In this document: positions 1-64,000 of the stretch, piece by piece | Layout: each line of letters opens with the position of its first letter | Numbering within the stretch: position 1 is the first letter of the stretch | Source of the DNA: Eunapius fragilis | Taxonomy: Eukaryota > Porifera > Demospongiae > Spongillida > Spongillidae | Direction of reading: 5' to 3' | Length of the DNA stretch: 64,000 nucleotides | NCBI GenBank assembly: GCA_963681505.1 | Contig: OY811990.1 | Coordinates: forward strand, 740,679 to 804,678 | Position numbers and translations under genes: made by a program | The notes under the pieces: generated by a model | The model's input: only the letters and a program-made list of their open reading frames with translations | Database searches by the model: none | Told to the model about the DNA's origin: nothing

Positions 1-144
1 GAATGAGCTGTGATAATCTGGTCATCTCTTTCATGAAACTAGCTTTCCGTGTGCTGGTTGAGATATTTTTGATTGTCTTCACTGCTACCTCAATAGGTGA
101 ACACTCTCCGACTAGAACAGCCTTGAATACCTCACCATAGCACC
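1..144 (-). CDS. Receptor tyrosine kinase-like exon: kinase domain N-lobe (partial)
   Basis: Read on the minus strand after a ttacag acceptor at 145-150, this exon codes for the start of a protein kinase domain: CYGEVFKAV (second half of the glycine loop), then EVAVKTIK with the ATP-binding lysine, then a helix-C segment FMKEMTRL with the expected glutamate. The preceding exon ends in GEG, so the phase-1 join gives GEGCYGEV, a complete glycine loop. The kinase domain continues beyond the left edge of the window. The style (VAVK, short phase-1 exons, a long juxtamembrane segment) fits a receptor tyrosine kinase, but the catalytic and activation loops that would separate Tyr from Ser/Thr kinases lie outside. 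No frame break is seen in this exon. Confidence 0.8.
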
Positions 145-194
145 CTGTAAATATTCATTGTTGTGAGACATGAGGAATGTATTTATAATCTAAC

Positions 195-290
195 CTTCAC
201 CAATCTTCTGCATTTCAGTTAGCGAAGATGGAGCAATATGAGCAACAATTTCTGTATTCACCATATTAGTAATATCAATCTCCTTTGTTT
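195..290 (-). CDS. RTK-like exon: juxtamembrane to glycine loop
   Basis: Bounded by acceptor cccattag (291-298) and donor gttag (190-194). It codes for KTKEIDITNMV...SLTEMQKIGEG. The last three residues start the kinase glycine loop completed in the next exon. The upstream exon leaves one base and this exon supplies two, so the join is in phase. The segment just before a kinase glycine loop is normally the juxtamembrane regulator in receptor kinases. Confidence 0.72.
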
Positions 291-543
291 CTAATGGGAT
301 TCACACATACACCGCATGTAACTGATAGTGTAGACATTAATTTAGACAATCAGATATTTGCTCTAGTTTTCACTAAAATGATTTTCTAACTCAGTTTCAA
401 AGCAATGTTGATGTAATTTACTGATATGTTATTCAACTTTTCTACTTTCTTTGTGTTGTTTTGATGCATGAGAAAAATTAGCAGGTTTCATGATTTCTCA
501 TAATTCACACATAATTAGTCCTAAATAGATATAGTGTACTTAC

Positions 544-596
544 TTGCTTTTGCCCATTCAGGCCTTGGGGCATATTCTGCTTCACTGTTAACAAGG
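544..596 (-). CDS. RTK-like exon: cytoplasmic juxtamembrane segment
   Basis: A 53 bp minus-strand exon with a strong acceptor (ttgtatttgcag) and a consensus donor (gtaagt). It reads LVNSEAEYAPRPEWAKA, phase-compatible with the exons on both sides. The EAEYAPRP tyrosine context resembles phosphotyrosine docking sites. Too short for any ORF scan. Confidence 0.6.
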
Positions 597-652
597 CTGC
601 AAATACAATTCATAAGGATAACCTAGAATTCCTGAAAGTAAACTATACATAC

Positions 653-695
653 TTTTTCTCTGTGGACTGCTGCATGATGTCCGTAAGCAGTGTCT
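653..695 (-). CDS. RTK-like exon: short cytoplasmic segment
   Basis: A 43 bp candidate exon, acceptor cattaag at 696-702 and donor gtatgtat at 645-652, reading TLLTDIMQQSTEKN once joined. It needs one base from upstream, which is what the exon ending at 7212 supplies. The phase fit supports it; the small size keeps confidence modest. If right, the intron 696-7211 is about 6.5 kb and is filled with repeats. Confidence 0.45.
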
Positions 696-790
696 CTTAA
701 TGTTAAAAGAAAAAGTTAACAAACATAATTTTTGGAACATCAACATGGGAGGAAAAGGTCATTTTTGCATGGACTGTTGAGAAGAATGAT

Positions 791-1080
791 ACAAGTAACT
801 AAAACCTATCTCTATGAGAAAGTTGGTGAGATATAGGATTTGAAAGCAATGGTGGTATAAAAAGTAGGAAACAAGGGTCTGTAATAGTAAGGGAAAAAGT
901 CATAGTCCTATATTTAGCCCGTTTGTAGCATATACTATGTTCATGTGCTTATTATAGGACTATGACATTTCCCTTTCTATTACAGACCCTTGTTCCATTG
1001 ATTTTTTACACCACAATTGCCTTCAAATCCTACATGTAAAGCTTACCAACTTTCTAATAGAGAATGTTTTAGTTACATGC
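791..1080. mobile_element. Foldback hairpin element, family H, copy 1 (oldest)
   Basis: A long inverted repeat starting ACAAGTAACTAAAACC and ending in its degenerate complement near 1080. The outer arms carry family marks (GAGAAAGTTGGTG, GGTGGTATAAAAAG, CTATATTTAGC at the apex). Arms mismatch at several positions, more than in the other copies, so this copy looks old. No coding sequence. It lies in the large intron of the kinase-like gene. Confidence 0.75.
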
Positions 1081-1467
1081 TTCATAGTTAATGAATATCG
1101 TTATTGGCTATCATATTGGGTTTAGAAGGTCGGTCACTAGGAAGGTCAGAAACAGCTCAGGTTGCATTGACTTGTCTCAACAGCCATAGGATACTAGTAA
1201 TGTCAAACAAAGGTGTTCAAGTGATTCTTAAGAAATAGCTACTCATGATCAGTTCTCTGCTTGAACCCATTCCTCAAGATCACCTCAACACCATTGGTAA
1301 ACGCTTACCACCGTCCTAAGACTGTTGTGTGAAGTTTGCACATATACAACTGCAGTTCTTGTACATGTACAAGTAAGCCAATTTTATCTGGTCAGCGTCT
1401 AATCAGTAATGATTACTAGTAATAATTTCATTGTAAAACGCACCCGCTTGAGTTGTTAATATCATTA
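1081..1467. other. Spacer, no gene seen
   Basis: AT-rich intronic sequence between the family-H hairpin and the 2.7 kb inverted-arm element. A short palindrome, CTTGTACATGTACAAG, lies at about 1358-1373. No exon-like ORF with splice sites was recognised. Confidence 0.5.
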
Positions 1468-4185
1468 CTAAAGTGGAAACCGTGATAGTTGAGTATAAAT
1501 TTTTTTTCCTACTCCTCAATGTTTGAAATCAGTTTTATCAATAACGACTTGAGCTATAAAAATTCTATAAATGGAGTTTCGTTGGCAAACTAGTTTTCCA
1601 AAAGAGTTTGAAATTGTAGCTTATCAAGTGACACCTTACTTTCTATTTTGGGGAATTTGTGTTCCTCTTCCTGAAAAAACATTTTTAGCTGCTTTCTCCC
1701 ATATTCGAAAACAGATCAGGCTAAACATTGCCATATAACTACCCCATATATAACTGCACTACTTGGTCGGGCCGAAAGTTGAATGTGCTAAACGGTTCGA
1801 CGACCGCGGCTGCAAATGTGTTGTTTTAGAGGGAAACGCATCTAGCTGATTGTCGCGTATTGCGTTGATTTTTGGCTACCGTACCTAAACAATGCATAGA
1901 AGACAAGTATCTGTATCTGAAACGCTAGTTTACCGAGAAGTTTCGTTTACACTGCCGCTAAAATGTTTGCCTCGAACGTTGGCCCTGAAAAGTTAGCCAT
2001 TTTCGGATGAATAACATTATAATTATTGACAGTATTGTGGTTATCGTGGTTATGATTGAGACCGAGCAAATTGAAAACGGTTCTTTGCAGAACCAAACGG
2101 AGAGTCCATTAGCACGCAGGCTGCCACGAAAAGCTGGTAGACAGGGACCACCACTTTGGGAAGGTTTGAAGCCAAGGAGCACTCCAAGAGGAAACCCTAA
2201 AGCGGCAGGTTTGCAGCGGCAATCGTTGTTTCGTGCCAGAAAGCTCGAGCTGGCGAGCAGAGCTCGAAGGACTGCTATCAGAAAGTGCAACCAAAGAACT
2301 TGCGTTAGCCGAGTACATGCAGACGTTGATGCTAGGACACTCGCATTGAGAATGTACTAGCTACACCAAGCTGAGCGAGGGGATTTCCCCAAGAAATGCA
2401 AAGAGAAGGTCAAAAAGATGCTTCTGATTTTAATGCAATCACCGTGAAAAGATGGGTTACTGTCTGGTGAGTAGTTGGAGTTACAATATGAATACATGCA
2501 TACATGTACATTTACAAGTATATAAAAACCTTCTCTAACGAGAAAGTTGGTGGGCATATAGGATTGACAATGGTGGTGTAAAAAGCACGGAAACAAGTGT
2601 GACAGAAATGTTACTGGAAAATTGAAATAGGCCTATATTTAGCCCATTTTCTCAGGCGTGCGCTGCCTAAATGTGACTGGGCTAAATATAGGCCTATTTC
2701 AATTTTCCAGTAACATTTCTGTCACACTTGTTTCCGTGCTTTTACACCACCATTGTCAATCCTATATGCCCACCAACTTTCTCGTTAGAGAAGGTTTTTA
2801 TATACTTGTTTCATAAGTTTTTTTTTCTCCGTGTCAACGAAGCTTCATAACTGTAATGTGATGAGGAACGATGTGCAATGGACAAATGTCTATACCTTAC
2901 GAACGCTTTGTGCATTGCCCCGACCACAAGTTACTATATAACTTTAATAAATACGTACTAGTATGTAAAAAATTTAGCCCACTCACGTCTCAACATATAG
3001 TGCACGGTCTGTTGTATGGGCTAATTTCAATTTTTCAGGATTATTAAATGCACAGCTCGCAGGTATTTAGTATACCCATACCGTATATGATACTTTTTCG
3101 TTGTAGCTTCTTTCTCAATTATGACCTTAAGGGGCACCGCGCCGGTAAATTCTGAAGCGTTTGGTATCATTGCCGTTCTTTAAAACCATTCCTAGCGTGA
3201 GTTATACTTGACGGAGAAGAAGAAGACGACGACGACGACGACCAACATTTTTTTTGGGAATGGGCACGAGAGGCAGGTTTTTTGTTTGTCTGGAAGCGCA
3301 TAGTTTAATGACATGAAACTAGCACGAAAACGTAGATCTTGGTGTTGTCGTTCGATAGCTGCAAAGTGATAAGCAATCCGTTTCTTCGTTGTCCCTCCCG
3401 ACGCGATTTAAAAATTTTAATGACATTCATCACTCCTCAATCAATCCTATATTGAACCTGCTGACGCAGGTTCAGATAAATGCGTATACACTTCAAACCT
3501 TCCCAAAGTGGTGGTCCCTGTCTGCCAGCTCTTCGTGGCAGCCTGCGTGCTAATGGACTCTCCGTTTGGTTCTGAAAAGAACCGTTTTCAACTTGTTCGA
3601 TCTCTATCATAACCACAATACTGTCAATAATTATAATGTTATTCATCCGAAAATGGCTAACTTTTCAGGGCCAACGTTCGAGGCAAACATTTTAGCGGCA
3701 GAGTAAACGAAACTTCTCGGTAAACTAGCGTTTCAGATACAGATACCTGTCTTCTATGCATTATTTAGGTACGGTAGCCAAAAATCAAAGCAATAAGCGA
3801 CAATCAGCCAGATGCGTCTCCCTCTAAAACAACACATTTGCAGCCGCGGTCGTCGAACCGTTTAGCGCATTCAAATTTCGGCCCGACCAAGTAGTGCAGT
3901 TATATATGGGGTAGTTATAAGGCAATGTTTAGCCTGATCTGTTTCCGAATAGGGAAGAAATCAGCTAAAAATGTTTTTTCAGGAAGAGGAACACAAATTC
4001 CCCAAAATAGAAAGTAAGGTGTCACTTGATAAGCTACAATTTCAAACTCTTTTGGAAAACTAGTTTGCCAACGAAACTGCATTATTAGAATTTTTATAGC
4101 TCAAGTCATTATTGATAAAACTGATTTCAAACATTGAGGAGTAGGAAAAAAATTTTATACTCAATTATCACGGTGTCCACTTTAG
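1468..4185. mobile_element. 2.7 kb element with ~700 bp inverted arms
   Basis: The arms 1468-2173 and 3487-4185 are reverse complements of each other along nearly their whole length, starting CTAAAGTGGA..CCGTGATA and reading in to the AAGGTTTGAAG junction. The arms differ by scattered substitutions and one 9-base in-frame gap. A short ORF starting MNNIIIIDSIVV is open on both arms (2007-2360 plus; 3437-3646 minus). The central loop, 2174-3486, holds about 340 bp of unique sequence followed by a family-H/GAC element. No transposase was recognised and no clear target duplication is visible, so the superfamily is unassigned. It could be a foldback (snap-back) DNA element. Confidence 0.7.
2514..3474 (+). 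mobile_element. Family H composite element, copy 2 (hairpin + GAC module + end stem-loop)
   Basis: The hairpin 2514-2819 has almost perfectly paired arms. It is followed by a GAC-rich module, with a (GAC)n tract at about 3214-3241 preceded by TTTAAAACCATTCC, and by a small stem-loop at 3453-3474 (9 bp stem TGAACCTGC, loop TGAC). The same order (hairpin, GAC module, end stem-loop) recurs at 33.6-34.7, 40.3-41.2 and, reversed, 43.4-44.3 kb, so this is a unit rather than chance neighbours. No protein is encoded. Confidence 0.65.
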
Positions 4186-4334
4186 CCCTATCTCTTACTG
4201 ATTTGGGTTGGTCAGGGCCCGTGGTAAGGTTTGTATACGTATAGGAAATGTTTTCAGGATGCAAGGCCCAGGCACGTTTTGAAACCTCTAGAGGTATGAA
4301 CTTAATGTAACTGAACAAGCATGTACAGCAGGAA

Positions 4335-4905
4335 TTACATGTATAGTGTCCACTCCACAGCTGTCTACAGTAGTGTCCACTCCACAGCTGTCTTTACTGT
4401 GTCCACTCCACAGCTGTGTTCAGTCACAGCTGTCTACAGTATTGTCCGCTTCACAGCTGTGTATGTAGTAGGGTCACTCCACAGCTATCTACAGTACTGT
4501 CCACTCCACAGCTGTCTACAGTACTGTCCACTCCACAGCTGTCTACAGTAGCGTCCACTCCACAGTTGTCTACAGTACTGTCCACTCCACAGCTGTCTTC
4601 AGTACTGTCCACTCCCCAGCTGTCTACGGTAGTGTCCACTCCATGGCTGTCTATAGTAGTATCCACTCTACAGCTGTCTACAGACTACAGTAGTGTCCAC
4701 TCTACAGCTGTCTACAGTAGTGTCCACTCCACAGCTATCTACAGTAGACAGTTGTCTACAGTCGTGTCTATTCCACAGTTGTCTACAGTAGTGTCCACTC
4801 CACAGCTGTCTACAGATTACAGTAGTGTCCACTCCACAGCTATCTACAGTAGCATACACTCCACAGCTGTCTATAGTAGTGTCCACTGCATGGCTGTCTA
4901 GAGTA
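4335..4905. repeat. Minisatellite, 27 bp unit
   Basis: About twenty imperfect head-to-tail copies of TGTCCACTCCACAGCTG followed by TCTACAGTAG. The 27 bp period is a multiple of three, so several frames stay open on both strands for up to ~160 codons; these are not taken as genes. Some units carry shortened or fused spacers (for example near 4740 and 4820). Confidence 0.95.
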
Positions 4906-6190
4906 GTGGGGTACAGATTGCATACAAGCAGTTAAATGGAACAAATGCTTGTGTATACAGGTGAAGATATGTATGTGCATGTGAAAGTGTGTGTGTTTGT
5001 ACAAGAATACGCCATACAATGGTGTACTAGAAAAATGCAAGTGTGTGCAAAAGTACACATGGACATGTAAGCCAGGATGAGTGCCTATGTGTGAGTTAAA
5101 AATACATGACGAAGGCTAAGGCAAATAGTAAAGCGTATTATACACTAACTTATCCCACTGACTACAGAAGGGTGATGCGCCATACACACACTAACTTGTG
5201 GATGGTGCCATCTGATTGCCCTTGTCTCAGCATCTATCTGGTTTTCTTGGCCTACTTGCAAAGCTATATCTTTGTAACGGGTAATGTAAAAAAAAAACGA
5301 ACAGGACAAATCGATAGGCACAGGATCCTTCTACCAATTTTGCAATGAATTGAGATTTCCTGACGAAAGATATGGGGGGTTTGAACCCCAAGGGGTATCG
5401 GACGCTGCAACACTGGCACCATGCCGACACAATACCCCAAAATCAATTTTACGGAATAGACATGGTGTAGTATGCAGTGGTGAAAATAGGAAGTCAATAG
5501 CGTTTACCGTTCCGAAGGTATAGCGATTCAAACGTGAGTCATTTTAACAGAGCGTCTACGTAGTTTCAGTCCCAAAAGTTTGGGCGCTTGTAGGCAGTTG
5601 TAGCGTGTCATAAAATAGGGAAGAATAGATATAAGCATCCTGTAGTTGATATGTATTAGATAAATCTCATAAGCTAAGAAAAAATGTTTTGCAATTCCAT
5701 TGGAAGATACGAAGAGCAATCCATTGTCAGAGACGAGTGGTTCAGGGGTCTGACGCAATTCGGGTTTAGCGCGAACTATATGAAAGTGAAATCGTTTAAA
5801 CCCTTTGGTCAGTAATAAAAGCCCACTTGCCTATCACCAATGATGAACTTGTTGTCAAACGGAATAATATGCCTATAAAAACCTTTTATTTAGGTCGCAA
5901 ACTACGGATGCCGACCGCTTAACTTCGGCAGCCTACTTCTTAGTAGCAATACAATTGTAAGGCATCCTAAACATGGGAACCAACTCTGCACTCAACCAGG
6001 TCTGTTCCAACGGTCTCAGAGTCTTATTAATCGCTTCTCCTGATTTATTGTTTTTGACAACGCGCCCAAAATAATTGCCCTTTTGGGCCTGAAATTACGG
6101 AGACGCTCTGTTAATAACTTTTATAAAATATAGCGAAGGCTCATTTTCGCGTGAACTGACCTATATACAATATTATTTATATTAGATAAT
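4906..6190. other. Spacer with a possible tRNA-derived SINE relic
   Basis: No supported gene. On the minus strand around 5360-5430 there is a tRNA-like pair of boxes: TGGTGCCAGTG (A-box-like), then GGGGTTCAAACCCC (B-box-like) about 30 bases later, as in the head of a tRNA-derived SINE. No tail or flanking duplication was identified. The rest is AT-rich single-copy-looking DNA inside the large kinase-gene intron. Confidence 0.35.
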
Positions 6191-6203
6191 ATTTGCAATA
6201 TTT

Positions 6204-7109
6204 TAATATTATAAAACATGCAGTAGAAGCATTCAACTCCCTTGTTCCAACTTCTGATGCAGTCTGTGTAGAGGATGTGTTGACATCACCCTTATACCAA
6301 AAGATGCTATTCACAATAGTGGACAACCACCTTTTCAATCTGCTCCTAGGGAACTCCTCCCCCGCAGATAGAGCTCACCTGCTTTCAGTTTCCTCCCCAC
6401 ATGCTGCCTCATGGATCTCAGTTATTCCTTCTGAGGGGCTTGGCCTCCATCTGGAGCTGTCTGAATTTCAGGTAGCCATCAAGTGGTGGCTGGGCCTTGA
6501 CACCTCTGGTGGTGCTATGTGTGCTCTGTGTCCAGGGAGTGTGCTCGATCCCCTAGGCCATCACGCTCTCACCTTCAAGCGAGGTGGTGATATTGTCTCT
6601 CGTCACAATAAACTCCGAGACACCCTAGCGGAGGCCTGTCGCAGGGCCCACTTGAGTGTTAGGAGGCAGGATGCAACCTCACCCTTGACCATAGCCACTC
6701 CGACCCAGCTGACATCTTGGTACCCAACTGGTCTGTGGGCAAGCCAGCGGCCTTTGACCTATCTGTGACATCACCGCTCAATTTAAACGTTTTGTTGGAA
6801 GCAGGACTCACAGCTGGTGCAGCCGCCAGAGCTACAGAGCTGAGAAAGCATGAGGCAAATGATGGGAAGTGCAGGGAGCTTGGGTGGGTCTGTGTCCCCA
6901 TGGTCGTTGAAGCTTATGGGGCTTGGAGTACTGAAGCCATGGAGTCATTGTCTGTCTGGCCTCTTGCCTAGCAACCAGTTCGAACAAGGCAAAGGCAGCT
7001 GTCCTCAATAGCCTGTATGGCAGGCTAAATCTTAATCTTGTTAAAGCAAATGCCACTGCAATGCTGTCTATGCTTTGCCTTGGACATGTACACTGTTTAG
7101 ATTAGGTAG
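6204..7109 (+). pseudogene. LINE-like reverse transcriptase, C-terminal remnant (copy A)
   Basis: Open to about 6660 and then shifted in frame, it codes for the C-terminal part of a non-LTR-type polyprotein: DRAHLLSVSSPHAASW, EFQVAIKWWLGLD, then CALCPG..LDPLGHHALT..RGGD..SRHNKLRD, a Cys-His cluster. The shifted continuation reads VPNWSVGKPAAFDLSV and ELRKHEANDGKCRELGW. The same order of motifs recurs at 13.2-14.2 and 54.6-55.7 kb. The polymerase domain is absent here, so this is a 5'-truncated and decayed copy, as LINE insertions usually are. I recognise the type from invertebrate genomes but cannot name the clade. Confidence 0.75.
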
Positions 7110-7211
7110 TTTCTTATTTTATTATGATATGTCATGTTATAATTTCACTATAATTATATATATGTATAGGCTGTTGCTTCTGCAATTATCACAATAATAC
7201 ATTATTCTTAC

Positions 7212-7448
7212 CTAAATTGACATAGTTATGTGCGTTGTTATTTCCTTCATATTGTTGGAGAATTGAAAGCATTTCTGTCAACTCAGAGACCTGTGTATCT
7301 GTGAAAGTCATGTCAATTTTTTCTGCCAAGTTGGCGGTGTCCGTCACGTTGGTATCAGGTAAACTACATATAGGTCTGCCAGACACACTTGATTGAGGAG
7401 TGTTTGGTGGGCATTCAAGTACTTCATCATAGACTGCCTCTTTTTTAC
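7212..7448 (-). CDS. RTK-like gene, cytoplasmic tail exon with tyrosine motifs
   Basis: A 237 bp (79-codon) minus-strand exon: acceptor tttaaacag at 7449-7457, donor gtaaga at 7206-7211, phase 1 at both ends. It reads KKEAVYDEVLECPP..., then DTANLAEKIDMTFTDTQVSE and ends NAHNYVNL. The acidic, Ser/Thr-rich composition with YDEV and NYVNL suggests a cytoplasmic tail with possible phosphotyrosine docking sites. Its phase-1 ends join in frame both to the exon at 7947-8097 and to the short exon at 653-695. Membership in the kinase-like gene rests on strand, phase and character only, because the intervening 6.5 kb is repeat-filled. Confidence 0.62.
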
Positions 7449-7946
7449 CTGTTTAAATAATGACAAGCAAGTTGTTTATATATTTCATTATCATGAGGCA
7501 TTAGAGCTGCTAGCTGAATAACATAATATTTTGAATAGACATTTATGGATTCCTAATAGTAAGTGGATTTCCCATCAAAGCTCTTGAACAGTTTTTATTA
7601 TTGTCTCTCTTGTCTCTAACAATTTAAAACACATGATTATGGCTTAATTACATTTCTGGATGCAAATTTAAAAACATAAATTATTGATGCTTTTGTACTG
7701 CCTAAGAAAAGAGGCAAATATATCAACCAGTACAATTAATTGATATTAATAATTTCTGCTCAGCCACAAGCAGCTATTCTTTTTATAATGGAAGGCATAA
7801 AAGAATGTCATTATGCACCAATGTTATTAAAAATCCAACAGAATTGAAATGAATAAACATTACAAACCCAAACTACGGAATGCTATATAGACTGCTTAAT
7901 GGAGTTGCATTGGTAAAATGGAGAAACATCTTAAGTTATTGCAAAC

Positions 7947-8097
7947 CTGCAACAAAACTGATTGGTTCATATGAATCACAGCTGCTGTGAAATTCATCCA
8001 GACTGTTGTCACGTGGTATAGGCAAAGGTGGTCGTGAATTATCCGTGTTAGACTCAAAAATTGACCGCAGGCATTCTGTCCAGATAAGATGATCGCT
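7947..8097 (-). CDS. RTK-like gene, upstream cytoplasmic exon
   Basis: A 151 bp minus-strand exon between acceptor tttatttag (8098-8106) and donor gtttgc (7941-7946). It reads SDHLIWTECLRSIFESNTDN, then RPPLPIPRDNSLDEF...SYEPISFVA. The proline-rich PPLPIP and the SYEPI tyrosine look like intracellular signalling tail. It ends in phase 1, matching the next exon at 7448. No membrane span was found upstream within the readable exons. Confidence 0.55.
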
Positions 8098-8959
8098 CTA
8101 AATAAACAATGGGCATTTAATTTTTATATCCCACAATAATGCTTACGTTAATGCATTTTCATACTAACTTGGCTGCATATATAATAATGCTATAGAATGT
8201 TACAAACCATCTTTCTAATGGTTACCAATGTGCATTTTATTTTTATTGTTTACAATTTCAGTGCATGGCAGATACTAATTATATTTCACGATAAGTAATA
8301 TTATCCCTAATAATCTGATAAACGAATGGCGCGTCGAGCGTTTGGGGTCTACGGACTACGGATTACATCGTATAAGGCATTCATAGACATGTCTAACCGC
8401 AGCCAGCTCAGCCCACAAAGTTTGCAAACGCAAGGTGAGTGTCCGTCACTTTGCTGTCGTTGAAATGGCGTTAATACTACTCGGTGCAAGTTCTGTTAAA
8501 GCAGGGCGTCCGTGTGTCAATGGCCTACCCTCGCATGTTGTCACAGTATGTAATAGCTGCATCAACACCATGCAGCACAATCATTATCTTTGCCGGTTCC
8601 CACTGCCAGTTTCACCTTTAACATCTTCGCAGCAGCTGTCTTCCTCACAGTGCACTACCCAGCAGCTGCCCCAATCACATTCACCTCCCCACAAGGAGTT
8701 GCCACCGAGGCCCCCCACTCTATCGTCGCCATTAATTCAATTTCGCACGTACATGCGGTAACTCCTGCCTCTATATACAATGTAGAAGTCATCCATCCAG
8801 GCGGTAGAAAGCAGTGTACCGCCCAGGGATGTCAAGAAATCGCGTTGCATCCTTTATGTGGCGCATCCGTATGGGTAGACACGCAAAGGGCGCCTTCCTG
8901 GAAAAGTCCCAGAAGTTTGACTAAAAGAGCAAGGTCTTTCCATTTGCGACCGTTGCTCC
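8098..8959. other. Spacer with a possible plus-strand first exon
   Basis: No firm gene. At 8389-8434 (plus) an ATG reads MSNRSQLSPQSLQTQ and stops at a consensus donor, gtgagt; no partner exon was found, so it is only a candidate. ORFs at 8435-8976 show no recognisable domain and may be the decayed 5' part of the LINE-like element that follows. Confidence 0.25.
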
Positions 8960-10320
8960 AAGTTTGTTGCTATTAATAAAGCGCCCACACACCATCTAAA
9001 GTGCTTATTTCAGTTACATTGCCCATCAATCATTCTTCAGGCATACCATCTGCTGGCCTGCCTTCTTTGGATGACATTTATAACCTCAAGTGTTCTACCA
9101 TTCGCTTTGGCTAGGCCAGCTTTTGCACGTGTCCTTTCAGCTGCTCTGAAAGCGGTTGCCTCCAATAACTCCGTTGCATGACTCTTGGATGAAGCTTTTA
9201 TGCTGTCCAAGTGTGTTCTGCCTTCCCAATGTGTCATGGTCGTCATACTAAGCCGGTTTCCATAGATCTCCTTTGTGATCTCTGGTCGCAGGGTCCCTTT
9301 GTGAGCTGTGGCTTAAAGCAGAAGCTTGAGTTTCAGGGTATAAAAAAAATCCCACCATCCAAATGACAATTCCCTCTCCAAGAAACGTGTGGCAACCTCC
9401 GTACAGCCTGCCATGCAGGTCTTGACTTCCCGAGGTATTGAAAGTACACACTAATGAAACATGGAGACTACTTCTCTCCAAATACCCAGTGAGTGACTGT
9501 CCTATTGCTCTACTTCCTGCCTGATGTCAATAGATCCATTAAAATTCCAACTGATCTTATCATCATGGCAATATTACGGTCCTTCCCTATAAGCTCACGC
9601 AGCTCGTTCCTCAGGTCTCAGCATATAGCACCTTATGGATGCTGCGGAAGTTGAACTGCAAACACCCATTCTCCATTTCCTGGGGGCTGTCATCAACATA
9701 CTTGATTCTGGGAAGGCTCGCTCAGTATTGTCAGCAGGAGGAAATTTAACTGCTCTTAATACGTCAAAATCAGATGGCCCCTTTGACAATCACCCAATTG
9801 CAATCGGGAGGCTTTGCATAATCTCACCAGAAAATGTCTTTATGCCATATGGTTAAAGTAAAGGCTACTGAATTTTTTCATCCTTTTCAGAGCAGAGATG
9901 ATAGCACATGACCTGAGGACATGTATTGTGGATTACTAGGGTGAGGATGACTTTGCTGTGCTAAAGATTGATATCAAGAATGCTTTTAATGTGGTATCCC
10001 GGCAGTCACTCCGTTTTGAGCATGAAAACCATTTTCCAGAGCTGCCACCTTAGGCAAGCTGGTGCTACAGCCGACGAACAACCCTTTTTGTGGCGTCCCT
10101 TAGGGTATCTGAGATCTAAGTCGGGATTCAGCAAGGTCTTGGTCAGATCCCTCTATTCCCCTGTTCTTTTCCCTTGTGCATTTCAGCAATTACCAAGGAT
10201 ATCTCTTGTCTCTTCTATCCCATGCTTTAAATGCTATCTGGATGACAGTGCACTTGCCGGTCCGAGGTCATCGTTTTGCAGAGTCCTGACTTATATTCAA
10301 GAGCTGCCCCACCCCCCTCA
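8960..10320 (+). pseudogene. LINE-like reverse transcriptase remnant (copy B, polymerase half)
   Basis: Broken by many stops and shifts, but reverse transcriptase landmarks are in order on the plus strand: FALARPAFARVLSAALK and LLDEAFMLSKCVLPSQ near 9100-9220; KIDIKNAFNVVSRQSLRFEH near 9965-10025 (motif A-like); VGIQQGLGQIPLF near 10120-10160 (the usual QQGDPLGP region); CYLDDSALAG near 10225-10262, where the catalytic YxDD box reads YLDD. The upstream 4 kb of copy A lacks this half. The matching C-terminal half lies 2.9 kb downstream at 13.2-14.2 kb, so the two may be one insertion split by the nested elements between them. Confidence 0.6.
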
Positions 10321-11298
10321 CACACCTCCTTGGGCCTTTTCACTAACATCTCTATGTGTGCGGTATTCACATAGCAATTCAGACATCTGATTGCGTATGA
10401 CTACGTATCACGTATTTTATGAGACCAACGGGGAGTTCTCGTAACGAATGTTTACGCCTTTTTACATTTTTTGCAGCCCTCAGGAGGGGCACGTTTTACA
10501 CGCGTACGTTTGCTGCTGGTAGCCATTCATTCTACGACGTATTGGTAAGTGGCACACTTCGCTCATGTTGCGCTGCGTACTGATAAATATTGCGCTCGAC
10601 ATAGGTAAGTGTTTTCTAGTAAGGCTCTGAAACAAGTCAAACGAGGTATGAAACCAACACGATGAGGTTTTTTGTTTTACCCCGCTTGTCATTTGCCTTG
10701 CAGGTCAATCGGTTGCCTACAGTTGTGTCACCCCAGTTGAGGAAAACTGCATTGATCCGTGAAGGTTAGCGGCTTCTTCACAGGCAGATTTTTACAGTGC
10801 CCCTCTGGGGTGGATTGCTTTTTCTTTCACACCTAGCGTCTCTTAGCAGGTTGAATAGAAGAATGTCGATAAAGAGGAGGTTTGTATAAAAGGTAGTGCT
10901 GTTGGGGAATTTTAAATTTTAACCCTGTATCGACCCTAATAGGTGACGATTCAGCTAGGCGTGCCAAGCGATCCCTATGTATACAAAAGTTAAGGCCTCT
11001 TTAGCTGAGTGCATGCAGGAAGAACATCATGAAGGAGTATTCATTATACCAGGTAGAGCAGATCGTTCAGCATGCGTGTGTTTTATTAGTGCTCTATTTG
11101 GCTAGGCATATGTAGCCTGGGTGGAAGAGGCTTCTGCCATGATCTCTTCAATTGGCTCTACTTGTTTTCTATATTCCCCTCTGGAGATGCATATGTAAAA
11201 GGTTATTAATTGTTATTTGAAAGAAATTGCTCGGTAATTTATTAATGCTTGTTACTACTGGGAACGAGTCATTATCGTGAGGACGGGGATGAAATCAC
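10321..11298. other. Spacer, no gene seen
   Basis: Several possible splice donors (gtaagtgg near 10545, gtaagtgt near 10606) but no exon I can support. It may hold flanking DNA of the elements that split LINE copy B. Confidence 0.4.
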
Positions 11299-11411
11299 CA
11301 GTGGCGGATCCAGAATTTTTTTGCGAGGGGGGGCAAAGGGGAGGGGCGTTAATAATCATGGTTTGGGCGTGGCTACAAAGTATTGCGCGTTAGAGAGGAA
11401 GACGTACCCGG

Positions 11412-12753
11412 CAGTGGCGGATCTAGCATAGCCTTGGGGGGGGCGGCCCCCCCCCCATTCATATTAAATGCCGCCCCTGTCATGAAACTGCCGCCCCCCC
11501 TCCCCCCACACAGCGTGCGCGCGCACTTCCTACCGTACGTAACGCACGCGCATCTAGAAAGCACACCTTTTGTGTGTGTGTGTGTGTGTGGGGGAGGGGG
11601 GGGGGCGGCAATTTCTTAAAAGTTTCAGTGATTACGAAATTTAATCTAATACCGGAAATTTTATTTAATAACCGCGAACGTTTTATTCGTTCCTTCGAAA
11701 TCTTGCCTGCATGTGCATAGCCGCAGTGGCGTAGGAGCTGGGGCGGCAGCAGCGGCCATGGCCGCTGCACTTTTTCACAACAACAAAAAGTATATTATAA
11801 TAATAGGTTCACAAGCGCGCATGTATCAATTCAATTATTGCTGAGCAATTGCTGCTATAGTTAATGACATGCAAGTGGTCTTCAAATCGATCGCGAGAGC
11901 TAGCTCAAGCTAGGCTACCCAGTGTACAACGGTTACCAAAAGTGGCCTTGGCTGCACTATAGCCGTTTTGTATTTTATATTACATGCGCAGAGGCAAGGT
12001 CTCAAAACAAATTAACCTGGTTACAGTTTTAGCGTTGTTTTGGGGGGTTTTCTACACAAAAAGCGTTGGCTTCTAGGGCTCCGCCCCAGACCCCGATGGG
12101 GGAGCTTACAGCGCTCCCCCGTGCCCCTAGCTGGCCGGGAGGGGTGCCCCCCTCCCGTACCCTCCCCGGGGAGGCGGGGGAACCACCTTTGTTGGCCGCT
12201 GCACTCTATATTCCCTTCCTACGCCACTGATAGGTATATACTAACTTAACTGAATCACGATCATAATTAACAATAACAAAGTTTCAGTCTTTAAATGTAC
12301 AAGCCGGTACATGGTCTACCGATTGTCACTAAAGGTTTAATTAGGTGCACCGTTCCGTACATTTTCACAGCGGCTGCTGCTTCAATTGCTACATCACCAT
12401 ACCTCTAAAGCGATTTACATACATCACAACGACAATATAGAGGAGAAGTACGGTTTGCTCACGCGAGCATATCCCTTAGACGCCTGTTGACGACCGTTAC
12501 GAGGCGCGTTGTCGCAATAAACTTCGTTGTCTTTTGCGCGTATGTAAATTCTTTCACTGCGCTGCGAATACGCTGATTTTTAGCGGCTTTGAAGCAAAAA
12601 ATGTGAAAGCTTCTGGGGCGGAGCCCCAGGCCCCGATGGGGGAGCTTACAGCGCTCCCCCATACCCCTATGCTGGTGAGTGGGTGGGCCACGCCCCCGGC
12701 CGCCCCTCCAACCAACCGCCCCCCCTATAGCCCCATTCCTAGATCCGCCACTG
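11412..12753. mobile_element. Middle CAGTGGCG-ended element (nested set, level 2)
   Basis: Begins CAGTGGCGGATCTAG at 11412 and ends TAGATCCGCCACTG at 12753. Flanks are TACCCGG on the left and AACCCGG on the right, a near-identical target duplication. An internal inverted pair GGGGCGGAGCCCC / GGGGCTTCGCCCC marks the family. The 506 bp inner element sits inside it. Non-coding. Confidence 0.7.
11724..12229. mobile_element. Inner CAGTGGCG-ended element (nested set, level 3)
   Basis: Inverted ends CAGTGGCGTAGGA at both termini, followed by a shared subterminal TGCAGCGGCC motif. 506 bp, non-coding, G/C-rich toward the right end. No clean target duplication seen. Confidence 0.65.
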
Positions 12754-12963
12754 AACCCGGGGTCTGGGGCTTCGCCCCAGCCGCTTTTTACTATTATCAT
12801 GTTACTTCGGCGCGTTTTCGTTGTATTTGTATCATCAGGGCGACGTAAGACACCGCCCCTTGTAGCTATGAATATTTAATTTCTAAATTGGCGGGGTGGG
12901 GTGGGGGGGCAAAACCCAGTTCCCCCCGGGCCCCCCCCCCCCCCCCCCCCGTATCCGCCACTG

Positions 12964-13194
12964 ATCACGGTGTAATAACGTAGTCTTGCGGATGTTGCTC
13001 ACGTACTCACGCGCAAACCCATGGATGAAAATTAAGACCGTTATCCTATTCCCGTGGGCAATCGGTCCGAACGCGGGTGCGTAAGCCTAATGACAACGTA
13101 TTCCGTAACGTCAGGGTTACAAATTAATTTACGTGACGTTACGGGCCTGCGGGGGGTTGGGGGGGTGGGGGGGGGGGGGGGGGGGGGGGCAATC
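12964..13194. repeat. Spacer ending in a long G tract
   Basis: About 230 bp between the nested set and LINE copy B, ending in a G-rich run at 13150-13189. Poly-G/poly-C runs recur at 12931, 40645, 44000, 53627 and 57547. Confidence 0.7.
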
Positions 13195-14240
13195 TAATCA
13201 CTGTGTCAGCTCCAAGGGCTGAAGCTCCTTTCCTCCTGAGATGAAACAGTCAGATGAGCCTAATTTGGATATCCTGGGCATTCCAGTTGGCAATGCTAAC
13301 TTCTGCTTAGCCTTCATCTTTAGAAAATATTCCACATTAAAAAAATATGTCAGATATTGGAGCAGTTGACCCCCTGTTGCCTTTACCTCCTTCGAGTCCG
13401 TGGAGGTTTCTGTTTATTTGTCCATCAGGCTCGCACCATACCTCCGTTACATACCACAAAGGGCTTCGAGCTATTTGATGAGGATGTACACAGGTGCTTG
13501 CACAATAGAGTGCTGTGGACAATCTGATCATACTTGGCACCAGGCTAGACTGAAGCTGAGTAGAGGTGGTCTGGGTCTGCGTTCCGTCATACAACACTCT
13601 TCTGCCGCATATATTGCCTCACTTTGTTCTTGTTCCCAGTCTCAATGCCACCTTGCCTCAGCAAATCATTTGTTTAATTCTTCTGTACCACCAGCAGATG
13701 AAATGAACTCAGAGGTACTTCTGTTGACTTCAGTCACCCTAAGGAGCCTTTACTCCAAACTGCATGGATGATCATCTCTTCATAGTTCTTCTGGACATGT
13801 CCTCTGTTGCTGACAAGGCTCACATGCTCTCTGTTTCCTCCCCTCATGCAGCATTGACATCGCTATCAGAGGGTCTCAGTCTCCAATCTGATCCTTCCCA
13901 AATCCAGGTTGCCATTATGTGGTGGCTTGGCCTATGCCCACTGTGCCCTGAGATTGCCCTAGACCCACTTGGCCTTCACGCAGTTACCTGAAAAAGTGGT
14001 GGTGATGTGGTTTCTCGCTATAAAAAACTACATGATGTCCTTGTAATAAGCTCATTTGGGTGTCCCGGTAGAAATGAGTAGCAATGTCACCCCAACACAG
14101 CCACACTCATTCTGCTGACCTTATGGTTTCAAACTGGCTCCTGGGCAAATCACCAGCTTTCAACCTGTTGGTCACATCGATGCAGCTTTTATTTTTGAAG
14201 CAAGTGTGACAACAGGAGCAGCTGCTCTGACAACCGAGCA
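13195..14240 (+). pseudogene. LINE-like reverse transcriptase remnant (copy B, C-terminal half)
   Basis: Plus-strand decayed coding sequence reading NLDILGIPVGNANFCLAFIF, then HQARLKLSRGGLGLRSVIQH and SAAYIASLC, then the DKAHMLSVSSPHA, IQVAIMWWLGL, VSNWLLGKSPAFNLLV signatures seen in copy A. The first part is the post-polymerase region (ILGIPVG), which follows the YLDD box in intact elements, so this picks up where the fragment at 10.3 kb leaves off. Multiple stops and shifts. Confidence 0.7.
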
Positions 14241-14317
14241 AAGAATACATTGTTCAAATGATGCCTAATGTGACGAAATGTGTTGGGTCTGAGTACCATT
14301 ATTGGTGTATTTTTCCT

Positions 14318-14505
14318 ACTGTTCCTATCATGAGGACACTGCTCCTACTGTTCTTGTCATGGTGACACTGCTCTTGCTGTTCTTGTCATGGGGCCACTTC
14401 TCCTACTGTATCTATCTTGGGACATGCACTGTTCATGTCATGGGACACAAGTTCCTACTGTTACTATAGTGGGGACATATACTGTTCCTGTCATGGGGAC
14501 GCTAT
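14318..14505. repeat. Minisatellite, ~30 bp unit
   Basis: About six imperfect copies of CTACTGTTCTTGTCATG plus GGGACACTGCTC. It abuts the TA-rich tract and small element that follow. Confidence 0.8.
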
Positions 14506-14826
14506 ATATATATATATATAATTATATATATATAATATATATAATTATATGTATATATGGGACAGTGTCCAGCAGAATCACCCTTCTGGCTAGTTTTTCA
14601 AGTTTTCAAATTTTTTTTGATTTTCCTTGAACACCCACGAGCTTCTGTCAAATGGTCCTTACTCATCCTAAATCAGACTCCATCAAAAAGTTATTAGGCA
14701 CTGAATTTATAATTAGCCATACATTTCAATTCGAGCGTTACTTTTCTTTTGCTTGTTTTAGCTGGACACTGTCCCATATATGGATATATATAATTATACA
14801 TATATAATTATATAAATATCTACATA
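14503..14826. mobile_element. 217 bp MITE inserted in a TA microsatellite
   Basis: The element 14559-14775 has perfect 15 bp inverted ends GGGACAGTGTCCAGC / GCTGGACACTGTCCC, flanked by (TA)n on both sides (ATATAT directly adjacent), which fits a TA or longer AT target duplication. The surrounding TA tracts (14503-14558 and 14776-14820) extend the fold. Non-coding. Confidence 0.75.
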
Positions 14827-15046
14827 ACTTTCGTCTGTGCAAGTCTCCTGCTGGAACCATAATACTGGACCAAAAACATAAGCATTGTACCGAACTAAGT
14901 GAGAACTTAGACTGCCTTTCCAATATTATACGGTACCATCATTATCCTTTTGTGTTACAGAACAAGTACACAATATTTCTTCAAATTATGTAGCTTGCAT
15001 AATAGTAAAAATGATACCCTTTCAAATTCATCATGTACACGGGGTT

Positions 15047-15229
15047 CACTGCGCCACAGCATTTAGTATGCAGAGCTGTGCAGAGTCTGCATTTCAACCG
15101 GTGCAGGCGGGTATCATTGAAGTGTTCGTTTGCAGATGTCTGAGAACGAACACTTCAATAATACTCATCTGTATATGGTTGATATGCTGACTCTGCACAA
15201 CTCTGCATACTAAATGCTGTGGTGCAGTG
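15047..15229. mobile_element. 183 bp CACTG-ended MITE
   Basis: Long inverted arms starting CACTGCGCCACAGCATT on the left and CACTGCACCACAGCATT on the complement of the right, about 50 bp well matched. GTT is duplicated on both sides (15044-15046 and 15230-15232). CACTG ends with a 3 bp duplication fit the EnSpm/CACTA superfamily, whose transposase fossils occur elsewhere in the window. Confidence 0.75.
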
Positions 15230-15337
15230 GTTTCTACACATCTGAATATTGAATTTGGAGATTGAACGATTTCATATATACAACAATGATAGTATTATAT
15301 TGCAGCAATTAAACACAGATCAAGATTATTACTTTAC

Positions 15338-15469
15338 CTTGGTCTGTGCTCTGAGATATACTTTTTTTTTCGATACTCCCGTCAGATATATTGTTATTGG
15401 AAATTGAGCATCTTTGTTAGTTGTGGTGAAATCAACAGTTATAACATCAGCACATCGAAATTCCTTAAC
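15338..15469 (-). CDS. Unidentified host exon, minus strand (132 bp)
   Basis: Reads VKEFRCADVITVDFTTTNKD, then QFPITIYLTGVSKKK...RAQTK between acceptor gttccaag and donor gtaaag, phase 0 on both sides, 44 codons. The alternating hydrophobic pattern looks like a beta-rich, possibly extracellular domain. It joins in frame with the exon at 15526-15653. It could be an upstream part of the kinase-like gene (same strand, phase 0 fits the exon at 8097) or a separate gene. I do not recognise the domain. Confidence 0.45.
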
Positions 15470-15525
15470 CTTGGAACGCATGTAGTTCAGGAAATTGTTC
15501 AACATCACACACAAAATCATGTTAC

Positions 15526-15653
15526 CTCTCCTGTCACTTCATTAATGTAGCGAATTGTGTCTGAATCTATTATAAATGTAAACTGCATCCAAAAGCTGCG
15601 TAGGCCCTTTGAACACTTCTTTTCAAGCGTCCCTTTCATGTCACTATAGATAT
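15526..15653 (-). CDS. Unidentified host exon, minus strand (128 bp)
   Basis: Acceptor aaatttcag at 15654-15662 and donor gtaaca at 15520-15525. It reads IYSDMKGTLEKKCSKGLRSF, then WMQFTFIIDSDTIRYINEVTGE; open throughout and ends in phase 0, matching the next exon. Composition is typical coding sequence. Function unknown. Confidence 0.5.
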
Positions 15654-15790
15654 CTGAAATTTAAATTGTTTTTTTCTCAATTAGATTGTCATCTAATGGT
15701 TTCTATTGATAATGTTACGAATTAATGCACAATTGACAGGAACAAAGCCAAGTACATATAAATGCTTCTGATTATATTATTGTAGGCACA

Positions 15791-15859
15791 TTTGCTTGAG
15801 ATTGCCTTCCAATCCTATATGCTATCAACGTTCTCATAGAGAATGTTTTTCTTACTTGT
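15791..15859. mobile_element. Half-hairpin relic of family H
   Basis: A single right arm of the family-H hairpin (GATTGCCTTCCAATCCTATAT, then TTCTCATAGAGAATG and ACTTGT), without the opposite arm. A solo-arm remnant. Confidence 0.6.
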
Positions 15860-16592
15860 AATATTGCATGCACAGTTGCTTGAGTTGATCTTGGGTTAAT
15901 TAATCACTGCATGCTTCCTTTACACAAGCTAGTGGCCTCATGGTAGCGAATATTCTTGTGCCGAGCCAACTCAATATGCTGGTACAAACCGTAACCCATA
16001 ACCCTAACTAAACCAAGTCATTTCCAACCCTATAATACAATTGAACTGCTGGAAGCATTCGCCTCTAGTAATTATGCTGGACATGGGCTGAATATTACAC
16101 GTCAAAACTGGGCATTCCCTGTTCGATGTTGAATAGCACAATATTATACTCTTACATGCAAGTAAAACATTATGGGAAGTAGAATGGTGCATCGTTGGGA
16201 ATTTTTGGTTAGTTTACTGCAGCTGAAATCACCTATTTGAGTTGCCCAATGTGCTGGGCAGAGGAATGTTTCCACTGCTCTTGGTACCATTAGTACAATT
16301 TGATGTGGAGTTTAACAACTTCATTCATTCTATGAATCCAATAGTACGTAGATTTACATAAGTCCAAACGCTCACCGTGGTATATGCATTCATTAACACC
16401 ACACTTGATTTACTCCTGATGCAAGGAAATTTGATAAGTTTTAGGAACAAAATTTTAATGTTTGGCTGCATTGCATTACGTTATATTCTGTAATTCAGAT
16501 GAGTCTCATTCATGTTAGATCGTCACCTACAAGTAGGGTGTTAACCTACATTAAGGCATTACAAATCACATAATTTCAACAAATTAACAAAC

Positions 16593-19500
16593 TGTAGTAA
16601 CGCAGCAATAAGAGTATATATACCACAAAAGGACAGCACAATGACACACCCGCAGCCTGCTGCTGGCTCTACCAGTCTACTACTGTCCTGCGCATGCGCA
16701 CTCTAATTCATGCACACCATATGGTTCATACACTACACTACACTCCTCTCCACTTAAGTCTGTTTTCCTCTTCCATAATAGTCAGGGGGTTTCCTTTGCC
16801 TCATCGGGTAACGAGGTTGCTGAGAGTGCATTTCAGGGACTGTCACTGTCTTTGGAGTAGTTGTGGTTGACTTGCTCGAACCTGTCTTTCCATCATCCGG
16901 TTCCACCACAACTGGTACCACTGGTTCATCTGAGGCCTGCACAGCCTGATGTGATGGTAGCAGCATTGAATCAGGAGATGGTAACTTTTCTGCGACCTTT
17001 TTTTCATTACTGACGTCCTTAGCACTATTTTCTGGCAGTATGTCTTCATGAGTGACACTGTGATCATTCTCTGTGGTTGTTACTGACTCTGCTTCATGGC
17101 GATGCTTGATATGATCAACATGACGCCTCCAAAACACATGAGGTTCCACCTCAACCAAGTAAGTTAACGGACCCTTACACTCAGAAATAACTCCAGCCAC
17201 CCACGGTGGTCCCTGCAGGAAATTCTTCGCCATCACTTTCTGTCCAATTTCAAATTCCCTGCTCCTTGCATGACGATCGTGTAACTCTTTCTGTAAAGCT
17301 TGCTTGTCACATACTGTGCCTGAATAATTTGGACGGATTGCATCCAACCGGGTCCGGATATTACGTTTAAGGAATAGTTCACAAGGAGCAACTTGAGTAG
17401 TTGCATGAGGAGTACTACGGTAAGTCAACAAGAACCGGCACAATTTCTGACTCAATGAAGCTCCGTCGTTCCTTGCTGCTGACATTGCTTTCTTGAATGT
17501 TTGTACAAACCGTTCTGCCAATCCATTTGAAGCTGGATGATATGGTGCGACCCGAATATGCTTCACTGCATTCCCAGCCATGAACTCAGCAAATTCCTTT
17601 GATACAAACTGTGGACCGTTGTCCGAGACCAACTGGTTTGGTACACCATATGATGCAAATAACAGTCGCAGTGCCTCAATGGTCCTGGCTGCGGTTGTGG
17701 ATGATGCCATTGGTATAACCTCAGGCCATTTTGAATGCGCATCTACCACTATCAAGAACTGCTGTCCCAGGAATGGGCCTGCGAAATCAACATGAATACG
17801 TTGCCAGGGTAATGATGGCCACACCCATGGATGCAATGGAGCTGCAGGTGGAGTCAACTTGACTTCTTGACAAGGAATGCACGATTTTGCTAGATGTTCT
17901 AACTCCGTGTCCAACCCTGGCCACCACAAATAACTTCGGGCTAACGACTTCATTCGTGACGCCCCAGGGTGACCTTTGTGCAATTCCTCAAGTACTCTTC
18001 CCTGCAACTTCTTAGGCACCAACACTCGCACCCCCCACAACAAGCAACCGCTTTCAATGGTTATCTCATCTCGCCAAATCCAGTATGGCTTCAGATCATC
18101 ATTCACTTTAGTAGGCCAACCTTTCTGTGTTAACAACAGCACTTTGCCTAAAATTTGGTCACACCCTGTTGCCGCTCTCAACTGCTCAGCTGTCACAGGC
18201 AAACTTTCCAACTGTGCCACATTGAAAACTGTTGCTGCTGTCACATCCTCCTCCTCTCCTGTACTTTGCAAAGGCAACCGTGACAAGCCATCAGCATTTG
18301 CATGACAAGCCGTTGAACGGTACTCAATAGTATACTGATAGGTGGATAGCAACAATGCCCACCTTTGAAGTCGAGCAGCAGCCAGGGTAGGAATACCTGC
18401 CTTTGATCCCAAAATGGTAGTTAACGGCTTGTGATCTGTATACAGAGTAAATGGACGTCCATACAGATACTGGTGGAATTTACGAACACCGAATATTAAG
18501 GAAAGAGCTTCTTTTTCCAGTTGTGCATAATTTCTCTCGCTAGATGACAGTGTTCTGGATGCAAATGCAACCGGCCTCTCTGACCCGTCAGGACACACAT
18601 GTGAGAGTACAGCTCCGACTCCATACTCTGATGCATCACCAGCCAATTTTAGCGGCAGAGTTGGATCATAGTGAACCAGAACTCGACTAGATGCCAGGCT
18701 TTGCTTCGCTAACTGGAATGCTTCTTCACACAATTCATCCCATTCCCAAGAGACATCTTTTCTCAACAATCTATTCAGGGGATGAAGCACCGTTGACAAG
18801 TTTGGTATGAACTTGGCATAGTAATTAACCAAACCCAAGAATGATCGCATCTGATTTAGATCCTTTGGTGCAGGAGCCTCAAGAATAACCTTCAACTTTT
18901 CTGGAGTTGTATGTAATCCCTCTGCATCAACAACATGGCCAAGGTATTCCACAGACCTTGCCAAAAAAACACACTTGTTCTTCTGTATGGTCAAGCCTGC
19001 TTTCTGTAACCTGCTTAACACCTGCTCCAAAGCCTGCAGATGTTGGGCATCATCCTTTCCTGTGACTAAAATGTCATCAATATAGCAGATCACTCCTGCT
19101 ATGCCTTGCAAAATGGAGTCCATTGCCCGCTGAAACAACGCAGGGGCGGAAGCCACCCCAAAAGGAAGGCGCGTATAACTGAACAACCCAATATGTGTGT
19201 TTATGACCACCAACTCACAAGACTCTTCTTCCAAAACCAACTGCTGGTATGCTTGAGACAGATCGATTTTTGAAAACTTTTGTCCTCCTGCTAATGTGGC
19301 AAACAAGTCATTTGGCTTTGGCAGAGGATAGCAGTCCACCTCCAGATACTGGTTAATAGTCATCTTGTAGTCGCCACACAATCGAACTCTGCCATCCTTC
19401 TTTGGGACCACCACAATTGGAGCAGCCCAAGAACTGTGTGTTATCCTTCTCAATATTCCTTGCTCTTCAAGATGACGAAGTTCCTGCTCCACTGCCTCCT

Positions 19501-21004
19501 TCAGAGCAAAGGGTATAGGTCTAGGTCTGATAAACTTTGGTACTACTTCAGCCTTCAGTACCAACTTGGCCTTAATGCCTTTCATTGTACCTAGCTCAGC
19601 CTTGAAAACATCAGCATACTTGTGCATCAACGTTTTGACCATTTGGTCACTTTGTGAAGGACTGATCCAATGACACATAACAGACCAATCAAGCTTAATC
19701 TGCTGAAGCCAATCCCTTCCTATCAAACTTGGTCCATCCTCCTTCACAACTCTCAGCAACAACTCATATCTCCGACCACCATACTGTACCTGCAGCTCAG
19801 CCTCTCCCAGTACCTTCAACCGCATGTGATTATATGCTCTCAAAACAACATCTGCCTTCTGTAATTTCACTTGACCCCTAATCTGCATCCACGTGCGCTC
19901 TGATACTAACGAGACAGCTGCACCAGTGTCTACTTCCATCTCAATCGTTGTTCCATTCACTGCAATCTTGATCAAAATAGGACGAACTTGTGATGTTCCA
20001 ACAGCAAACACACTAACGTTGTCAATAGCAGATTCTTCTTCTGCAGAATCATCCACTGAGAGAGTGTTGCGCCCTTGATAAGGTTGCGATGTTGGTTTAG
20101 ACAAACCAACTGGCTTCCCACCACTTCTACATACTCTAGTAATATGCCCAGGTTTATTGCATTTGAAACATGTAGCTTGCCTAAATTGACACCTATCAGC
20201 AAGATGCTTACTGCTTCCACAACGTATACATTTTGATGACATAGTTGTATCTGTCCTAGTAGTCACCTTCTTCACTGTCAGACTAGGCTCTTTCAGTCGC
20301 TGAGCATTCATTAGAACAGCCTCCCTACTTTGTGCGATTTCTAATGCTCGCGCCAATGTTAATTCATTCTCTGTCAGTAACGCCCTTTGCGTACTTTCTT
20401 CGCGTAATCCGCACACCAGCCTATCCCTAAGCGCTTCTTCTAGATAACCGCCAAAACGACAATGTGTAGCAAGCTTCCTTAATTCAGCAACATACTCAGC
20501 CACACTTTCATCCACACCCTGGCCCCTACGATGAAAGTGAAAACGCTCCGCTATAACAACTGGCTTGGGCTCAAAATGTCTTCTTAATGTACTCATCAAT
20601 TCGTCAAGCGATTTATCCTTTGGCTGCTGCGGCAGCAACAAGTCACGCAACAGCGCGTAATTTTTACCCCCAATCAAGGAGAGGAACACCGCTACCTGAC
20701 GCTCCGATTCAATCTTGTTTGCAACAAAATATAACCCCACCCGCTCCAAGTATGAGGAAATACCTTCGACGTTGGGGTCAAATTCCTGTATGTGACCGAA
20801 AGCCATGTGCGCCATTCTTGAGGAACCCGTCGAAAAGCCACCCTCGTCGCCAAATGTAGTAACGCAGCAATAAGAGTATATATACCACAAAAGGACAGCA
20901 CAATGACACACCCGCAGCCTGCTGCTGGCTCTACCAGTCTACTACTGTCCTGCGCATGCGCACTCTAATTCATGCACACCATATGGTTCATACACTACAC
21001 TACA
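16593..21004 (-). mobile_element. Ty3/Gypsy LTR retrotransposon, apparently whole and young
   Basis: Two 150 bp LTRs (16593-16742 and 20855-21004) that I read as identical, starting TGTAG and ending CTACA in plus-strand orientation, with the 5 bp target duplication CAAAC on both sides (16588-16592 and 21005-21009). The element is transcribed on the minus strand, so the LTR at 20855 is the 5' one. A TATATATA box lies in the LTR; a purine-rich tract (GTGGAGAGGAG) abuts the 3' LTR. LTR identity points to a recent insertion. The single long coding region between the LTRs looks whole. Confidence 0.95.
16754..20911 (-). CDS. Gag-Pol polyprotein of the Ty3/Gypsy element
   Basis: One open frame of 1385 codons; the likely start is the Met at 20815 (MAHMAFGHIQEF), because the first 32 codons run back into the LTR. 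Order of parts: Gag (capsid-like, ~residues 35-210), two Cys-His zinc knuckles (CIRCGSS..., CFKCNKPGHI..., ~235-270), aspartic protease (VDTGAAVSLVS, ~330), reverse transcriptase (LPFGVASAPALFQ and YIDDILVTG, ~500-660), RNase H (~720-840), integrase with an N-terminal zinc-binding region and a core containing SDNGPQFVS and HPASNGLAER (~960-1190). Pol order RT-RNaseH-IN defines Ty3/Gypsy. No envelope gene. The double zinc knuckle and single-frame layout would fit a Mag-like lineage, which is inference. Confidence 0.95.
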   Translation of the reverse strand: MCHCAVLLWYIYSYCCVTTFGDEGGFSTGSSRMAHMAFGHIQEFDPNVEGISSYLERVGLYFVANKIESERQVAVFLSLIGGKNYALLRDLLLPQQPKDKSLDELMSTLRRHFEPKPVVIAERFHFHRRGQGVDESVAEYVAELRKLATHCRFGGYLEEALRDRLVCGLREESTQRALLTENELTLARALEIAQSREAVLMNAQRLKEPSLTVKKVTTRTDTTMSSKCIRCGSSKHLADRCQFRQATCFKCNKPGHITRVCRSGGKPVGLSKPTSQPYQGRNTLSVDDSAEEESAIDNVSVFAVGTSQVRPILIKIAVNGTTIEMEVDTGAAVSLVSERTWMQIRGQVKLQKADVVLRAYNHMRLKVLGEAELQVQYGGRRYELLLRVVKEDGPSLIGRDWLQQIKLDWSVMCHWISPSQSDQMVKTLMHKYADVFKAELGTMKGIKAKLVLKAEVVPKFIRPRPIPFALKEAVEQELRHLEEQGILRRITHSSWAAPIVVVPKKDGRVRLCGDYKMTINQYLEVDCYPLPKPNDLFATLAGGQKFSKIDLSQAYQQLVLEEESCELVVINTHIGLFSYTRLPFGVASAPALFQRAMDSILQGIAGVICYIDDILVTGKDDAQHLQALEQVLSRLQKAGLTIQKNKCVFLARSVEYLGHVVDAEGLHTTPEKLKVILEAPAPKDLNQMRSFLGLVNYYAKFIPNLSTVLHPLNRLLRKDVSWEWDELCEEAFQLAKQSLASSRVLVHYDPTLPLKLAGDASEYGVGAVLSHVCPDGSERPVAFASRTLSSSERNYAQLEKEALSLIFGVRKFHQYLYGRPFTLYTDHKPLTTILGSKAGIPTLAAARLQRWALLLSTYQYTIEYRSTACHANADGLSRLPLQSTGEEEDVTAATVFNVAQLESLPVTAEQLRAATGCDQILGKVLLLTQKGWPTKVNDDLKPYWIWRDEITIESGCLLWGVRVLVPKKLQGRVLEELHKGHPGASRMKSLARSYLWWPGLDTELEHLAKSCIPCQEVKLTPPAAPLHPWVWPSLPWQRIHVDFAGPFLGQQFLIVVDAHSKWPEVIPMASSTTAARTIEALRLLFASYGVPNQLVSDNGPQFVSKEFAEFMAGNAVKHIRVAPYHPASNGLAERFVQTFKKAMSAARNDGASLSQKLCRFLLTYRSTPHATTQVAPCELFLKRNIRTRLDAIRPNYSGTVCDKQALQKELHDRHARSREFEIGQKVMAKNFLQGPPWVAGVISECKGPLTYLVEVEPHVFWRRHVDHIKHRHEAESVTTTENDHSVTHEDILPENSAKDVSNEKKVAEKLPSPDSMLLPSHQAVQASDEPVVPVVVEPDDGKTGSSKSTTTTPKTVTVPEMHSQQPRYPMRQRKPPDYYGRGKQT

Positions 21005-21009
21005 CAAAC

Positions 21010-23030
21010 GGCCAACGCTTGAAATAACAACGATCAATATAGCAAAGAGGGTTAACTGCCAAGTGAGGGCAGAAAACAATGCCAGCATGCTGCTAGTGCT
21101 GCACACACTCTGGCTGGGACACACACCCCATTTAGTTCGAGTTGTTCCGATTAACAAAAGCTTGCTAGAAGCATTTTTCGATTGTTAGGCAGATATAATT
21201 TAAACTCTTTTTACCATCCGCACACGATTTCCAACTTTTATAATCTTAATTTGTCATTACTATCGTGGGAATTTTTTTGTACGCTCTGTTTGCCTACATA
21301 CAGGCGTTTGTTCGATCAATCATTAACCTGCTATGGCCTAAACAGCGGCTCATCCGAAGAAGGGAGGCAGAAAGGATATTCGATTATTTATATATAGTAT
21401 TTTCAGGGCCACAATGGTTATAATAATGATGTATGTGCCCACCTCCCGCTGCCTCTCAACTAGCTAATTTCACTAATCGTGTGAAGTATAGCTTAGCAAT
21501 ATTTTGGTAATTTTCTCTTTGAAACCAGCGCTCCAATTTTGATGCTGTAGTAAATTGATTATCGCCTTTTGGTATTTTAAGCTGCTCTTTGCAAAGACCA
21601 CGAATAATTACTTTACGCTTTAAAGAGAGCATGTGATAGTTGTGCAAATTTAGCTAGATCCTCTAATGCGTTATTTGCGCAACAAAGCAATAGCGCCTTA
21701 GTAATTTGCTCACACAAATACTATGATTACTTACATAGATACAGTGCGAGCTACAGTAAAATGTACGTAAGGCAAATGTTACACCTATCTAAATAAAACG
21801 ACAAAGCAGTGGTTCAAAACACATTAAAAAGCAACACAATCAAATTATATAAGACCAATTAACCACTATTATGTTGCTTACTCTTATTGCAGTAAATACG
21901 CATGCATATACTACGCTCCACGACGTTATCGAATATCCTATTATTCTTGACACGCGACAGTTGCTTCCATAAATCAAGTGCAAATCACTGACTATGCATT
22001 TTCGAAAGTCAGTACGCCCAAAGCATTATTTTACCTATCAAATAAGTACATATTCCTAACCTCTTACATAAGTCCTAAATTTAATGAATATTTCTACTAT
22101 GGAATCTCACTACGCGCATAGTTTACACGCGTATATCCGCCCACATACATATCGCTGTGAGATCATTGCTATGCTAACGTTGGTATTAGCTGTTTTGTCC
22201 ATAAAGGTGGCGGCCATACTGTTTGTACGGTGAACTCCAGGCGAACTCTAGGCGCAAAATCGTCATACCTGGTGCTGATACGTAGGCCAAAGCCCATCGT
22301 TACAAAATTAGGTGACTATAATTCCATCGTTTTTATTACACATGACCAAAGTAGTAGGGCGTTGCCCGACTATGGCTAAGCGTTGGATTTATACGAGCCA
22401 CAGCTAAGCCCATGCATTTGGCTCATACATGTACGAGCACCTCGTTGATGCTACTATTTAGCGATAATATTATGATATACATGCATGAATGCCTTACCAA
22501 GGTTACTCTTTTCTGAACTCGGACCTCGAACCTTTGCAAAATGTTATTAGAAATACTGATGTCTCACGTGATAAGTCGAACTGATGTCTAGTCATCACCA
22601 CTGTGCAAATAGTTTGTTACGATGCTGTATACTTTGGACTAGATTTGAAGTATACGCCGGATCTGTTCATTTGAAATATACGACATTATATATTTCACGA
22701 ATACACAACCGCTTTTGCGTCACAGTATAGGTAGGCAGCCATAACCATGCAATAACCCGTTGTACACTTTAACTTCGCCACGACAATAATCCTATTATTA
22801 GACTTACATGTTTACAGGTGCTCAGTGATTGTACGATGACTCCCCGCTGCCCTCTCTTTATGAAAGGTAGAATCGTTAAGTAAGCATCGGACGAAATCAA
22901 ACGAGCATCATCCTTTGGTGCGCTTGCACCTCTGCAACGCTTTCATTAACTCTAACAAGCGTAATTAAAAACTTCACTAAATAGAATTCAAGCACTAGCA
23001 GCCAGGATCGACGAATTGGAGCACTAGTTG
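21010..23030. other. Spacer, 2 kb, with one CACTG-type terminus
   Basis: No supported gene. A terminus CACTGTGCAAATAGTTTG starts at 22599 (plus), followed by GTATACG-type repeats to about 22690, matching the ends of the element at 40.2/45.0 kb; no opposite end was found. On the minus strand near 21460-21600 the frame EQLKIPKGDNQFTTASKLE..RWFQREN looks protein-like after a tttgcaaag acceptor, but it is unconfirmed. Confidence 0.45.
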
Positions 23031-23355
23031 TTAAGTTGTATAACGTCACCATTTGGTGACAATAAGATAGTTAGTGTCACCAAATGGTGACACTAAGTTT
23101 AATGATATATAGTTGTATGAAACAAGCAAGTGTTAAATAAAAACTGGAACAAAACGGTAGAAGAATGATTGGACAACACAAGTATACAAATTTTTTAAAA
23201 CTGATGCAAAGGAATGAATAGTATATTAAATCAAAGTGAAGGAAAGAGTTGGAAAACTATAATGAGGGTAAACATTATTCACTGTTTTATCAAGGTTACC
23301 ACATGGTATGGTCCACAAAAACAACTGTTGTTTTAACAAAGTAGATTCAACATTT

Positions 23356-24875
23356 CTAGTCATTAGATACTGACTTTCTGCGTTTCCTTGATGGAACCCC
23401 ATTATTAATATGCTCTTCCCAGCATTTGCGACCACTAGAATGCCGACAAAATGTACCAGCGTCAACACCACAATAAGTACAGTACATATCAGACAAGCTC
23501 GTCTCTCTTTTATCATGACCAAAAAATGCTGGTATGTGCTCAGTAGATTGAGATAATGTCCTATTTTCTGGTAGCACAACAGTCAATGGATTCATTAGAA
23601 GTGCTTTGACAAGCATTTGACGCATATCTACATGGGTAGTTTTACTATGTGCCTGTGGAAAGAAGTATGTCATGCTTCTATATATATTTGCATCTATAAG
23701 TGACATCATTCCAGAAAATAGAGCAAGATAAGGACGTTCTTGAACTTTTAAGTGATGTTCCCAGCCATTCTTACCACCACCTACTTTACAATGATTAAAA
23801 GCATCAACTGCTCCATATGAATCATACCATAATTCTACAATATTAGGTCTTGGTATTTCTTTCCCACATGGTCTAATATAAGGTGTCCCTGCAGGGGCAC
23901 TAGAGCTTGCAGTTGAAAGAAGAGTTAACTTATGGTGAGCGCTTGACCTCCACTGAACAGCATGAAGAAGTACATTATCATCAAGGATATTGACATGTGC
24001 AGAAGCTATTGCACCAGCCTCATTCATGCACCTAGCCTCGAGATCTTCTCGGGGGTAGTTTTTGTGGGCAGTCTTCACAACACCAAGGCTGTCTAACCCT
24101 CGTCTCTTCAATTCAGTTGCAGTTTTTACAGATTGAAACCACGAATCGATGAACACAAGGCGATGACTTTCAAAGTACGGTTCCAATAAACGAAGAGTAG
24201 TAGCAGTTGTAGCCCCAAACTCTGCAAAGTATTTCAGCTGTCGAGTAATATCTTTTCCCTCATTTAATTCAAAATTAGTACAAATATCACTTTCCTTATC
24301 TACAACAGTCCATAACTCGTGTCCCCAAGGTTCAGGCTTTCGCCTAATATATATAACACAATCAGCTGCTTTAAAATTCTTGTTTCTGATCATTGATTCA
24401 TCCAAAATAATGTTGCGACCAGGTATCAAGGCACACTGAAAACATGTTTTGGCTTTCGCCTAATATATATAACACAATCAGCTGCTTTAAAATTCTTGTT
24501 TCTGATCATTGATTCATCCAAAATAATGTTGCGACCAGGTATCAAGGCACACTGAAAACATGTTTTAACAGCCAATAACCATTCACGCCACTGACCTTTC
24601 GGTATCTTACGCACAAAATGCCTCTGCCATATCTCATAGCTGTCAGTTAGTACATGAATATGTTTCTTGCCGACTTCCATTTCTGTGCTGTCATAAGGAA
24701 AATAGACAACAAAATCAGTGGAATTAATCATTTCTTTGACTTTTCCTAACAGCATAGTGTTCCCCCCACGAGCTCCAAAGTTTCTCTCACTCCCTTTTTC
24801 CACCTCTCTGTCGCTGTCAAAAATTTTGGCATAAACCCATACAGAATGACCAACTCTAATGTCTTGCTTCGACAT
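23356..24875 (-). pseudogene. piggyBac transposase, broken by a 116 bp tandem duplication
   Basis: Cut-and-paste transposase of the DDE_Tnp_1_7 (piggyBac) fold. The N-terminal part (24426-24875) reads from MSKQDIRVGHSVW to the first catalytic Asp in ILDESMI. The second frame (23356-24429, 357 codons) repeats ILDESMI (D10), then has VFIDSWFQS (D95) and GAVDAFNH (D209), the expected DDD set, and a C-terminal Cys/His-rich tail (CTYCGVDAGTFC..H..GRKCWEEH). Bases 24335-24450 and 24451-24566 are an exact tandem duplication; 116 is not a multiple of three, so the frame is lost. With one copy the gene would be ~470 codons, slightly short for the family (~550-600). Confidence 0.92.
24335..24566. repeat. 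Perfect 116 bp tandem duplication
   Basis: Two adjacent identical copies (24335-24450, 24451-24566), both starting GGCTTTCGCC and ending ACATGTTTT. No difference was found between them, so the event is very recent or maintained, or is an assembly artefact. Confidence 0.95.
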
Positions 24876-25510
24876 TCCTTTGGCAAGGGCTGTTTGACCG
24901 TAATATGAGTATTTGGATTAAATGAATAAATTCACAATTAGGTTGTGGGCTATGAATTGTTTATGTTGGGGTATGAATTTTTTTATCTATGCACAGCTTG
25001 GAACATGTAAATTTGTCTTAATTGTTCCTGTGTTCCTAATACAGTTAGATGAAATAAAATAGGTTTCCAAGCTGCCAAACAGAGTAAATTCTCTAACCGT
25101 TATGTGGCCTATAGCCTCAAAATTTCAATCAATAGAGATACTTCATTATATGCATTACTGATAGGAAGATTTCAACTTTTTTTTCCATCAAGTTTAACTT
25201 TGTTTATTTACTATGCTTGATAGGAAATCGAAACTGCCTCAATTTTTGCAGTACTAAAAGATCATGTTGTATGTGTTGAAAATTTTAAGTATAAAGAACT
25301 CAACATTTTCCGAACACATATAATAAATAGTAATAAAAAGGTATGCCTTATTGTCACCATTTGGTGACAATAGACCCGTACAACTTAACACTAGTTGGTT
25401 GAAGTTACTATTTTTTACCATAGCCATTTGTGAGCGCATGTGTGTGTGTGCTGGATGAGTGTTATTATATAGCTATATGCATAGCAGCATCATTATTGCA
25501 TTGCTACAAG

Positions 25511-25580
25511 ATAAAAACTATGCACTATAGGATTCTAAGTCTACGATAAAAACTATGCACTATAGGATTCTAAGTCTACG
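25511..25580. repeat. 35 bp tandem duplication
   Basis: Two exact copies of a 35 bp unit starting ATAAAAACTATGCAC and ending AAGTCTACG. Confidence 0.95.
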
Positions 25581-25794
25581 CAGTGTACACGAGGAGCAGA
25601 ATATTGAATCCAGAGCAATTGTTAACATATTACATGTACATGATGCTACCTTCTATTTAATCCTGTTTAGGTGGTAAACAATTAATTATGCATAGATTAC
25701 AAGCCAATACATACTTAGTTACGTTGCTGTTGCTGATTACAAGACAATGCATCACTTATTTCAGACAATAGGAACAGTCCTACTACATCCACTT

Positions 25795-26360
25795 CAGGGT
25801 TGCCGAAAGTCAGGCCAGGGTCCGGCCTGTGACCTGAAGGTCAGGCCAGGGCTCCGGCCTGTGGCCTGAAAGGTCGACCCGAAAGATACAATTATTAAAT
25901 TTCATGTTAAAATTATTAAAAATTTATTTACAATCAATTGATTGTATGAGACAAGTACACGTGACGCGCGTGCGTTTATTCATTCCAGCTGGCCGTCATG
26001 AGCGCTACGAATACAGCGTCAGTTGATTGTGGTGGAACTGGTAGCTCCTCTGTAGCAGATGTATCCCATAAGCTTGTGTCTCCTATAAACCCAGACCGCT
26101 GGGTTTATAACACTGATGAGCTTATCACGCAAACAACTCTCCGTAGTGTTCATCTGCGCAACTTACTGATGTATGCGGTGTGACTGATTAATTCACGGTG
26201 ATTGTACTTGTATATAATGTTATTCAAGTTTACTAAATTTAATAATCTAATTACATCTTTAATAAGTGGCCTTTCAGGCCGGGTTCCGGCCTGAAGGTCA
26301 GGCCAGATTGTCCGGCCTGAAAGGTCGGCCTGAAAGGTCGACCGGCCTTCGGCAACCCTG
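25795..26360. mobile_element. 566 bp non-autonomous hAT-type element
   Basis: Begins CAGGGTTGCCGAAAG and ends TTCGGCAACCCTG, with an exact 8 bp target duplication ATCCACTT (25787-25794 and 26361-26368). CAGGG-type ends with 8 bp duplications are diagnostic of hAT. Both subterminal regions carry repeated GGCCTGAAAGGTC-type motifs in opposite orientation. A 61-codon ORF (25998-26183, MSATNTASVDCGG...) shows no transposase similarity that I recognise. Confidence 0.9.
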
Positions 26361-26399
26361 ATCCACTTGCTCTGCTTCAGTTTCCTCTGAATTTATTGT

Positions 26400-28560
26400 G
26401 CAAAAAAATGCCATTTTGAGGCATGTGAGCATGAAAACGAAATATACCTAATAGTATTACATTTGATACTGACAGGTGACATTTGAATGTGATTGATGAT
26501 TGTATACAAAGTGTAAGGTCTGTTCAGAAATGGATTCTTCTGTTTGTTGGACAAAGTATACATTATCAGTATCAAAGTGAAATTTAATAGAGGTACTCCA
26601 TTCAGCACAACGAGACATTATTCGACGTAGAGGCAGATATATAGATGATCCTTCTTGCTTAGTTAAGGTGGCAAAAACTTTGAGAGGATATGGCAGCACA
26701 TCTTTGTATGGGTGCTTATCAAACCAATGAGTGCATGCAAATACATGACCAAGTTCTGTTGCTAGCTCTTGAGAAAATTTGATAGTAACTATATGAAAGA
26801 AAAAGTACTGAATAGTCCCAGCACTATAAATTCAAAATGGAGCTATTCTGCTCTAATGATGTGGGCCAGTATGCAGTGATAGTAGAAGAGTGATTACCAT
26901 TGGATTTCACTGATGTAAATAGTTCACCAAATATTTCAATATCATACAGCACTTCATGGGCCATGGGAGCATGGACAACTTCTGAGTTGGGATATAATGC
27001 ACTGTAAATAGTAGTAAGCCACCTCACTTCTTCAGAGGAAAATAGCTTCTCATATTTGGCAGATACTTGGGAGTACACTGAAAGAGAATCAGTTGCATCA
27101 ATTTTATCCAAACAGCAGGGTGCATTTTGGTAATAACTATGCAATCTGCTAGCATCAACTTTGATCTGGTCTGCTGGTGATTATCTCTGTTCACATCTCC
27201 AAGCCACATAAATTGTTCCTTATCCTTAAATGAGCCTTGCAGCATAATACAATCCTGATAACTAACAAATTTAGCCTAATTGAAGCTCTGGGCAAATCCA
27301 ATTCTTTTAAAAGCTTTGAATTATACCATTATAACGCTCAAATGGAAAACACCAAAAAGCATACACTGGTCAACAATCAAGTAAACATTCCTTCAAATGT
27401 AAATGAAGATGCATGTTATAAGTACACTCGTGTGGCCCATAAAGTGATTCATACTCAGTACAAAATGCAATAAGCTTGTCTTCACCCTCTGTGACATCTT
27501 CAGACGTTAGAACTGGTTTTAGTAATACAGAGCATGCCACTACAAAAATGGACCAACACTTGACATGTTCTGGAGGAATTAAGAATTGAATGCATTGCAA
27601 ACATTGAGTTCTCCAACACCCAATTTTTTTATTGATCAGCAGTCAGGGATGCCATCTTAGACTGAATCTTGTAGGGAATTCTACCCATGTTTGCTGGTAT
27701 CCGAATAGCATCAATAATTTCCTGCGTAGAAACATAGCGGTGTTTTGAAATAAGAGATTTCTCTTTCCAAACTACCATCATGTTTCTTCGCTGTGCCTAG
27801 CAGCAAATTATGTATTGGATCAATGGAATGGTGACGAGCAATGCCAAAATACGGCAGCCGAGGCAATTCTGAATACCTTCTCCCCAATGACGCTGCAACT
27901 CACCTTTTCTCTAGAGGTTTTTAAAATGGCAATCTGATGTTATATGGTCAGTATGGCTTCTAGCTTTCCATGAACTTCTGTCAAATCCTGAATAGCTTGG
28001 CTTAGAACCAAATTCTGACATTCAAAGGTCTTCAGACATTTGGAACAGCCTCTTTTAGCACTATGTGATGAAAACCCACAAATTTATTGTGTTGCAGGGA
28101 TATCCGTATTGATGTAACACCAAAAAATGACCCTGATTTAATCTGAATGCCATAAAAAAGTTTTAAATGTTCATCAAAAAGGGGTTTGATAAATGAGTTT
28201 TTTTTTTTGGCTCATTTGGCCCAGGAATGCATCCTACAATTATAATGTTATCAGTACTGAATCTCTTGGTTCTTGGTAAATTTTCAATTACCAAATACAG
28301 TATTCCAATGCTATAGATAATATGTTTATAAAGTTTAAACCAATCAACATTTAGTTTTAGACAAATGTTATTTGGTTTTGAAAGAAACAGCCCTGTAGCA
28401 AAGAGCTCCTTCCGCACTAGCTTTTCCATCATATCAATGACATTTCATTATCAATTACTTTCCTATGTCTCCACCCTTCAATATCAGATATTATATCTTT
28501 TTTGCTAAGCATCATACTAAGAGATGTTTTCACTGGATTGTATACATACACTTTTTAGGA
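26400..28560 (-). pseudogene. EnSpm/CACTA TNP2-type transposase, decayed copy 1
   Basis: Minus-strand remnant with many stops and shifts, but collinear with TNP2-type transposases of invertebrates. From N to C: SDIEGWRHRK (~28.5 kb); LNVDWFKLYKHIIYS, YLVIENLPRTKRFS, NIIIVGCIPGPNEPK (28163-28432); GFSSHSAKRGCSKCLKTFEC (~28.05 kb); GIARHHSIDPIHNLLLGTAK (~27.83 kb); IPANMGRIPYKIQSKMASL plus TADQ (~27.66 kb); LIPPEHVKCWSIF, FCTEYESLYG, YNMHLHLHLKE, FPFERYNG (27.3-27.6 kb); C-terminal IEIFGELFTSV and a further domain to ~26.4 kb. The DPxHN, TADQ and FERYNG landmarks are the basis of the call. Terminal repeats of this copy were not located. Confidence 0.85.
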
Positions 28561-29400
28561 AGAAATTTATAAGAACCCCTGCATTAGATTTTTCTAAAAA
28601 TTTCTGCGCAACAGCGCCGCACAAGCCACGCGCGTACGCTCTATGAATAAATAATAATCAGTACTACATGTGTGCGTATGCGCTAACTGAACAATGAACA
28701 TTGCTTATGTAGATTTCAATAGTATTTTATTGCATTGGGGTGCGTACGCTCGTCTCACGGCCTTTGTTCCAACGTAACAAGTGATTGCCGATTCAATTAC
28801 CGTGGCATTATTTACGTATCGGAAGGAAAATAAATTGCTACAAACTTTCTGTTTTTGGCCCTTGTGCTTAGTGGTGCCCCTATTTTTAAGCCCCGCAGGG
28901 GGGGCAATTGCTCCCCCCCCCCCCTCCCCCCTTCACCCCCGGCCACCACACCACTGATTCTTCATTGCTTTCGAAAGCTTGCAGACCGTCTACGGAACCA
29001 ACGCTCAGCGGATCGGCGCCCGCACGAAGTGGATATGGACAGATGAGAGGGTTTTTATGCCTCATAAACGCGGAATATGACAGTTTTTCGTTACATTTTG
29101 GACACCGAATTCTGTTTCGCACACTAGCCGACATTACATAGAGATTGTATTGATAAGAGATGAATACTCAAATTAAGCTAGGGCACGTGGCGAATCAGCA
29201 CTTTTAAATCTGGTTTTAATTTTGAAAAGCCATGAGCTCTCTGAAACGTTCAGGTTGCCGGAACACTCTTTCTACCCTCTGAGAGCCGAAACAGTAAGTG
29301 AAACGCTATAGCTTGCAATTGCTCAAATGTATACCTGCTAGTACATGTATACATTAATTGTGTATACAAGCATACCGGCATAATAAGCTTATACAAATCT
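28561..29400. other. Spacer with a small GGTGC-ended relic
   Basis: At 28867-28957 TTAGTGGTGCCCC and GGCCACCACACCACT face each other around C-rich tracts, resembling the CAGTGGCG family but degenerate. The rest is unremarkable AT-rich DNA without a supported gene. Confidence 0.4.
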
Positions 29401-29438
29401 TTAAAAATGAAGTCAGGACGATCCCAACCTCGACAGAT

Positions 29439-29820
29439 TTGAGAAGGAATACCATCCAGCAGTTTTTACCAAACGTACCGTCAAAGCAGACCAGCAAAAA
29501 CCACAGTCGGCACATATCTAGAGCGATCATGGCTCCCTGGAGAAGTGTTACCACAAACATGTGGTGGTACATGGATAAGTGCAAATGATCTGAACCAAAT
29601 AAAGGAATCCATCCACGATCTAGTAGCCAATATGGAAATAAACGTTGTTAACCAATTTAATGGACTGCAACAAAACTTTCAGTCATTGTCAACTAGGGTA
29701 ACGAAGATTGAAGCGGATATTTGTAGCTTGTCTGAAGCAACTCAGAAAGACGCAGAATCCAGTACAAGCTCCGCTCAATTAAAACCGTCGCGAAGCCGCA
29801 AAGCTCCTATTGAACTTCAG
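29439..29820 (+). CDS. Candidate host exon with coiled-coil, plus strand
   Basis: Open plus-strand frame ending at a gtaaag donor (29821). It reads TYLERSWLPGEVLPQTCGGTW, then an amphipathic stretch NDLNQIKESIHDLVANMEIN and QFNGLQQNFQSLSTRVTKIE, then a Ser/Lys-rich tail to KAPIELQ. The heptad-like leucine/isoleucine spacing suggests a coiled coil of ~60 residues. The 5' boundary is uncertain (cag acceptors near 29440 and 29497). Family not recognised. The next ~1.1 kb is a terminal-inverted-repeat element that would lie in its intron. Confidence 0.42.
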
Positions 29821-29852
29821 GTAAAGAGAATGCTGAAATGCTTACTTAACCG

Positions 29853-30945
29853 GAGATAATATATAGAGGGATTGAAAACGAATCACGTGCGCCATACATT
29901 CCTAGAAAAAACCGCGGGCAATGCTATAAGTGTTTAATCGCACCTTTTAGAGTGTCAAAAGAGGCGGTAAAGAAGAACATGTACAGGGTTTTTTTGGCTT
30001 CCGCTCGTTAGTATTGAACACAATAAGGTAGGTTTACATTTAAAATTAAGAATAATGGTGGGATATTGTTTTTACGCATAGAAAACGCGGTTTTCGTGGT
30101 ATTTTACACCACAAAGATGCTTTAAAGGGCATTTATTAGAGCCTGTTTTTTTGTGGGACAGCCGTTTCTCAGCTAATGATGTGTATAATTCGAAAAGTAG
30201 CTAGTAACGTTGGTAACTGAATAAATTTTTGCATGAATAAGGTTTGTTGAGAAAGCGCTTCTAGAATAGGCTGTATCGTCACATATCGATACGTGGATGC
30301 CTCCTTTTTGTGGGACAGCGTAGCTTTTGTTTCGTATCGAGAACTGCCGTGGAAGGCTCCAATATGTAAAAAACTGTTACCTATTTGGCATAGTTGTATT
30401 TTTATATGGTGTCTTCCTATATGAGGCGTGTATCAGTTTCCAGTGATTTAATTACAGCGGTGCCCGTTGGTTCGATGACCATTCAAAGTTCGAAAGCAGA
30501 CTTCCATCCTGTTGTTGGAAATCAGCGTATGGATGATACTGGTCCATTTCTTGTATCTTTCCCACTATCAGAAATAAGAAAGCAACCCAAAAGGCAAAGG
30601 CTATGAGAAAAGGACTACAGTAGTTTTTAAATTGATTCTTATTTGTTATCTCTTGGTGTCACTGTGTGTGTATGTTTGTGTGCGTGTGAGTGTGTGTGTG
30701 CGTGTGTGTGTGCATGTGTGTGTGCGTGGTATTGTATGTGAGTTACGTACATGTATGTGTGTGATGATTAGCTTGACATGGCATCATACTAATATCAGTA
30801 ACATACTGATCACAGTTATAAATAAATTTAAAAAAAAAAAACTTCACATATGCGGTGTATTCGAAGCCATATATGTTGCATGTAGCATTGTCCGCGTTAA
30901 TTGGTGTTAATTGGGCTCGTTTCCAATCCCTCTATATATTATCTC
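29853..30945. mobile_element. 1.1 kb element with inverted ends GAGATAATATATAGAGGG
   Basis: The left end GAGATAATATATAGAGGG (29853) and its complement (ending 30945) match over about 30 bp with two or three changes. No transposase. Inside lies a plus-strand ORF (30430-30606) that begins after an aattacag acceptor, reads VPVGSMTIQSSKADFHPVVG and ends KQPKRQRL before a stop, followed by AATAAA and an A-run at ~30818-30840: an exon-like segment, possibly captured. A TG-rich microsatellite occupies 30665-30730. The right end abuts the GAC module of the next element. Confidence 0.55.
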
Positions 30946-30953
30946 TGTTATCC

Positions 30954-31464
30954 GGAACGACGATAGTAGTTCCTATATAGGAATTGACCCGGGTCGTGAA
31001 TATCATTTTTAAAAACGCGCCCCGCGTATAACTCGCGTACCGAGAAACGGATACTGTTGCTCTTTGTTGCTTTCGAATCAGAAGGCCAAAGACGGTCATT
31101 TTAATGTTTTATTCCAGGCTTTTATGTTTTATTCCAGGCTTCGAACTGTTTGCTTTAAGATAACAAAAAACGCCGTGTTTTACCTCGTTCCCAGGCCAAA
31201 TCTTCTCCGTCGTCGTCGTCGTCGTCGTCGTCGTCTTCTCGGGTGAGTATAACTCCGGATAGGAATGGTTTTAAAGAGCGCCAATTATACCAATCGCTTT
31301 AGAATATCAAGGAAGGACATCTTCAAGTATCAGATATATGTAAGCTGAAAACTTACATACGTAATCATTACGTAATGCGTAGTGTTAAATAGAAGCGTTC
31401 CCATGGCGACATTTACGTACATTTAGAATTGTGCAAGAGCAGACGACGTGTTAGAATTCTCTCG
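30954..31464 (-). mobile_element. Family H GAC module, reversed, without its hairpin
   Basis: Matches 43438-43930 in the same orientation: end stem-loop (GGAACGAC..GTAGTTCC, one mismatch), CCTATATAGGAATTGACCC, (GTC)n at ~31206-31236, then GGTGAGTATAACTC and TTTTAAAGAGCGC. It stops at 31464, where a CACTG-ended sequence begins, so the hairpin end is missing. Confidence 0.65.
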
Positions 31465-31640
31465 CACTGTTAAAAAAAAAGGTGTTACCGCAACACACTT
31501 CGGGGTGTTCGTACGCATGTTTAAAAATGACACCCCCCTGGGGTGTAGTCGTAACCACTCAGGAGTGTTACGGCCAACACCCCTGAAGTGTAGCCAGTAC
31601 ACTCTATTGGGTGTTGACAGAGGTAACAATATCTCGTATA
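31465..31640. mobile_element. CACTG terminus with repeated GGTGT/ACACC subterminal motifs
   Basis: Starts CACTGTTAAAAAAAAAGG, followed by six or more short motifs in both orientations (GGTGTTACCG, ACACTTCGGGGTGT, ACACCCCCCTGGGGTGT, AGTGTTACGG, ACACCCCTGAAGTGT, GGGTGTT). Arrays of subterminal motifs behind CACTA/CACTG ends are a hallmark of EnSpm elements, where they bind transposase. The opposite end was not found. Confidence 0.5.
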
Positions 31641-32204
31641 TTACCGTAAATTGATGGTCCCAACAAACTTATATTAATGAACTATACAACACGTTCAATT
31701 GATTTTAATAAAATGGTGATAAATAAATACAACATAAAAAGAACACAAAAAAAGTAGATGTCATTACACGCTATAACGATCGAGCAGCTTGTTTCTCTCG
31801 TTCTGACACTAGAAATTCAAGAAAACTAATAAAGGACAGGTTCACTACGAGACATCTCTGACCTTAAATCTTGGATGCATGCAGCAGTCACGCTCGCGAA
31901 GCAGAGGAAACCATTCTATAACAATAACAATGTCAGCCGTACTAATCGTGAAGCTTACCTCGAAAGCTAGGTAGGGCATGTCCTTTTACTCCTAATGAAC
32001 TCTGTATAATAAGATGGGGCGGGGCGTATTAGTAACTTACACGCAGTGGCCCATATAGTGCGGTAGCGTACGCTGTAGTAGTCGGGTAGCACGGTAGTAA
32101 AACTTTTCTTTGCGTATTATATTTGGCAGTCTAACCGTCGTTGCCTTCTGGTTCGGTTTCTTGGTACACGAGTTATATTATACCCGGGTCGCGTTGTTAA
32201 AATG
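31641..32204. other. Spacer, no gene seen
   Basis: No supported gene. The last ~70 bp (GCCTTCTGGTTCG ... TACCCGGGTCGCG, 32138-32192) resemble the plus-orientation GAC module at 41128-41192, so a further decayed module copy ends here. Confidence 0.4.
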
Positions 32205-32486
32205 ACAAGTAATAAAAAAATTCTCTATACGAGGTTTGTGGTAAATAAGAATCAAAGGTGAAGGTGGTGTAAAAAGCAAGGGAACAAGGCTACTGATTGA
32301 AAAGGAAAAATGAAATAGACCTATTATTAACAGCATGTTGTCGTATTTAAATGTGCGTGCTAATCATTTTTCCTTTTCAATTCAGAAGCCTTGTTCCCTT
32401 GCTTCTTACACCACGATCACCTTTGATTCCTACATACATGTACCTCCAACCTTCTCGTACAGAGAATGTTTTTATCACTTTTTTCC
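32205..32486. mobile_element. Family H hairpin, copy 3
   Basis: Starts ACAAGTAATAAAAAAATTC; arms with GGTGGTGTAAAAAGCAAGG and its complement; middle arm GATTGAAAAGGAAAAATGA pairs with its complement near 32364-32384. Moderately decayed at the outer ends. Confidence 0.7.
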
Positions 32487-33582
32487 TAAGTTTTTTTGGT
32501 GGATTTGGTATTCTATTTAGTTCTTGACCATGTGTATAGACCCAGGTAGCAAAAACGTTACTTGTGCGATCATGATTGATTTATTTTAGAGGTGTACCAT
32601 TATACTAGTCCCCAGATAACTCCATTGAGGACCAAAGGGTAATAAAGGTTAAAAGCACTGGCAGAAGCGAAGCCATATGATAAATGTCCCTAAGTAAACT
32701 GATCTCACGCCATGCGCCGCAATACATTACCAAATTGACGTAAGCAAGTTTGGCGTTATACACTGTGCAAATGATTTGTTATACGATAGTGCATTATATT
32801 ATACGCACCCGTATATATGGTTCTATAATCAGGTGCGTATATTTTCAAATATACGCGATCACGTGACATTCATCTCGCTTAGCAAGCCTTTGAATTCACT
32901 TTGTGGCTATCCTGTCGGTCATAAGCGCTTCATATTCCGTGTACTCCCACCCCACGTTCCTGATCCAAATTAGAATTCAATTGAAATTTGCACAAGTACA
33001 ACGGAACTACAAACTAACAGCCCGAGGTGGCATTCAGCATAACTTCGTTCCAAGTCGCCTGTACAGAACAACTGTGAATTCTTATCGTCAAAATTATTTA
33101 ACTCACCGCATAAAGATCCTTGCGAACTGTCGTGTTGATACAACAGAGACATTGAAACGAAGACGAAATTGGCGGCAACGCTTACTTTTCTAGTCACGTT
33201 TGATCTAGCAAATTGTGAACAGCTGGGAAAGGTCAAGGAGATTAAACGCTTACTGGACCTGTCAGCAACAATCACGATGAAACTGTCTGATATTACCCGA
33301 CTTGTCAAAGTGTCCGGATTCGTCCAACACGTAGCCAGTTACAACAACTTTAGATAAATGGACGAGTGTAGCAGCACTTCGCAAAACAAAAAATGACATA
33401 CCTTTTTCTACCTGCTTCGTTTACCAGTTTCAATTGCTCAACGGGAACACTTCGGACATTCCAAACTGGTGCAAATAGTGAGAAGTGATTAGCAACACTA
33501 TTTTTCTCGTTAACTTAGACTTACCCTTCAAAAAATACGCTGATATAAAGGGTCCATTTTCAGAGACTTCACATTAAAATCA
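32487..33582. other. Spacer with a CACTG terminus and possible coding scraps
   Basis: CACTGTGCAAATGATTTG starts at 32761 and is followed by TATACG-type motifs to ~32868, the same family as the terminus at 22599. From 33196 to 33354 the plus frame FDLANCEQLGKVKEIKRLLD is open up to a stop, with no recognised domain and no clear splice sites. No supported gene. Confidence 0.4.
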
Positions 33583-34721
33583 ACAAGTAAATAAAAAACA
33601 TTCTCTATGAGAAAGTTGGTGGCATATAGGATTTGAAGGCAATGGTGGTGTAAAAAGGAAGGAAACAAGGGTCTAATAATAAGGGAAAATGGAATAGTCC
33701 TATATTTAGCACACGAACAACATACTATATCCTACATATAGAAATGTGCTAAATATAGGACTATTCCATTTTCCCTTATTATTAGACCCTTGTTTCCTTC
33801 CTTTTTACACCACCATTGCCTTCAAATCCTATATGCCACCAACTTTCTCATAGAGAATGTTTTTTATTTACTTGTTTCATTGATTTTTATTCATACCCGA
33901 TTATGAGCCGTATAGCATGTTAAGTAATCCATCGTGATATGAGAGGGAGGTTGTAAAGGTACGACATACCTTCGAGTGACCTTAACTCTTTTCGCCGAGC
34001 GAGATGCACGTTCAGGACTATGGCAATATCGCTGTCTTTTTTCAGGATCTGTACCTTGCACGTGAAGGCATTTTGAAAAAAAAAAAACTACTTCACTAAG
34101 TTACAAAGAGCGTCAAACTTACAACGATCGAATAACAAGTATGATTCTAATAGTACGCACGTGCACGTTATTATAACCGCCAGTTAATTACCACTACGTG
34201 TAGTGCCCAGACCATACACATTTGATTACAAGATGTATACTGCTAGTACTTCGTATAGTGGTATAAAGAGCGAAGTAGGACCTATCCGAGTCTTGTCAGT
34301 GCAGTAAGCTTAACTATACGTGATTTGCTAACACAACCACCGATATATGTCATGTAGCCTCGAGACGTTTTGACCACAGAAGCGATAATGCCAACGAATT
34401 CTGAAGCCATTGGTGCAATTTTCATTTCTTAAAAGTGTTCCTATCCCGAGTTATGCGTGGTCAAGAACAAGAACAAGAACAAGAACAAGAAGAAGAAATA
34501 CGTGAGACTGGGTACGAGTTTCAATAATTGTTTTGTTCTCTATAACCACGCGGTTTTGTGACATCAAACAAACACGAAACTGCTTGTTGCCTTCTTGTAC
34601 GACGACGATAACAAGGTAAGCCATCCGCTCGTCGGGAGTCTTGTTAGAAGCGGGTCGCGTTTTTTTAATGACATTCATAATCGGGGTCAAATCCTATATG
34701 AGAGTTACTAACGTAACTCTC
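33583..34721 (+). mobile_element. Family H composite element, copy 4
   Basis: Near-perfect hairpin 33583-33875; downstream module with GTTCCTATCCCGAGTTATGC and an (AAGAAC)n tract at ~34468-34493 in place of (GAC)n; GGGTCGCGTTTTTTTAATG; end stem-loop 34700-34721 (stem GAGAGTTAC, loop TAAC). Same order as copy 2. Non-coding. Confidence 0.65.
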
Positions 34722-35788
34722 GGGCAATGAAATAGCCCGCCTAAAATTTACAAGTCACGAGCGGAAAGCAAACCACATTCCTAATTGGAGAAGCTCTTCA
34801 CAGCAAAATTGTTACAATCTGTACCAGGATGATATATGTATATCAATATGTATCAGATACGTTAGTCAATGTGTATCATATATGTAGGTAGGGACAATCT
34901 GATACAGATTTATCTGACAATCTGACACAGTAAAACTACATTATGATTCATATATTTAACAATACGTGGCAGAATGATTTACATACTTGTATCACATGCT
35001 GCACCAGTTATTCTTATGTCGCATAAAATTATATCCGGTACACCTCATATATAGAAATGCAGCATAATATATGGATGAAATCAAACTCGAAGCTACGTTC
35101 GTGGCGATGATATATAATGAAGTCACGACAGCTACTGAGGTATAAGTTAAGACTTTTGAACAGTTCCCGTTTATGGTGGTGAGGTGAATACTACGTAGCA
35201 ATCATTGATACAGGGGCGGATACACGATTCCTGGAAGAGGGGGGGGGGGTCCAATATGAATTATTAATGAGGGGTGGAACCTACCGTCTCGCAGCTAGGG
35301 GGTATGGAGGAGCGCTGGAAGCTCCTCCATGGGGGTCTGGGGCTCCGCCCCAGATGCTATGCGTTATTCGCGTTTTACGCGCATGGCAATAAGCCACTGG
35401 GTAAGAGGGGAAAATGAAATGCATTAATTTGAAAAGGATAAGATTATAATACCGCTTGAGCATGGCAAGAGAAATGTTATTTGCACCTCTAAATCTACTC
35501 AAAATGAAATCATTAAATACTAGCTAGCTACATTAGCAAGAGAACAATAATATTTTTAAAATGTGTGCACAATTGCTCAGTATAAAATTACCTTTAATGA
35601 TTGCTACACTAGTATACATGTAGTTATCTCTGTGGCCTCGCAGGGGTGATCTGTTTACCTCAGAGAATTATTGCTTTTGTTATTACTTCAAAATATGGAA
35701 ATTTCTATCATATGTTTCTTTTGGCGTTAAATCTTATGTGGTAGAGCGGTTGTTTCAGGATTATCTACAGTTTCATGAAAGGCCAACG
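34722..35788. other. Spacer with a CAGTGGCG-family relic
   Basis: TACAGGGGCGGATACACGA at ~35209 and a GGGGCTCCGCCCCAG snapback at ~35339-35353 are remnants of the G/C-rich non-autonomous family nested at 11.3-13.0 kb. TATCAGATAC-type low-complexity repeats occupy 34825-34930. No gene seen. Confidence 0.45.
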
Positions 35789-37926
35789 CGGGAAAAAATT
35801 TCGGTGGTATCGCGCGCGTAATGAAGTGACATTTGTGCGCGAGAGGTACGCGCAATCACGCGTGTATGTGTGCTGCATTGCGCACAATGGACGCGCAATT
35901 TGATCGGTTAATGGCCGTTTTTCACGCCAGCGTGAGGAGTAGCGCGCGAAGAATCACTTCATATCGCGTTATATCTCGTTGGCGCTTGCTAGCTCGCAAT
36001 TCATATGTATCAAACTGAATATTCATATATATCAAACTGAAGAGTCTAATTGATCAATAAACAAGTTACAATGAATACACATGGCAATCTTTTCACAAAG
36101 GTCAACTATTAGCAATACACAGGTCACTTCCCAGGTAATCCTCCATTATCGCCATCAAGTTTGACACGCGGTTAGAGCAGCTGGTATCGATGTCGATGCA
36201 TGCAGCCATCTTAGATCTGGGAACTGAAGTGCATTCATTCTCTCTTCATCAGGATTTCCAGTGCGATATTTGTACTTGAGGTGTACTTTATAGGAGACAC
36301 GCTGTGTGCGCGCTTGTGATAAGCAGTGGGCAACTCGTTTTAAAAATTACGCACTTAACAATTTTTACCTTTCGGTCTTCTTTGATGCAATGGGCGTGCA
36401 GTTCCATATAACGGCAGTGTTCTAGATGACTATGTATCACGGTGATTGCCCTTACATTTTCATTTTCAATCACATTTTCTAAGCATAGCTTACATTTATC
36501 CGTGCCGCTGCTGTTTTCCCCTCTCCGCTATCTCATCTTTACCAAGCGCACTCTTCATATCTTACTCCGTTCCTGACGAATGGTATTTAGGTGTTAATGA
36601 GGACACGAATGAGTGAGTACGTACCATGTGCAGTTATTAATCCTTTTTGTCACTAGGCCAAACCACTTCGCCAACAGAGCTATGTACCGGTATCGTCTTC
36701 AAGTGGAGCAATTTGATAGGAATCACACTATTGGTGTTGTCACCATCGACAGACACCAAGGCATGAGTAGGAACTAGAAAAAAAGCTAAAATATAAGTTC
36801 AGGCTCTCCGATGGAGTAATATACTTACCGTGCCAACACGCACGTTCTTTTCATCGCATATTTATTTTGTAGAACACGTGAATCGCCAGTCATGTGACAT
36901 TGTGTTGTTCCGTTCTTCTTTTTAAGTGACCATAAATAGCATGCCCATAGAAATAAAGGCTGGCTCATCGTACATCGGAAACTTTGAACACTGCGAAGCC
37001 TCTTCAACGTTAACGTTTCATAAGACAAAACCATGCCCGTCTGTTGTCTGTTGTAAATGATTTAGAACAGATATATTAATTGTTACACGTTAAAACTTTT
37101 TTAAGAGACGACCCTTTAAGCACTACTGGAAAATTTGTGCAAGCCAGACAGGGTTTTATTATCATAGCGTGAATGATCGATCAATTGCGAGACCGCGAGA
37201 TCAATTCGTAATGACGCGCAATTGATCTCGCGGTCTCGCAATTGATCGATCATTCACGCTATGATAATAAAACCCTGTCTGACTTGCACAAATTTTCCAG
37301 TAGTGCTTAAAGGGTCGTCTCTTAAAAAAGTTTTAACGTGTAACAATTAATATATCTGTTCTAAATCATTTACAACAGACAACAGACGGGCATGGTTTTG
37401 TCTTATGAAACGTTAACGTTGAAGAGGCTTCGCAGTGTTCAAAGTTTCCGATGTACGATGAGCCAGCCTTTATTTCTATGGGCATGCTATTTATGGTCAC
37501 TTAAAAAGAAGAACGGAACAACACAATGTCACATGACTGGCGATTCACGTGTTCTACAAAATAAATATGGGAAGTGACCTTCTGTGTATTGCTAATAGTT
37601 GACCTTTGTGAAAAGATTGCCATGTGTATTCATTGTAACTTGTTTATTGATCACTTTATTGATCAATTAGACTCTTCAGTTTGATATATATGAATATTCA
37701 GTTTGATATATATGAATGCGAGCTAGCACGCGCCAACGAGATATAACGCGATATGAAGTGATTCTTCGCGCGCTACTCCTCACGCTGGCGTGAAAAACGG
37801 CCATTAACCGATCAAATTGCGCGTCCATTGCGCACAATGCAGCACACATACACGCGTGATTGCGCGTACCTCTCGCGCACAAATGTCACTTCATTACGCG
37901 CGCGATACCGCCGAAATTTTTCCCCG
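35789..37926. mobile_element. 2.1 kb giant palindromic element with one asymmetric segment
   Basis: The sequence from CGGGAAAAAATTTCGG (35789) to its complement (ending 37926) folds on a centre near 37205. The inner 36852-37565 and the outer 35789-36140 / 37566-37926 are paired with few mismatches. Only the left arm carries an extra ~710 bp (36141-36851). Small ORFs repeated on both arms (starting MCARGTRNHACMCAALR and MVLSYETLTLKRLRSV) are mirror images, not separate genes. No target duplication was identified. Confidence 0.85.
36141..36851 (-). other. Unpaired 710 bp segment with exon-like pieces
   Basis: Minus-strand segment at 36369-36513 reads SGTDKCKLCLENVIENENVR, then HSHLEHCRYMELHAHC, ending at a gtaaaa donor: a CxxC..H..HC..HxHC pattern like a zinc-binding fold. 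A second minus-strand stretch (~36645-36778) reads PTHALVSVDGDNTNSVIPIK, then VGEVVWPSDKKD and a stop, after a tttctag acceptor. These look like host exons, either captured by the element or left when the right arm lost its copy. Phases of the two do not obviously join. Confidence 0.4.
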
Positions 37927-38640
37927 GGAAGCTAAGCATTGCAGCATCTTTGTGATACTGACATTGATCGTGTAAAGCTAAGTACCCTTGTCTACCGGTT
38001 GGCTTATTGTATTTCTGCATAGACAATGCAAGTAAGACACCTAGGTTGTATGATAACTTTTAGGAGGAAACAGTATATGCAATGCTTACAGTATCCACCT
38101 TGCTGTGAGGGGCTGCATACCAACCATTTGTACTGCTCAAGCCATGAACGTTGGTAAGATATACACTTTATCCTTTTTTTCCGAACTCTTTATCACGTTG
38201 CAGCAGAAAACTCGTAATTCTTATCAGGCACAAAATGATGTTTCAGATGTTGCTGTAAATCATGCTTGGAAAGATAACTCAGTTTTATCCTTGCAGCAGC
38301 TATGTCCCCAATGTCATAAAAAATTGATGAATTTCCAGGACAGCTTTCTGTTGCTGGGGTATAGTATCAAATAAAATGAAGCAACAGTTAATATGTTAGC
38401 CCGTTAGGTCAGTTATGTACATTTAATCTTTTAGTAATTTACCATTTGTTGCATCCAATTTTGACAATTCATAGCTGTTTTCTCCTGGACTTGTTGTACT
38501 ATAAACTGCAGCAAATTGCGTTTCTCAATACACTTAATTCATGCACAGCTGTGCATGCTAAAAAAAACTTATGCTCACTTGGTATACTGTGGTAGTACAG
38601 AGAATGACACAGCAATACCATGATCTGGGTCATTATCATC
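37927..38640. other. Spacer with weak exon candidates
   Basis: Plus-strand pieces at ~38100-38152 (ending at gtaagata), ~38207-38282 and 38296-38370 (CPQCHKKLMNFQDSFLLL) have splice-like borders but no recognised domain and uncertain phase. Not supported as a gene. Confidence 0.25.
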
Positions 38641-38734
38641 TTCACAAGCGCTTGAGTTGTATTCCTGACCTCAAGGTTGTGTAAGAAAACTTATAAGGTA
38701 CATGGAGGCCAAATACAATACACGATCGAAGCTC

Positions 38735-38935
38735 ACCTTCAATGGTAATCACTTCTGGAACGATATTGTTATCAGTACTGCAGCTACTGCTGCACTTCCC
38801 CTTCCTCTTCGATGTTCCTGACTGCTTGACGTGAGTTCTATGACTTCTGTCTATCAATAGCCACACCATCCACCTTTGGGCTACTTCTTTTTTCGCCGCC
38901 GGCCCGCCACACATGTCGTTCGAGGCTGACATCAT
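38735..38935 (-). CDS. Candidate first exon, minus strand
   Basis: Starts MMSASNDMCGGPAAKKEVAQ, continues RWMVWLLIDRSHRTH and a Lys/Ser-rich stretch, and ends VPEVITIEG at a gtgagc donor. Composition is plausible for an N-terminal exon with a basic, serine-rich linker. No downstream partner exon was recognised, so function is unknown. Confidence 0.35.
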
Positions 38936-39099
38936 ATGAGTGCGTTCAAGTAATGATATGCTTATCTTAAGATTAAACATTTAATTTTAGGTCTTTTTGC
39001 AAAAAAATCTGAAATGTGTCGCTGGTTTCCCGCTCACTTCGTTGCATTCGCTACTATCCCACGTGCGCGCTAATTTTCGTTAATTATATTCATACTCCA

Positions 39100-39370
39100 G
39101 TTGGGAGGGGGAGGGGGGGGATCCAGACACCCTGGACCCCCTCCCCTCCCTGGATCCGCCCCTGTTGATATCTCATGTAGACCATTTAATTCCAAGGTGC
39201 GCTACATTTCGAATAGTAATACGAGATGGAAAGTCCGGGAGCGATCCAAGGCGAGAAGAGGACCCTACAAAAAAATCTTGCGACGGTTTGCCAAGACTTA
39301 CAATGTCTTTGCAAGTCCTGTCAAGATTTCCTAAGGTCTTGACAGGACTTATTACGTCTAATCGAGACAT
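39100..39370. repeat. G/C-rich relic and CAAGACTTG-type repeat
   Basis: GGATCCAGACACCCTGGACC ending in GGATCCGCCCCTG (~39119-39163) is a deleted copy of the CAGTGGCG-type family. Next to it, 39262-39350 (CCTACAAAAAAATCTTGCG, then CGGTTTGCCAAGACTTAC) is the reverse complement of 51290-51355, a dispersed repeat built from CAAGACTT/GTCTTG motifs. Confidence 0.6.
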
Positions 39371-40302
39371 GCTCTATTGACAAATGAAAAGTATAAACAT
39401 GCTTCTCGAGCGATAGCGTAATACGTAAATGATTCACTGTTCCTCAATTTAACTTTTTAATCTGTTTTTATTACAGATGCACTTACAACAAACATACACC
39501 ATAAGAATAAAAAGCAAACTACCTGCTATCTATTCAAGTGTAAGAAAAATAAAAGCAATTATATACACAAGAAAGTGGTCACATAATTAGTTATGATCAT
39601 ATTTATTGGACAGTCTGATTGCATTCAGATTATTGTCATGGCCTTTAACTAAGAGATTGCTTTTGAAACGATTTTATCAAGACAAATACAAACTATTCTG
39701 GAAGTTGCACAATGTTGGACTTTGATAAATAGGTCTAGTTTCTTGTAAGCTTTTATATATTTTCTCTACAACATGAGCCTGCATCACTGTACCATGAGGA
39801 GCACACTAAAAAAGGTTGTACAACTGCCTTGGGTGAAGGCATGTTGGTGAAGAACTGAATGCAACCAAATACAAGTTTATATTCATCACTGATGAATACA
39901 CAAACTGAGCTGTTGCGCTTCCCCTTTTCTAAATTAATCTCAGAGCAGTAGAGAACATTATTCTTTAGATACTTTGTGTACTTTATTATAGTATCACCAC
40001 ATAACAATAGATTTCTTTCTTCGCCTGATGTAGGACTTGAAGACCCAGATTCACAGAGATATGCATGCTCTCCAACACATATGTAAGCATGTGAGTGAAA
40101 GTGCATGCTCAAGTAATTCATCACTGTCATACTTTCATGGTGTGTCAAAGATGAATGTAATAATTGCAGTGTCTGTGTGATGTCAATGTTAAAAATCAAT
40201 TGCTCCAATATGTTCCCTTTTCCATGGTACATATGCCACTGTGCAAAAAATAGGATATACGCTATTGTATATTTTGCGTATATTTCGAGTATACGCATGA
40301 AT

Positions 40303-40640
40303 ACAAGTAAAGAAAAACATTCTCTAACGAGAAAGTTGGTGGGATATAGGAATTGGAGGCAAAGGTGATGTAAAAAGGAGGAGAACAAGGTTTTGAGAAA
40401 AGGGTAAATGAGACAAAAATCCTATATTTAGCACTTCTTTTGGTTCTGTTACATTTACACGTGCTAAATATAGGATTTTTGTCTCATTTACCCTTTTCTC
40501 AAAACCTTGTTCTCCTCCTTTTTACACCACCTTTGCCTCCAATTCCTATATCCCACCAACTTTCTCGTTAGAGAATGTTTTTCTTTACTTGTTTCCTCTA
40601 TTTTTAATTATCATTTTTTATCGATTATTGATACTGACAA

Positions 40641-40677
<37 letters not shown>

Positions 40678-40983
40678 CTTCAATTGCCGTCACGAGCAGA
40701 CGCCCGCTTTTGTTTGGGATCACTGTAAGGAACGCGGGAGAATTCAAACACGTCGTCTGCTCTCCTCTTTTGTTTGCACAATTCTAAATATACGTAAATG
40801 TCGCCATGGGAACGCTTCTATTTAACACTACGCATTACGTAATGATAACGTATGTCAGTTTTATGCTTCATTCATACATCGGATACTTGAAGATGGCCTT
40901 CCAGGAGATTCTAAAGCGATTGGTATAATTGGCGCTCTTTAAAACCATTCCTATCAGGAGTTATACTCACCCGAGAATTAGAA

Positions 40984-41024
<41 letters not shown>

Positions 41025-41246
41025 AGAAGATTTGGCCTGGGGACGAGGAAAAACACGAACTTTTTTGTTCTCTTAAAGCAAACAGTTTGAAGACTGGAAC
41101 AAAACATTAAAATGGCCGTCTTTGCCTTCTGGTTCGATAGGAACAAAGAGCTAAACTATCCGTTTCTTGGTACGCGAGTTATACGCGGGTCGCGTATATT
41201 CACGACCCGGGTCAATTCCTATATAGGAACTACTATCGTAGTTCCT
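40303..41246 (+). mobile_element. Family H composite element, copy 5
   Basis: Hairpin 40303-40592 (arms near perfect; middle arm GTTTTGAGAAAAGGGTAAAT and its complement), poly-C run 40645-40676, GAC module with (GAC)n 40985-41023, CGGGTCGCG, end stem-loop 41225-41246 (stem AGGAACTAC, loop TATC). Very similar (by eye well over 90%) to the reversed copy at 43438-44339. Confidence 0.8.
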
Positions 41247-41689
41247 GATACGCGTGCGTATACGCGAAGTATCCCACTGGTATATTTTGCGTATAGAACC
41301 AATTTCGCACTGCGTATATTTCGAGTATCCTCAAATGTATCACGTGCGCTTATGGAGGATTCTCTAATTAATGTCTCCGGATACTACACTGTACCTACGT
41401 TGACCGTATACTGTATTGGGTGCGCCACCCGATTATGTTCGTTGTATACTGGCTTGATTAGTATTAAAATTATTATCAATATTATATAAAGCAATATAAT
41501 CAATAGACAACGTTCAAGTTCTCCCGCCATCAAGGAAGGAGATACTCCAGTAGTGGCCCTCCAACCCGCCGTTGCCACGAGTTGCTCAGAAATCCATTGC
41601 AACCTCTTCTAACGAAACGCGCGGCAGTAGTTGAGCGTAGGCTTCAAACTGCTTCCCTGTACTGTCACCATAGTCCATATAGCTACAGC

Positions 41690-42360
41690 AAAATAGAGCA
41701 TCCATACGATGCAAATGCAAACAGAGGCCTACACTGACGGCGGGATTGCTTGACAAGCTCAGCTGAATCTGGGCTTTCCTTGTCTAGCTGCAGGGAATAT
41801 ACAGGGTTAAAACAAACGAAGCCTTTACCGTATACTCCAAAGCAATCCGCTACTTCTCTATCTCCGCTCTTGGTATAATTTGTATTCAATTCAACAGACA
41901 CTGATAAACAGCAAGTGTGAATGAAAACGCAATGCTCTGCCTTTGCTAGTTTTTATGACGTCTCTAAATTTGACTCGAGAAAAAAAAGGTGATGATTACT
42001 TACCACCGGTTGAGGTACTATCCACGTGTTACGGGAAATCATAATGGTGAGAGAATGAGATACCTGATTGCGACACAATGCAGTTACGTTCTCAAGATTC
42101 GAAACGGTCTTAGAGATTGAAGCCAACCACGCGCGCTCAGCAAATGGGTCATTGTACAATCTGTCGGATGAAGAGCCGCCAATTAGCCAATGCATTTTGC
42201 AACTAACCAACACCAACAGTTTTTCATCTCGACGAATAGAACGTCGAACGGTAATTTTTCCGCTCAAGCCACGTTGTGCTTGGCTCCTATTGAAATTACT
42301 AACTGAATTTTGTATTAATAAATGGGTGCTGCGTATAAATGGAGCATTATGGATATCCAA
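41690..42360 (-). CDS. Exon-like minus-strand sequence inside the CACTG element
   Basis: The frame 42072-42360 reads MDIHNAPFIRSTHLLIQNSV, then KMHWLIGGSSSDRLYNDPFA and LENVTALCRNQ up to a gtatct donor; 41690-41905 reads VELNTNYTKSGDREVADCFG, then YGKGFVCFNPVYSLQLDKE. Both look protein-coding in composition but match no family I know, and their phases are not clearly compatible. They could be a captured gene fragment or remnants of the element's own gene. Confidence 0.28.
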
Positions 42361-42386
42361 TAAGAGTGAATAGAAAGAGAGGGGTT

Positions 42387-42394
<8 letters not shown>

Positions 42395-42460
<66 letters not shown>

Positions 42461-42465
42461 GGAAG
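42395..42465. repeat. (GA)n microsatellite
   Basis: About 70 bp of nearly pure GA dinucleotide repeat. Confidence 0.97.
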
Positions 42466-42602
42466 AGGAAGATATGGTCACATCACAGGAAGTGACCGAA
42501 AATCTACATGTATGATGCCACACAACTGATGTCATATTCTAATTACACACACACCAATTAAGTTTGTGTACCTGAGACAGCATGAAATGCTTAAACACAT
42601 AC

Positions 42603-43300
42603 GTCCTCAAGGTCTGGTGGTGATTACGTGCAAGGGTGCAATACATTAAATGGTACAACTCACCTTTCAAGTGCCACGCCCACCAAAGTCACGTGACTCC
42701 AATGACCCCATCAAGGTTGAAAGGTCTCAAAGCATGAAAAGCTTTAGGGACATACTGTCCTCAACGTCTGGTGGTGATTACGTGCAAGTGTGCAATACAT
42801 TAAATGGTACAACTCACCTTTCAAGTGCCACGCCCACCAAAGTCACGTGACTCCAATGACCCCATCAAGGTTGAAAGGTCTCAAAGCATGAAAAGCTTTA
42901 GGGACATACTGTCCTCAACGTCTGGTGGTGATTACGTGCAAGTGTGCAATATATTAAATGGTACAACTCACCTTATCAAGTACCACGCCCACCAAAGTCA
43001 CGTGATTCCAATGACCCCATCAAGGTTGAAAGGTCTCAAAGCATGAAAAGCTTTAGGGACATACTGTCCTCAACGTCTGGTGGTGATTACGTGCAAGTGT
43101 GCAATACATTAAATGGTACAACTCACCTTTCAAGTACCACGCCCACCAAAGTCACGTGACTCCAATGACCCCATCAAGGTTGAAAGGTCTCAAAGCATGA
43201 AAAGCTTTAGGGACATACTGTCCTCAATGTCTGGTGGTGATTACGTGCCAGTGTACAATAAATTAAATTGTACAACTCACCTATAAAGTGCCAAGACCAT
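42603..43300. repeat. Tandem array, 154 bp unit, ~4.5 copies
   Basis: Units start at CCTCAACGTCTGGTGGTG, positions 42605, 42759, 42913, 43068 and 43222 (periods 154, 154, 155, 154). Copies are nearly identical except the first and last. The unit contains ACGTGCAAGTGTGCAATAC and CACGTGACTCCAATGACCCC. 154 is not a multiple of three, so the open frames in each unit differ and are not taken as genes. Confidence 0.95.
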
Positions 43301-43437
43301 AAGGTGTCACTGCTATTTCACTGCTATTTCAATGGTGATCATACTGTTGGCCTATTTGTCAGGAACCACTTCAGCTAACCTCTGCAACTCTAGGTCCTTC
43401 TCACTGGGGATCGTGACCATACTCCTGCTCCCTCATC

Positions 43438-44339
43438 AGGAACTACGATAGTAGTTCCTATATAGGAATTGACCCGGGTCGTGAAATCATTAAAAAACGC
43501 AACCAGCGTACAACTCGCGTACCGAGAAACGGATAGTTTAGCTCTTTGTTGCTATCAAACCAGAAGGCAAAGACGGTCATTTTAATGCTTTATTCCAGTC
43601 TTCAAACTGTTTGCTTTAAGAGAACAAAAAAGTTCGTGTTTTACCTCGTCCCCAGCCCAAATCTTCTCCGTCGTCGTCGTCGTCGTCGTCTTCTTCTTCT
43701 CGGGTGAGTATAACTCGGGATAGGAATGGTTTTAAAGAGCGCAAATTATACCAATCGCTTTAGAATCTCCTGGAAGGACATCTTCAGGTATCAGATATAT
43801 GAATGACTGATATGCGTAATCATTACGTAATGCCTAGTGATAGATAGAAGCGTTCCCATGGCGACATTTACGTATATTTAGAATTGTGCAAACAAAAGAG
43901 GAGAGCAGACGACGAGTTAGAATTCTCCCGCGTTCCTTACAGTGATGCCAAACAAAAGCGGGCGTCTGCTCGTGACGGTAATTAAAGCGGGGGGGTGGGG
44001 GGGGGGGGGGGCACTTGCCAGTATTAATAAATGATAATGAAAAAATAGAGGAAACAAGTAAAGAAAAACATTCTCTAACGAGAAAGTTGGTGGGATATAG
44101 GAATTGGAGGCAAAGGTGGTGTAAAAAGGAGGGGAACAAGGTTTTGAGAAAAGGGTAAATGAGACAAAAATCCTATATTTAGCACTTCTTTTCTGTTACA
44201 TTTACACGTGCTAAATATACGATTTTTGTCTCATTTACCCTTTTCTCAAAACCTTGTTCCCCTCCTTTTTACACCACCTTTGCCTCCAATTCCTATATCC
44301 CACCAACTTTCTCGTTAGAGAATGTTTTTCTTTACTTGT
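43438..44339 (-). mobile_element. Family H composite element, copy 6 (reversed)
   Basis: Mirror arrangement of copy 5: end stem-loop 43438-43459, GAC module with (GTC)n 43668-43691, poly-G run ~43988-44011, hairpin 44054-44339. Together with copy 5 it gives the enclosing element two inverted ~0.9 kb blocks around 2.2 kb of other sequence. Confidence 0.8.
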
Positions 44340-45031
44340 ACACTTAAAACAATGGCTGATATAAATGATGAGCTGCAAATATATGGTTGCATGGGCGGCC
44401 TATTCACCACCCTGCTGGGCTACCTGGTTACAAAGATTGACCCCGGTCAAACATGGCCTCCCATGCTTCCTACCACCCGGTAGACACACTGACCCACTGG
44501 TATACAGCATACAATTACTATGCAATTACGCATTCGTTAACTTAGCTAGTGTTGCCAAAAGTACCATAGATATGAAAGTACCCAGTGGTCAACATCGCAC
44601 AGCATAACACACGTGACGCTTGCGATAACACATAACCCTGGCATACACACCCCCATTCCTGTCCTCCTCACTTATCTTAACCACTTCAGTGTTAAGCCAT
44701 GCCATGCATCATTAATATCTTAGATACGTACCGACGCTTATAGTTCAAGTGGTAAACGTCCATAATGCTCTACGTTCGAATTCACATAGGAGGCTTCAAA
44801 TTATTCATATCAAAGTTATACATGTAAGTTATTTAGATTTGAATCGTTGCATAATTCATTGCGGTGTGCGTATTTCGATCGAGAATACGCACAATGAATA
44901 ATTGTCACCTAGGGATTCTTGAAATATACCAGGTGGATATTCGAAATATACACTACCCTTGGTATATTGATGGTATACGCGAAATATAAGCAAAAATATA
45001 CGCTAGCGTATACTAGGTTTTTTGCACAGTG
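44340..45031. other. Right part of the CACTG element
   Basis: No gene recognised. Subterminal GTATAC/GAAATATAC motifs fill 44915-45015 before the GCACAGTG end. Near 44745-44785 TTCAAGTGGTAAACG and GTTCGAATTC resemble tRNA A and B boxes, too close together for a tRNA gene. Confidence 0.4.
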
Positions 45032-45897
45032 TGCTTTAATAGATCGTTCTTACTTTCTGTGCAAAATGCAGAATGAGTCAACAAATAATGGTCCCAGCAA
45101 TGTAACATAATTTGCAATATGGTAAAGCTGATGCATCTTTTAAGTACAGATTGCATTGCCATACAAGTCTGGTACCATTTCATTTAACATTAATTCATCT
45201 GCATCAATTTAGGCAGACTTATCTTCTCTTGAAGAAGAATATGCATGGCACATACGAAAAGAGCATAGTGGTGCAAATAAAGAGGTGGAAGATACCCTTG
45301 AAGAAGAGGAATAGAATAAGAAAGAAGCCAATTCCTTAACCCAGATGCTTTCCAATAATTTATATGTAAAATACTTCTGGGGCAACGGCTTATTTCATGA
45401 GGTACAAGCTGCTTTATAAGCACTGCATCTCTTACTGAGGTCTTATTGCCCAAATAAAAAGGACATTTGTGACTGCTTCAATTGAACCACAAATGAATTA
45501 ACTTTTTTTTTACTCCTTCTAGTAATGGATGCATGTAGTCTACAGGAACCGAGTTTAAAAGATCTAGCAATTCAGCTAAATATTAATAGCAGTACCAGTT
45601 TTCAAAGTTTCCATTCCATCATCAACGACTTCTTTATGTGTTCAAAGAGGATATTTATTTGGTAAATAAATTCTGGCACCATTTTATATACGTTGACCAG
45701 GGTGTAGACAAGTGGGACACCCAAATTCACCGTTAAATTGCTTTTCGCACAAAACACTTACTTTAGCCGGTGCATCAAAAAACACCTAAACTACTTTTAC
45801 ATAACAAGGTTTTGGGCCTGACGGTGTTTGTAAGATTTTTCATGCTCCATCAATTGTTGGATAGATTTAACTACAGGCTTCAAAAATACATTCATAT

Positions 45898-46992
45898 GAG
45901 TAATTCCATATATATAATTGCCACCCTTTTAGCATCATAGTCTAGTTTGGACATGCTACTTTCCCTATGTGCTCTCGATCACCATAGGAACATGCAAAAT
46001 AACAGTACATTTGTATACCTATAGTATATGGTTTTTAAAATGCAAGGAATTAAAATTTTCACTTTCTTTGTGCATTTCGATTTAGCATAACTTTAGCCAG
46101 CAACATTGTCATCATATCAATTTGTACTATAATATTGAAAATAAAGAGGAGAACACAAAAATGATTCATTTTAATAACATCTTAGCACGTATCATGAATG
46201 GGGTCATGAATTTGTAATGAAGTATGATGTATCCAAAAATATTAAAATGCAATCCTTACCAAACTTTTACCATAGTTAGCTAATCATACCACAAACATGT
46301 TTAGCTAAATATCTTTCTGGGCTGCATATTTGCCGGGCTGAGACAGCTCATAAAATGGTTGGTAGCCATTTTTCCCCTCCTTACAACCATTTCTTTGTTC
46401 AGTTAGCTAAGGGTGCTGTCAAAACACTACAATATGATTATCATTAATTGCTTTGATTGTTGTGACAGCATGGCCACTGCCTTAAAGGAACAAACTGCTG
46501 TAAGGAGGGGGAAAATGGCTACCAACCATTTTATGAGCTGTCCCAGCCCGGCGAATATGCAGCCCAGAAAGATGTTTAGCTAAACATGTTTGTGGTATGA
46601 TTAGCTAACTATGGTAAAAGTTTGGTAAGGATTGCATTTTAATATTGTTGGATACATCAAACTTCATTACAAATTCATGACCCCATTCATGATACGTGCT
46701 AAGAAGTTATTAAAATGAATCATTTTTGTGTTCTCCTCTTTATTGTCAATGCTTTCAATACAAATTGATGTGACGACAATGTTGCTGGCTAAAGTTGTGC
46801 TAAACCAAAATGAGCAAGGTCACAAAGAAAGTGAAAATTTTAATTCGTTGCATTTTTAAAACAGTACACTATAGGGCATACAAGTGTATCGTTATTTTGC
46901 ATGTTCCTATGGGGAGAGCACATAGGGAAAGTAGCATGTCCAAACTAGACTATGATGCTAAAAGAGTGGCAATTATATATATGGAATTACTC
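45898..46992. mobile_element. 1.1 kb palindromic (foldback) element with ATAT duplication
   Basis: Starts GAGTAATTCC and ends GGAATTACTC; the two halves are reverse complements over ~430 bp each, with scattered mismatches, around an unpaired centre at ~46.39-46.49 kb. ATAT flanks both sides (45894-45897, 46993-46996). It lies in TNP2 copy 2 between KPDM and NVFLKP; one ATAT copy joins them in frame. Non-coding. Confidence 0.85.
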
Positions 46993-47760
46993 ATATCTGG
47001 TTTACTGGATCCTTGCCAAATGCCACATAATATTATGTTCTCATCTTTAAAACATACTTGTGGTGATAGATTTTGGATTTATAAGTACACTGGCCAAAGA
47101 GTAGACTTACTAGATTTAATCAATGCAACACTGTCAGTAGATATACCTAAAGCCAAAAACCTATTTGTCTGAAAATCAGCATCTTTGCAAAGAGTATACC
47201 AACTTCAGATATTGGTAATTGTATCAGGCTTAGTGTGAGGTTTGTGCGCCTCCAATTTAGTCCAATTACCTGTAGGGGGGGTGGCTTTATGTAACAGCAA
47301 AATCTAAGGAACATTTGGTTACTTAAAATAAAATCATGCACAATGTAAAGATCATTTTCCCATGCGCATAAAGTGACTCACATGACACTATGGTTTGCAA
47401 TGATTTAGCAATGGAAATATTAATAATATTTCCATACTCGGAACTCAATTTGGACAGTTTTGTGCTTCTTGGCAAGGTGTTGAACACTCAGTGCAAACTT
47501 TAGATGATCTGTAAGGTGCGGTGTAAGTGTGAAAATTTTTTCTTTAGTTGGTGTAAACTTTTTGGTAATTTATTTGATGAGGGGCACAGCACTTGCAGCA
47601 GATTTAACAACTCTTCAATACCTTTGTATGGCAGCTTAGCTGTTATTGCATACTTCATTATACAAAGATAAGCACCGCAAACTGTTTCATTGAAGAAGCT
47701 ACACTGGACCAGAACAGTAAGGAGTTGCATATTTTCTACTTTACACCACACAAGCATGAA

Positions 47761-48610
47761 GATTTATTAACATGCAGTGTGTGGGTCAAAAAAGTGCTAA
47801 GGGCTCTCGGGCTATAAAGACACCTAAACGTTGGTTTAAATGTATATATCGCTATGTATACTTTGTATGTGGTTTATGTGACCGCACTAACAATGAAACT
47901 TAATTTGGGTAATTACGTACGTGCATGAATCCACTATTGTTCCGAGTGGGTCGAAAAGGGTATAATTGGAACAATGCTAAACATACCGGAATAATGGCGT
48001 CATTAAACTCATTATCTTAGTGCATTGTTTGGGGAGCCACTTTTTGCACAACCAGAAGGAAACTCAGCAACATGGAGAGTCTAGGCATGTAGAAACGACC
48101 TTCCTGTACACATATGTACCTAATTCTGGTGCAGAAAATTTTTAATACTCAGCGGGGAGGTGTTCCTATTGTACGCATTGTGCAATTGGTGCGGGAGACT
48201 ATTATTAGTCTGATTCAAAGTGTTCCCATCTGGAAAATTTTCGAGACATGCCACACCAACCGACATTACGTGCTGACATTGTTCTATATATCAATATACA
48301 TTTCAAAGTGGCTCTGTTATAATCTTGCCAGTTTTTCGAGCACAAAAAGTACGAATATTCGACTTCTTTGATGGTAGACTGGAATACGACACAACGCTGT
48401 CTTGAGAGAAATGCTTTCCTTAATAGTGTGGATACACTTTATTGCATTCAGAGTACTAGGTGATTGTTCAAAGCTCACAGTTGACTGTACTTTATACCCT
48501 CCCGGCCGCTTCGACCTGACTTAGTGACACGCCCCCTACTCATGCAACATGCATGCATGTTAATACAATGGCATATCCATTAAGTAAAAATACATACGTT
48601 TGTCCATTAA
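47761..48610. other. Spacer, no gene seen
   Basis: Lies upstream of the TNP2 N-terminal segment and may include its degraded 5' end. No exon or repeat could be supported. Confidence 0.35.
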
Positions 48611-48617
48611 TTCCTTA

Positions 48618-48620
<3 letters not shown>

Positions 48621-48690
<70 letters not shown>
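48621..48690. repeat. (CA)n microsatellite
   Basis: About 70 bp of uninterrupted CA dinucleotides. Confidence 0.98.
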
Positions 48691-48692
<2 letters not shown>

Positions 48693-48839
48693 GATCACTG
48701 CTATATGCATGCACAGGAATACAGAAAAAAAAGCACAATTATTTATGATATAAATCATCCTTTTAAGAAGCATTTTAAGAGCCACTGAGAGCTGGTTGTG
48801 CATGTAGCTAGCTGCATGGTTGTGTGCATCTGGTTGAGG

Positions 48840-49505
48840 AGCCAAAGCTAGTTGTGGGTCAGTGCTGACCAGAGCTGGTTGTGGTGCCAGGGCTGACAGA
48901 AGCCAGAGCTGGTTGTAGGGCCAGAGCTGGTTGTGGGGCCAGAGCTGGATGTGGAACCAGGGCTGATTGTGGATCCAGGATATGGAGACAGAGCTGGTTG
49001 TGGGACCAGTGGTTGTGGGGCTAGGCCTAGTTGTGGTACCAGAGCTGGTTGTGGGGCCAGAGCTGGTTGTGGTGCCAGTGCTGGTTGTGGAACCAGGGCT
49101 GACTGTGGGCCAGGGCTAGCACTGGTTGTGGGGTCAGGACTGGTTGTGGAGCCAGGGCTTGTTGTGGAGCCAGAGCTGGTTGTGCAGCCAGAGCTGGTTG
49201 TGGGGTTATTGTGGGGTTATGCATTCACAATGCCAGGGTAGCACAGTTGTACATAGGCTCAGCATTGGTGTGGGACCAGAGCTGGTTGTGAGGCATGGTT
49301 GTGGGCCAGAGCTGGTTGTGGGGTCGTGCGTGCATTGGGTCAGAGCTGTATAGTTGTGCATAGGCCCAGATTGGTTCTGAGGTTAGGACTGATTGTGGAT
49401 GAGGGCAGGTCTGGTTGCGCATGGTATCAGGACTGGTTGTGCATGGGGTCAGGGTTGGGTTGTGGGGGTAGGGCTGGTTGTACATGGGGTCAGGGCCAGT
49501 ATGTG
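48840..49505. repeat. Minisatellite, 18 bp unit
   Basis: Thirty or more imperfect copies of GAGCTGGTTGTGGGGCCA, with interspersed longer variants after ~49240. The period is a multiple of three, so frames stay open on both strands; no gene is inferred. Confidence 0.93.
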
Positions 49506-50240
49506 AGACCATGCAAGCATGCATGGACATTAGAACCTTTCATTTTCTAAAATGCCAGTGTCTGTTGTATAAAACAGTCCGTGCACAACTATATATAACG
49601 TAGTACTATACTAATTAACCGTTTTGACCTAGTTGCTAGGTTTCGTGCACGAACTGTTAACTTCAAAACGTATAACAGAGCCACTTCGAAAACAAAAAAA
49701 TTATCAAGTTCATTCCATGTACAATACAACGCTATGCGCCGTTGGAGCCAGAAAACTTCATCAGTTTGTACACAAGCCAATGAGTAATGACGTACCGCTA
49801 AAAGTGTAGATGTTTTATGTAGCACAGTGTTCGATTGGCTTAAGCTACGATCATGGTACTTGTGGTGTCGGATAGAGTACAAGTCTTATAACCATAAAAC
49901 AGCGTCAAATATGCTACCAAGTGTTGTGTTAAAAAATAGTAGCGCACATTCCAATGTTGTTCGATTGCTATATTTCGTTGCTAAGCACACGCAGCCATTT
50001 CAATAGTTCTGGGCGTAGGTCTTTTTGACCCATGTTTCAATGTATTGAGACAGTAGTGATACGTACGTTAGCAATTGAGCCAATCAGACTATAAATGAAA
50101 TATGGATTACTTTGAAGGTCGACCAGTTTTTGGATTTATTCTCAAGAGCATACAAATGTAAATAAACAAATTGTACTTCTCAATTGGATCATTTGTACGT
50201 CACAATACGTATAGGATCTATTGTACTGACATGTTTTCAA
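49506..50240. other. Spacer, no gene seen
   Basis: AT-rich DNA with no supported exon or repeat, leading into the plus-strand exon candidate at 50.24 kb. Confidence 0.4.
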
Positions 50241-50379
50241 ACTGGTGAGATAGTGGTGGCTAAAATAAGTGATCTGTACAGAGAGGATATGGAACCTGTA
50301 ATGGATCTCTCAAAAGGGGCAGAACTCCTTTATGAGCTAAAAGGAAAACTGTTCCCAGCCCAATTTGTATCCTTTCAAG
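50241..50379 (+). CDS. Candidate host exon, plus strand
   Basis: Reads TGEIVVAKISDLYREDMEPV, then LLYELKGKLFPAQFVSFQ and ends in phase 1 at a gttact donor. The acidic start and the VVAK..DL....EPV..L pattern look like a small globular domain seen at the N-terminus of some invertebrate nuclear proteins, though I cannot name it. The 5' border is uncertain; an in-frame Met lies at 50184. The next candidate exon at 50716 is in phase. Confidence 0.45.
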
Positions 50380-50715
50380 GTTACTATACAGTTTTGCCTA
50401 ACTTAAGCTTACTTTCTTGCATAGCAGATGAGTCATCGAATCTCACATCTAAAGGAAATGTAATAGTGACTCACTATATTATACTGTACGTCTGCTAAAC
50501 AAGGTTTCAATAAATTACATAGAAAATCAAAAGGTCCGAAATACAGTTGGATTTAGTAGCATCGGTATGCACCTAACGTTTTGAGTAGTGTTTTTAGTGA
50601 TCTGTCAACAAAAGCTTCATCAATCATCAAGCAGAAAGGAAGCAAAGTGTGCCAAGGTTTTCTGCATACAGCTAAAAGTGAATTATTTTAACGCAACCAT
50701 CATTTCCCAATTCAG

Positions 50716-50771
50716 GAACATCAGAAAGTAACAGCTCTGCAATAAACCAAGAAGATACAAGCATGGACATG
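50716..50771 (+). CDS. Candidate host exon, plus strand (56 bp)
   Basis: Acceptor ccaattcag, donor gttagt; reads TSESNSSAINQEDTSMDM once joined in phase to the exon ending at 50379. Ser/acidic linker. No further exon was assigned. Confidence 0.35.
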
Positions 50772-51177
50772 GTTAGTTATAAATAATGTATCGTACAAAA
50801 AGCTGGTACAAATTTGCACACTTAGGTCAATGGGATTAACGTCCTTCATCTTCCAGCAAAGGATGCATACTTGTTTGGATTGCTATTGCTGGACATGTTC
50901 TTTACAAAACTGGAAATGTCTACTTCCCTGCTTTTTCCAAGCCACAAAAGTGATAGAGCCGGGTGCTTTAGAACAAACAAAAGTCACAAGAATAATTGGT
51001 ATGTAGTATGACAATATTGTATTGCAAAACAATTTTTTTTTCAGATATCAGGTATACAGCCCAAGTAAATGGGACATGAAAACTTATGTGTCAAAAACAA
51101 ATCAGAAGTGTCGAGACTGTTTAACCATTTCTAAATTGCAATAGTTGTAATTTCATTGCCTGGATAAGAATTAATTT

Positions 51178-51355
51178 CTTGAGACATCTTGATAAGACTT
51201 GGCATGTCAAGGTCTTGTTATATCTTAAAATTTCTGTTCCAATTCATTGTCAAGTCTTGGTAAGACTTGCTGAAACTCTTGCTAAGTCTTGGCAAGTCAT
51301 GCATGGTGACTTGGTAAGTCTTGGCAAACCGTCGCAAGATTTTTATTGTAGGGTA
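51178..51355. repeat. Dispersed CAAGACTTG-rich repeat
   Basis: Made of repeated TCTTGGTAAGACTTG / GTCTTGGCAAG motifs and ending TGGCAAACCGTCGCAAGA, then TTTTTATTGTAGGG. Its right part is the reverse complement of 39262-39310. It could be a SINE or MITE. Confidence 0.6.
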
Positions 51356-52251
51356 TCACAATCACCACTAGCGGGACGAGCGAACAACGTTTAAGGTACG
51401 GTACATAGCTTTGGGTGCTGCGTGTCGATGGTTTTATGGTCGCAAAAGAAGAGAACAGGAGAAGAGAGCGAAGGTAGTTTACTTCTGAGCGTATTGGAAT
51501 GGTTTTCGAGCTGTCCGAATTTCTTAGATCCAGCAAGACGAGACGCGCGAATAAAAGACGTCATCGCCAGAGAGTCCACGGTATCTAGCCGTCGAACAGA
51601 CGGTCTGTGAGGTACTGCTTGCATTTTTCAAAGGTTAGTGTTCATATGAAGATGTATTGAACTTCACAACTTTCCAATGCAGGCCTTCAGATCGCTTATG
51701 ATTCTTTAATCTTTATCTGCGCACGTTTTTGTTCCCCAGGGGGGACGTAACCGTTGGCCCCCGAAAATGAAATTTTTCTAAAATGACAAAACTAACACAT
51801 TACAACAAAATTATGATTACAACAGATGATTTGTTATTCAGAGTGTGCTCAGTGTGGAACTCCATGTTCTTGATGCCAGTCCATACATAATTTAATACAT
51901 CGGGAATTCGGGATCACCCTGCATATACTGCAGACGCGACAGTAGCAAACCACTTTGTAGCAGGGCTTTGTCGTACCATTTCCCCGCGGCGCTTTTCAAA
52001 ATGCAACTTTTGATAATTGTTTACCAAACTCATGTGTGGCCGGCCCCTCATGCACTGAGTATCTTTGTCGCTTTTGCCTTCGCTCGAACACCGATGTTCA
52101 AGCCCTTCGCCATCGGCAACAAACGGCGACGAACGCAACTTCGAAAATCAAAAACGAGGTCAGGCGGAGAAAGGGCAGAGTTGTGTTTATCACGTGCCAG
52201 TTAGTCGATCTATTACTTATAGTCCAACCATAGTTACAACCTATCAAATGT

Positions 52252-52291
52252 GCGTTACCCCTGGGGAACGAGCGTTCCCCAGGGGTAACGC
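52252..52291. repeat. Perfect 40 bp palindrome
   Basis: GCGTTACCCCTGGGGAACGA is followed directly by its complement minus the central bases, giving an uninterrupted stem of about 19 bp. GTTCCCCAGGGG also occurs alone at ~51732. No surrounding gene. Confidence 0.8.
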
Positions 52292-52821
52292 TTGATCATG
52301 GAAAGATTATATTTTCATCGGCTACTATTGCAGGGATATTTTTTGCACATTTTCTGATGCAGCGTCACATGCCAATTCTACTAAGAAAAAACACCTCCAT
52401 CTTGTTGATTGGATGATTTAGTTTGGACCATGTTCGGCTTTCAGTGTGGAAAAGTGTCATGAAATCTGTTTAGATAATTTTTTTCACAGGTTTGCGTCGA
52501 ACGAAACTTTAACAGCAAGTACTTCCTTTGATGCAGTCGTATTCCTACATATAGGTGTCAAGGTGTCTTGTGTCTTGTTCTGCATGCTGGAAAGCAAAAT
52601 AGCACTTTTGCCATTGAGATGCAATTGTGCTGGGATCCGTTAGGCTAACAGAGCATGTCACAGAATGTAGTGCGGCTGCCAATCACAGTTTGAGGTATAA
52701 GACTTCAAGTAATATATCCAACATAAATTGACATTTTTCACTTTAAATCATTCATATGCATATATGCATTTGGAGTCTTGCTAGAAAGCTGTGTTCACTG
52801 CTTACTTCAAGACTTTTGTAG

Positions 52822-52907
52822 GCTCTGGAGACTGCGGATGGGCAGGCCTTTCTGAATCCCCCCTTCTTGAACTCAGCCGAACAATCATCAATACTCCTGG
52901 CAACAAG
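52822..52907 (+). CDS. Weak exon candidate upstream of the ankyrin exon
   Basis: After a ttttgtag acceptor the frame reads ALETADGQAFLNPPFLNSAE, then QSSILLAT, to a gtcaaa donor (phase 2). Its phase does not join directly to the ankyrin exon at 53414, so at least one exon would be missing between them. Function unknown. Confidence 0.25.
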
Positions 52908-53413
52908 GTCAAACAAGTGACCTATATCACTTGTTCATAAATGCAAGTGATTCATATGTGTATTTCTGGAGATCACAGCAATGGTGTTGAAAGAGAAGAG
53001 GTCCAAACTGTTGCTGAAACATGATGGGCAGAATTATTTTCATATTTTTTACAATGTTTATTGCGAGTTGCAATTTAAACAAAAATCCATTTTAAGCACC
53101 TAATGTATGTGAATAGCTATATGAACATTTCCTTAATAGGAACTCCTCTCTCTGATACGGTATGTTGTAATTATGTAGCATGCATATATGATACAGCAAT
53201 CAGTAACAGGATGTAAGAACAATTTGTGCCAGATTGTTCCGATATTCACGACCCGGACTAACGTAATAGAAAATAATATCCTTACAACGACTCCTCCCAC
53301 GACTTTTGAAAACTGGTACTGTTGCTCGAATACGCTGACACAGATGGGGCAAGTAAGCGAAACTGTGTTAATTTTGGTGTTATCTACGTCGCCTACATTT
53401 CTGTTACGCACAG

Positions 53414-53515
53414 GCAGCATCAGCTGAACTGTTCTCGGCCGCACGACATGGAAACGCAGACACTGTGAGAAGGCTGCTGGATGAAGGTCACGTGGACGTG
53501 AATGCAACCGATGAG
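53414..53515 (+). CDS. Ankyrin-repeat exon 1
   Basis: Plus-strand exon of 34 codons between acceptor acgcacag and donor gtaagt, phase 0 at both ends. It reads AELFSAARHGNADTVRRLLD, then EGHVDVNATDE: an ankyrin-type helix-turn-helix with the usual AAxxGxxxxVxxLLxxG spacing, lacking the TPLH start that the next exon would supply. Ankyrin repeats mediate protein-protein contacts; the full protein cannot be seen. It pairs with the exon at 60871 by phase and by repeat register (NATDE | DGYSPLF). One-repeat exons of ~99 bp are typical of expanded ankyrin genes in basal animals. Confidence 0.78.
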
Positions 53516-54640
53516 GTAAGTTGTGTCCTGAGATAAGTCTGTGACCGGCAATTGAGCATCACCATTGACACACTTGTATCTAATCGTCTTTTCCGTTATA
53601 TATATATAACCCCCATGTCCCGGTCAGGGGGGGGGGGGGGGGGGGGGTTAGGTTGGTGTTTGGATATACATGTAGGACGTTGTCCAGGATGGTGGTGGCA
53701 TAAATGCCTGTTAGCAGGTATAACATAAGGGAGATGCAGCCAATAAGGTAAGTCCATATGCATGGGAGGTGATTGCATAGCTATGAAAAACTGTACATGC
53801 CCTTAAGTTGATGCCCCTATGGTGACACCCTCTTATGCAGATTTTTGGCACCTCGCGATATATAGTTCCAGCGACATGATTGTATCCTGTATACTCATAA
53901 TAATGTTCCACCCTAGTGCATGAACCAGTCCATAGGTGTCGGAAAATAGTTTGGATGGCCTGCACAATAAATATACATGTACCGCACGGAGAACATGTGG
54001 TGCAAACCATATTAATAGTGGAACAGTACAGTGTACATGGCTGTTCCAGGAAGGTGAATAGGCGAGAGGCCAGCCTCTAGTATTTGGTGGTTGTCTTCCC
54101 CTAGACCTCCTGTCAAGAAAATCACCAGTTAGTGGTGCATGTGAAAGAGGAATGGTCATTGCCACAATTATTAACTCATAAGCATGATCTAATTAGGACA
54201 GTTTTTCCGACAAAATTATATATAATAAGGTTAACAAAAGTGCTCCCTGTTTGAATTGCTTTAGCCATTAACACTTCTGACTTACTATCTGCATCTATGT
54301 GGTCAAGTTGTGTCTGTTCTATCAACTTGTGGCATGACATTGTCCTTGTTCATAACTAACCACCTAGTCTCATTAAGATGTATTGAAGTCCAAAGTTTGG
54401 ACTCTAACATTAACCACATTCAAACTACAACTTGTTGACATTTTGACCATTTGTAGTAAGTAGTGTTATGTAAACCAGAGGGCGTTTCGATTTATAAAGT
54501 CCTTAATAAATGAGATATCATGCATACAAATTGGTCAATTTATAAAGTGTCATTGTGTGCTTGTTCACAATCAATTGCAAAAAAATGCACACTTTCAAAT
54601 CATTTAAAGCACTAGTTTATGTTTCTGCAGTAGATCTCCA
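53516..54640. other. Intronic spacer with TA and G tracts
   Basis: (TA)n at 53598-53609 and a G-run at 53628-53647. No exon or transposon was recognised in the rest. Confidence 0.45.
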
Positions 54641-55740
54641 TGCACTCCTTTGATTGTGTGGTGGCTATTGCAAACTAATGCACCTACATGTAGTCCGAGC
54701 TGTTCCCCCCTGCCTCTGTGCAGACGCCCTGAGATTCCTCGATGAGGAGGTGAGGCATTGTTTTTATTCCTGTATAGAGGTGGATGTACCTGATGCACAC
54801 CTGTGCCAACAGACAAAGCTTAGCCAAAGATTTGGTGGGCTTGGCCTGTGCTTATCCTCCACTGCAGTACATGTACAATGTACATCCTCCTCTGCCTTTT
54901 CAGGTCACAGGGTGATTTAAATATTCATCTGCAATTGGCAGTCACTAAATTTAATGCACAAGTTTCTCTACATGATGCCATAAGTATTGAGGTAGTCTTA
55001 GCTTCCTCACCATCCCAAAGAGCTTTATCCAAGAGGTTGGACGCTCTCATTTTTGGCTTCTTCCTCACCTGCAAACAACGCTCGAATCCTCTGTAGATCT
55101 ACATCTCATGCAGATTTCTGGATCTCTGTTGTTCCTTTCCCTGGATTGAACCTGCACCTAGACCCTGCCGAATGTCAGGCTATAAGGTGGTGTTTGGGTC
55201 TTGACACCTCAGAGGGTTCTCTGTGCCCTTTCTGCCCTGGTGTTGCCCTTGACACGCTTGGTCACCACTCTGTCTCCTGCAAACAGGGTGGAGATGTTTC
55301 TGTGGCTAGGCACAATCACTTGAGAGATATCTTTACTGCATTTTGTTATCATGCCCACCAGTCGATAAAGCTTGAGGTAGGGTACAGGCTAGGCACAAGC
55401 CAGGGCTGGAAAAAGGAAAACCAACTGCTTTCGATGTTCCAGTTACAGCTGTTCTTTTCTTTGCCACCATAAGCAACGCTTGTCCAGTATATGGGGCAGC
55501 AGCCTTTACAGTTGAGGCTGGAAGGCATGCTGCTAATGATAAGTGCCAAGTATTGGTTATATCCTATTGGCTGTAGAAACTTACGGCAACTGTGGCAAAG
55601 AGGCTCAGTGTACATTCTCCTGACTAACCGCTTGGCTTGCCATCAGCCAGGCCAGCTCTAAAGCAAAAATGGCAGCTGAGATATTTCCAGCCCATCTCAA
55701 CTTATCTCTTGTGAGATCAATGACCTGGGCCATCTTATGT
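54641..55740 (+). pseudogene. LINE-like reverse transcriptase, C-terminal remnant (copy C)
   Basis: Plus-strand decayed copy. SVVPFPGLNLHLDPAECQAI, then RWCLGLDTSEGSLCPFCPGV, then LDTLGHHSVSCKQGGD and ARHNHLRDIF match copy A around its Cys-His cluster; upstream are ISIEVVLASSPSQRALSKRL and a region resembling CADALRFLDEEVRHCF. Frame shifts separate most pieces. It lies in the ankyrin gene's large intron. Confidence 0.7.
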
Positions 55741-58245
55741 AGAGAGTTACCTAGTGCATGTGTAGAACTGTAGTTAAGTTTAGAGATACAGTATCTGTGT
55801 ATAAATTGTGTGTGTATTTTTAATTGTTATTAATGCTTTGCATAAACTAACCTGTAATGTGCACATTTCTAATTAGGTATTTTTAACGCTACATTAAAAT
55901 GACCTGAATATTTTTATAGACACATCTTTAACCTACGAGTGATCAGGTAGCCTGTACTGTAAATGTCCATTGGACTTCCACCAGTGGACACCCTCATCAA
56001 GCTCCCTTCATGTTAGGACGTCGAAACCACTACAAGGCCCCTCACTGCTCCACATCAGGGTACCTTCATTCCCTCATGCCGCACTTCCATGTCGGCCTCC
56101 ACACCATTCCATCCAGTAGACACCCTACCCCCTCCACATAATATGCCCGTCCTGCTTCCACTTCCATAAGTAGACACCATTTGGGGATCCTGATAACCAT
56201 TCTGCTTCATATCTGGGAAAAGAGGTCTGCTATTTATGCAGTCCTATTGGGCACTATGTCATCATCACCCATAGACTATGAATATGGGTATTCATTTTGA
56301 AATTTGTAAGCTATGTGCTGGTTATATTGCAGGAGTGATGAGGGTGTGAGAATGATGAATAACATCACTTAATTACATGATCTTGTTTCTAAATTGTGTA
56401 GACGCTATCTCTCTGTCTATTATTGCACTTCCCTGTCGCCTGAGTAAGCGTTCATTGAGCGTGGCCCGACCTTCACATTCTTGGGAAGTTCAGGTATCAA
56501 CCCTATACCAAGATTGCAATCAGATGGATTACAAATCTTGGTATGGACTTATCTTGTTGATACACGGGGCCCGACCTTCCGCCAAAGTGGTAGTACACCC
56601 AAATAAAGTAGTGCATCCTACTGACCAGGACGCAGCACCATCATTTACTGGCTTGTTATCGAAAACAGTTCTTCTATTGGCAGTGTGCTCCTTTTGAAGT
56701 CCATTACACAAGGTCCCGTGGCCATTTATCCAGATTGACCTACTCCAACTAAGGGTGAAACAGTTGTTGTTGGAATGGCTGTGCACTCATGTAGGTAGCT
56801 TTCTTTCCTTTGGGTATAGGGGCAGATTAGTTTTGTAACTGGACTTGCAGTGGTGTGTATCTCCCCAGCTCCTCGCTAATGGTATGCATATGTTAATAGA
56901 ACTGTACATGTATTATTACAATCTAGTAATCTTTCATTCAAATTATTATATCACCCTCATCATTTTCTTTTTGTTTGGTCCTACATGTATTTCATTACCT
57001 TCTATTTCTTTCAGAAACTGATCATAATTGTATCAGGACTAAATTGGTAGTGTGGTGTCTTTTCAGATCTCTCATGTCACATAGCATCGATTAATGCACT
57101 CATGCCCTCATGCTCATATCCCATAGTCTCCTCTACATGGTCATGTCCAATGGCCTCCACGTCACTGATGTGTTTTTCACATGTAACTGGGAACGGTACA
57201 GCACAAACAAAAGCCTGACCATCTCTTGAGAATGTAGTCCATATTGTCATTATCTAGGAGCACGTTGGTGGCCCACCATTCTTACTACTCTACAATGTGC
57301 CAACATCTGCTCTTGTAAGGTGTAGGAGATGTGTGTGGTCCCAATGGGGGGTACGTTTCATTTCTCTTAACTTAAAACCACACCCCTTCCTACTACTTCC
57401 CTTAACTAAAATGACCGAACAGGCTCAGGAAATGCAGGACAGTTTAAAACACTATGAGTGAAGACCAATGGACACATGTGTAGGACCAATGGGGTAAAGA
57501 ATAAACTCCGTACTGCAGAGGATAGGTACAGTACTGTACCCACACCCCCCCCCCCCCCCCCACCTCCGTGAAGCTGCCATGGCAACGGTGATCGGCCCAC
57601 AGACCACACATCTTTGGGGCAGAAAGTCAGGCTTGTGTGAAATATGTATTCAGGCAGGTGCATAGACAAGGTTGAAAGAACTGGGAGCGGGGAGGGGCTA
57701 AAAGGAGGGGCAGGTGCAGGAGGTGACACAGTCCCCTCTTGCGACAGTGAGGGGATATGGGGGTGTGATGTAAGCCTCCCACCTCTCCCCCCCCCCGCAT
57801 TGGGGTCTGTAGATAACTGCTTCCAGTAGTTAGGCTAAGGGGATCTAGAAGGTAGCTTTAGCTCCTAGATGAAACTGACGAGGAGATTGCGAGCTACATG
57901 CATCTGTCATTGCCGAGGGAACACATCCAGAATTCCCATTGCCGAGGGAACACATCCAGAATTGTAAAATTGCCTCCTCACACAGTGCATGGATTGCTAG
58001 CATGTGACTTTGTACACAATGGATAGACTATGAAGTAATGTTAAATCGAAAATGTTACAGTATTACATAAAGTTTCAGAGATGCAGTGTGGTTTTGAACT
58101 ACATGTAGTATAAAGGTCTAATTCACACGCTCTACTATGGTGCACACAGTAAAACGTATTGTGTGAAGTGAGGATATTTTCTTGCTACATGTACATGTCA
58201 AAGCAGTATGCAAAAAGGCTTGTTTGGTACAAATCAGTGGAATCT
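55741..58245. other. Intronic spacer, 2.5 kb
   Basis: No gene supported. A 29 bp duplication (CATTGCCGAGGGAACACATC..) occupies 57908-57964; a C-run lies at 57546-57562. At 56494-56563 two facing copies of GTATCAA...ATACCAAGATT form a short hairpin. Confidence 0.45.
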
Positions 58246-59880
58246 CGGGTGAAAAATTTCGCGTTGCGTGGCGTTAATGAGCACGGTAAAGTTCGATGAT
58301 GACCTTGCAACGCGTTGCCATGCTTGAAAAATGTTCCTTTTTAATGCCACGCTCATGGCAACGCGTTGGCTTATGACAAATTCATAGCTTTTGGATAACT
58401 ATCTTGTGTTGATGAATATTTTTATTGTTACTATATATATATTAATGAAATGGTATCTTTGTTTATCATTTCTACTGCCATGACAAGTTCAACAATGCCC
58501 CTTTTATGCTCAGACGGGTCAGGCTGGATCCACTGAATCTGAACCAAGATTGTCTTCATCCATTACAGTGGAGATCGTGATAGTGGAGATGGGAATAGTT
58601 GGAGGAAAAAAAATTGGCATCTATTTAATGTTTACAACAATTACCACCATGGTGGACATCCTGCAATACTTGGCTTCAACCTGTGTGATATTGCAAACGT
58701 TGCACACCATACGCAATGCATCACCCATTGAACTTACCACACATTGCCAAGATGCCACAAGCACCATGCACTCTACAGACACCATGTTGGACATCCTGTA
58801 AGAAAGGCAACACTTGGCTTCAACCTGTGTGATATTCTAAATGTTGCACACCATACACAAAGCAAACTTTACTCACTTGAAGGACACTATAGAGGCATCC
58901 TGTTAAGAAAGGCAACACTTTCTAAATGTTGCACATCATACACAAAGCAGTACCCATTTAACTTACCACAAGATGTCAAAAGAACCATGCACTCTTAGGA
59001 CACCATGTTGGATATCCTGTAAGAAAGGCAAACTTGGCTTCAAACAAATGCGACCTGTGTGATATTCTAAATGTTGCACATCATACACATAGCAGCACCC
59101 ATTGAACTTACCGCACATTGCCAAGATATAAGAATCACCTGTAGGAAAGGCAACACAACTTCAAACAACCTGTGCGATATTATAAATGTTGCACACCATA
59201 CACAAAAAGGGGGAAGACATACCTGCAGAACAACAAAATAGGTCTCAGGTGCATTCAAAAGATCGCAGACCAAAACTCTGTAATCATACATGTACACTAA
59301 ACTCTACGGGCTTCCGCAATTAGATGCATTTACGCTCCGCAACTGGGTAGCAAGATACAAAATTGCTCACTACTTCTGGTTGGCCTGAAGAAATGTACGA
59401 TTGAGCGCCAAGCTACTACGTAAAAGAGAATTAGTATATAACGTACATTTTTTTCCAATCCGTTTGAGTTGAAGCTTGACATTGCGCACGTGCGGGTTTA
59501 AAAAATCAATGAATTAATATGACAATGTGATGGTGAGACCATGGCCATATACTCAGTTCTACACCGTTATGCGCAATGTATATAACAGATTATGTATGTA
59601 TAACAGCGTGTATAACAATGTTATGCCAACGTGTATAACAAACCTTTTTGCACAGTGTTAAAACATTGCATTGCAATTTAACACATAACATAAGTTGACA
59701 GTGGCATGCTGAAATTTGAACGAACTGTTGTATGCAACGCCTTTTAAGCAACCGTTGAAAATAGTGTGTATGCGCATATATTGCAATGCCGTTCAGCCCT
59801 GGGACAAGTAACTACCGGTCCCCAGGCTGCAACGTGGTAATTCATATTGCTATGCGTTGCCACGTGTAATTTTTCACCCA
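58246..59880. mobile_element. Possible 1.6 kb element with GGGTGAAAAATT ends
   Basis: CGGGTGAAAAATTTCGCGTT at 58246 and the complement end TGGGTGAAAAATTACACG at 59880 share the first dozen bases and a GCGTTGC-type motif. The same GGGTGAAAAA start ends the clear hairpin at 60996-61470. Between them lies an irregular tandem array (58670-59200: GTGTGATATTCTAAATGTTG, CACACCATACACAAAGCA) and a solo CACAGTG terminus at 59657. Confidence 0.4.
58670..59205. repeat. Irregular tandem repeat
   Basis: Four imperfect copies containing CAACCTGTGTGATATT, AATGTTGCACACCATAC and AAGAAAGGCAACACTT at about 58679, 58820, 59054 and 59165. Unit length varies through internal deletions. Confidence 0.75.
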
Positions 59881-60183
59881 GGAATTGTATTATCTTCAGT
59901 GCTTTGGATAGTGTAGTAGGGGGAAATGGATTGGGTGAGTGTATTTACAGGCCCAGTGCGCTGAAATAAGTTCATTTGGTTCATGTGTGCTAGATCTTAA
60001 CTCATGGGCTCTGCAGTATTGTATTTTTCTAGTGGCTGAATTGTGGTAACTTGAGATGTTTTGATCCTATTATGTTTTCCTTCCCTTCTGATCGTCATAC
60101 TGTTTCGTATTGGGGGAATGATATAAAATGATCCAGAAAGATTTTAATAATACCCTGCAGGTGTTCTCCTCAGAGGCAGATTC

Positions 60184-60597
60184 CTACTAGGTGTACAGAA
60201 AATAAATTTATTCACTTTCTGCCAGTTTAATATCTTGCATGCTCGGTGTACAGGTCCTTTGAAGCTTGGACTAAATTTGCCAAGGTCTATTTCTTGTTTT
60301 GAGTCCCAAATCAGAGCGTGAAAGTGAAGCTAAATATCAAATTGCGACGTGAAATGAAGCTAAATATCAAATTGCGATACGCGTAATTAGTATTGAAAAT
60401 TATGCGCATTAGCAACCACATGTATCGCGATAGAATAGTTTCACTTTGAAACTCTGGCTTGGGACCCAACAAAAGAATTAGACCTTGGCAACTTCAGGCG
60501 AAGCTCCAAAGGACCCGTACACTGAGCATGCGCCGTTATATGCAAAAAGGATGTTAAACTGGCAGAACATGAATAAATTTATTTTCTATACACAGTG
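60184..60597. mobile_element. 414 bp CACTG-type hairpin MITE
   Basis: Right end complement CACTGTGTATAGAAAAT; left end a degenerate version (CTACTAGGTGTACAGAAAAT). Arms pair through AAATTTATTCA, CTGCCAGTTTAA, GTCCTTTGAAGCTT and TTGCCAAGGTCT. Non-coding; in the ankyrin intron. Confidence 0.65.
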
Positions 60598-60870
60598 GCA
60601 GACAAATGCACCACAGGGAGGATGCCTGAAATATTAGGCATTCATAATAGAATCTCCGACATTGTTAGGACAATCTCACTTCACACAAAATAACAGATAA
60701 GTGCAGATTTGTCTTGCGATGGTATTGTTGTTATGAAGTTAATGATCTCAATTCACAAGCGTATCAACACCACATGTATCCTGTACAGGTAAACACATAC
60801 ACATACATGTAATGTGTCTCAACATTCACCTCAACTTGTCTAACTGATGGATGAAACGTGTTTTTTACAG

Positions 60871-60969
60871 GATGGCTACAGTCCATTGTTCACAGCAAGT
60901 ATTAAGGGACATTCTGAAGTAGTGAAGACACTTCTTAACGCTGGAGCTAATGTCAATAAGGGTGATGTG
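60871..60969 (+). CDS. Ankyrin-repeat exon 2
   Basis: Exactly 33 codons, one ankyrin repeat, between acceptor ttttttacag and donor gtaggt, phase 0 on both sides. It reads DGYSPLFTASIKGHSEVVKT, then LLNAGANVNKGDV: the DGxTPLHxAxxxGHxxVVxxLLxxGAxVN consensus with S for T and F for H. It joins the exon at 53515 in register. A 475 bp hairpin element lies 27 bp into the following intron. No frame damage, so probably part of a live gene; the rest of the gene extends beyond the window or in exons I could not see. Confidence 0.85.
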
Positions 60970-60995
60970 GTAGGTACAGTATATCTAGGAGGGTG

Positions 60996-61470
60996 CCCGG
61001 GTGAAAAAATACAAATGCGTTATAATGCGTGAAAATGGGACATAAATAACGCCAAAACACGCGATTTTCAAGATGATTATCTCCTTGATTGTGCAATACA
61101 AAAGTGTTGAATTTTGCCTATACACAAAGCGGTCCAGTGTGTATAAAGTTCCAAAGACTGGTTGGTTTGGCATGCATCGCTCCGATGATATTCACATTCA
61201 ATGTACTAGCTTAATTTCGCGGGCTTTTGTATACTTTCCCGCGAAATCAAGTTCGTACTTGAATGTGAATATCTTCGGAACGATGCATGCCAAACCAACC
61301 AGTCTTTGGAACTTTATACACACTGGACCGCTTTGTGTATAGGCAAAATTCAACTCTATTGTATTGCACAATCAAGGAGATAATCATCTTGAAAATCGCG
61401 TGTTTTGGCGTTATATATGTCCCATTTTCACGCGTAATAACGCGTTACTACGTGTATTTTTTCACCCGGG
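60996..61470. mobile_element. 475 bp hairpin MITE with CCCGGGTGAAAAA ends
   Basis: A nearly perfect inverted repeat: CCCGGGTGAAAAAATACA at the left and its complement at the right, with arms of ~215 bp pairing through GTTTGGCATGCATCG and CTATACACAAAGCGGTCC around a short centre at ~61.22 kb. Three short mirror ORFs on the arms are by-products. Non-coding. Confidence 0.85.
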
Positions 61471-62460
61471 TGATGATTTGATTATATATACATGGTTTAT
61501 AATGTACAAAAAAACTTGTAGCACATCTTCTTTATCTTGCCTATTTAGTTACTAAATTCATATGTACCCTTGAATACTATAGTATGTTGATGTATTAGTT
61601 TATGGTAAAACATTTGATTTCACCCAGGTGAATAAAGCTGTTTGATCTCGCATAACTGCATGTAAACTATGACCCTCTTTCTCACCAAATTACTTTCAGT
61701 TTCAAGCTGTGCATTGGAATTATTATTTTGCGAATGGAGTTTATGCAAATGTGGAAGTTTGTTCCTTGCAAAACTAAATTTTGATTGAATCTGATGCACT
61801 ATGGAAGTGATACTAAGCTTGAAACCAAATATAATTTGTCAAGAGAGAGGGCCATTAGTTATGCTTATGATCATACCACTTTTTTCACCGGCCAAGCTTA
61901 TGACATGAGACGTTTTGCATATTTAGATGATTAATCTATTCAAACTTGTTATTTCCACAAACGTAAATTATTTTAATGACAACCTGGTTATGACCACACG
62001 TTCAACCCATTTTGCCAATTCCATACTCACCAGATCTGATATATATAGGTAATGTAATAATATAGTTCTCATTACATGTACACTCGTAGGAAAATAATTT
62101 AAGCGTACCACGTTTATGTTACATCCACTTACATGTACAAGTAATTACGCGACCCCGATTACTTGGGAGTCTTAGGCTCGACGCGCTGGCAACAGCAGGC
62201 AGCTCGTGACTCGATGAAGAACTAATTTTCTGTTAGGGACCTCAGCTCATGAGCGATTGAGTACGAGTCGGATTGACTGAGCACCTTGTCCGTTCTTCGA
62301 GCGCTTTCTTAGTAAGTTTGGCTTGACACATTGGCAACACCAGGTGGCTCGTGACTCAGTGAAAATCTACTTTTCTGTTAGGGACCTCAGTTCATGGGCG
62401 AACTAGTACGAACTGAGTACCTCGATGTTCGCACTTTGTTAGTAAGTTAACGTGCGCTAT
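61471..62460. other. Spacer, no gene seen
   Basis: A ~130 bp imperfect direct repeat lies at 62170-62295 and 62312-62420 (GGCTCGTGACTC, TTTTCTGTTAGGGACCTCAG). No further ankyrin exon was found. Confidence 0.5.
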
Positions 62461-62461
62461 A

Positions 62462-63999
62462 TTAAGAAGGCTCATAGAAAATCAAATACAACTCATATAA
62501 ATGTAATTCTAGCTGCAGTTTTTGCCATGCAATGATGCCGGTACTAGTATTAACCCGAGGGAAAAATAGCGGCGGTATTACGCGCTTAATCACAACTAAA
62601 GCGCTGGCGATTGACAACTCCTTGACCACATTGTCAAACGAGCGCCTAAGGATAGATTTTCCGTTCCACGCCTTCAGAAATGTATCCCACCAGACCAGAT
62701 CCAAGCGGAAGGAGGTGTTCAACCTGATGTGGTGATGGTCCTTATGTGCGCCAGCTAGCAATTCGAATATACGCCTCAGGAAAGACCGGCCAGGCTTCAC
62801 TACTTTGTGGGCATGCTGCAGTTTCCCAACCAATGACTGCAACTCCCTCTTCATGCACGATCTCCGCCCCCGCCAATCCCTTTTCAAGCCTTTGAGCTCC
62901 AAAATCTTCCGAGGAAGCCGCAACTCCATAGCTATTGAGTCCATCTCGATTCCGCCACACATGGACTGGAACCCTCCAGTTTCTCCAATGCAAGCGGCAA
63001 CCTGAGATCTGCAAAACCTCGAGCAAACTGTTAAGTTGAGCGGCTCCTGTCGCTGACAACTTACCAGCAGGAAATCATCCAAGTGATGAAATAATGGGCG
63101 GATTCCCCGTTGCTTGGCTACCCACTCCACGGCGTCGGCGACAGCCGTAAACAACTTGGGAGCTGACCTACAACCGAACGGTAGAACTGTGTCCACAAAA
63201 AACTGCCCTACCCAAAACATTCCCAATAGCCAACTGTCCTCAGGGTGAATTGGGACCGTCCAATATGCGCTGCACACATCAATTTTCGAGAGCAACGATC
63301 CGGGTAGGCCTGCAACAACATCGGCGACCACACCCACCATACTGTACTCCAACAAGCAAAAGGCCAGATCTATACCATCATTCACCCTTCTGTCGTGAGG
63401 AGACGACAAATCAACAATCAGCCGCCACTTTGCCGTAGAGCCCTTGGGGACCAGACCAATCGGACTAGTGAATCGATGGAAACGCGCGTGGATCCAAGGG
63501 ATCTACAACACAACCAGGAGGCACTCCTCGTTCAGATAGCCACATATACACACGACAACATTACACTTGTCAGTCACTGGATAGAACTTGGTAGATCTAG
63601 GCCATGAGACCACAGGACGAGCACCTTCACATGATAAACAAACGTGACGCCTGGAATACTTTGAGTAAAAACACCTCCCGGAATTGAAATTATTGCAAAC
63701 TTCCCACATGGCCTGCAGGACACGCTGGTCAGTAATGGCCAAATAACTGCCAGATCTTGACTCCTGACCACTAGACAGGGACACTACTACCGATTTAACC
63801 ATCCTCCAGTAGTAAGCTGTGTCTGCGTTGTTGGCTGCCAAAGAACATTCACACGCAACATGAGGAGTGGAGAAGCACCATCACAGTATCTCCCCGGCGT
63901 AACCTTGCCCATAAAACAGAGGGAGGCACGCATTAACGGCCGCCACCTCCGAATGCCTGATGCTGCAGCTTGCTTCCTGAATGTCGTTTCGTAGTTCAC
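62462..63999 (-). mobile_element. Tyrosine-recombinase-type (DIRS/Ngaro-like) retroelement fragment
   Basis: A fossil of a retroelement read on the minus strand and cut by the right window edge. Parts seen: a Cys/His segment (CNNFNSGRCFYSKYSRRHVC, ~63.65 kb) that usually precedes the polymerase in these elements; a reverse transcriptase with SSPHDRRVNDGI, LLSKIDVCSAYWTVPIHPED, VLPFGCRSAPKLF and FHHLDDFLLV (62.9-63.4 kb); and an RNase H-like region (LQSLVGKLQHAHKVV, ~62.8 kb). The RT type with PFGCRSAP and HLDD is that of tyrosine-recombinase retroelements; the recombinase itself is not in the window. It looks broken. Confidence 0.8.
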
Positions 64000-64000
64000 C

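Follow-up and report, generated by a model that had tools for sequence, protein, structure and literature searches.

The hairpins studied here are palindromes that serve as the right (3′) terminal sequences of Helitrons, both autonomous and deletion-derived, the host being very probably a freshwater sponge, and we consider it probable (about 0.72) that template switching between the arms of these palindromes produces both their doubled changes and their inverted loops. The arms appear to be copied occasionally from each other and the loop to be turned, with each family evolving its own well-paired end. Within families, alleles that predate insertion are often found on both arms, far above coincidence.

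Six hairpins occur in the window, the whole stretch of 64 kb that was analysed (Table 1), at the positions assigned to them in a preliminary description, all of which proved correct. The assertion that every copy pairs with its own arm holds for only four of the six, which are near-perfect palindromes of ~290 bp, because the hairpins at 791–1080 and 32205–32486 are decayed, with arm pieces 83–88% complementary. Arm complementarity is 99–100% across 132 nt in hairpins 33582–33876, 40303–40592 and 44054–44339, and 100%, save for a 1-nt indel, in that at 2514–2809; strand 2515–2808, folded as DNA, has an energy of −160 kcal/mol versus −27 ± 4 in 200 shuffles (z −34). The four intact hairpins represent three families, since those starting at 40303 and 44054 both belong to family D. 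As previously described, the hairpins have in common the motif GAGAAAGTTGGTG (12 matches with up to 2 mismatches, versus 1.7 expected) and outer arms that resemble one another across families, and their sequence differs between copies: in pairwise comparisons of five families, one representative each, the 5′ arms differ by 6–26 substitutions plus gaps per 125 nt, and the 3′ arms by an equal number of substitutions. Two features had escaped that description, namely that longer elements terminate in these hairpins at their 3′ side and that the loop occurs in both orientations.

Table 1. Helitron elements and palindrome-related sequences in the 64-kb window.
Feature	Position	Strand	Details
Non-autonomous Helitron, family B	2515..3476	-	5′ TC at 3476, 3′ CTTG at 2515; A|T flanks; 98% to a second B copy over 977 columns
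3′ terminal palindrome, family B element	2514..2809	-	Range takes in flanking host base
Family B 5′ end	3453..3476	-	TC and stem-loop TGAACCTGC-GTCA-GCAGGTTCA, then ATATAGGATTGA
Non-autonomous Helitron, family A (L042)	33584..34723	-	First base of 5′ TC altered in this copy
3′ terminal palindrome, family A element	33583..33875	-	Identical at at least 28 genome places, counting itself and two segmental-duplicate pairs
Non-autonomous Helitron, family D copy 1	40304..41248	-	5′ TC at 41248
3′ terminal palindrome, D copy 1	40303..40592	-	Longer loop class; loop defined as 'forward'
Non-autonomous Helitron, family D copy 2	43436..44338	+	5′ TC at 43436, CTTG end at 44338; 88% to D copy 1 over 957 columns, opposite strands
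3′ terminal palindrome, D copy 2	44054..44339	+	Shorter loop class; loop inverted versus copy 1
Decayed palindrome relative	791..1080	.	Best genome matches (86–89%) mostly group C
Old, diverged palindrome relative	32205..32486	-	Strand set by weak match of adjoining tail
Solo fragment of palindrome arm	15801..15859	.	88.5% over 61 columns

At its 3′ side the element terminates in the palindrome itself, the gene strand reading ...ACTTG|T into the host, and intact elements have a 5′ TC, a 3′ CTTG and an A|T target without target duplication. An autonomous copy of 10,014 bp (L149; G000:C1:17969696–17979709, minus strand) ends in the same perfect palindrome and contains a RepHel-type ORF of 1995 codons with matches, both above cut-off, to PF14214 (Helitron_like_N, 89.7 bits) and PF05970 (PIF1, 71.5 bits), and no match to any endonuclease Pfam at E 0.001. 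The protein of the autonomous element has a 97% match to the sponge Ephydatia muelleri; a literature search, with bioRxiv and most subscription journals outside its coverage, found nothing on Ephydatia with Helitron. In 40 A and B copies for which both ends were available, exact flank repeats were no more frequent than between shuffled partners (2 nt, 14 vs. 14.8; 3 nt, 0 vs. 1.0; 4 nt, 1 vs. 0.9), and duplications of 5–10 nt were absent. An A precedes TC in 39 of these 40 copies and a T follows the 3′ end in all 40, this T being part of the search query and missing from L165, a copy chosen by its body. Additionally, as in Helitron2, both ends bear hairpins (5′ stem-loops in three families), and there is an asymmetric terminal inverted repeat, with ATATAGGATTGA lying close to the 5′ end and its counterpart TCAATCCTATAT within the 3′ arm. 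A stand-alone fold-back element or MITE was rejected, given that a conserved body is joined on one side only and that target duplication is lacking, and a Helentron because there is neither an endonuclease match nor a TT target.

As in canonical Helitron1 elements such as Helraiser, in the part of the published account used here (PMC4778049), there is a Rep and PIF1-type helicase, a 5′ TC, an A|T target, a 3′ hairpin and no target duplication. However, canonical elements have CTRR with a short hairpin 10–12 nt upstream as the 3′ end, which is CTTG here, and in Helraiser a 19-bp palindrome lies 11 nt upstream, compared with ~290 bp including the terminus. Hairpins at both ends, short deletion derivatives alongside autonomous copies and a sub-terminal repeat (ATATAGGATT..) common to the 5′ end and the 3′ arm are shared with Helitron2/Helentron and HINE/DINE-1 elements; the Fusarium elements FoHeli1/2 also start with TC and a 5′ hairpin (PMC5148889, PMC4067079). 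Conversely, in the sections of these two papers drawn upon, Helitron2/Helentron targets are TTTT|T/C or TT, instead of A|T, and the 3′ palindromes are short; likewise, Helentrons differ in having an endonuclease domain fused to RepHel, for which the L149 ORF gave no match.

We counted substitutions only, dropping one of each segmental-duplicate pair and leaving out L138 and nine unclustered hairpins (W32205 included). Shared substitutions were on both arms in 5/5 cases in family B, versus 0/5 private ones (Fisher p 0.008); doubling affected 5/12 shared versus 3/56 private substitutions in family D (p 0.003) and 7/25 versus 3/75 in family C (p 0.002), and family A had zero variation among 28 palindromes. 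Coincident double changes were expected at 0.0004 (B), 0.05 (D) and 0.13 (C), whereas 5, 8 and 10 doubled alleles, shared plus private, were seen. Copies sharing an allele may trace to one doubled founder, and thus not be independent events, and the contrast between shared and private changes could in part reflect age or a filter by which mismatched ends multiply less. Most copies were selected by similarity to a window hairpin, with 40 scored of 1332–1940 candidates per search, so the observed rates are not genome averages; six of the 151 hairpins lacked an orientation and were excluded from the orientation, clustering and allele counts. For family A, diversity (pi) is 0.0006 in palindromes versus 0.025 in bodies (23 copies), which we do not use as proof because the copies were selected by palindrome identity.

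Typing with exact 28- to 32-mers, which mixed palindromes carrying another change escape, gave 45 TT, 10 GG and 0 mixed palindromes for site 60 of family B (contigs C1–C3, among the first 100 of 337 matches, to C3:14283621), versus 16.4 mixed expected, and 25 GG, 11 AA and 1 mixed for site 80 of family D (contigs C1–C4, among the first 100 of 247 matches), versus 15.9. Three D copies whose site 80 is A in the 5′ arm and G in its partner (L109, L129 and L130) were scored as lone arms; L129 and L130 are one segmental duplicate. Genome-wide, 15 palindromes carry on both arms a two-change allele of family A, one of whose changes is a 1-nt deletion, and 2 lone arms carry it as well. Sampling family A by body (10 of 40 matches) yielded one truncated and nine intact palindromes, the latter with 95.6–99.7% identity to L042; five of the nine have doubled changes (four without a duplicate pair), and L162, L163 and L164/L168 carry one-arm changes too.

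Selection for structured RNA, small RNAs or an efficient terminator, acting through ordinary compensatory mutation, would agree with the near-perfect palindromes that families A, B and D maintain despite their differing sequence, and the 3′ hairpin matters in Helraiser transposition, according to the portion of that study used here (PMC4778049). We nevertheless judge it very unlikely: coincidence is too rare, as the family B figures indicate; a 1-nt deletion is among the doubled changes, as are transversions, which are four of the five changes in B, so that a G-T intermediate is of no help; a mismatched D end, with 120C>G on one arm, multiplied uncorrected in 5 copies; and scanning the window with Rfam at gathering scores gave no match. 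Which ends multiply may nonetheless depend on selection. A tRNA scan of the window was also empty.

Copying between arms involves short patches, since L127, L128, L131 and L135 have 67T>C on both arms and 120C>G, 53 nt away, on the 3′ arm only; this combination also rules out whole-arm snap-back synthesis at each move. It had been proposed that the arms are re-copied during movement, and arm-to-arm copying is borne out by doubled alleles beyond coincidence; re-copying of every copy at each move is refuted, because copies form families and one-arm alleles multiplied uncorrected. Correction is thus not tied to each move, many shared alleles of D and C (7/12 and 18/25, respectively) being single-arm. 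In the comparison of left and right arms that had been suggested, the partner of the 5′ arm was strictly nearest in 4 of 145 copies; it tied with others in 49, and some other arm was nearer in 92, a count that is inflated because the compared stretch reaches slightly into the loop. It had also been contemplated that the middle segments define separate subfamilies, each derived from one founding inversion, with no later arm-copying. The copies do group into discrete families A–D, each with common arms, but outer arms are similar between families and there is doubled polymorphism inside B and D, as well as the two-change allele of A; copying therefore took place after the families were founded, and we give founding inversions practically no credence as the whole story.

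Both loop orientations exist in all four sampled families (A, 29:1; B, 17:23; C, 21:18; D, 9:26), and each of the two loop-length classes of family D is found both ways round. In L116/L118 the one-arm marker 127T>G occupies the 5′ arm, and in L121/L126 the 3′ arm, one loop inversion having once carried it to the opposite arm. Parvovirus-type terminal hairpins likewise combine a terminal palindrome, two loop orientations and a Rep protein, and in rolling-hairpin replication of that type the terminal hairpin would be unfolded and copied, turning the loop every round; the CTTG|T present at both hairpin borders, on opposite strands, would suit it. Yet orientation is stable here across many moves, with a single change in a tree of B bodies (18 of 40 copies) and one orientation in 29 of 30 family A copies, on which ground a flip every round was rejected; moreover, hairpin transfer alone would swap mismatches, not repair them. 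We thus consider rolling-hairpin replication extremely improbable.

The same marks would be expected from homologous gene conversion and crossing-over between arms (or copies), involving cruciform breaks in the chromosome and with no tie to Helitron replication, which accounts for the doubled alleles and for the inversion that swapped a one-arm marker. Additionally, all four combinations exist in family B of site 8 with site 60, and of loop orientation with site 60, pointing to recombination between copies or to recurrent events. However, the patches look short for arms of ~130 nt and resident copies are little doubled, even in the old group C, so that we regard this explanation as rather unlikely.

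Template switching would occur when a polymerase moves between paired arms of a single-stranded or extruded palindrome: a switch within one molecule would overwrite a patch of one arm with the sequence of its partner, and a switch to a second molecule and back would invert the loop. With less certainty, these events may be concentrated in source copies and in the course of mobilisation, since changes arising after insertion are almost always confined to one arm. The palindrome probably functions like the 3′ hairpin known from Helitrons, which signals the end of strand transfer; a mutated end would thereby become a perfect but new hairpin. It is conceivable, although doubtful, that Helitron transposition itself mends the terminator, the single-stranded 3′ palindrome of a rolling-circle intermediate copying its arms in short patches and sometimes inverting the loop. 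If so, the sequences of these ends would document the single-stranded intermediate, and transposon families would have a way to diversify their ends without losing them, each lineage drifting to its own perfectly paired end.

Calling this an undescribed mechanism was too strong. In the published text drawn upon (PMC8604942, PMC8794818), template switching between inverted-repeat arms homogenises the arms and inverts the spacer, both footprints being ascribed to it in yeast and proposed for rRNA and microRNA hairpins. Both are found here, so the kind of mutation is already known and its context, a transposon 3′ end, is new: the cases in that text concern short arms in genes and RNAs, whereas ours are ~130-bp arms at a mobile-element 3′ terminus, whose hundreds of matching genomic arms allow events to be dated before or after insertion. 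A literature search whose coverage left out bioRxiv and most subscription journals yielded no paper describing arms copied or loops inverted at the ends of Helitrons. These copies, which number in the hundreds, constitute a natural experiment for counting the arm-copying and loop-inversion events of a long palindrome and for dating them relative to insertion, and they possibly explain why Helitron families have very different yet well-paired ends. Likewise, they warn that co-variation in repeats does not necessarily reflect selection on RNA structure, and make the question of single-stranded Helitron intermediates accessible through sequence.

Nine further autonomous 3′ flanks were inspected over ~4.7–6.3 kb past the Rep match. 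Eight contain no long palindrome in that interval, and either these elements end elsewhere or their families lack one; the remaining flank, L152, has a long palindrome with arms identical as far as the apex.

The preliminary description placed hairpins at window positions 791, 2514, 32205, 33583, 40303 and 44054, and all six were found there; those at 2514, 33583, 40303 and 44054 are near-perfect and those at 791 and 32205 are decayed. In the genome searched (219 Mb in 24 contigs; the window is G000:C20:740679-804678), an orientation was assigned to 145 of 151 hairpins, whose arms, compared over 132 nt, differed at a median of 1 column within a copy vs. 35 between copies. The original observation of co-varying arms was right.

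Flank comparison of 60 hairpin copies from two families (30 each; families are designated A to D by their 3′ terminal palindrome) revealed that one side of the hairpin joins a conserved body, whereas the other borders host DNA that differs between copies; the far end, where recognised, is a small stem-loop 0.8–1.7 kb from the palindrome. The order on the gene strand is a host A, TC with a 9-bp stem-loop, ATATAGGATT.., the body, the palindrome ending in ACTTG, and a host T. Among 40 copies with both ends, A precedes TC in 39 and T follows the 3′ end in all 40, the latter count being biased because the search query itself included this T; copy L165, picked via its body, lacks it. Flank repeats of 2–10 nt in these 40 copies were not above the level of shuffled partners, giving no sign of a target-site duplication. 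Insertion between A and T, with no loss or duplication, agrees with the flanks of L014, which sits in the apex of another palindrome, and of L057, which sits in a TA-rich repeat. L014 and L018 are Helitrons located within the palindromes of other Helitrons, with host flanks similar to the arms or apex of a palindrome. Each of the three window families has a different, self-paired 5′ stem.

The sponge element resembles canonical Helitrons in its TC end, A–T target, and Rep and PIF1 domains, and Helitron2, as characterised in excerpts of PMC5148889 and PMC4067079, in having hairpins at both ends and a common sub-terminal repeat; neither description fits the CTTG end or the ca. 290-bp terminal palindrome, and we file it as a Helitron of mixed structural type. 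The genome contains 91 matches to PF14214 (Helitron_like_N), including fragments, and two family B hairpins lie 5.3–5.4 kb downstream of such matches. The single open frame (1995 codons) of the autonomous B element contains DUF6570, Helitron_like_N and PIF1 above cut-off, and OTU under it; residues 400–900 of the Helitron protein are 99% identical to Em0003g78a and 97% to a protein named Ephydatia muelleri, which makes a freshwater sponge the very probable host. Both ends of this element are common to the short B elements, which are therefore deletion derivatives. Behind its 5′ end, units ca. 45 bp apart form an array (G000:C1:17978585-17979080), to which some short copies (L025, L029) also show matches. 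In a second autonomous family (Rep match at C9:6127323), the 3′ end is a palindrome of 303 bp; its arms are identical to each other as far as the apex, but have only 84–87 identical positions per 125-nt arm in comparison with other families; no long palindrome appeared in the fetched stretch of eight other autonomous flanks.

Variants within families, which provide the more stringent test of co-variation, were scored as doubled (on both arms) or one-armed, and as shared or private, with shared variants taken, as a rule, as older than the insertion. Considering substitutions only, and dropping one member of each of five segmental-duplicate pairs, doubled changes amounted to 5/5 shared and 0/5 private in B (40 copies), 5/12 and 3/56 in D (36 copies), and 7/25 and 3/75 in C (26 copies), against 0.0004, 0.05 and 0.13, respectively, expected by coincidence; A (28 copies) showed no arm variation in this scoring. 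The B changes were A>T, C>A, C>T, T>G and G>T and, with indels and duplicates kept, all seven private B changes were one-armed. As a control for copy choice, A copies were found through the body beside the hairpin (10 of 40 hits fetched): doubled changes occurred in five of nine intact palindromes (L161, L162, L164, L168 and L169), one-arm changes also in L162, L163 and L164/L168, and loop changes, naturally undoubled, in L165, L166 and L167.

Alleles were also typed by exact 28- to 32-mers, whose starting point is not hairpin similarity lists; the figures are linkage tests and not event counts, because copies sharing an allele stem from few events. Lone arms are those whose partner fits neither exact pattern, which hides some mixed palindromes, such as L109, L129 and L130 (A/G at D site 80 plus another change). 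For B site 60, contigs C1–C3 contained 45 TT, 10 GG and no mixed palindromes, with 16.4 mixed expected (T list complete up to C3:14283621), besides four lone G arms and nine lone T arms, plus one more at the end of the T list. Genome-wide, the G allele was found in 37 GG palindromes and 10 lone arms, one being the window copy, whose opposite arm has a 1-nt deletion. For D site 80, C1–C4 contained 25 GG, 11 AA and one mixed palindrome (15.9 expected), with 47 G and 7 A lone arms. A two-change A allele, one change being a 1-nt deletion, was doubled in 15 cases, including the segmental-duplicate pair L164/L168, and occurred on two lone arms, one from L162, whose opposite arm carries the same allele plus a private change.

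Relative to the body, the loop occurs in both orientations in all four sampled families (A 29:1, B 17:23, D 21:18, C 9:26 plus one undecided; segmental duplicates included). Both orientations were found for the longer as well as for the shorter loop of D, indicating several inversions or exchanges. Loop inversion carried the one-arm marker 127T>G across arms: it lies on the 5′ arm in L116 and L118, and on the 3′ arm in L121 and L126, with inverted loops. Inversions are rare per move, and the body tree of 18 complete B copies contains a single orientation change. Also in B, L009-L038 present all four combinations of sites 8 and 60, and like palindromes occur on elements from well-separated body groups; ends may therefore be exchanged between elements of this family.

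Arm copying occurs in short patches: L127, L128, L131 and L135 have 67T>C doubled beside 120C>G on the 3′ arm only. Post-insertion changes stay one-armed, even in the old group C, suggesting that copying accompanies the activity of source elements; this falls short of proof that copying is done by the rolling-circle step, because mismatched ends might simply be multiplied less often, and the shared alleles are the older ones. The original interpretation was half right, and both of its alternatives hold in part: the copies do form families, within which arms are re-copied, though not with each move. Polymerase template switching is most likely behind both arm homogenisation and loop inversion, its main rival being arm–arm recombination, which also produces homogenised arms and flipped loops. 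In yeast, polymerase template switching leads to arm homogenisation and spacer inversion, the latter ascribed to intermolecular switching, in the excerpts of Abraham and Hazkani-Covo (PMC8604942); both footprints were proposed for RNA hairpins, with loop inversions rare, in those of a PNAS 2022 paper (PMC8794818). The mutational kind is therefore already known, and the setting is new and offers a clean and testable case. Judging from its position, the palindrome should signal the end of transfer, as does the 3′ hairpin of Helraiser, whose loss decreases transposition and increases read-through (excerpts of PMC4778049).

Features of the window, and the autonomous B element
Feature	Coordinates	Strand	Remarks
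Fold-back	36854-37572		353-nt arms, 99% complementary; 13-nt loop; ends TCGCATAT../..ATATGGGA
Long inverted repeat	45894-46996		Arms 82-99% complementary (longer pieces)
Long inverted repeat	61014-61446		Arms 82-99% complementary (longer pieces); flanked by more inverted sequence, gggtgaaaaaataca / tgtattttttcaccc
Long inverted repeat	60191-60593		Arms 82-99% complementary (longer pieces)
Autonomous B element (L149)	G000:C1:17969696-17979709	-	10,014 bp; starts after A with TCTGAACCTGC..; ends in a perfect B palindrome, then host T
Open frame, 1385 aa	16754-20911	-	Putative gypsy-type retroelement polyprotein, named by reading
Two open frames	23356-24875	-	Putative piggyBac-type transposase, named by reading
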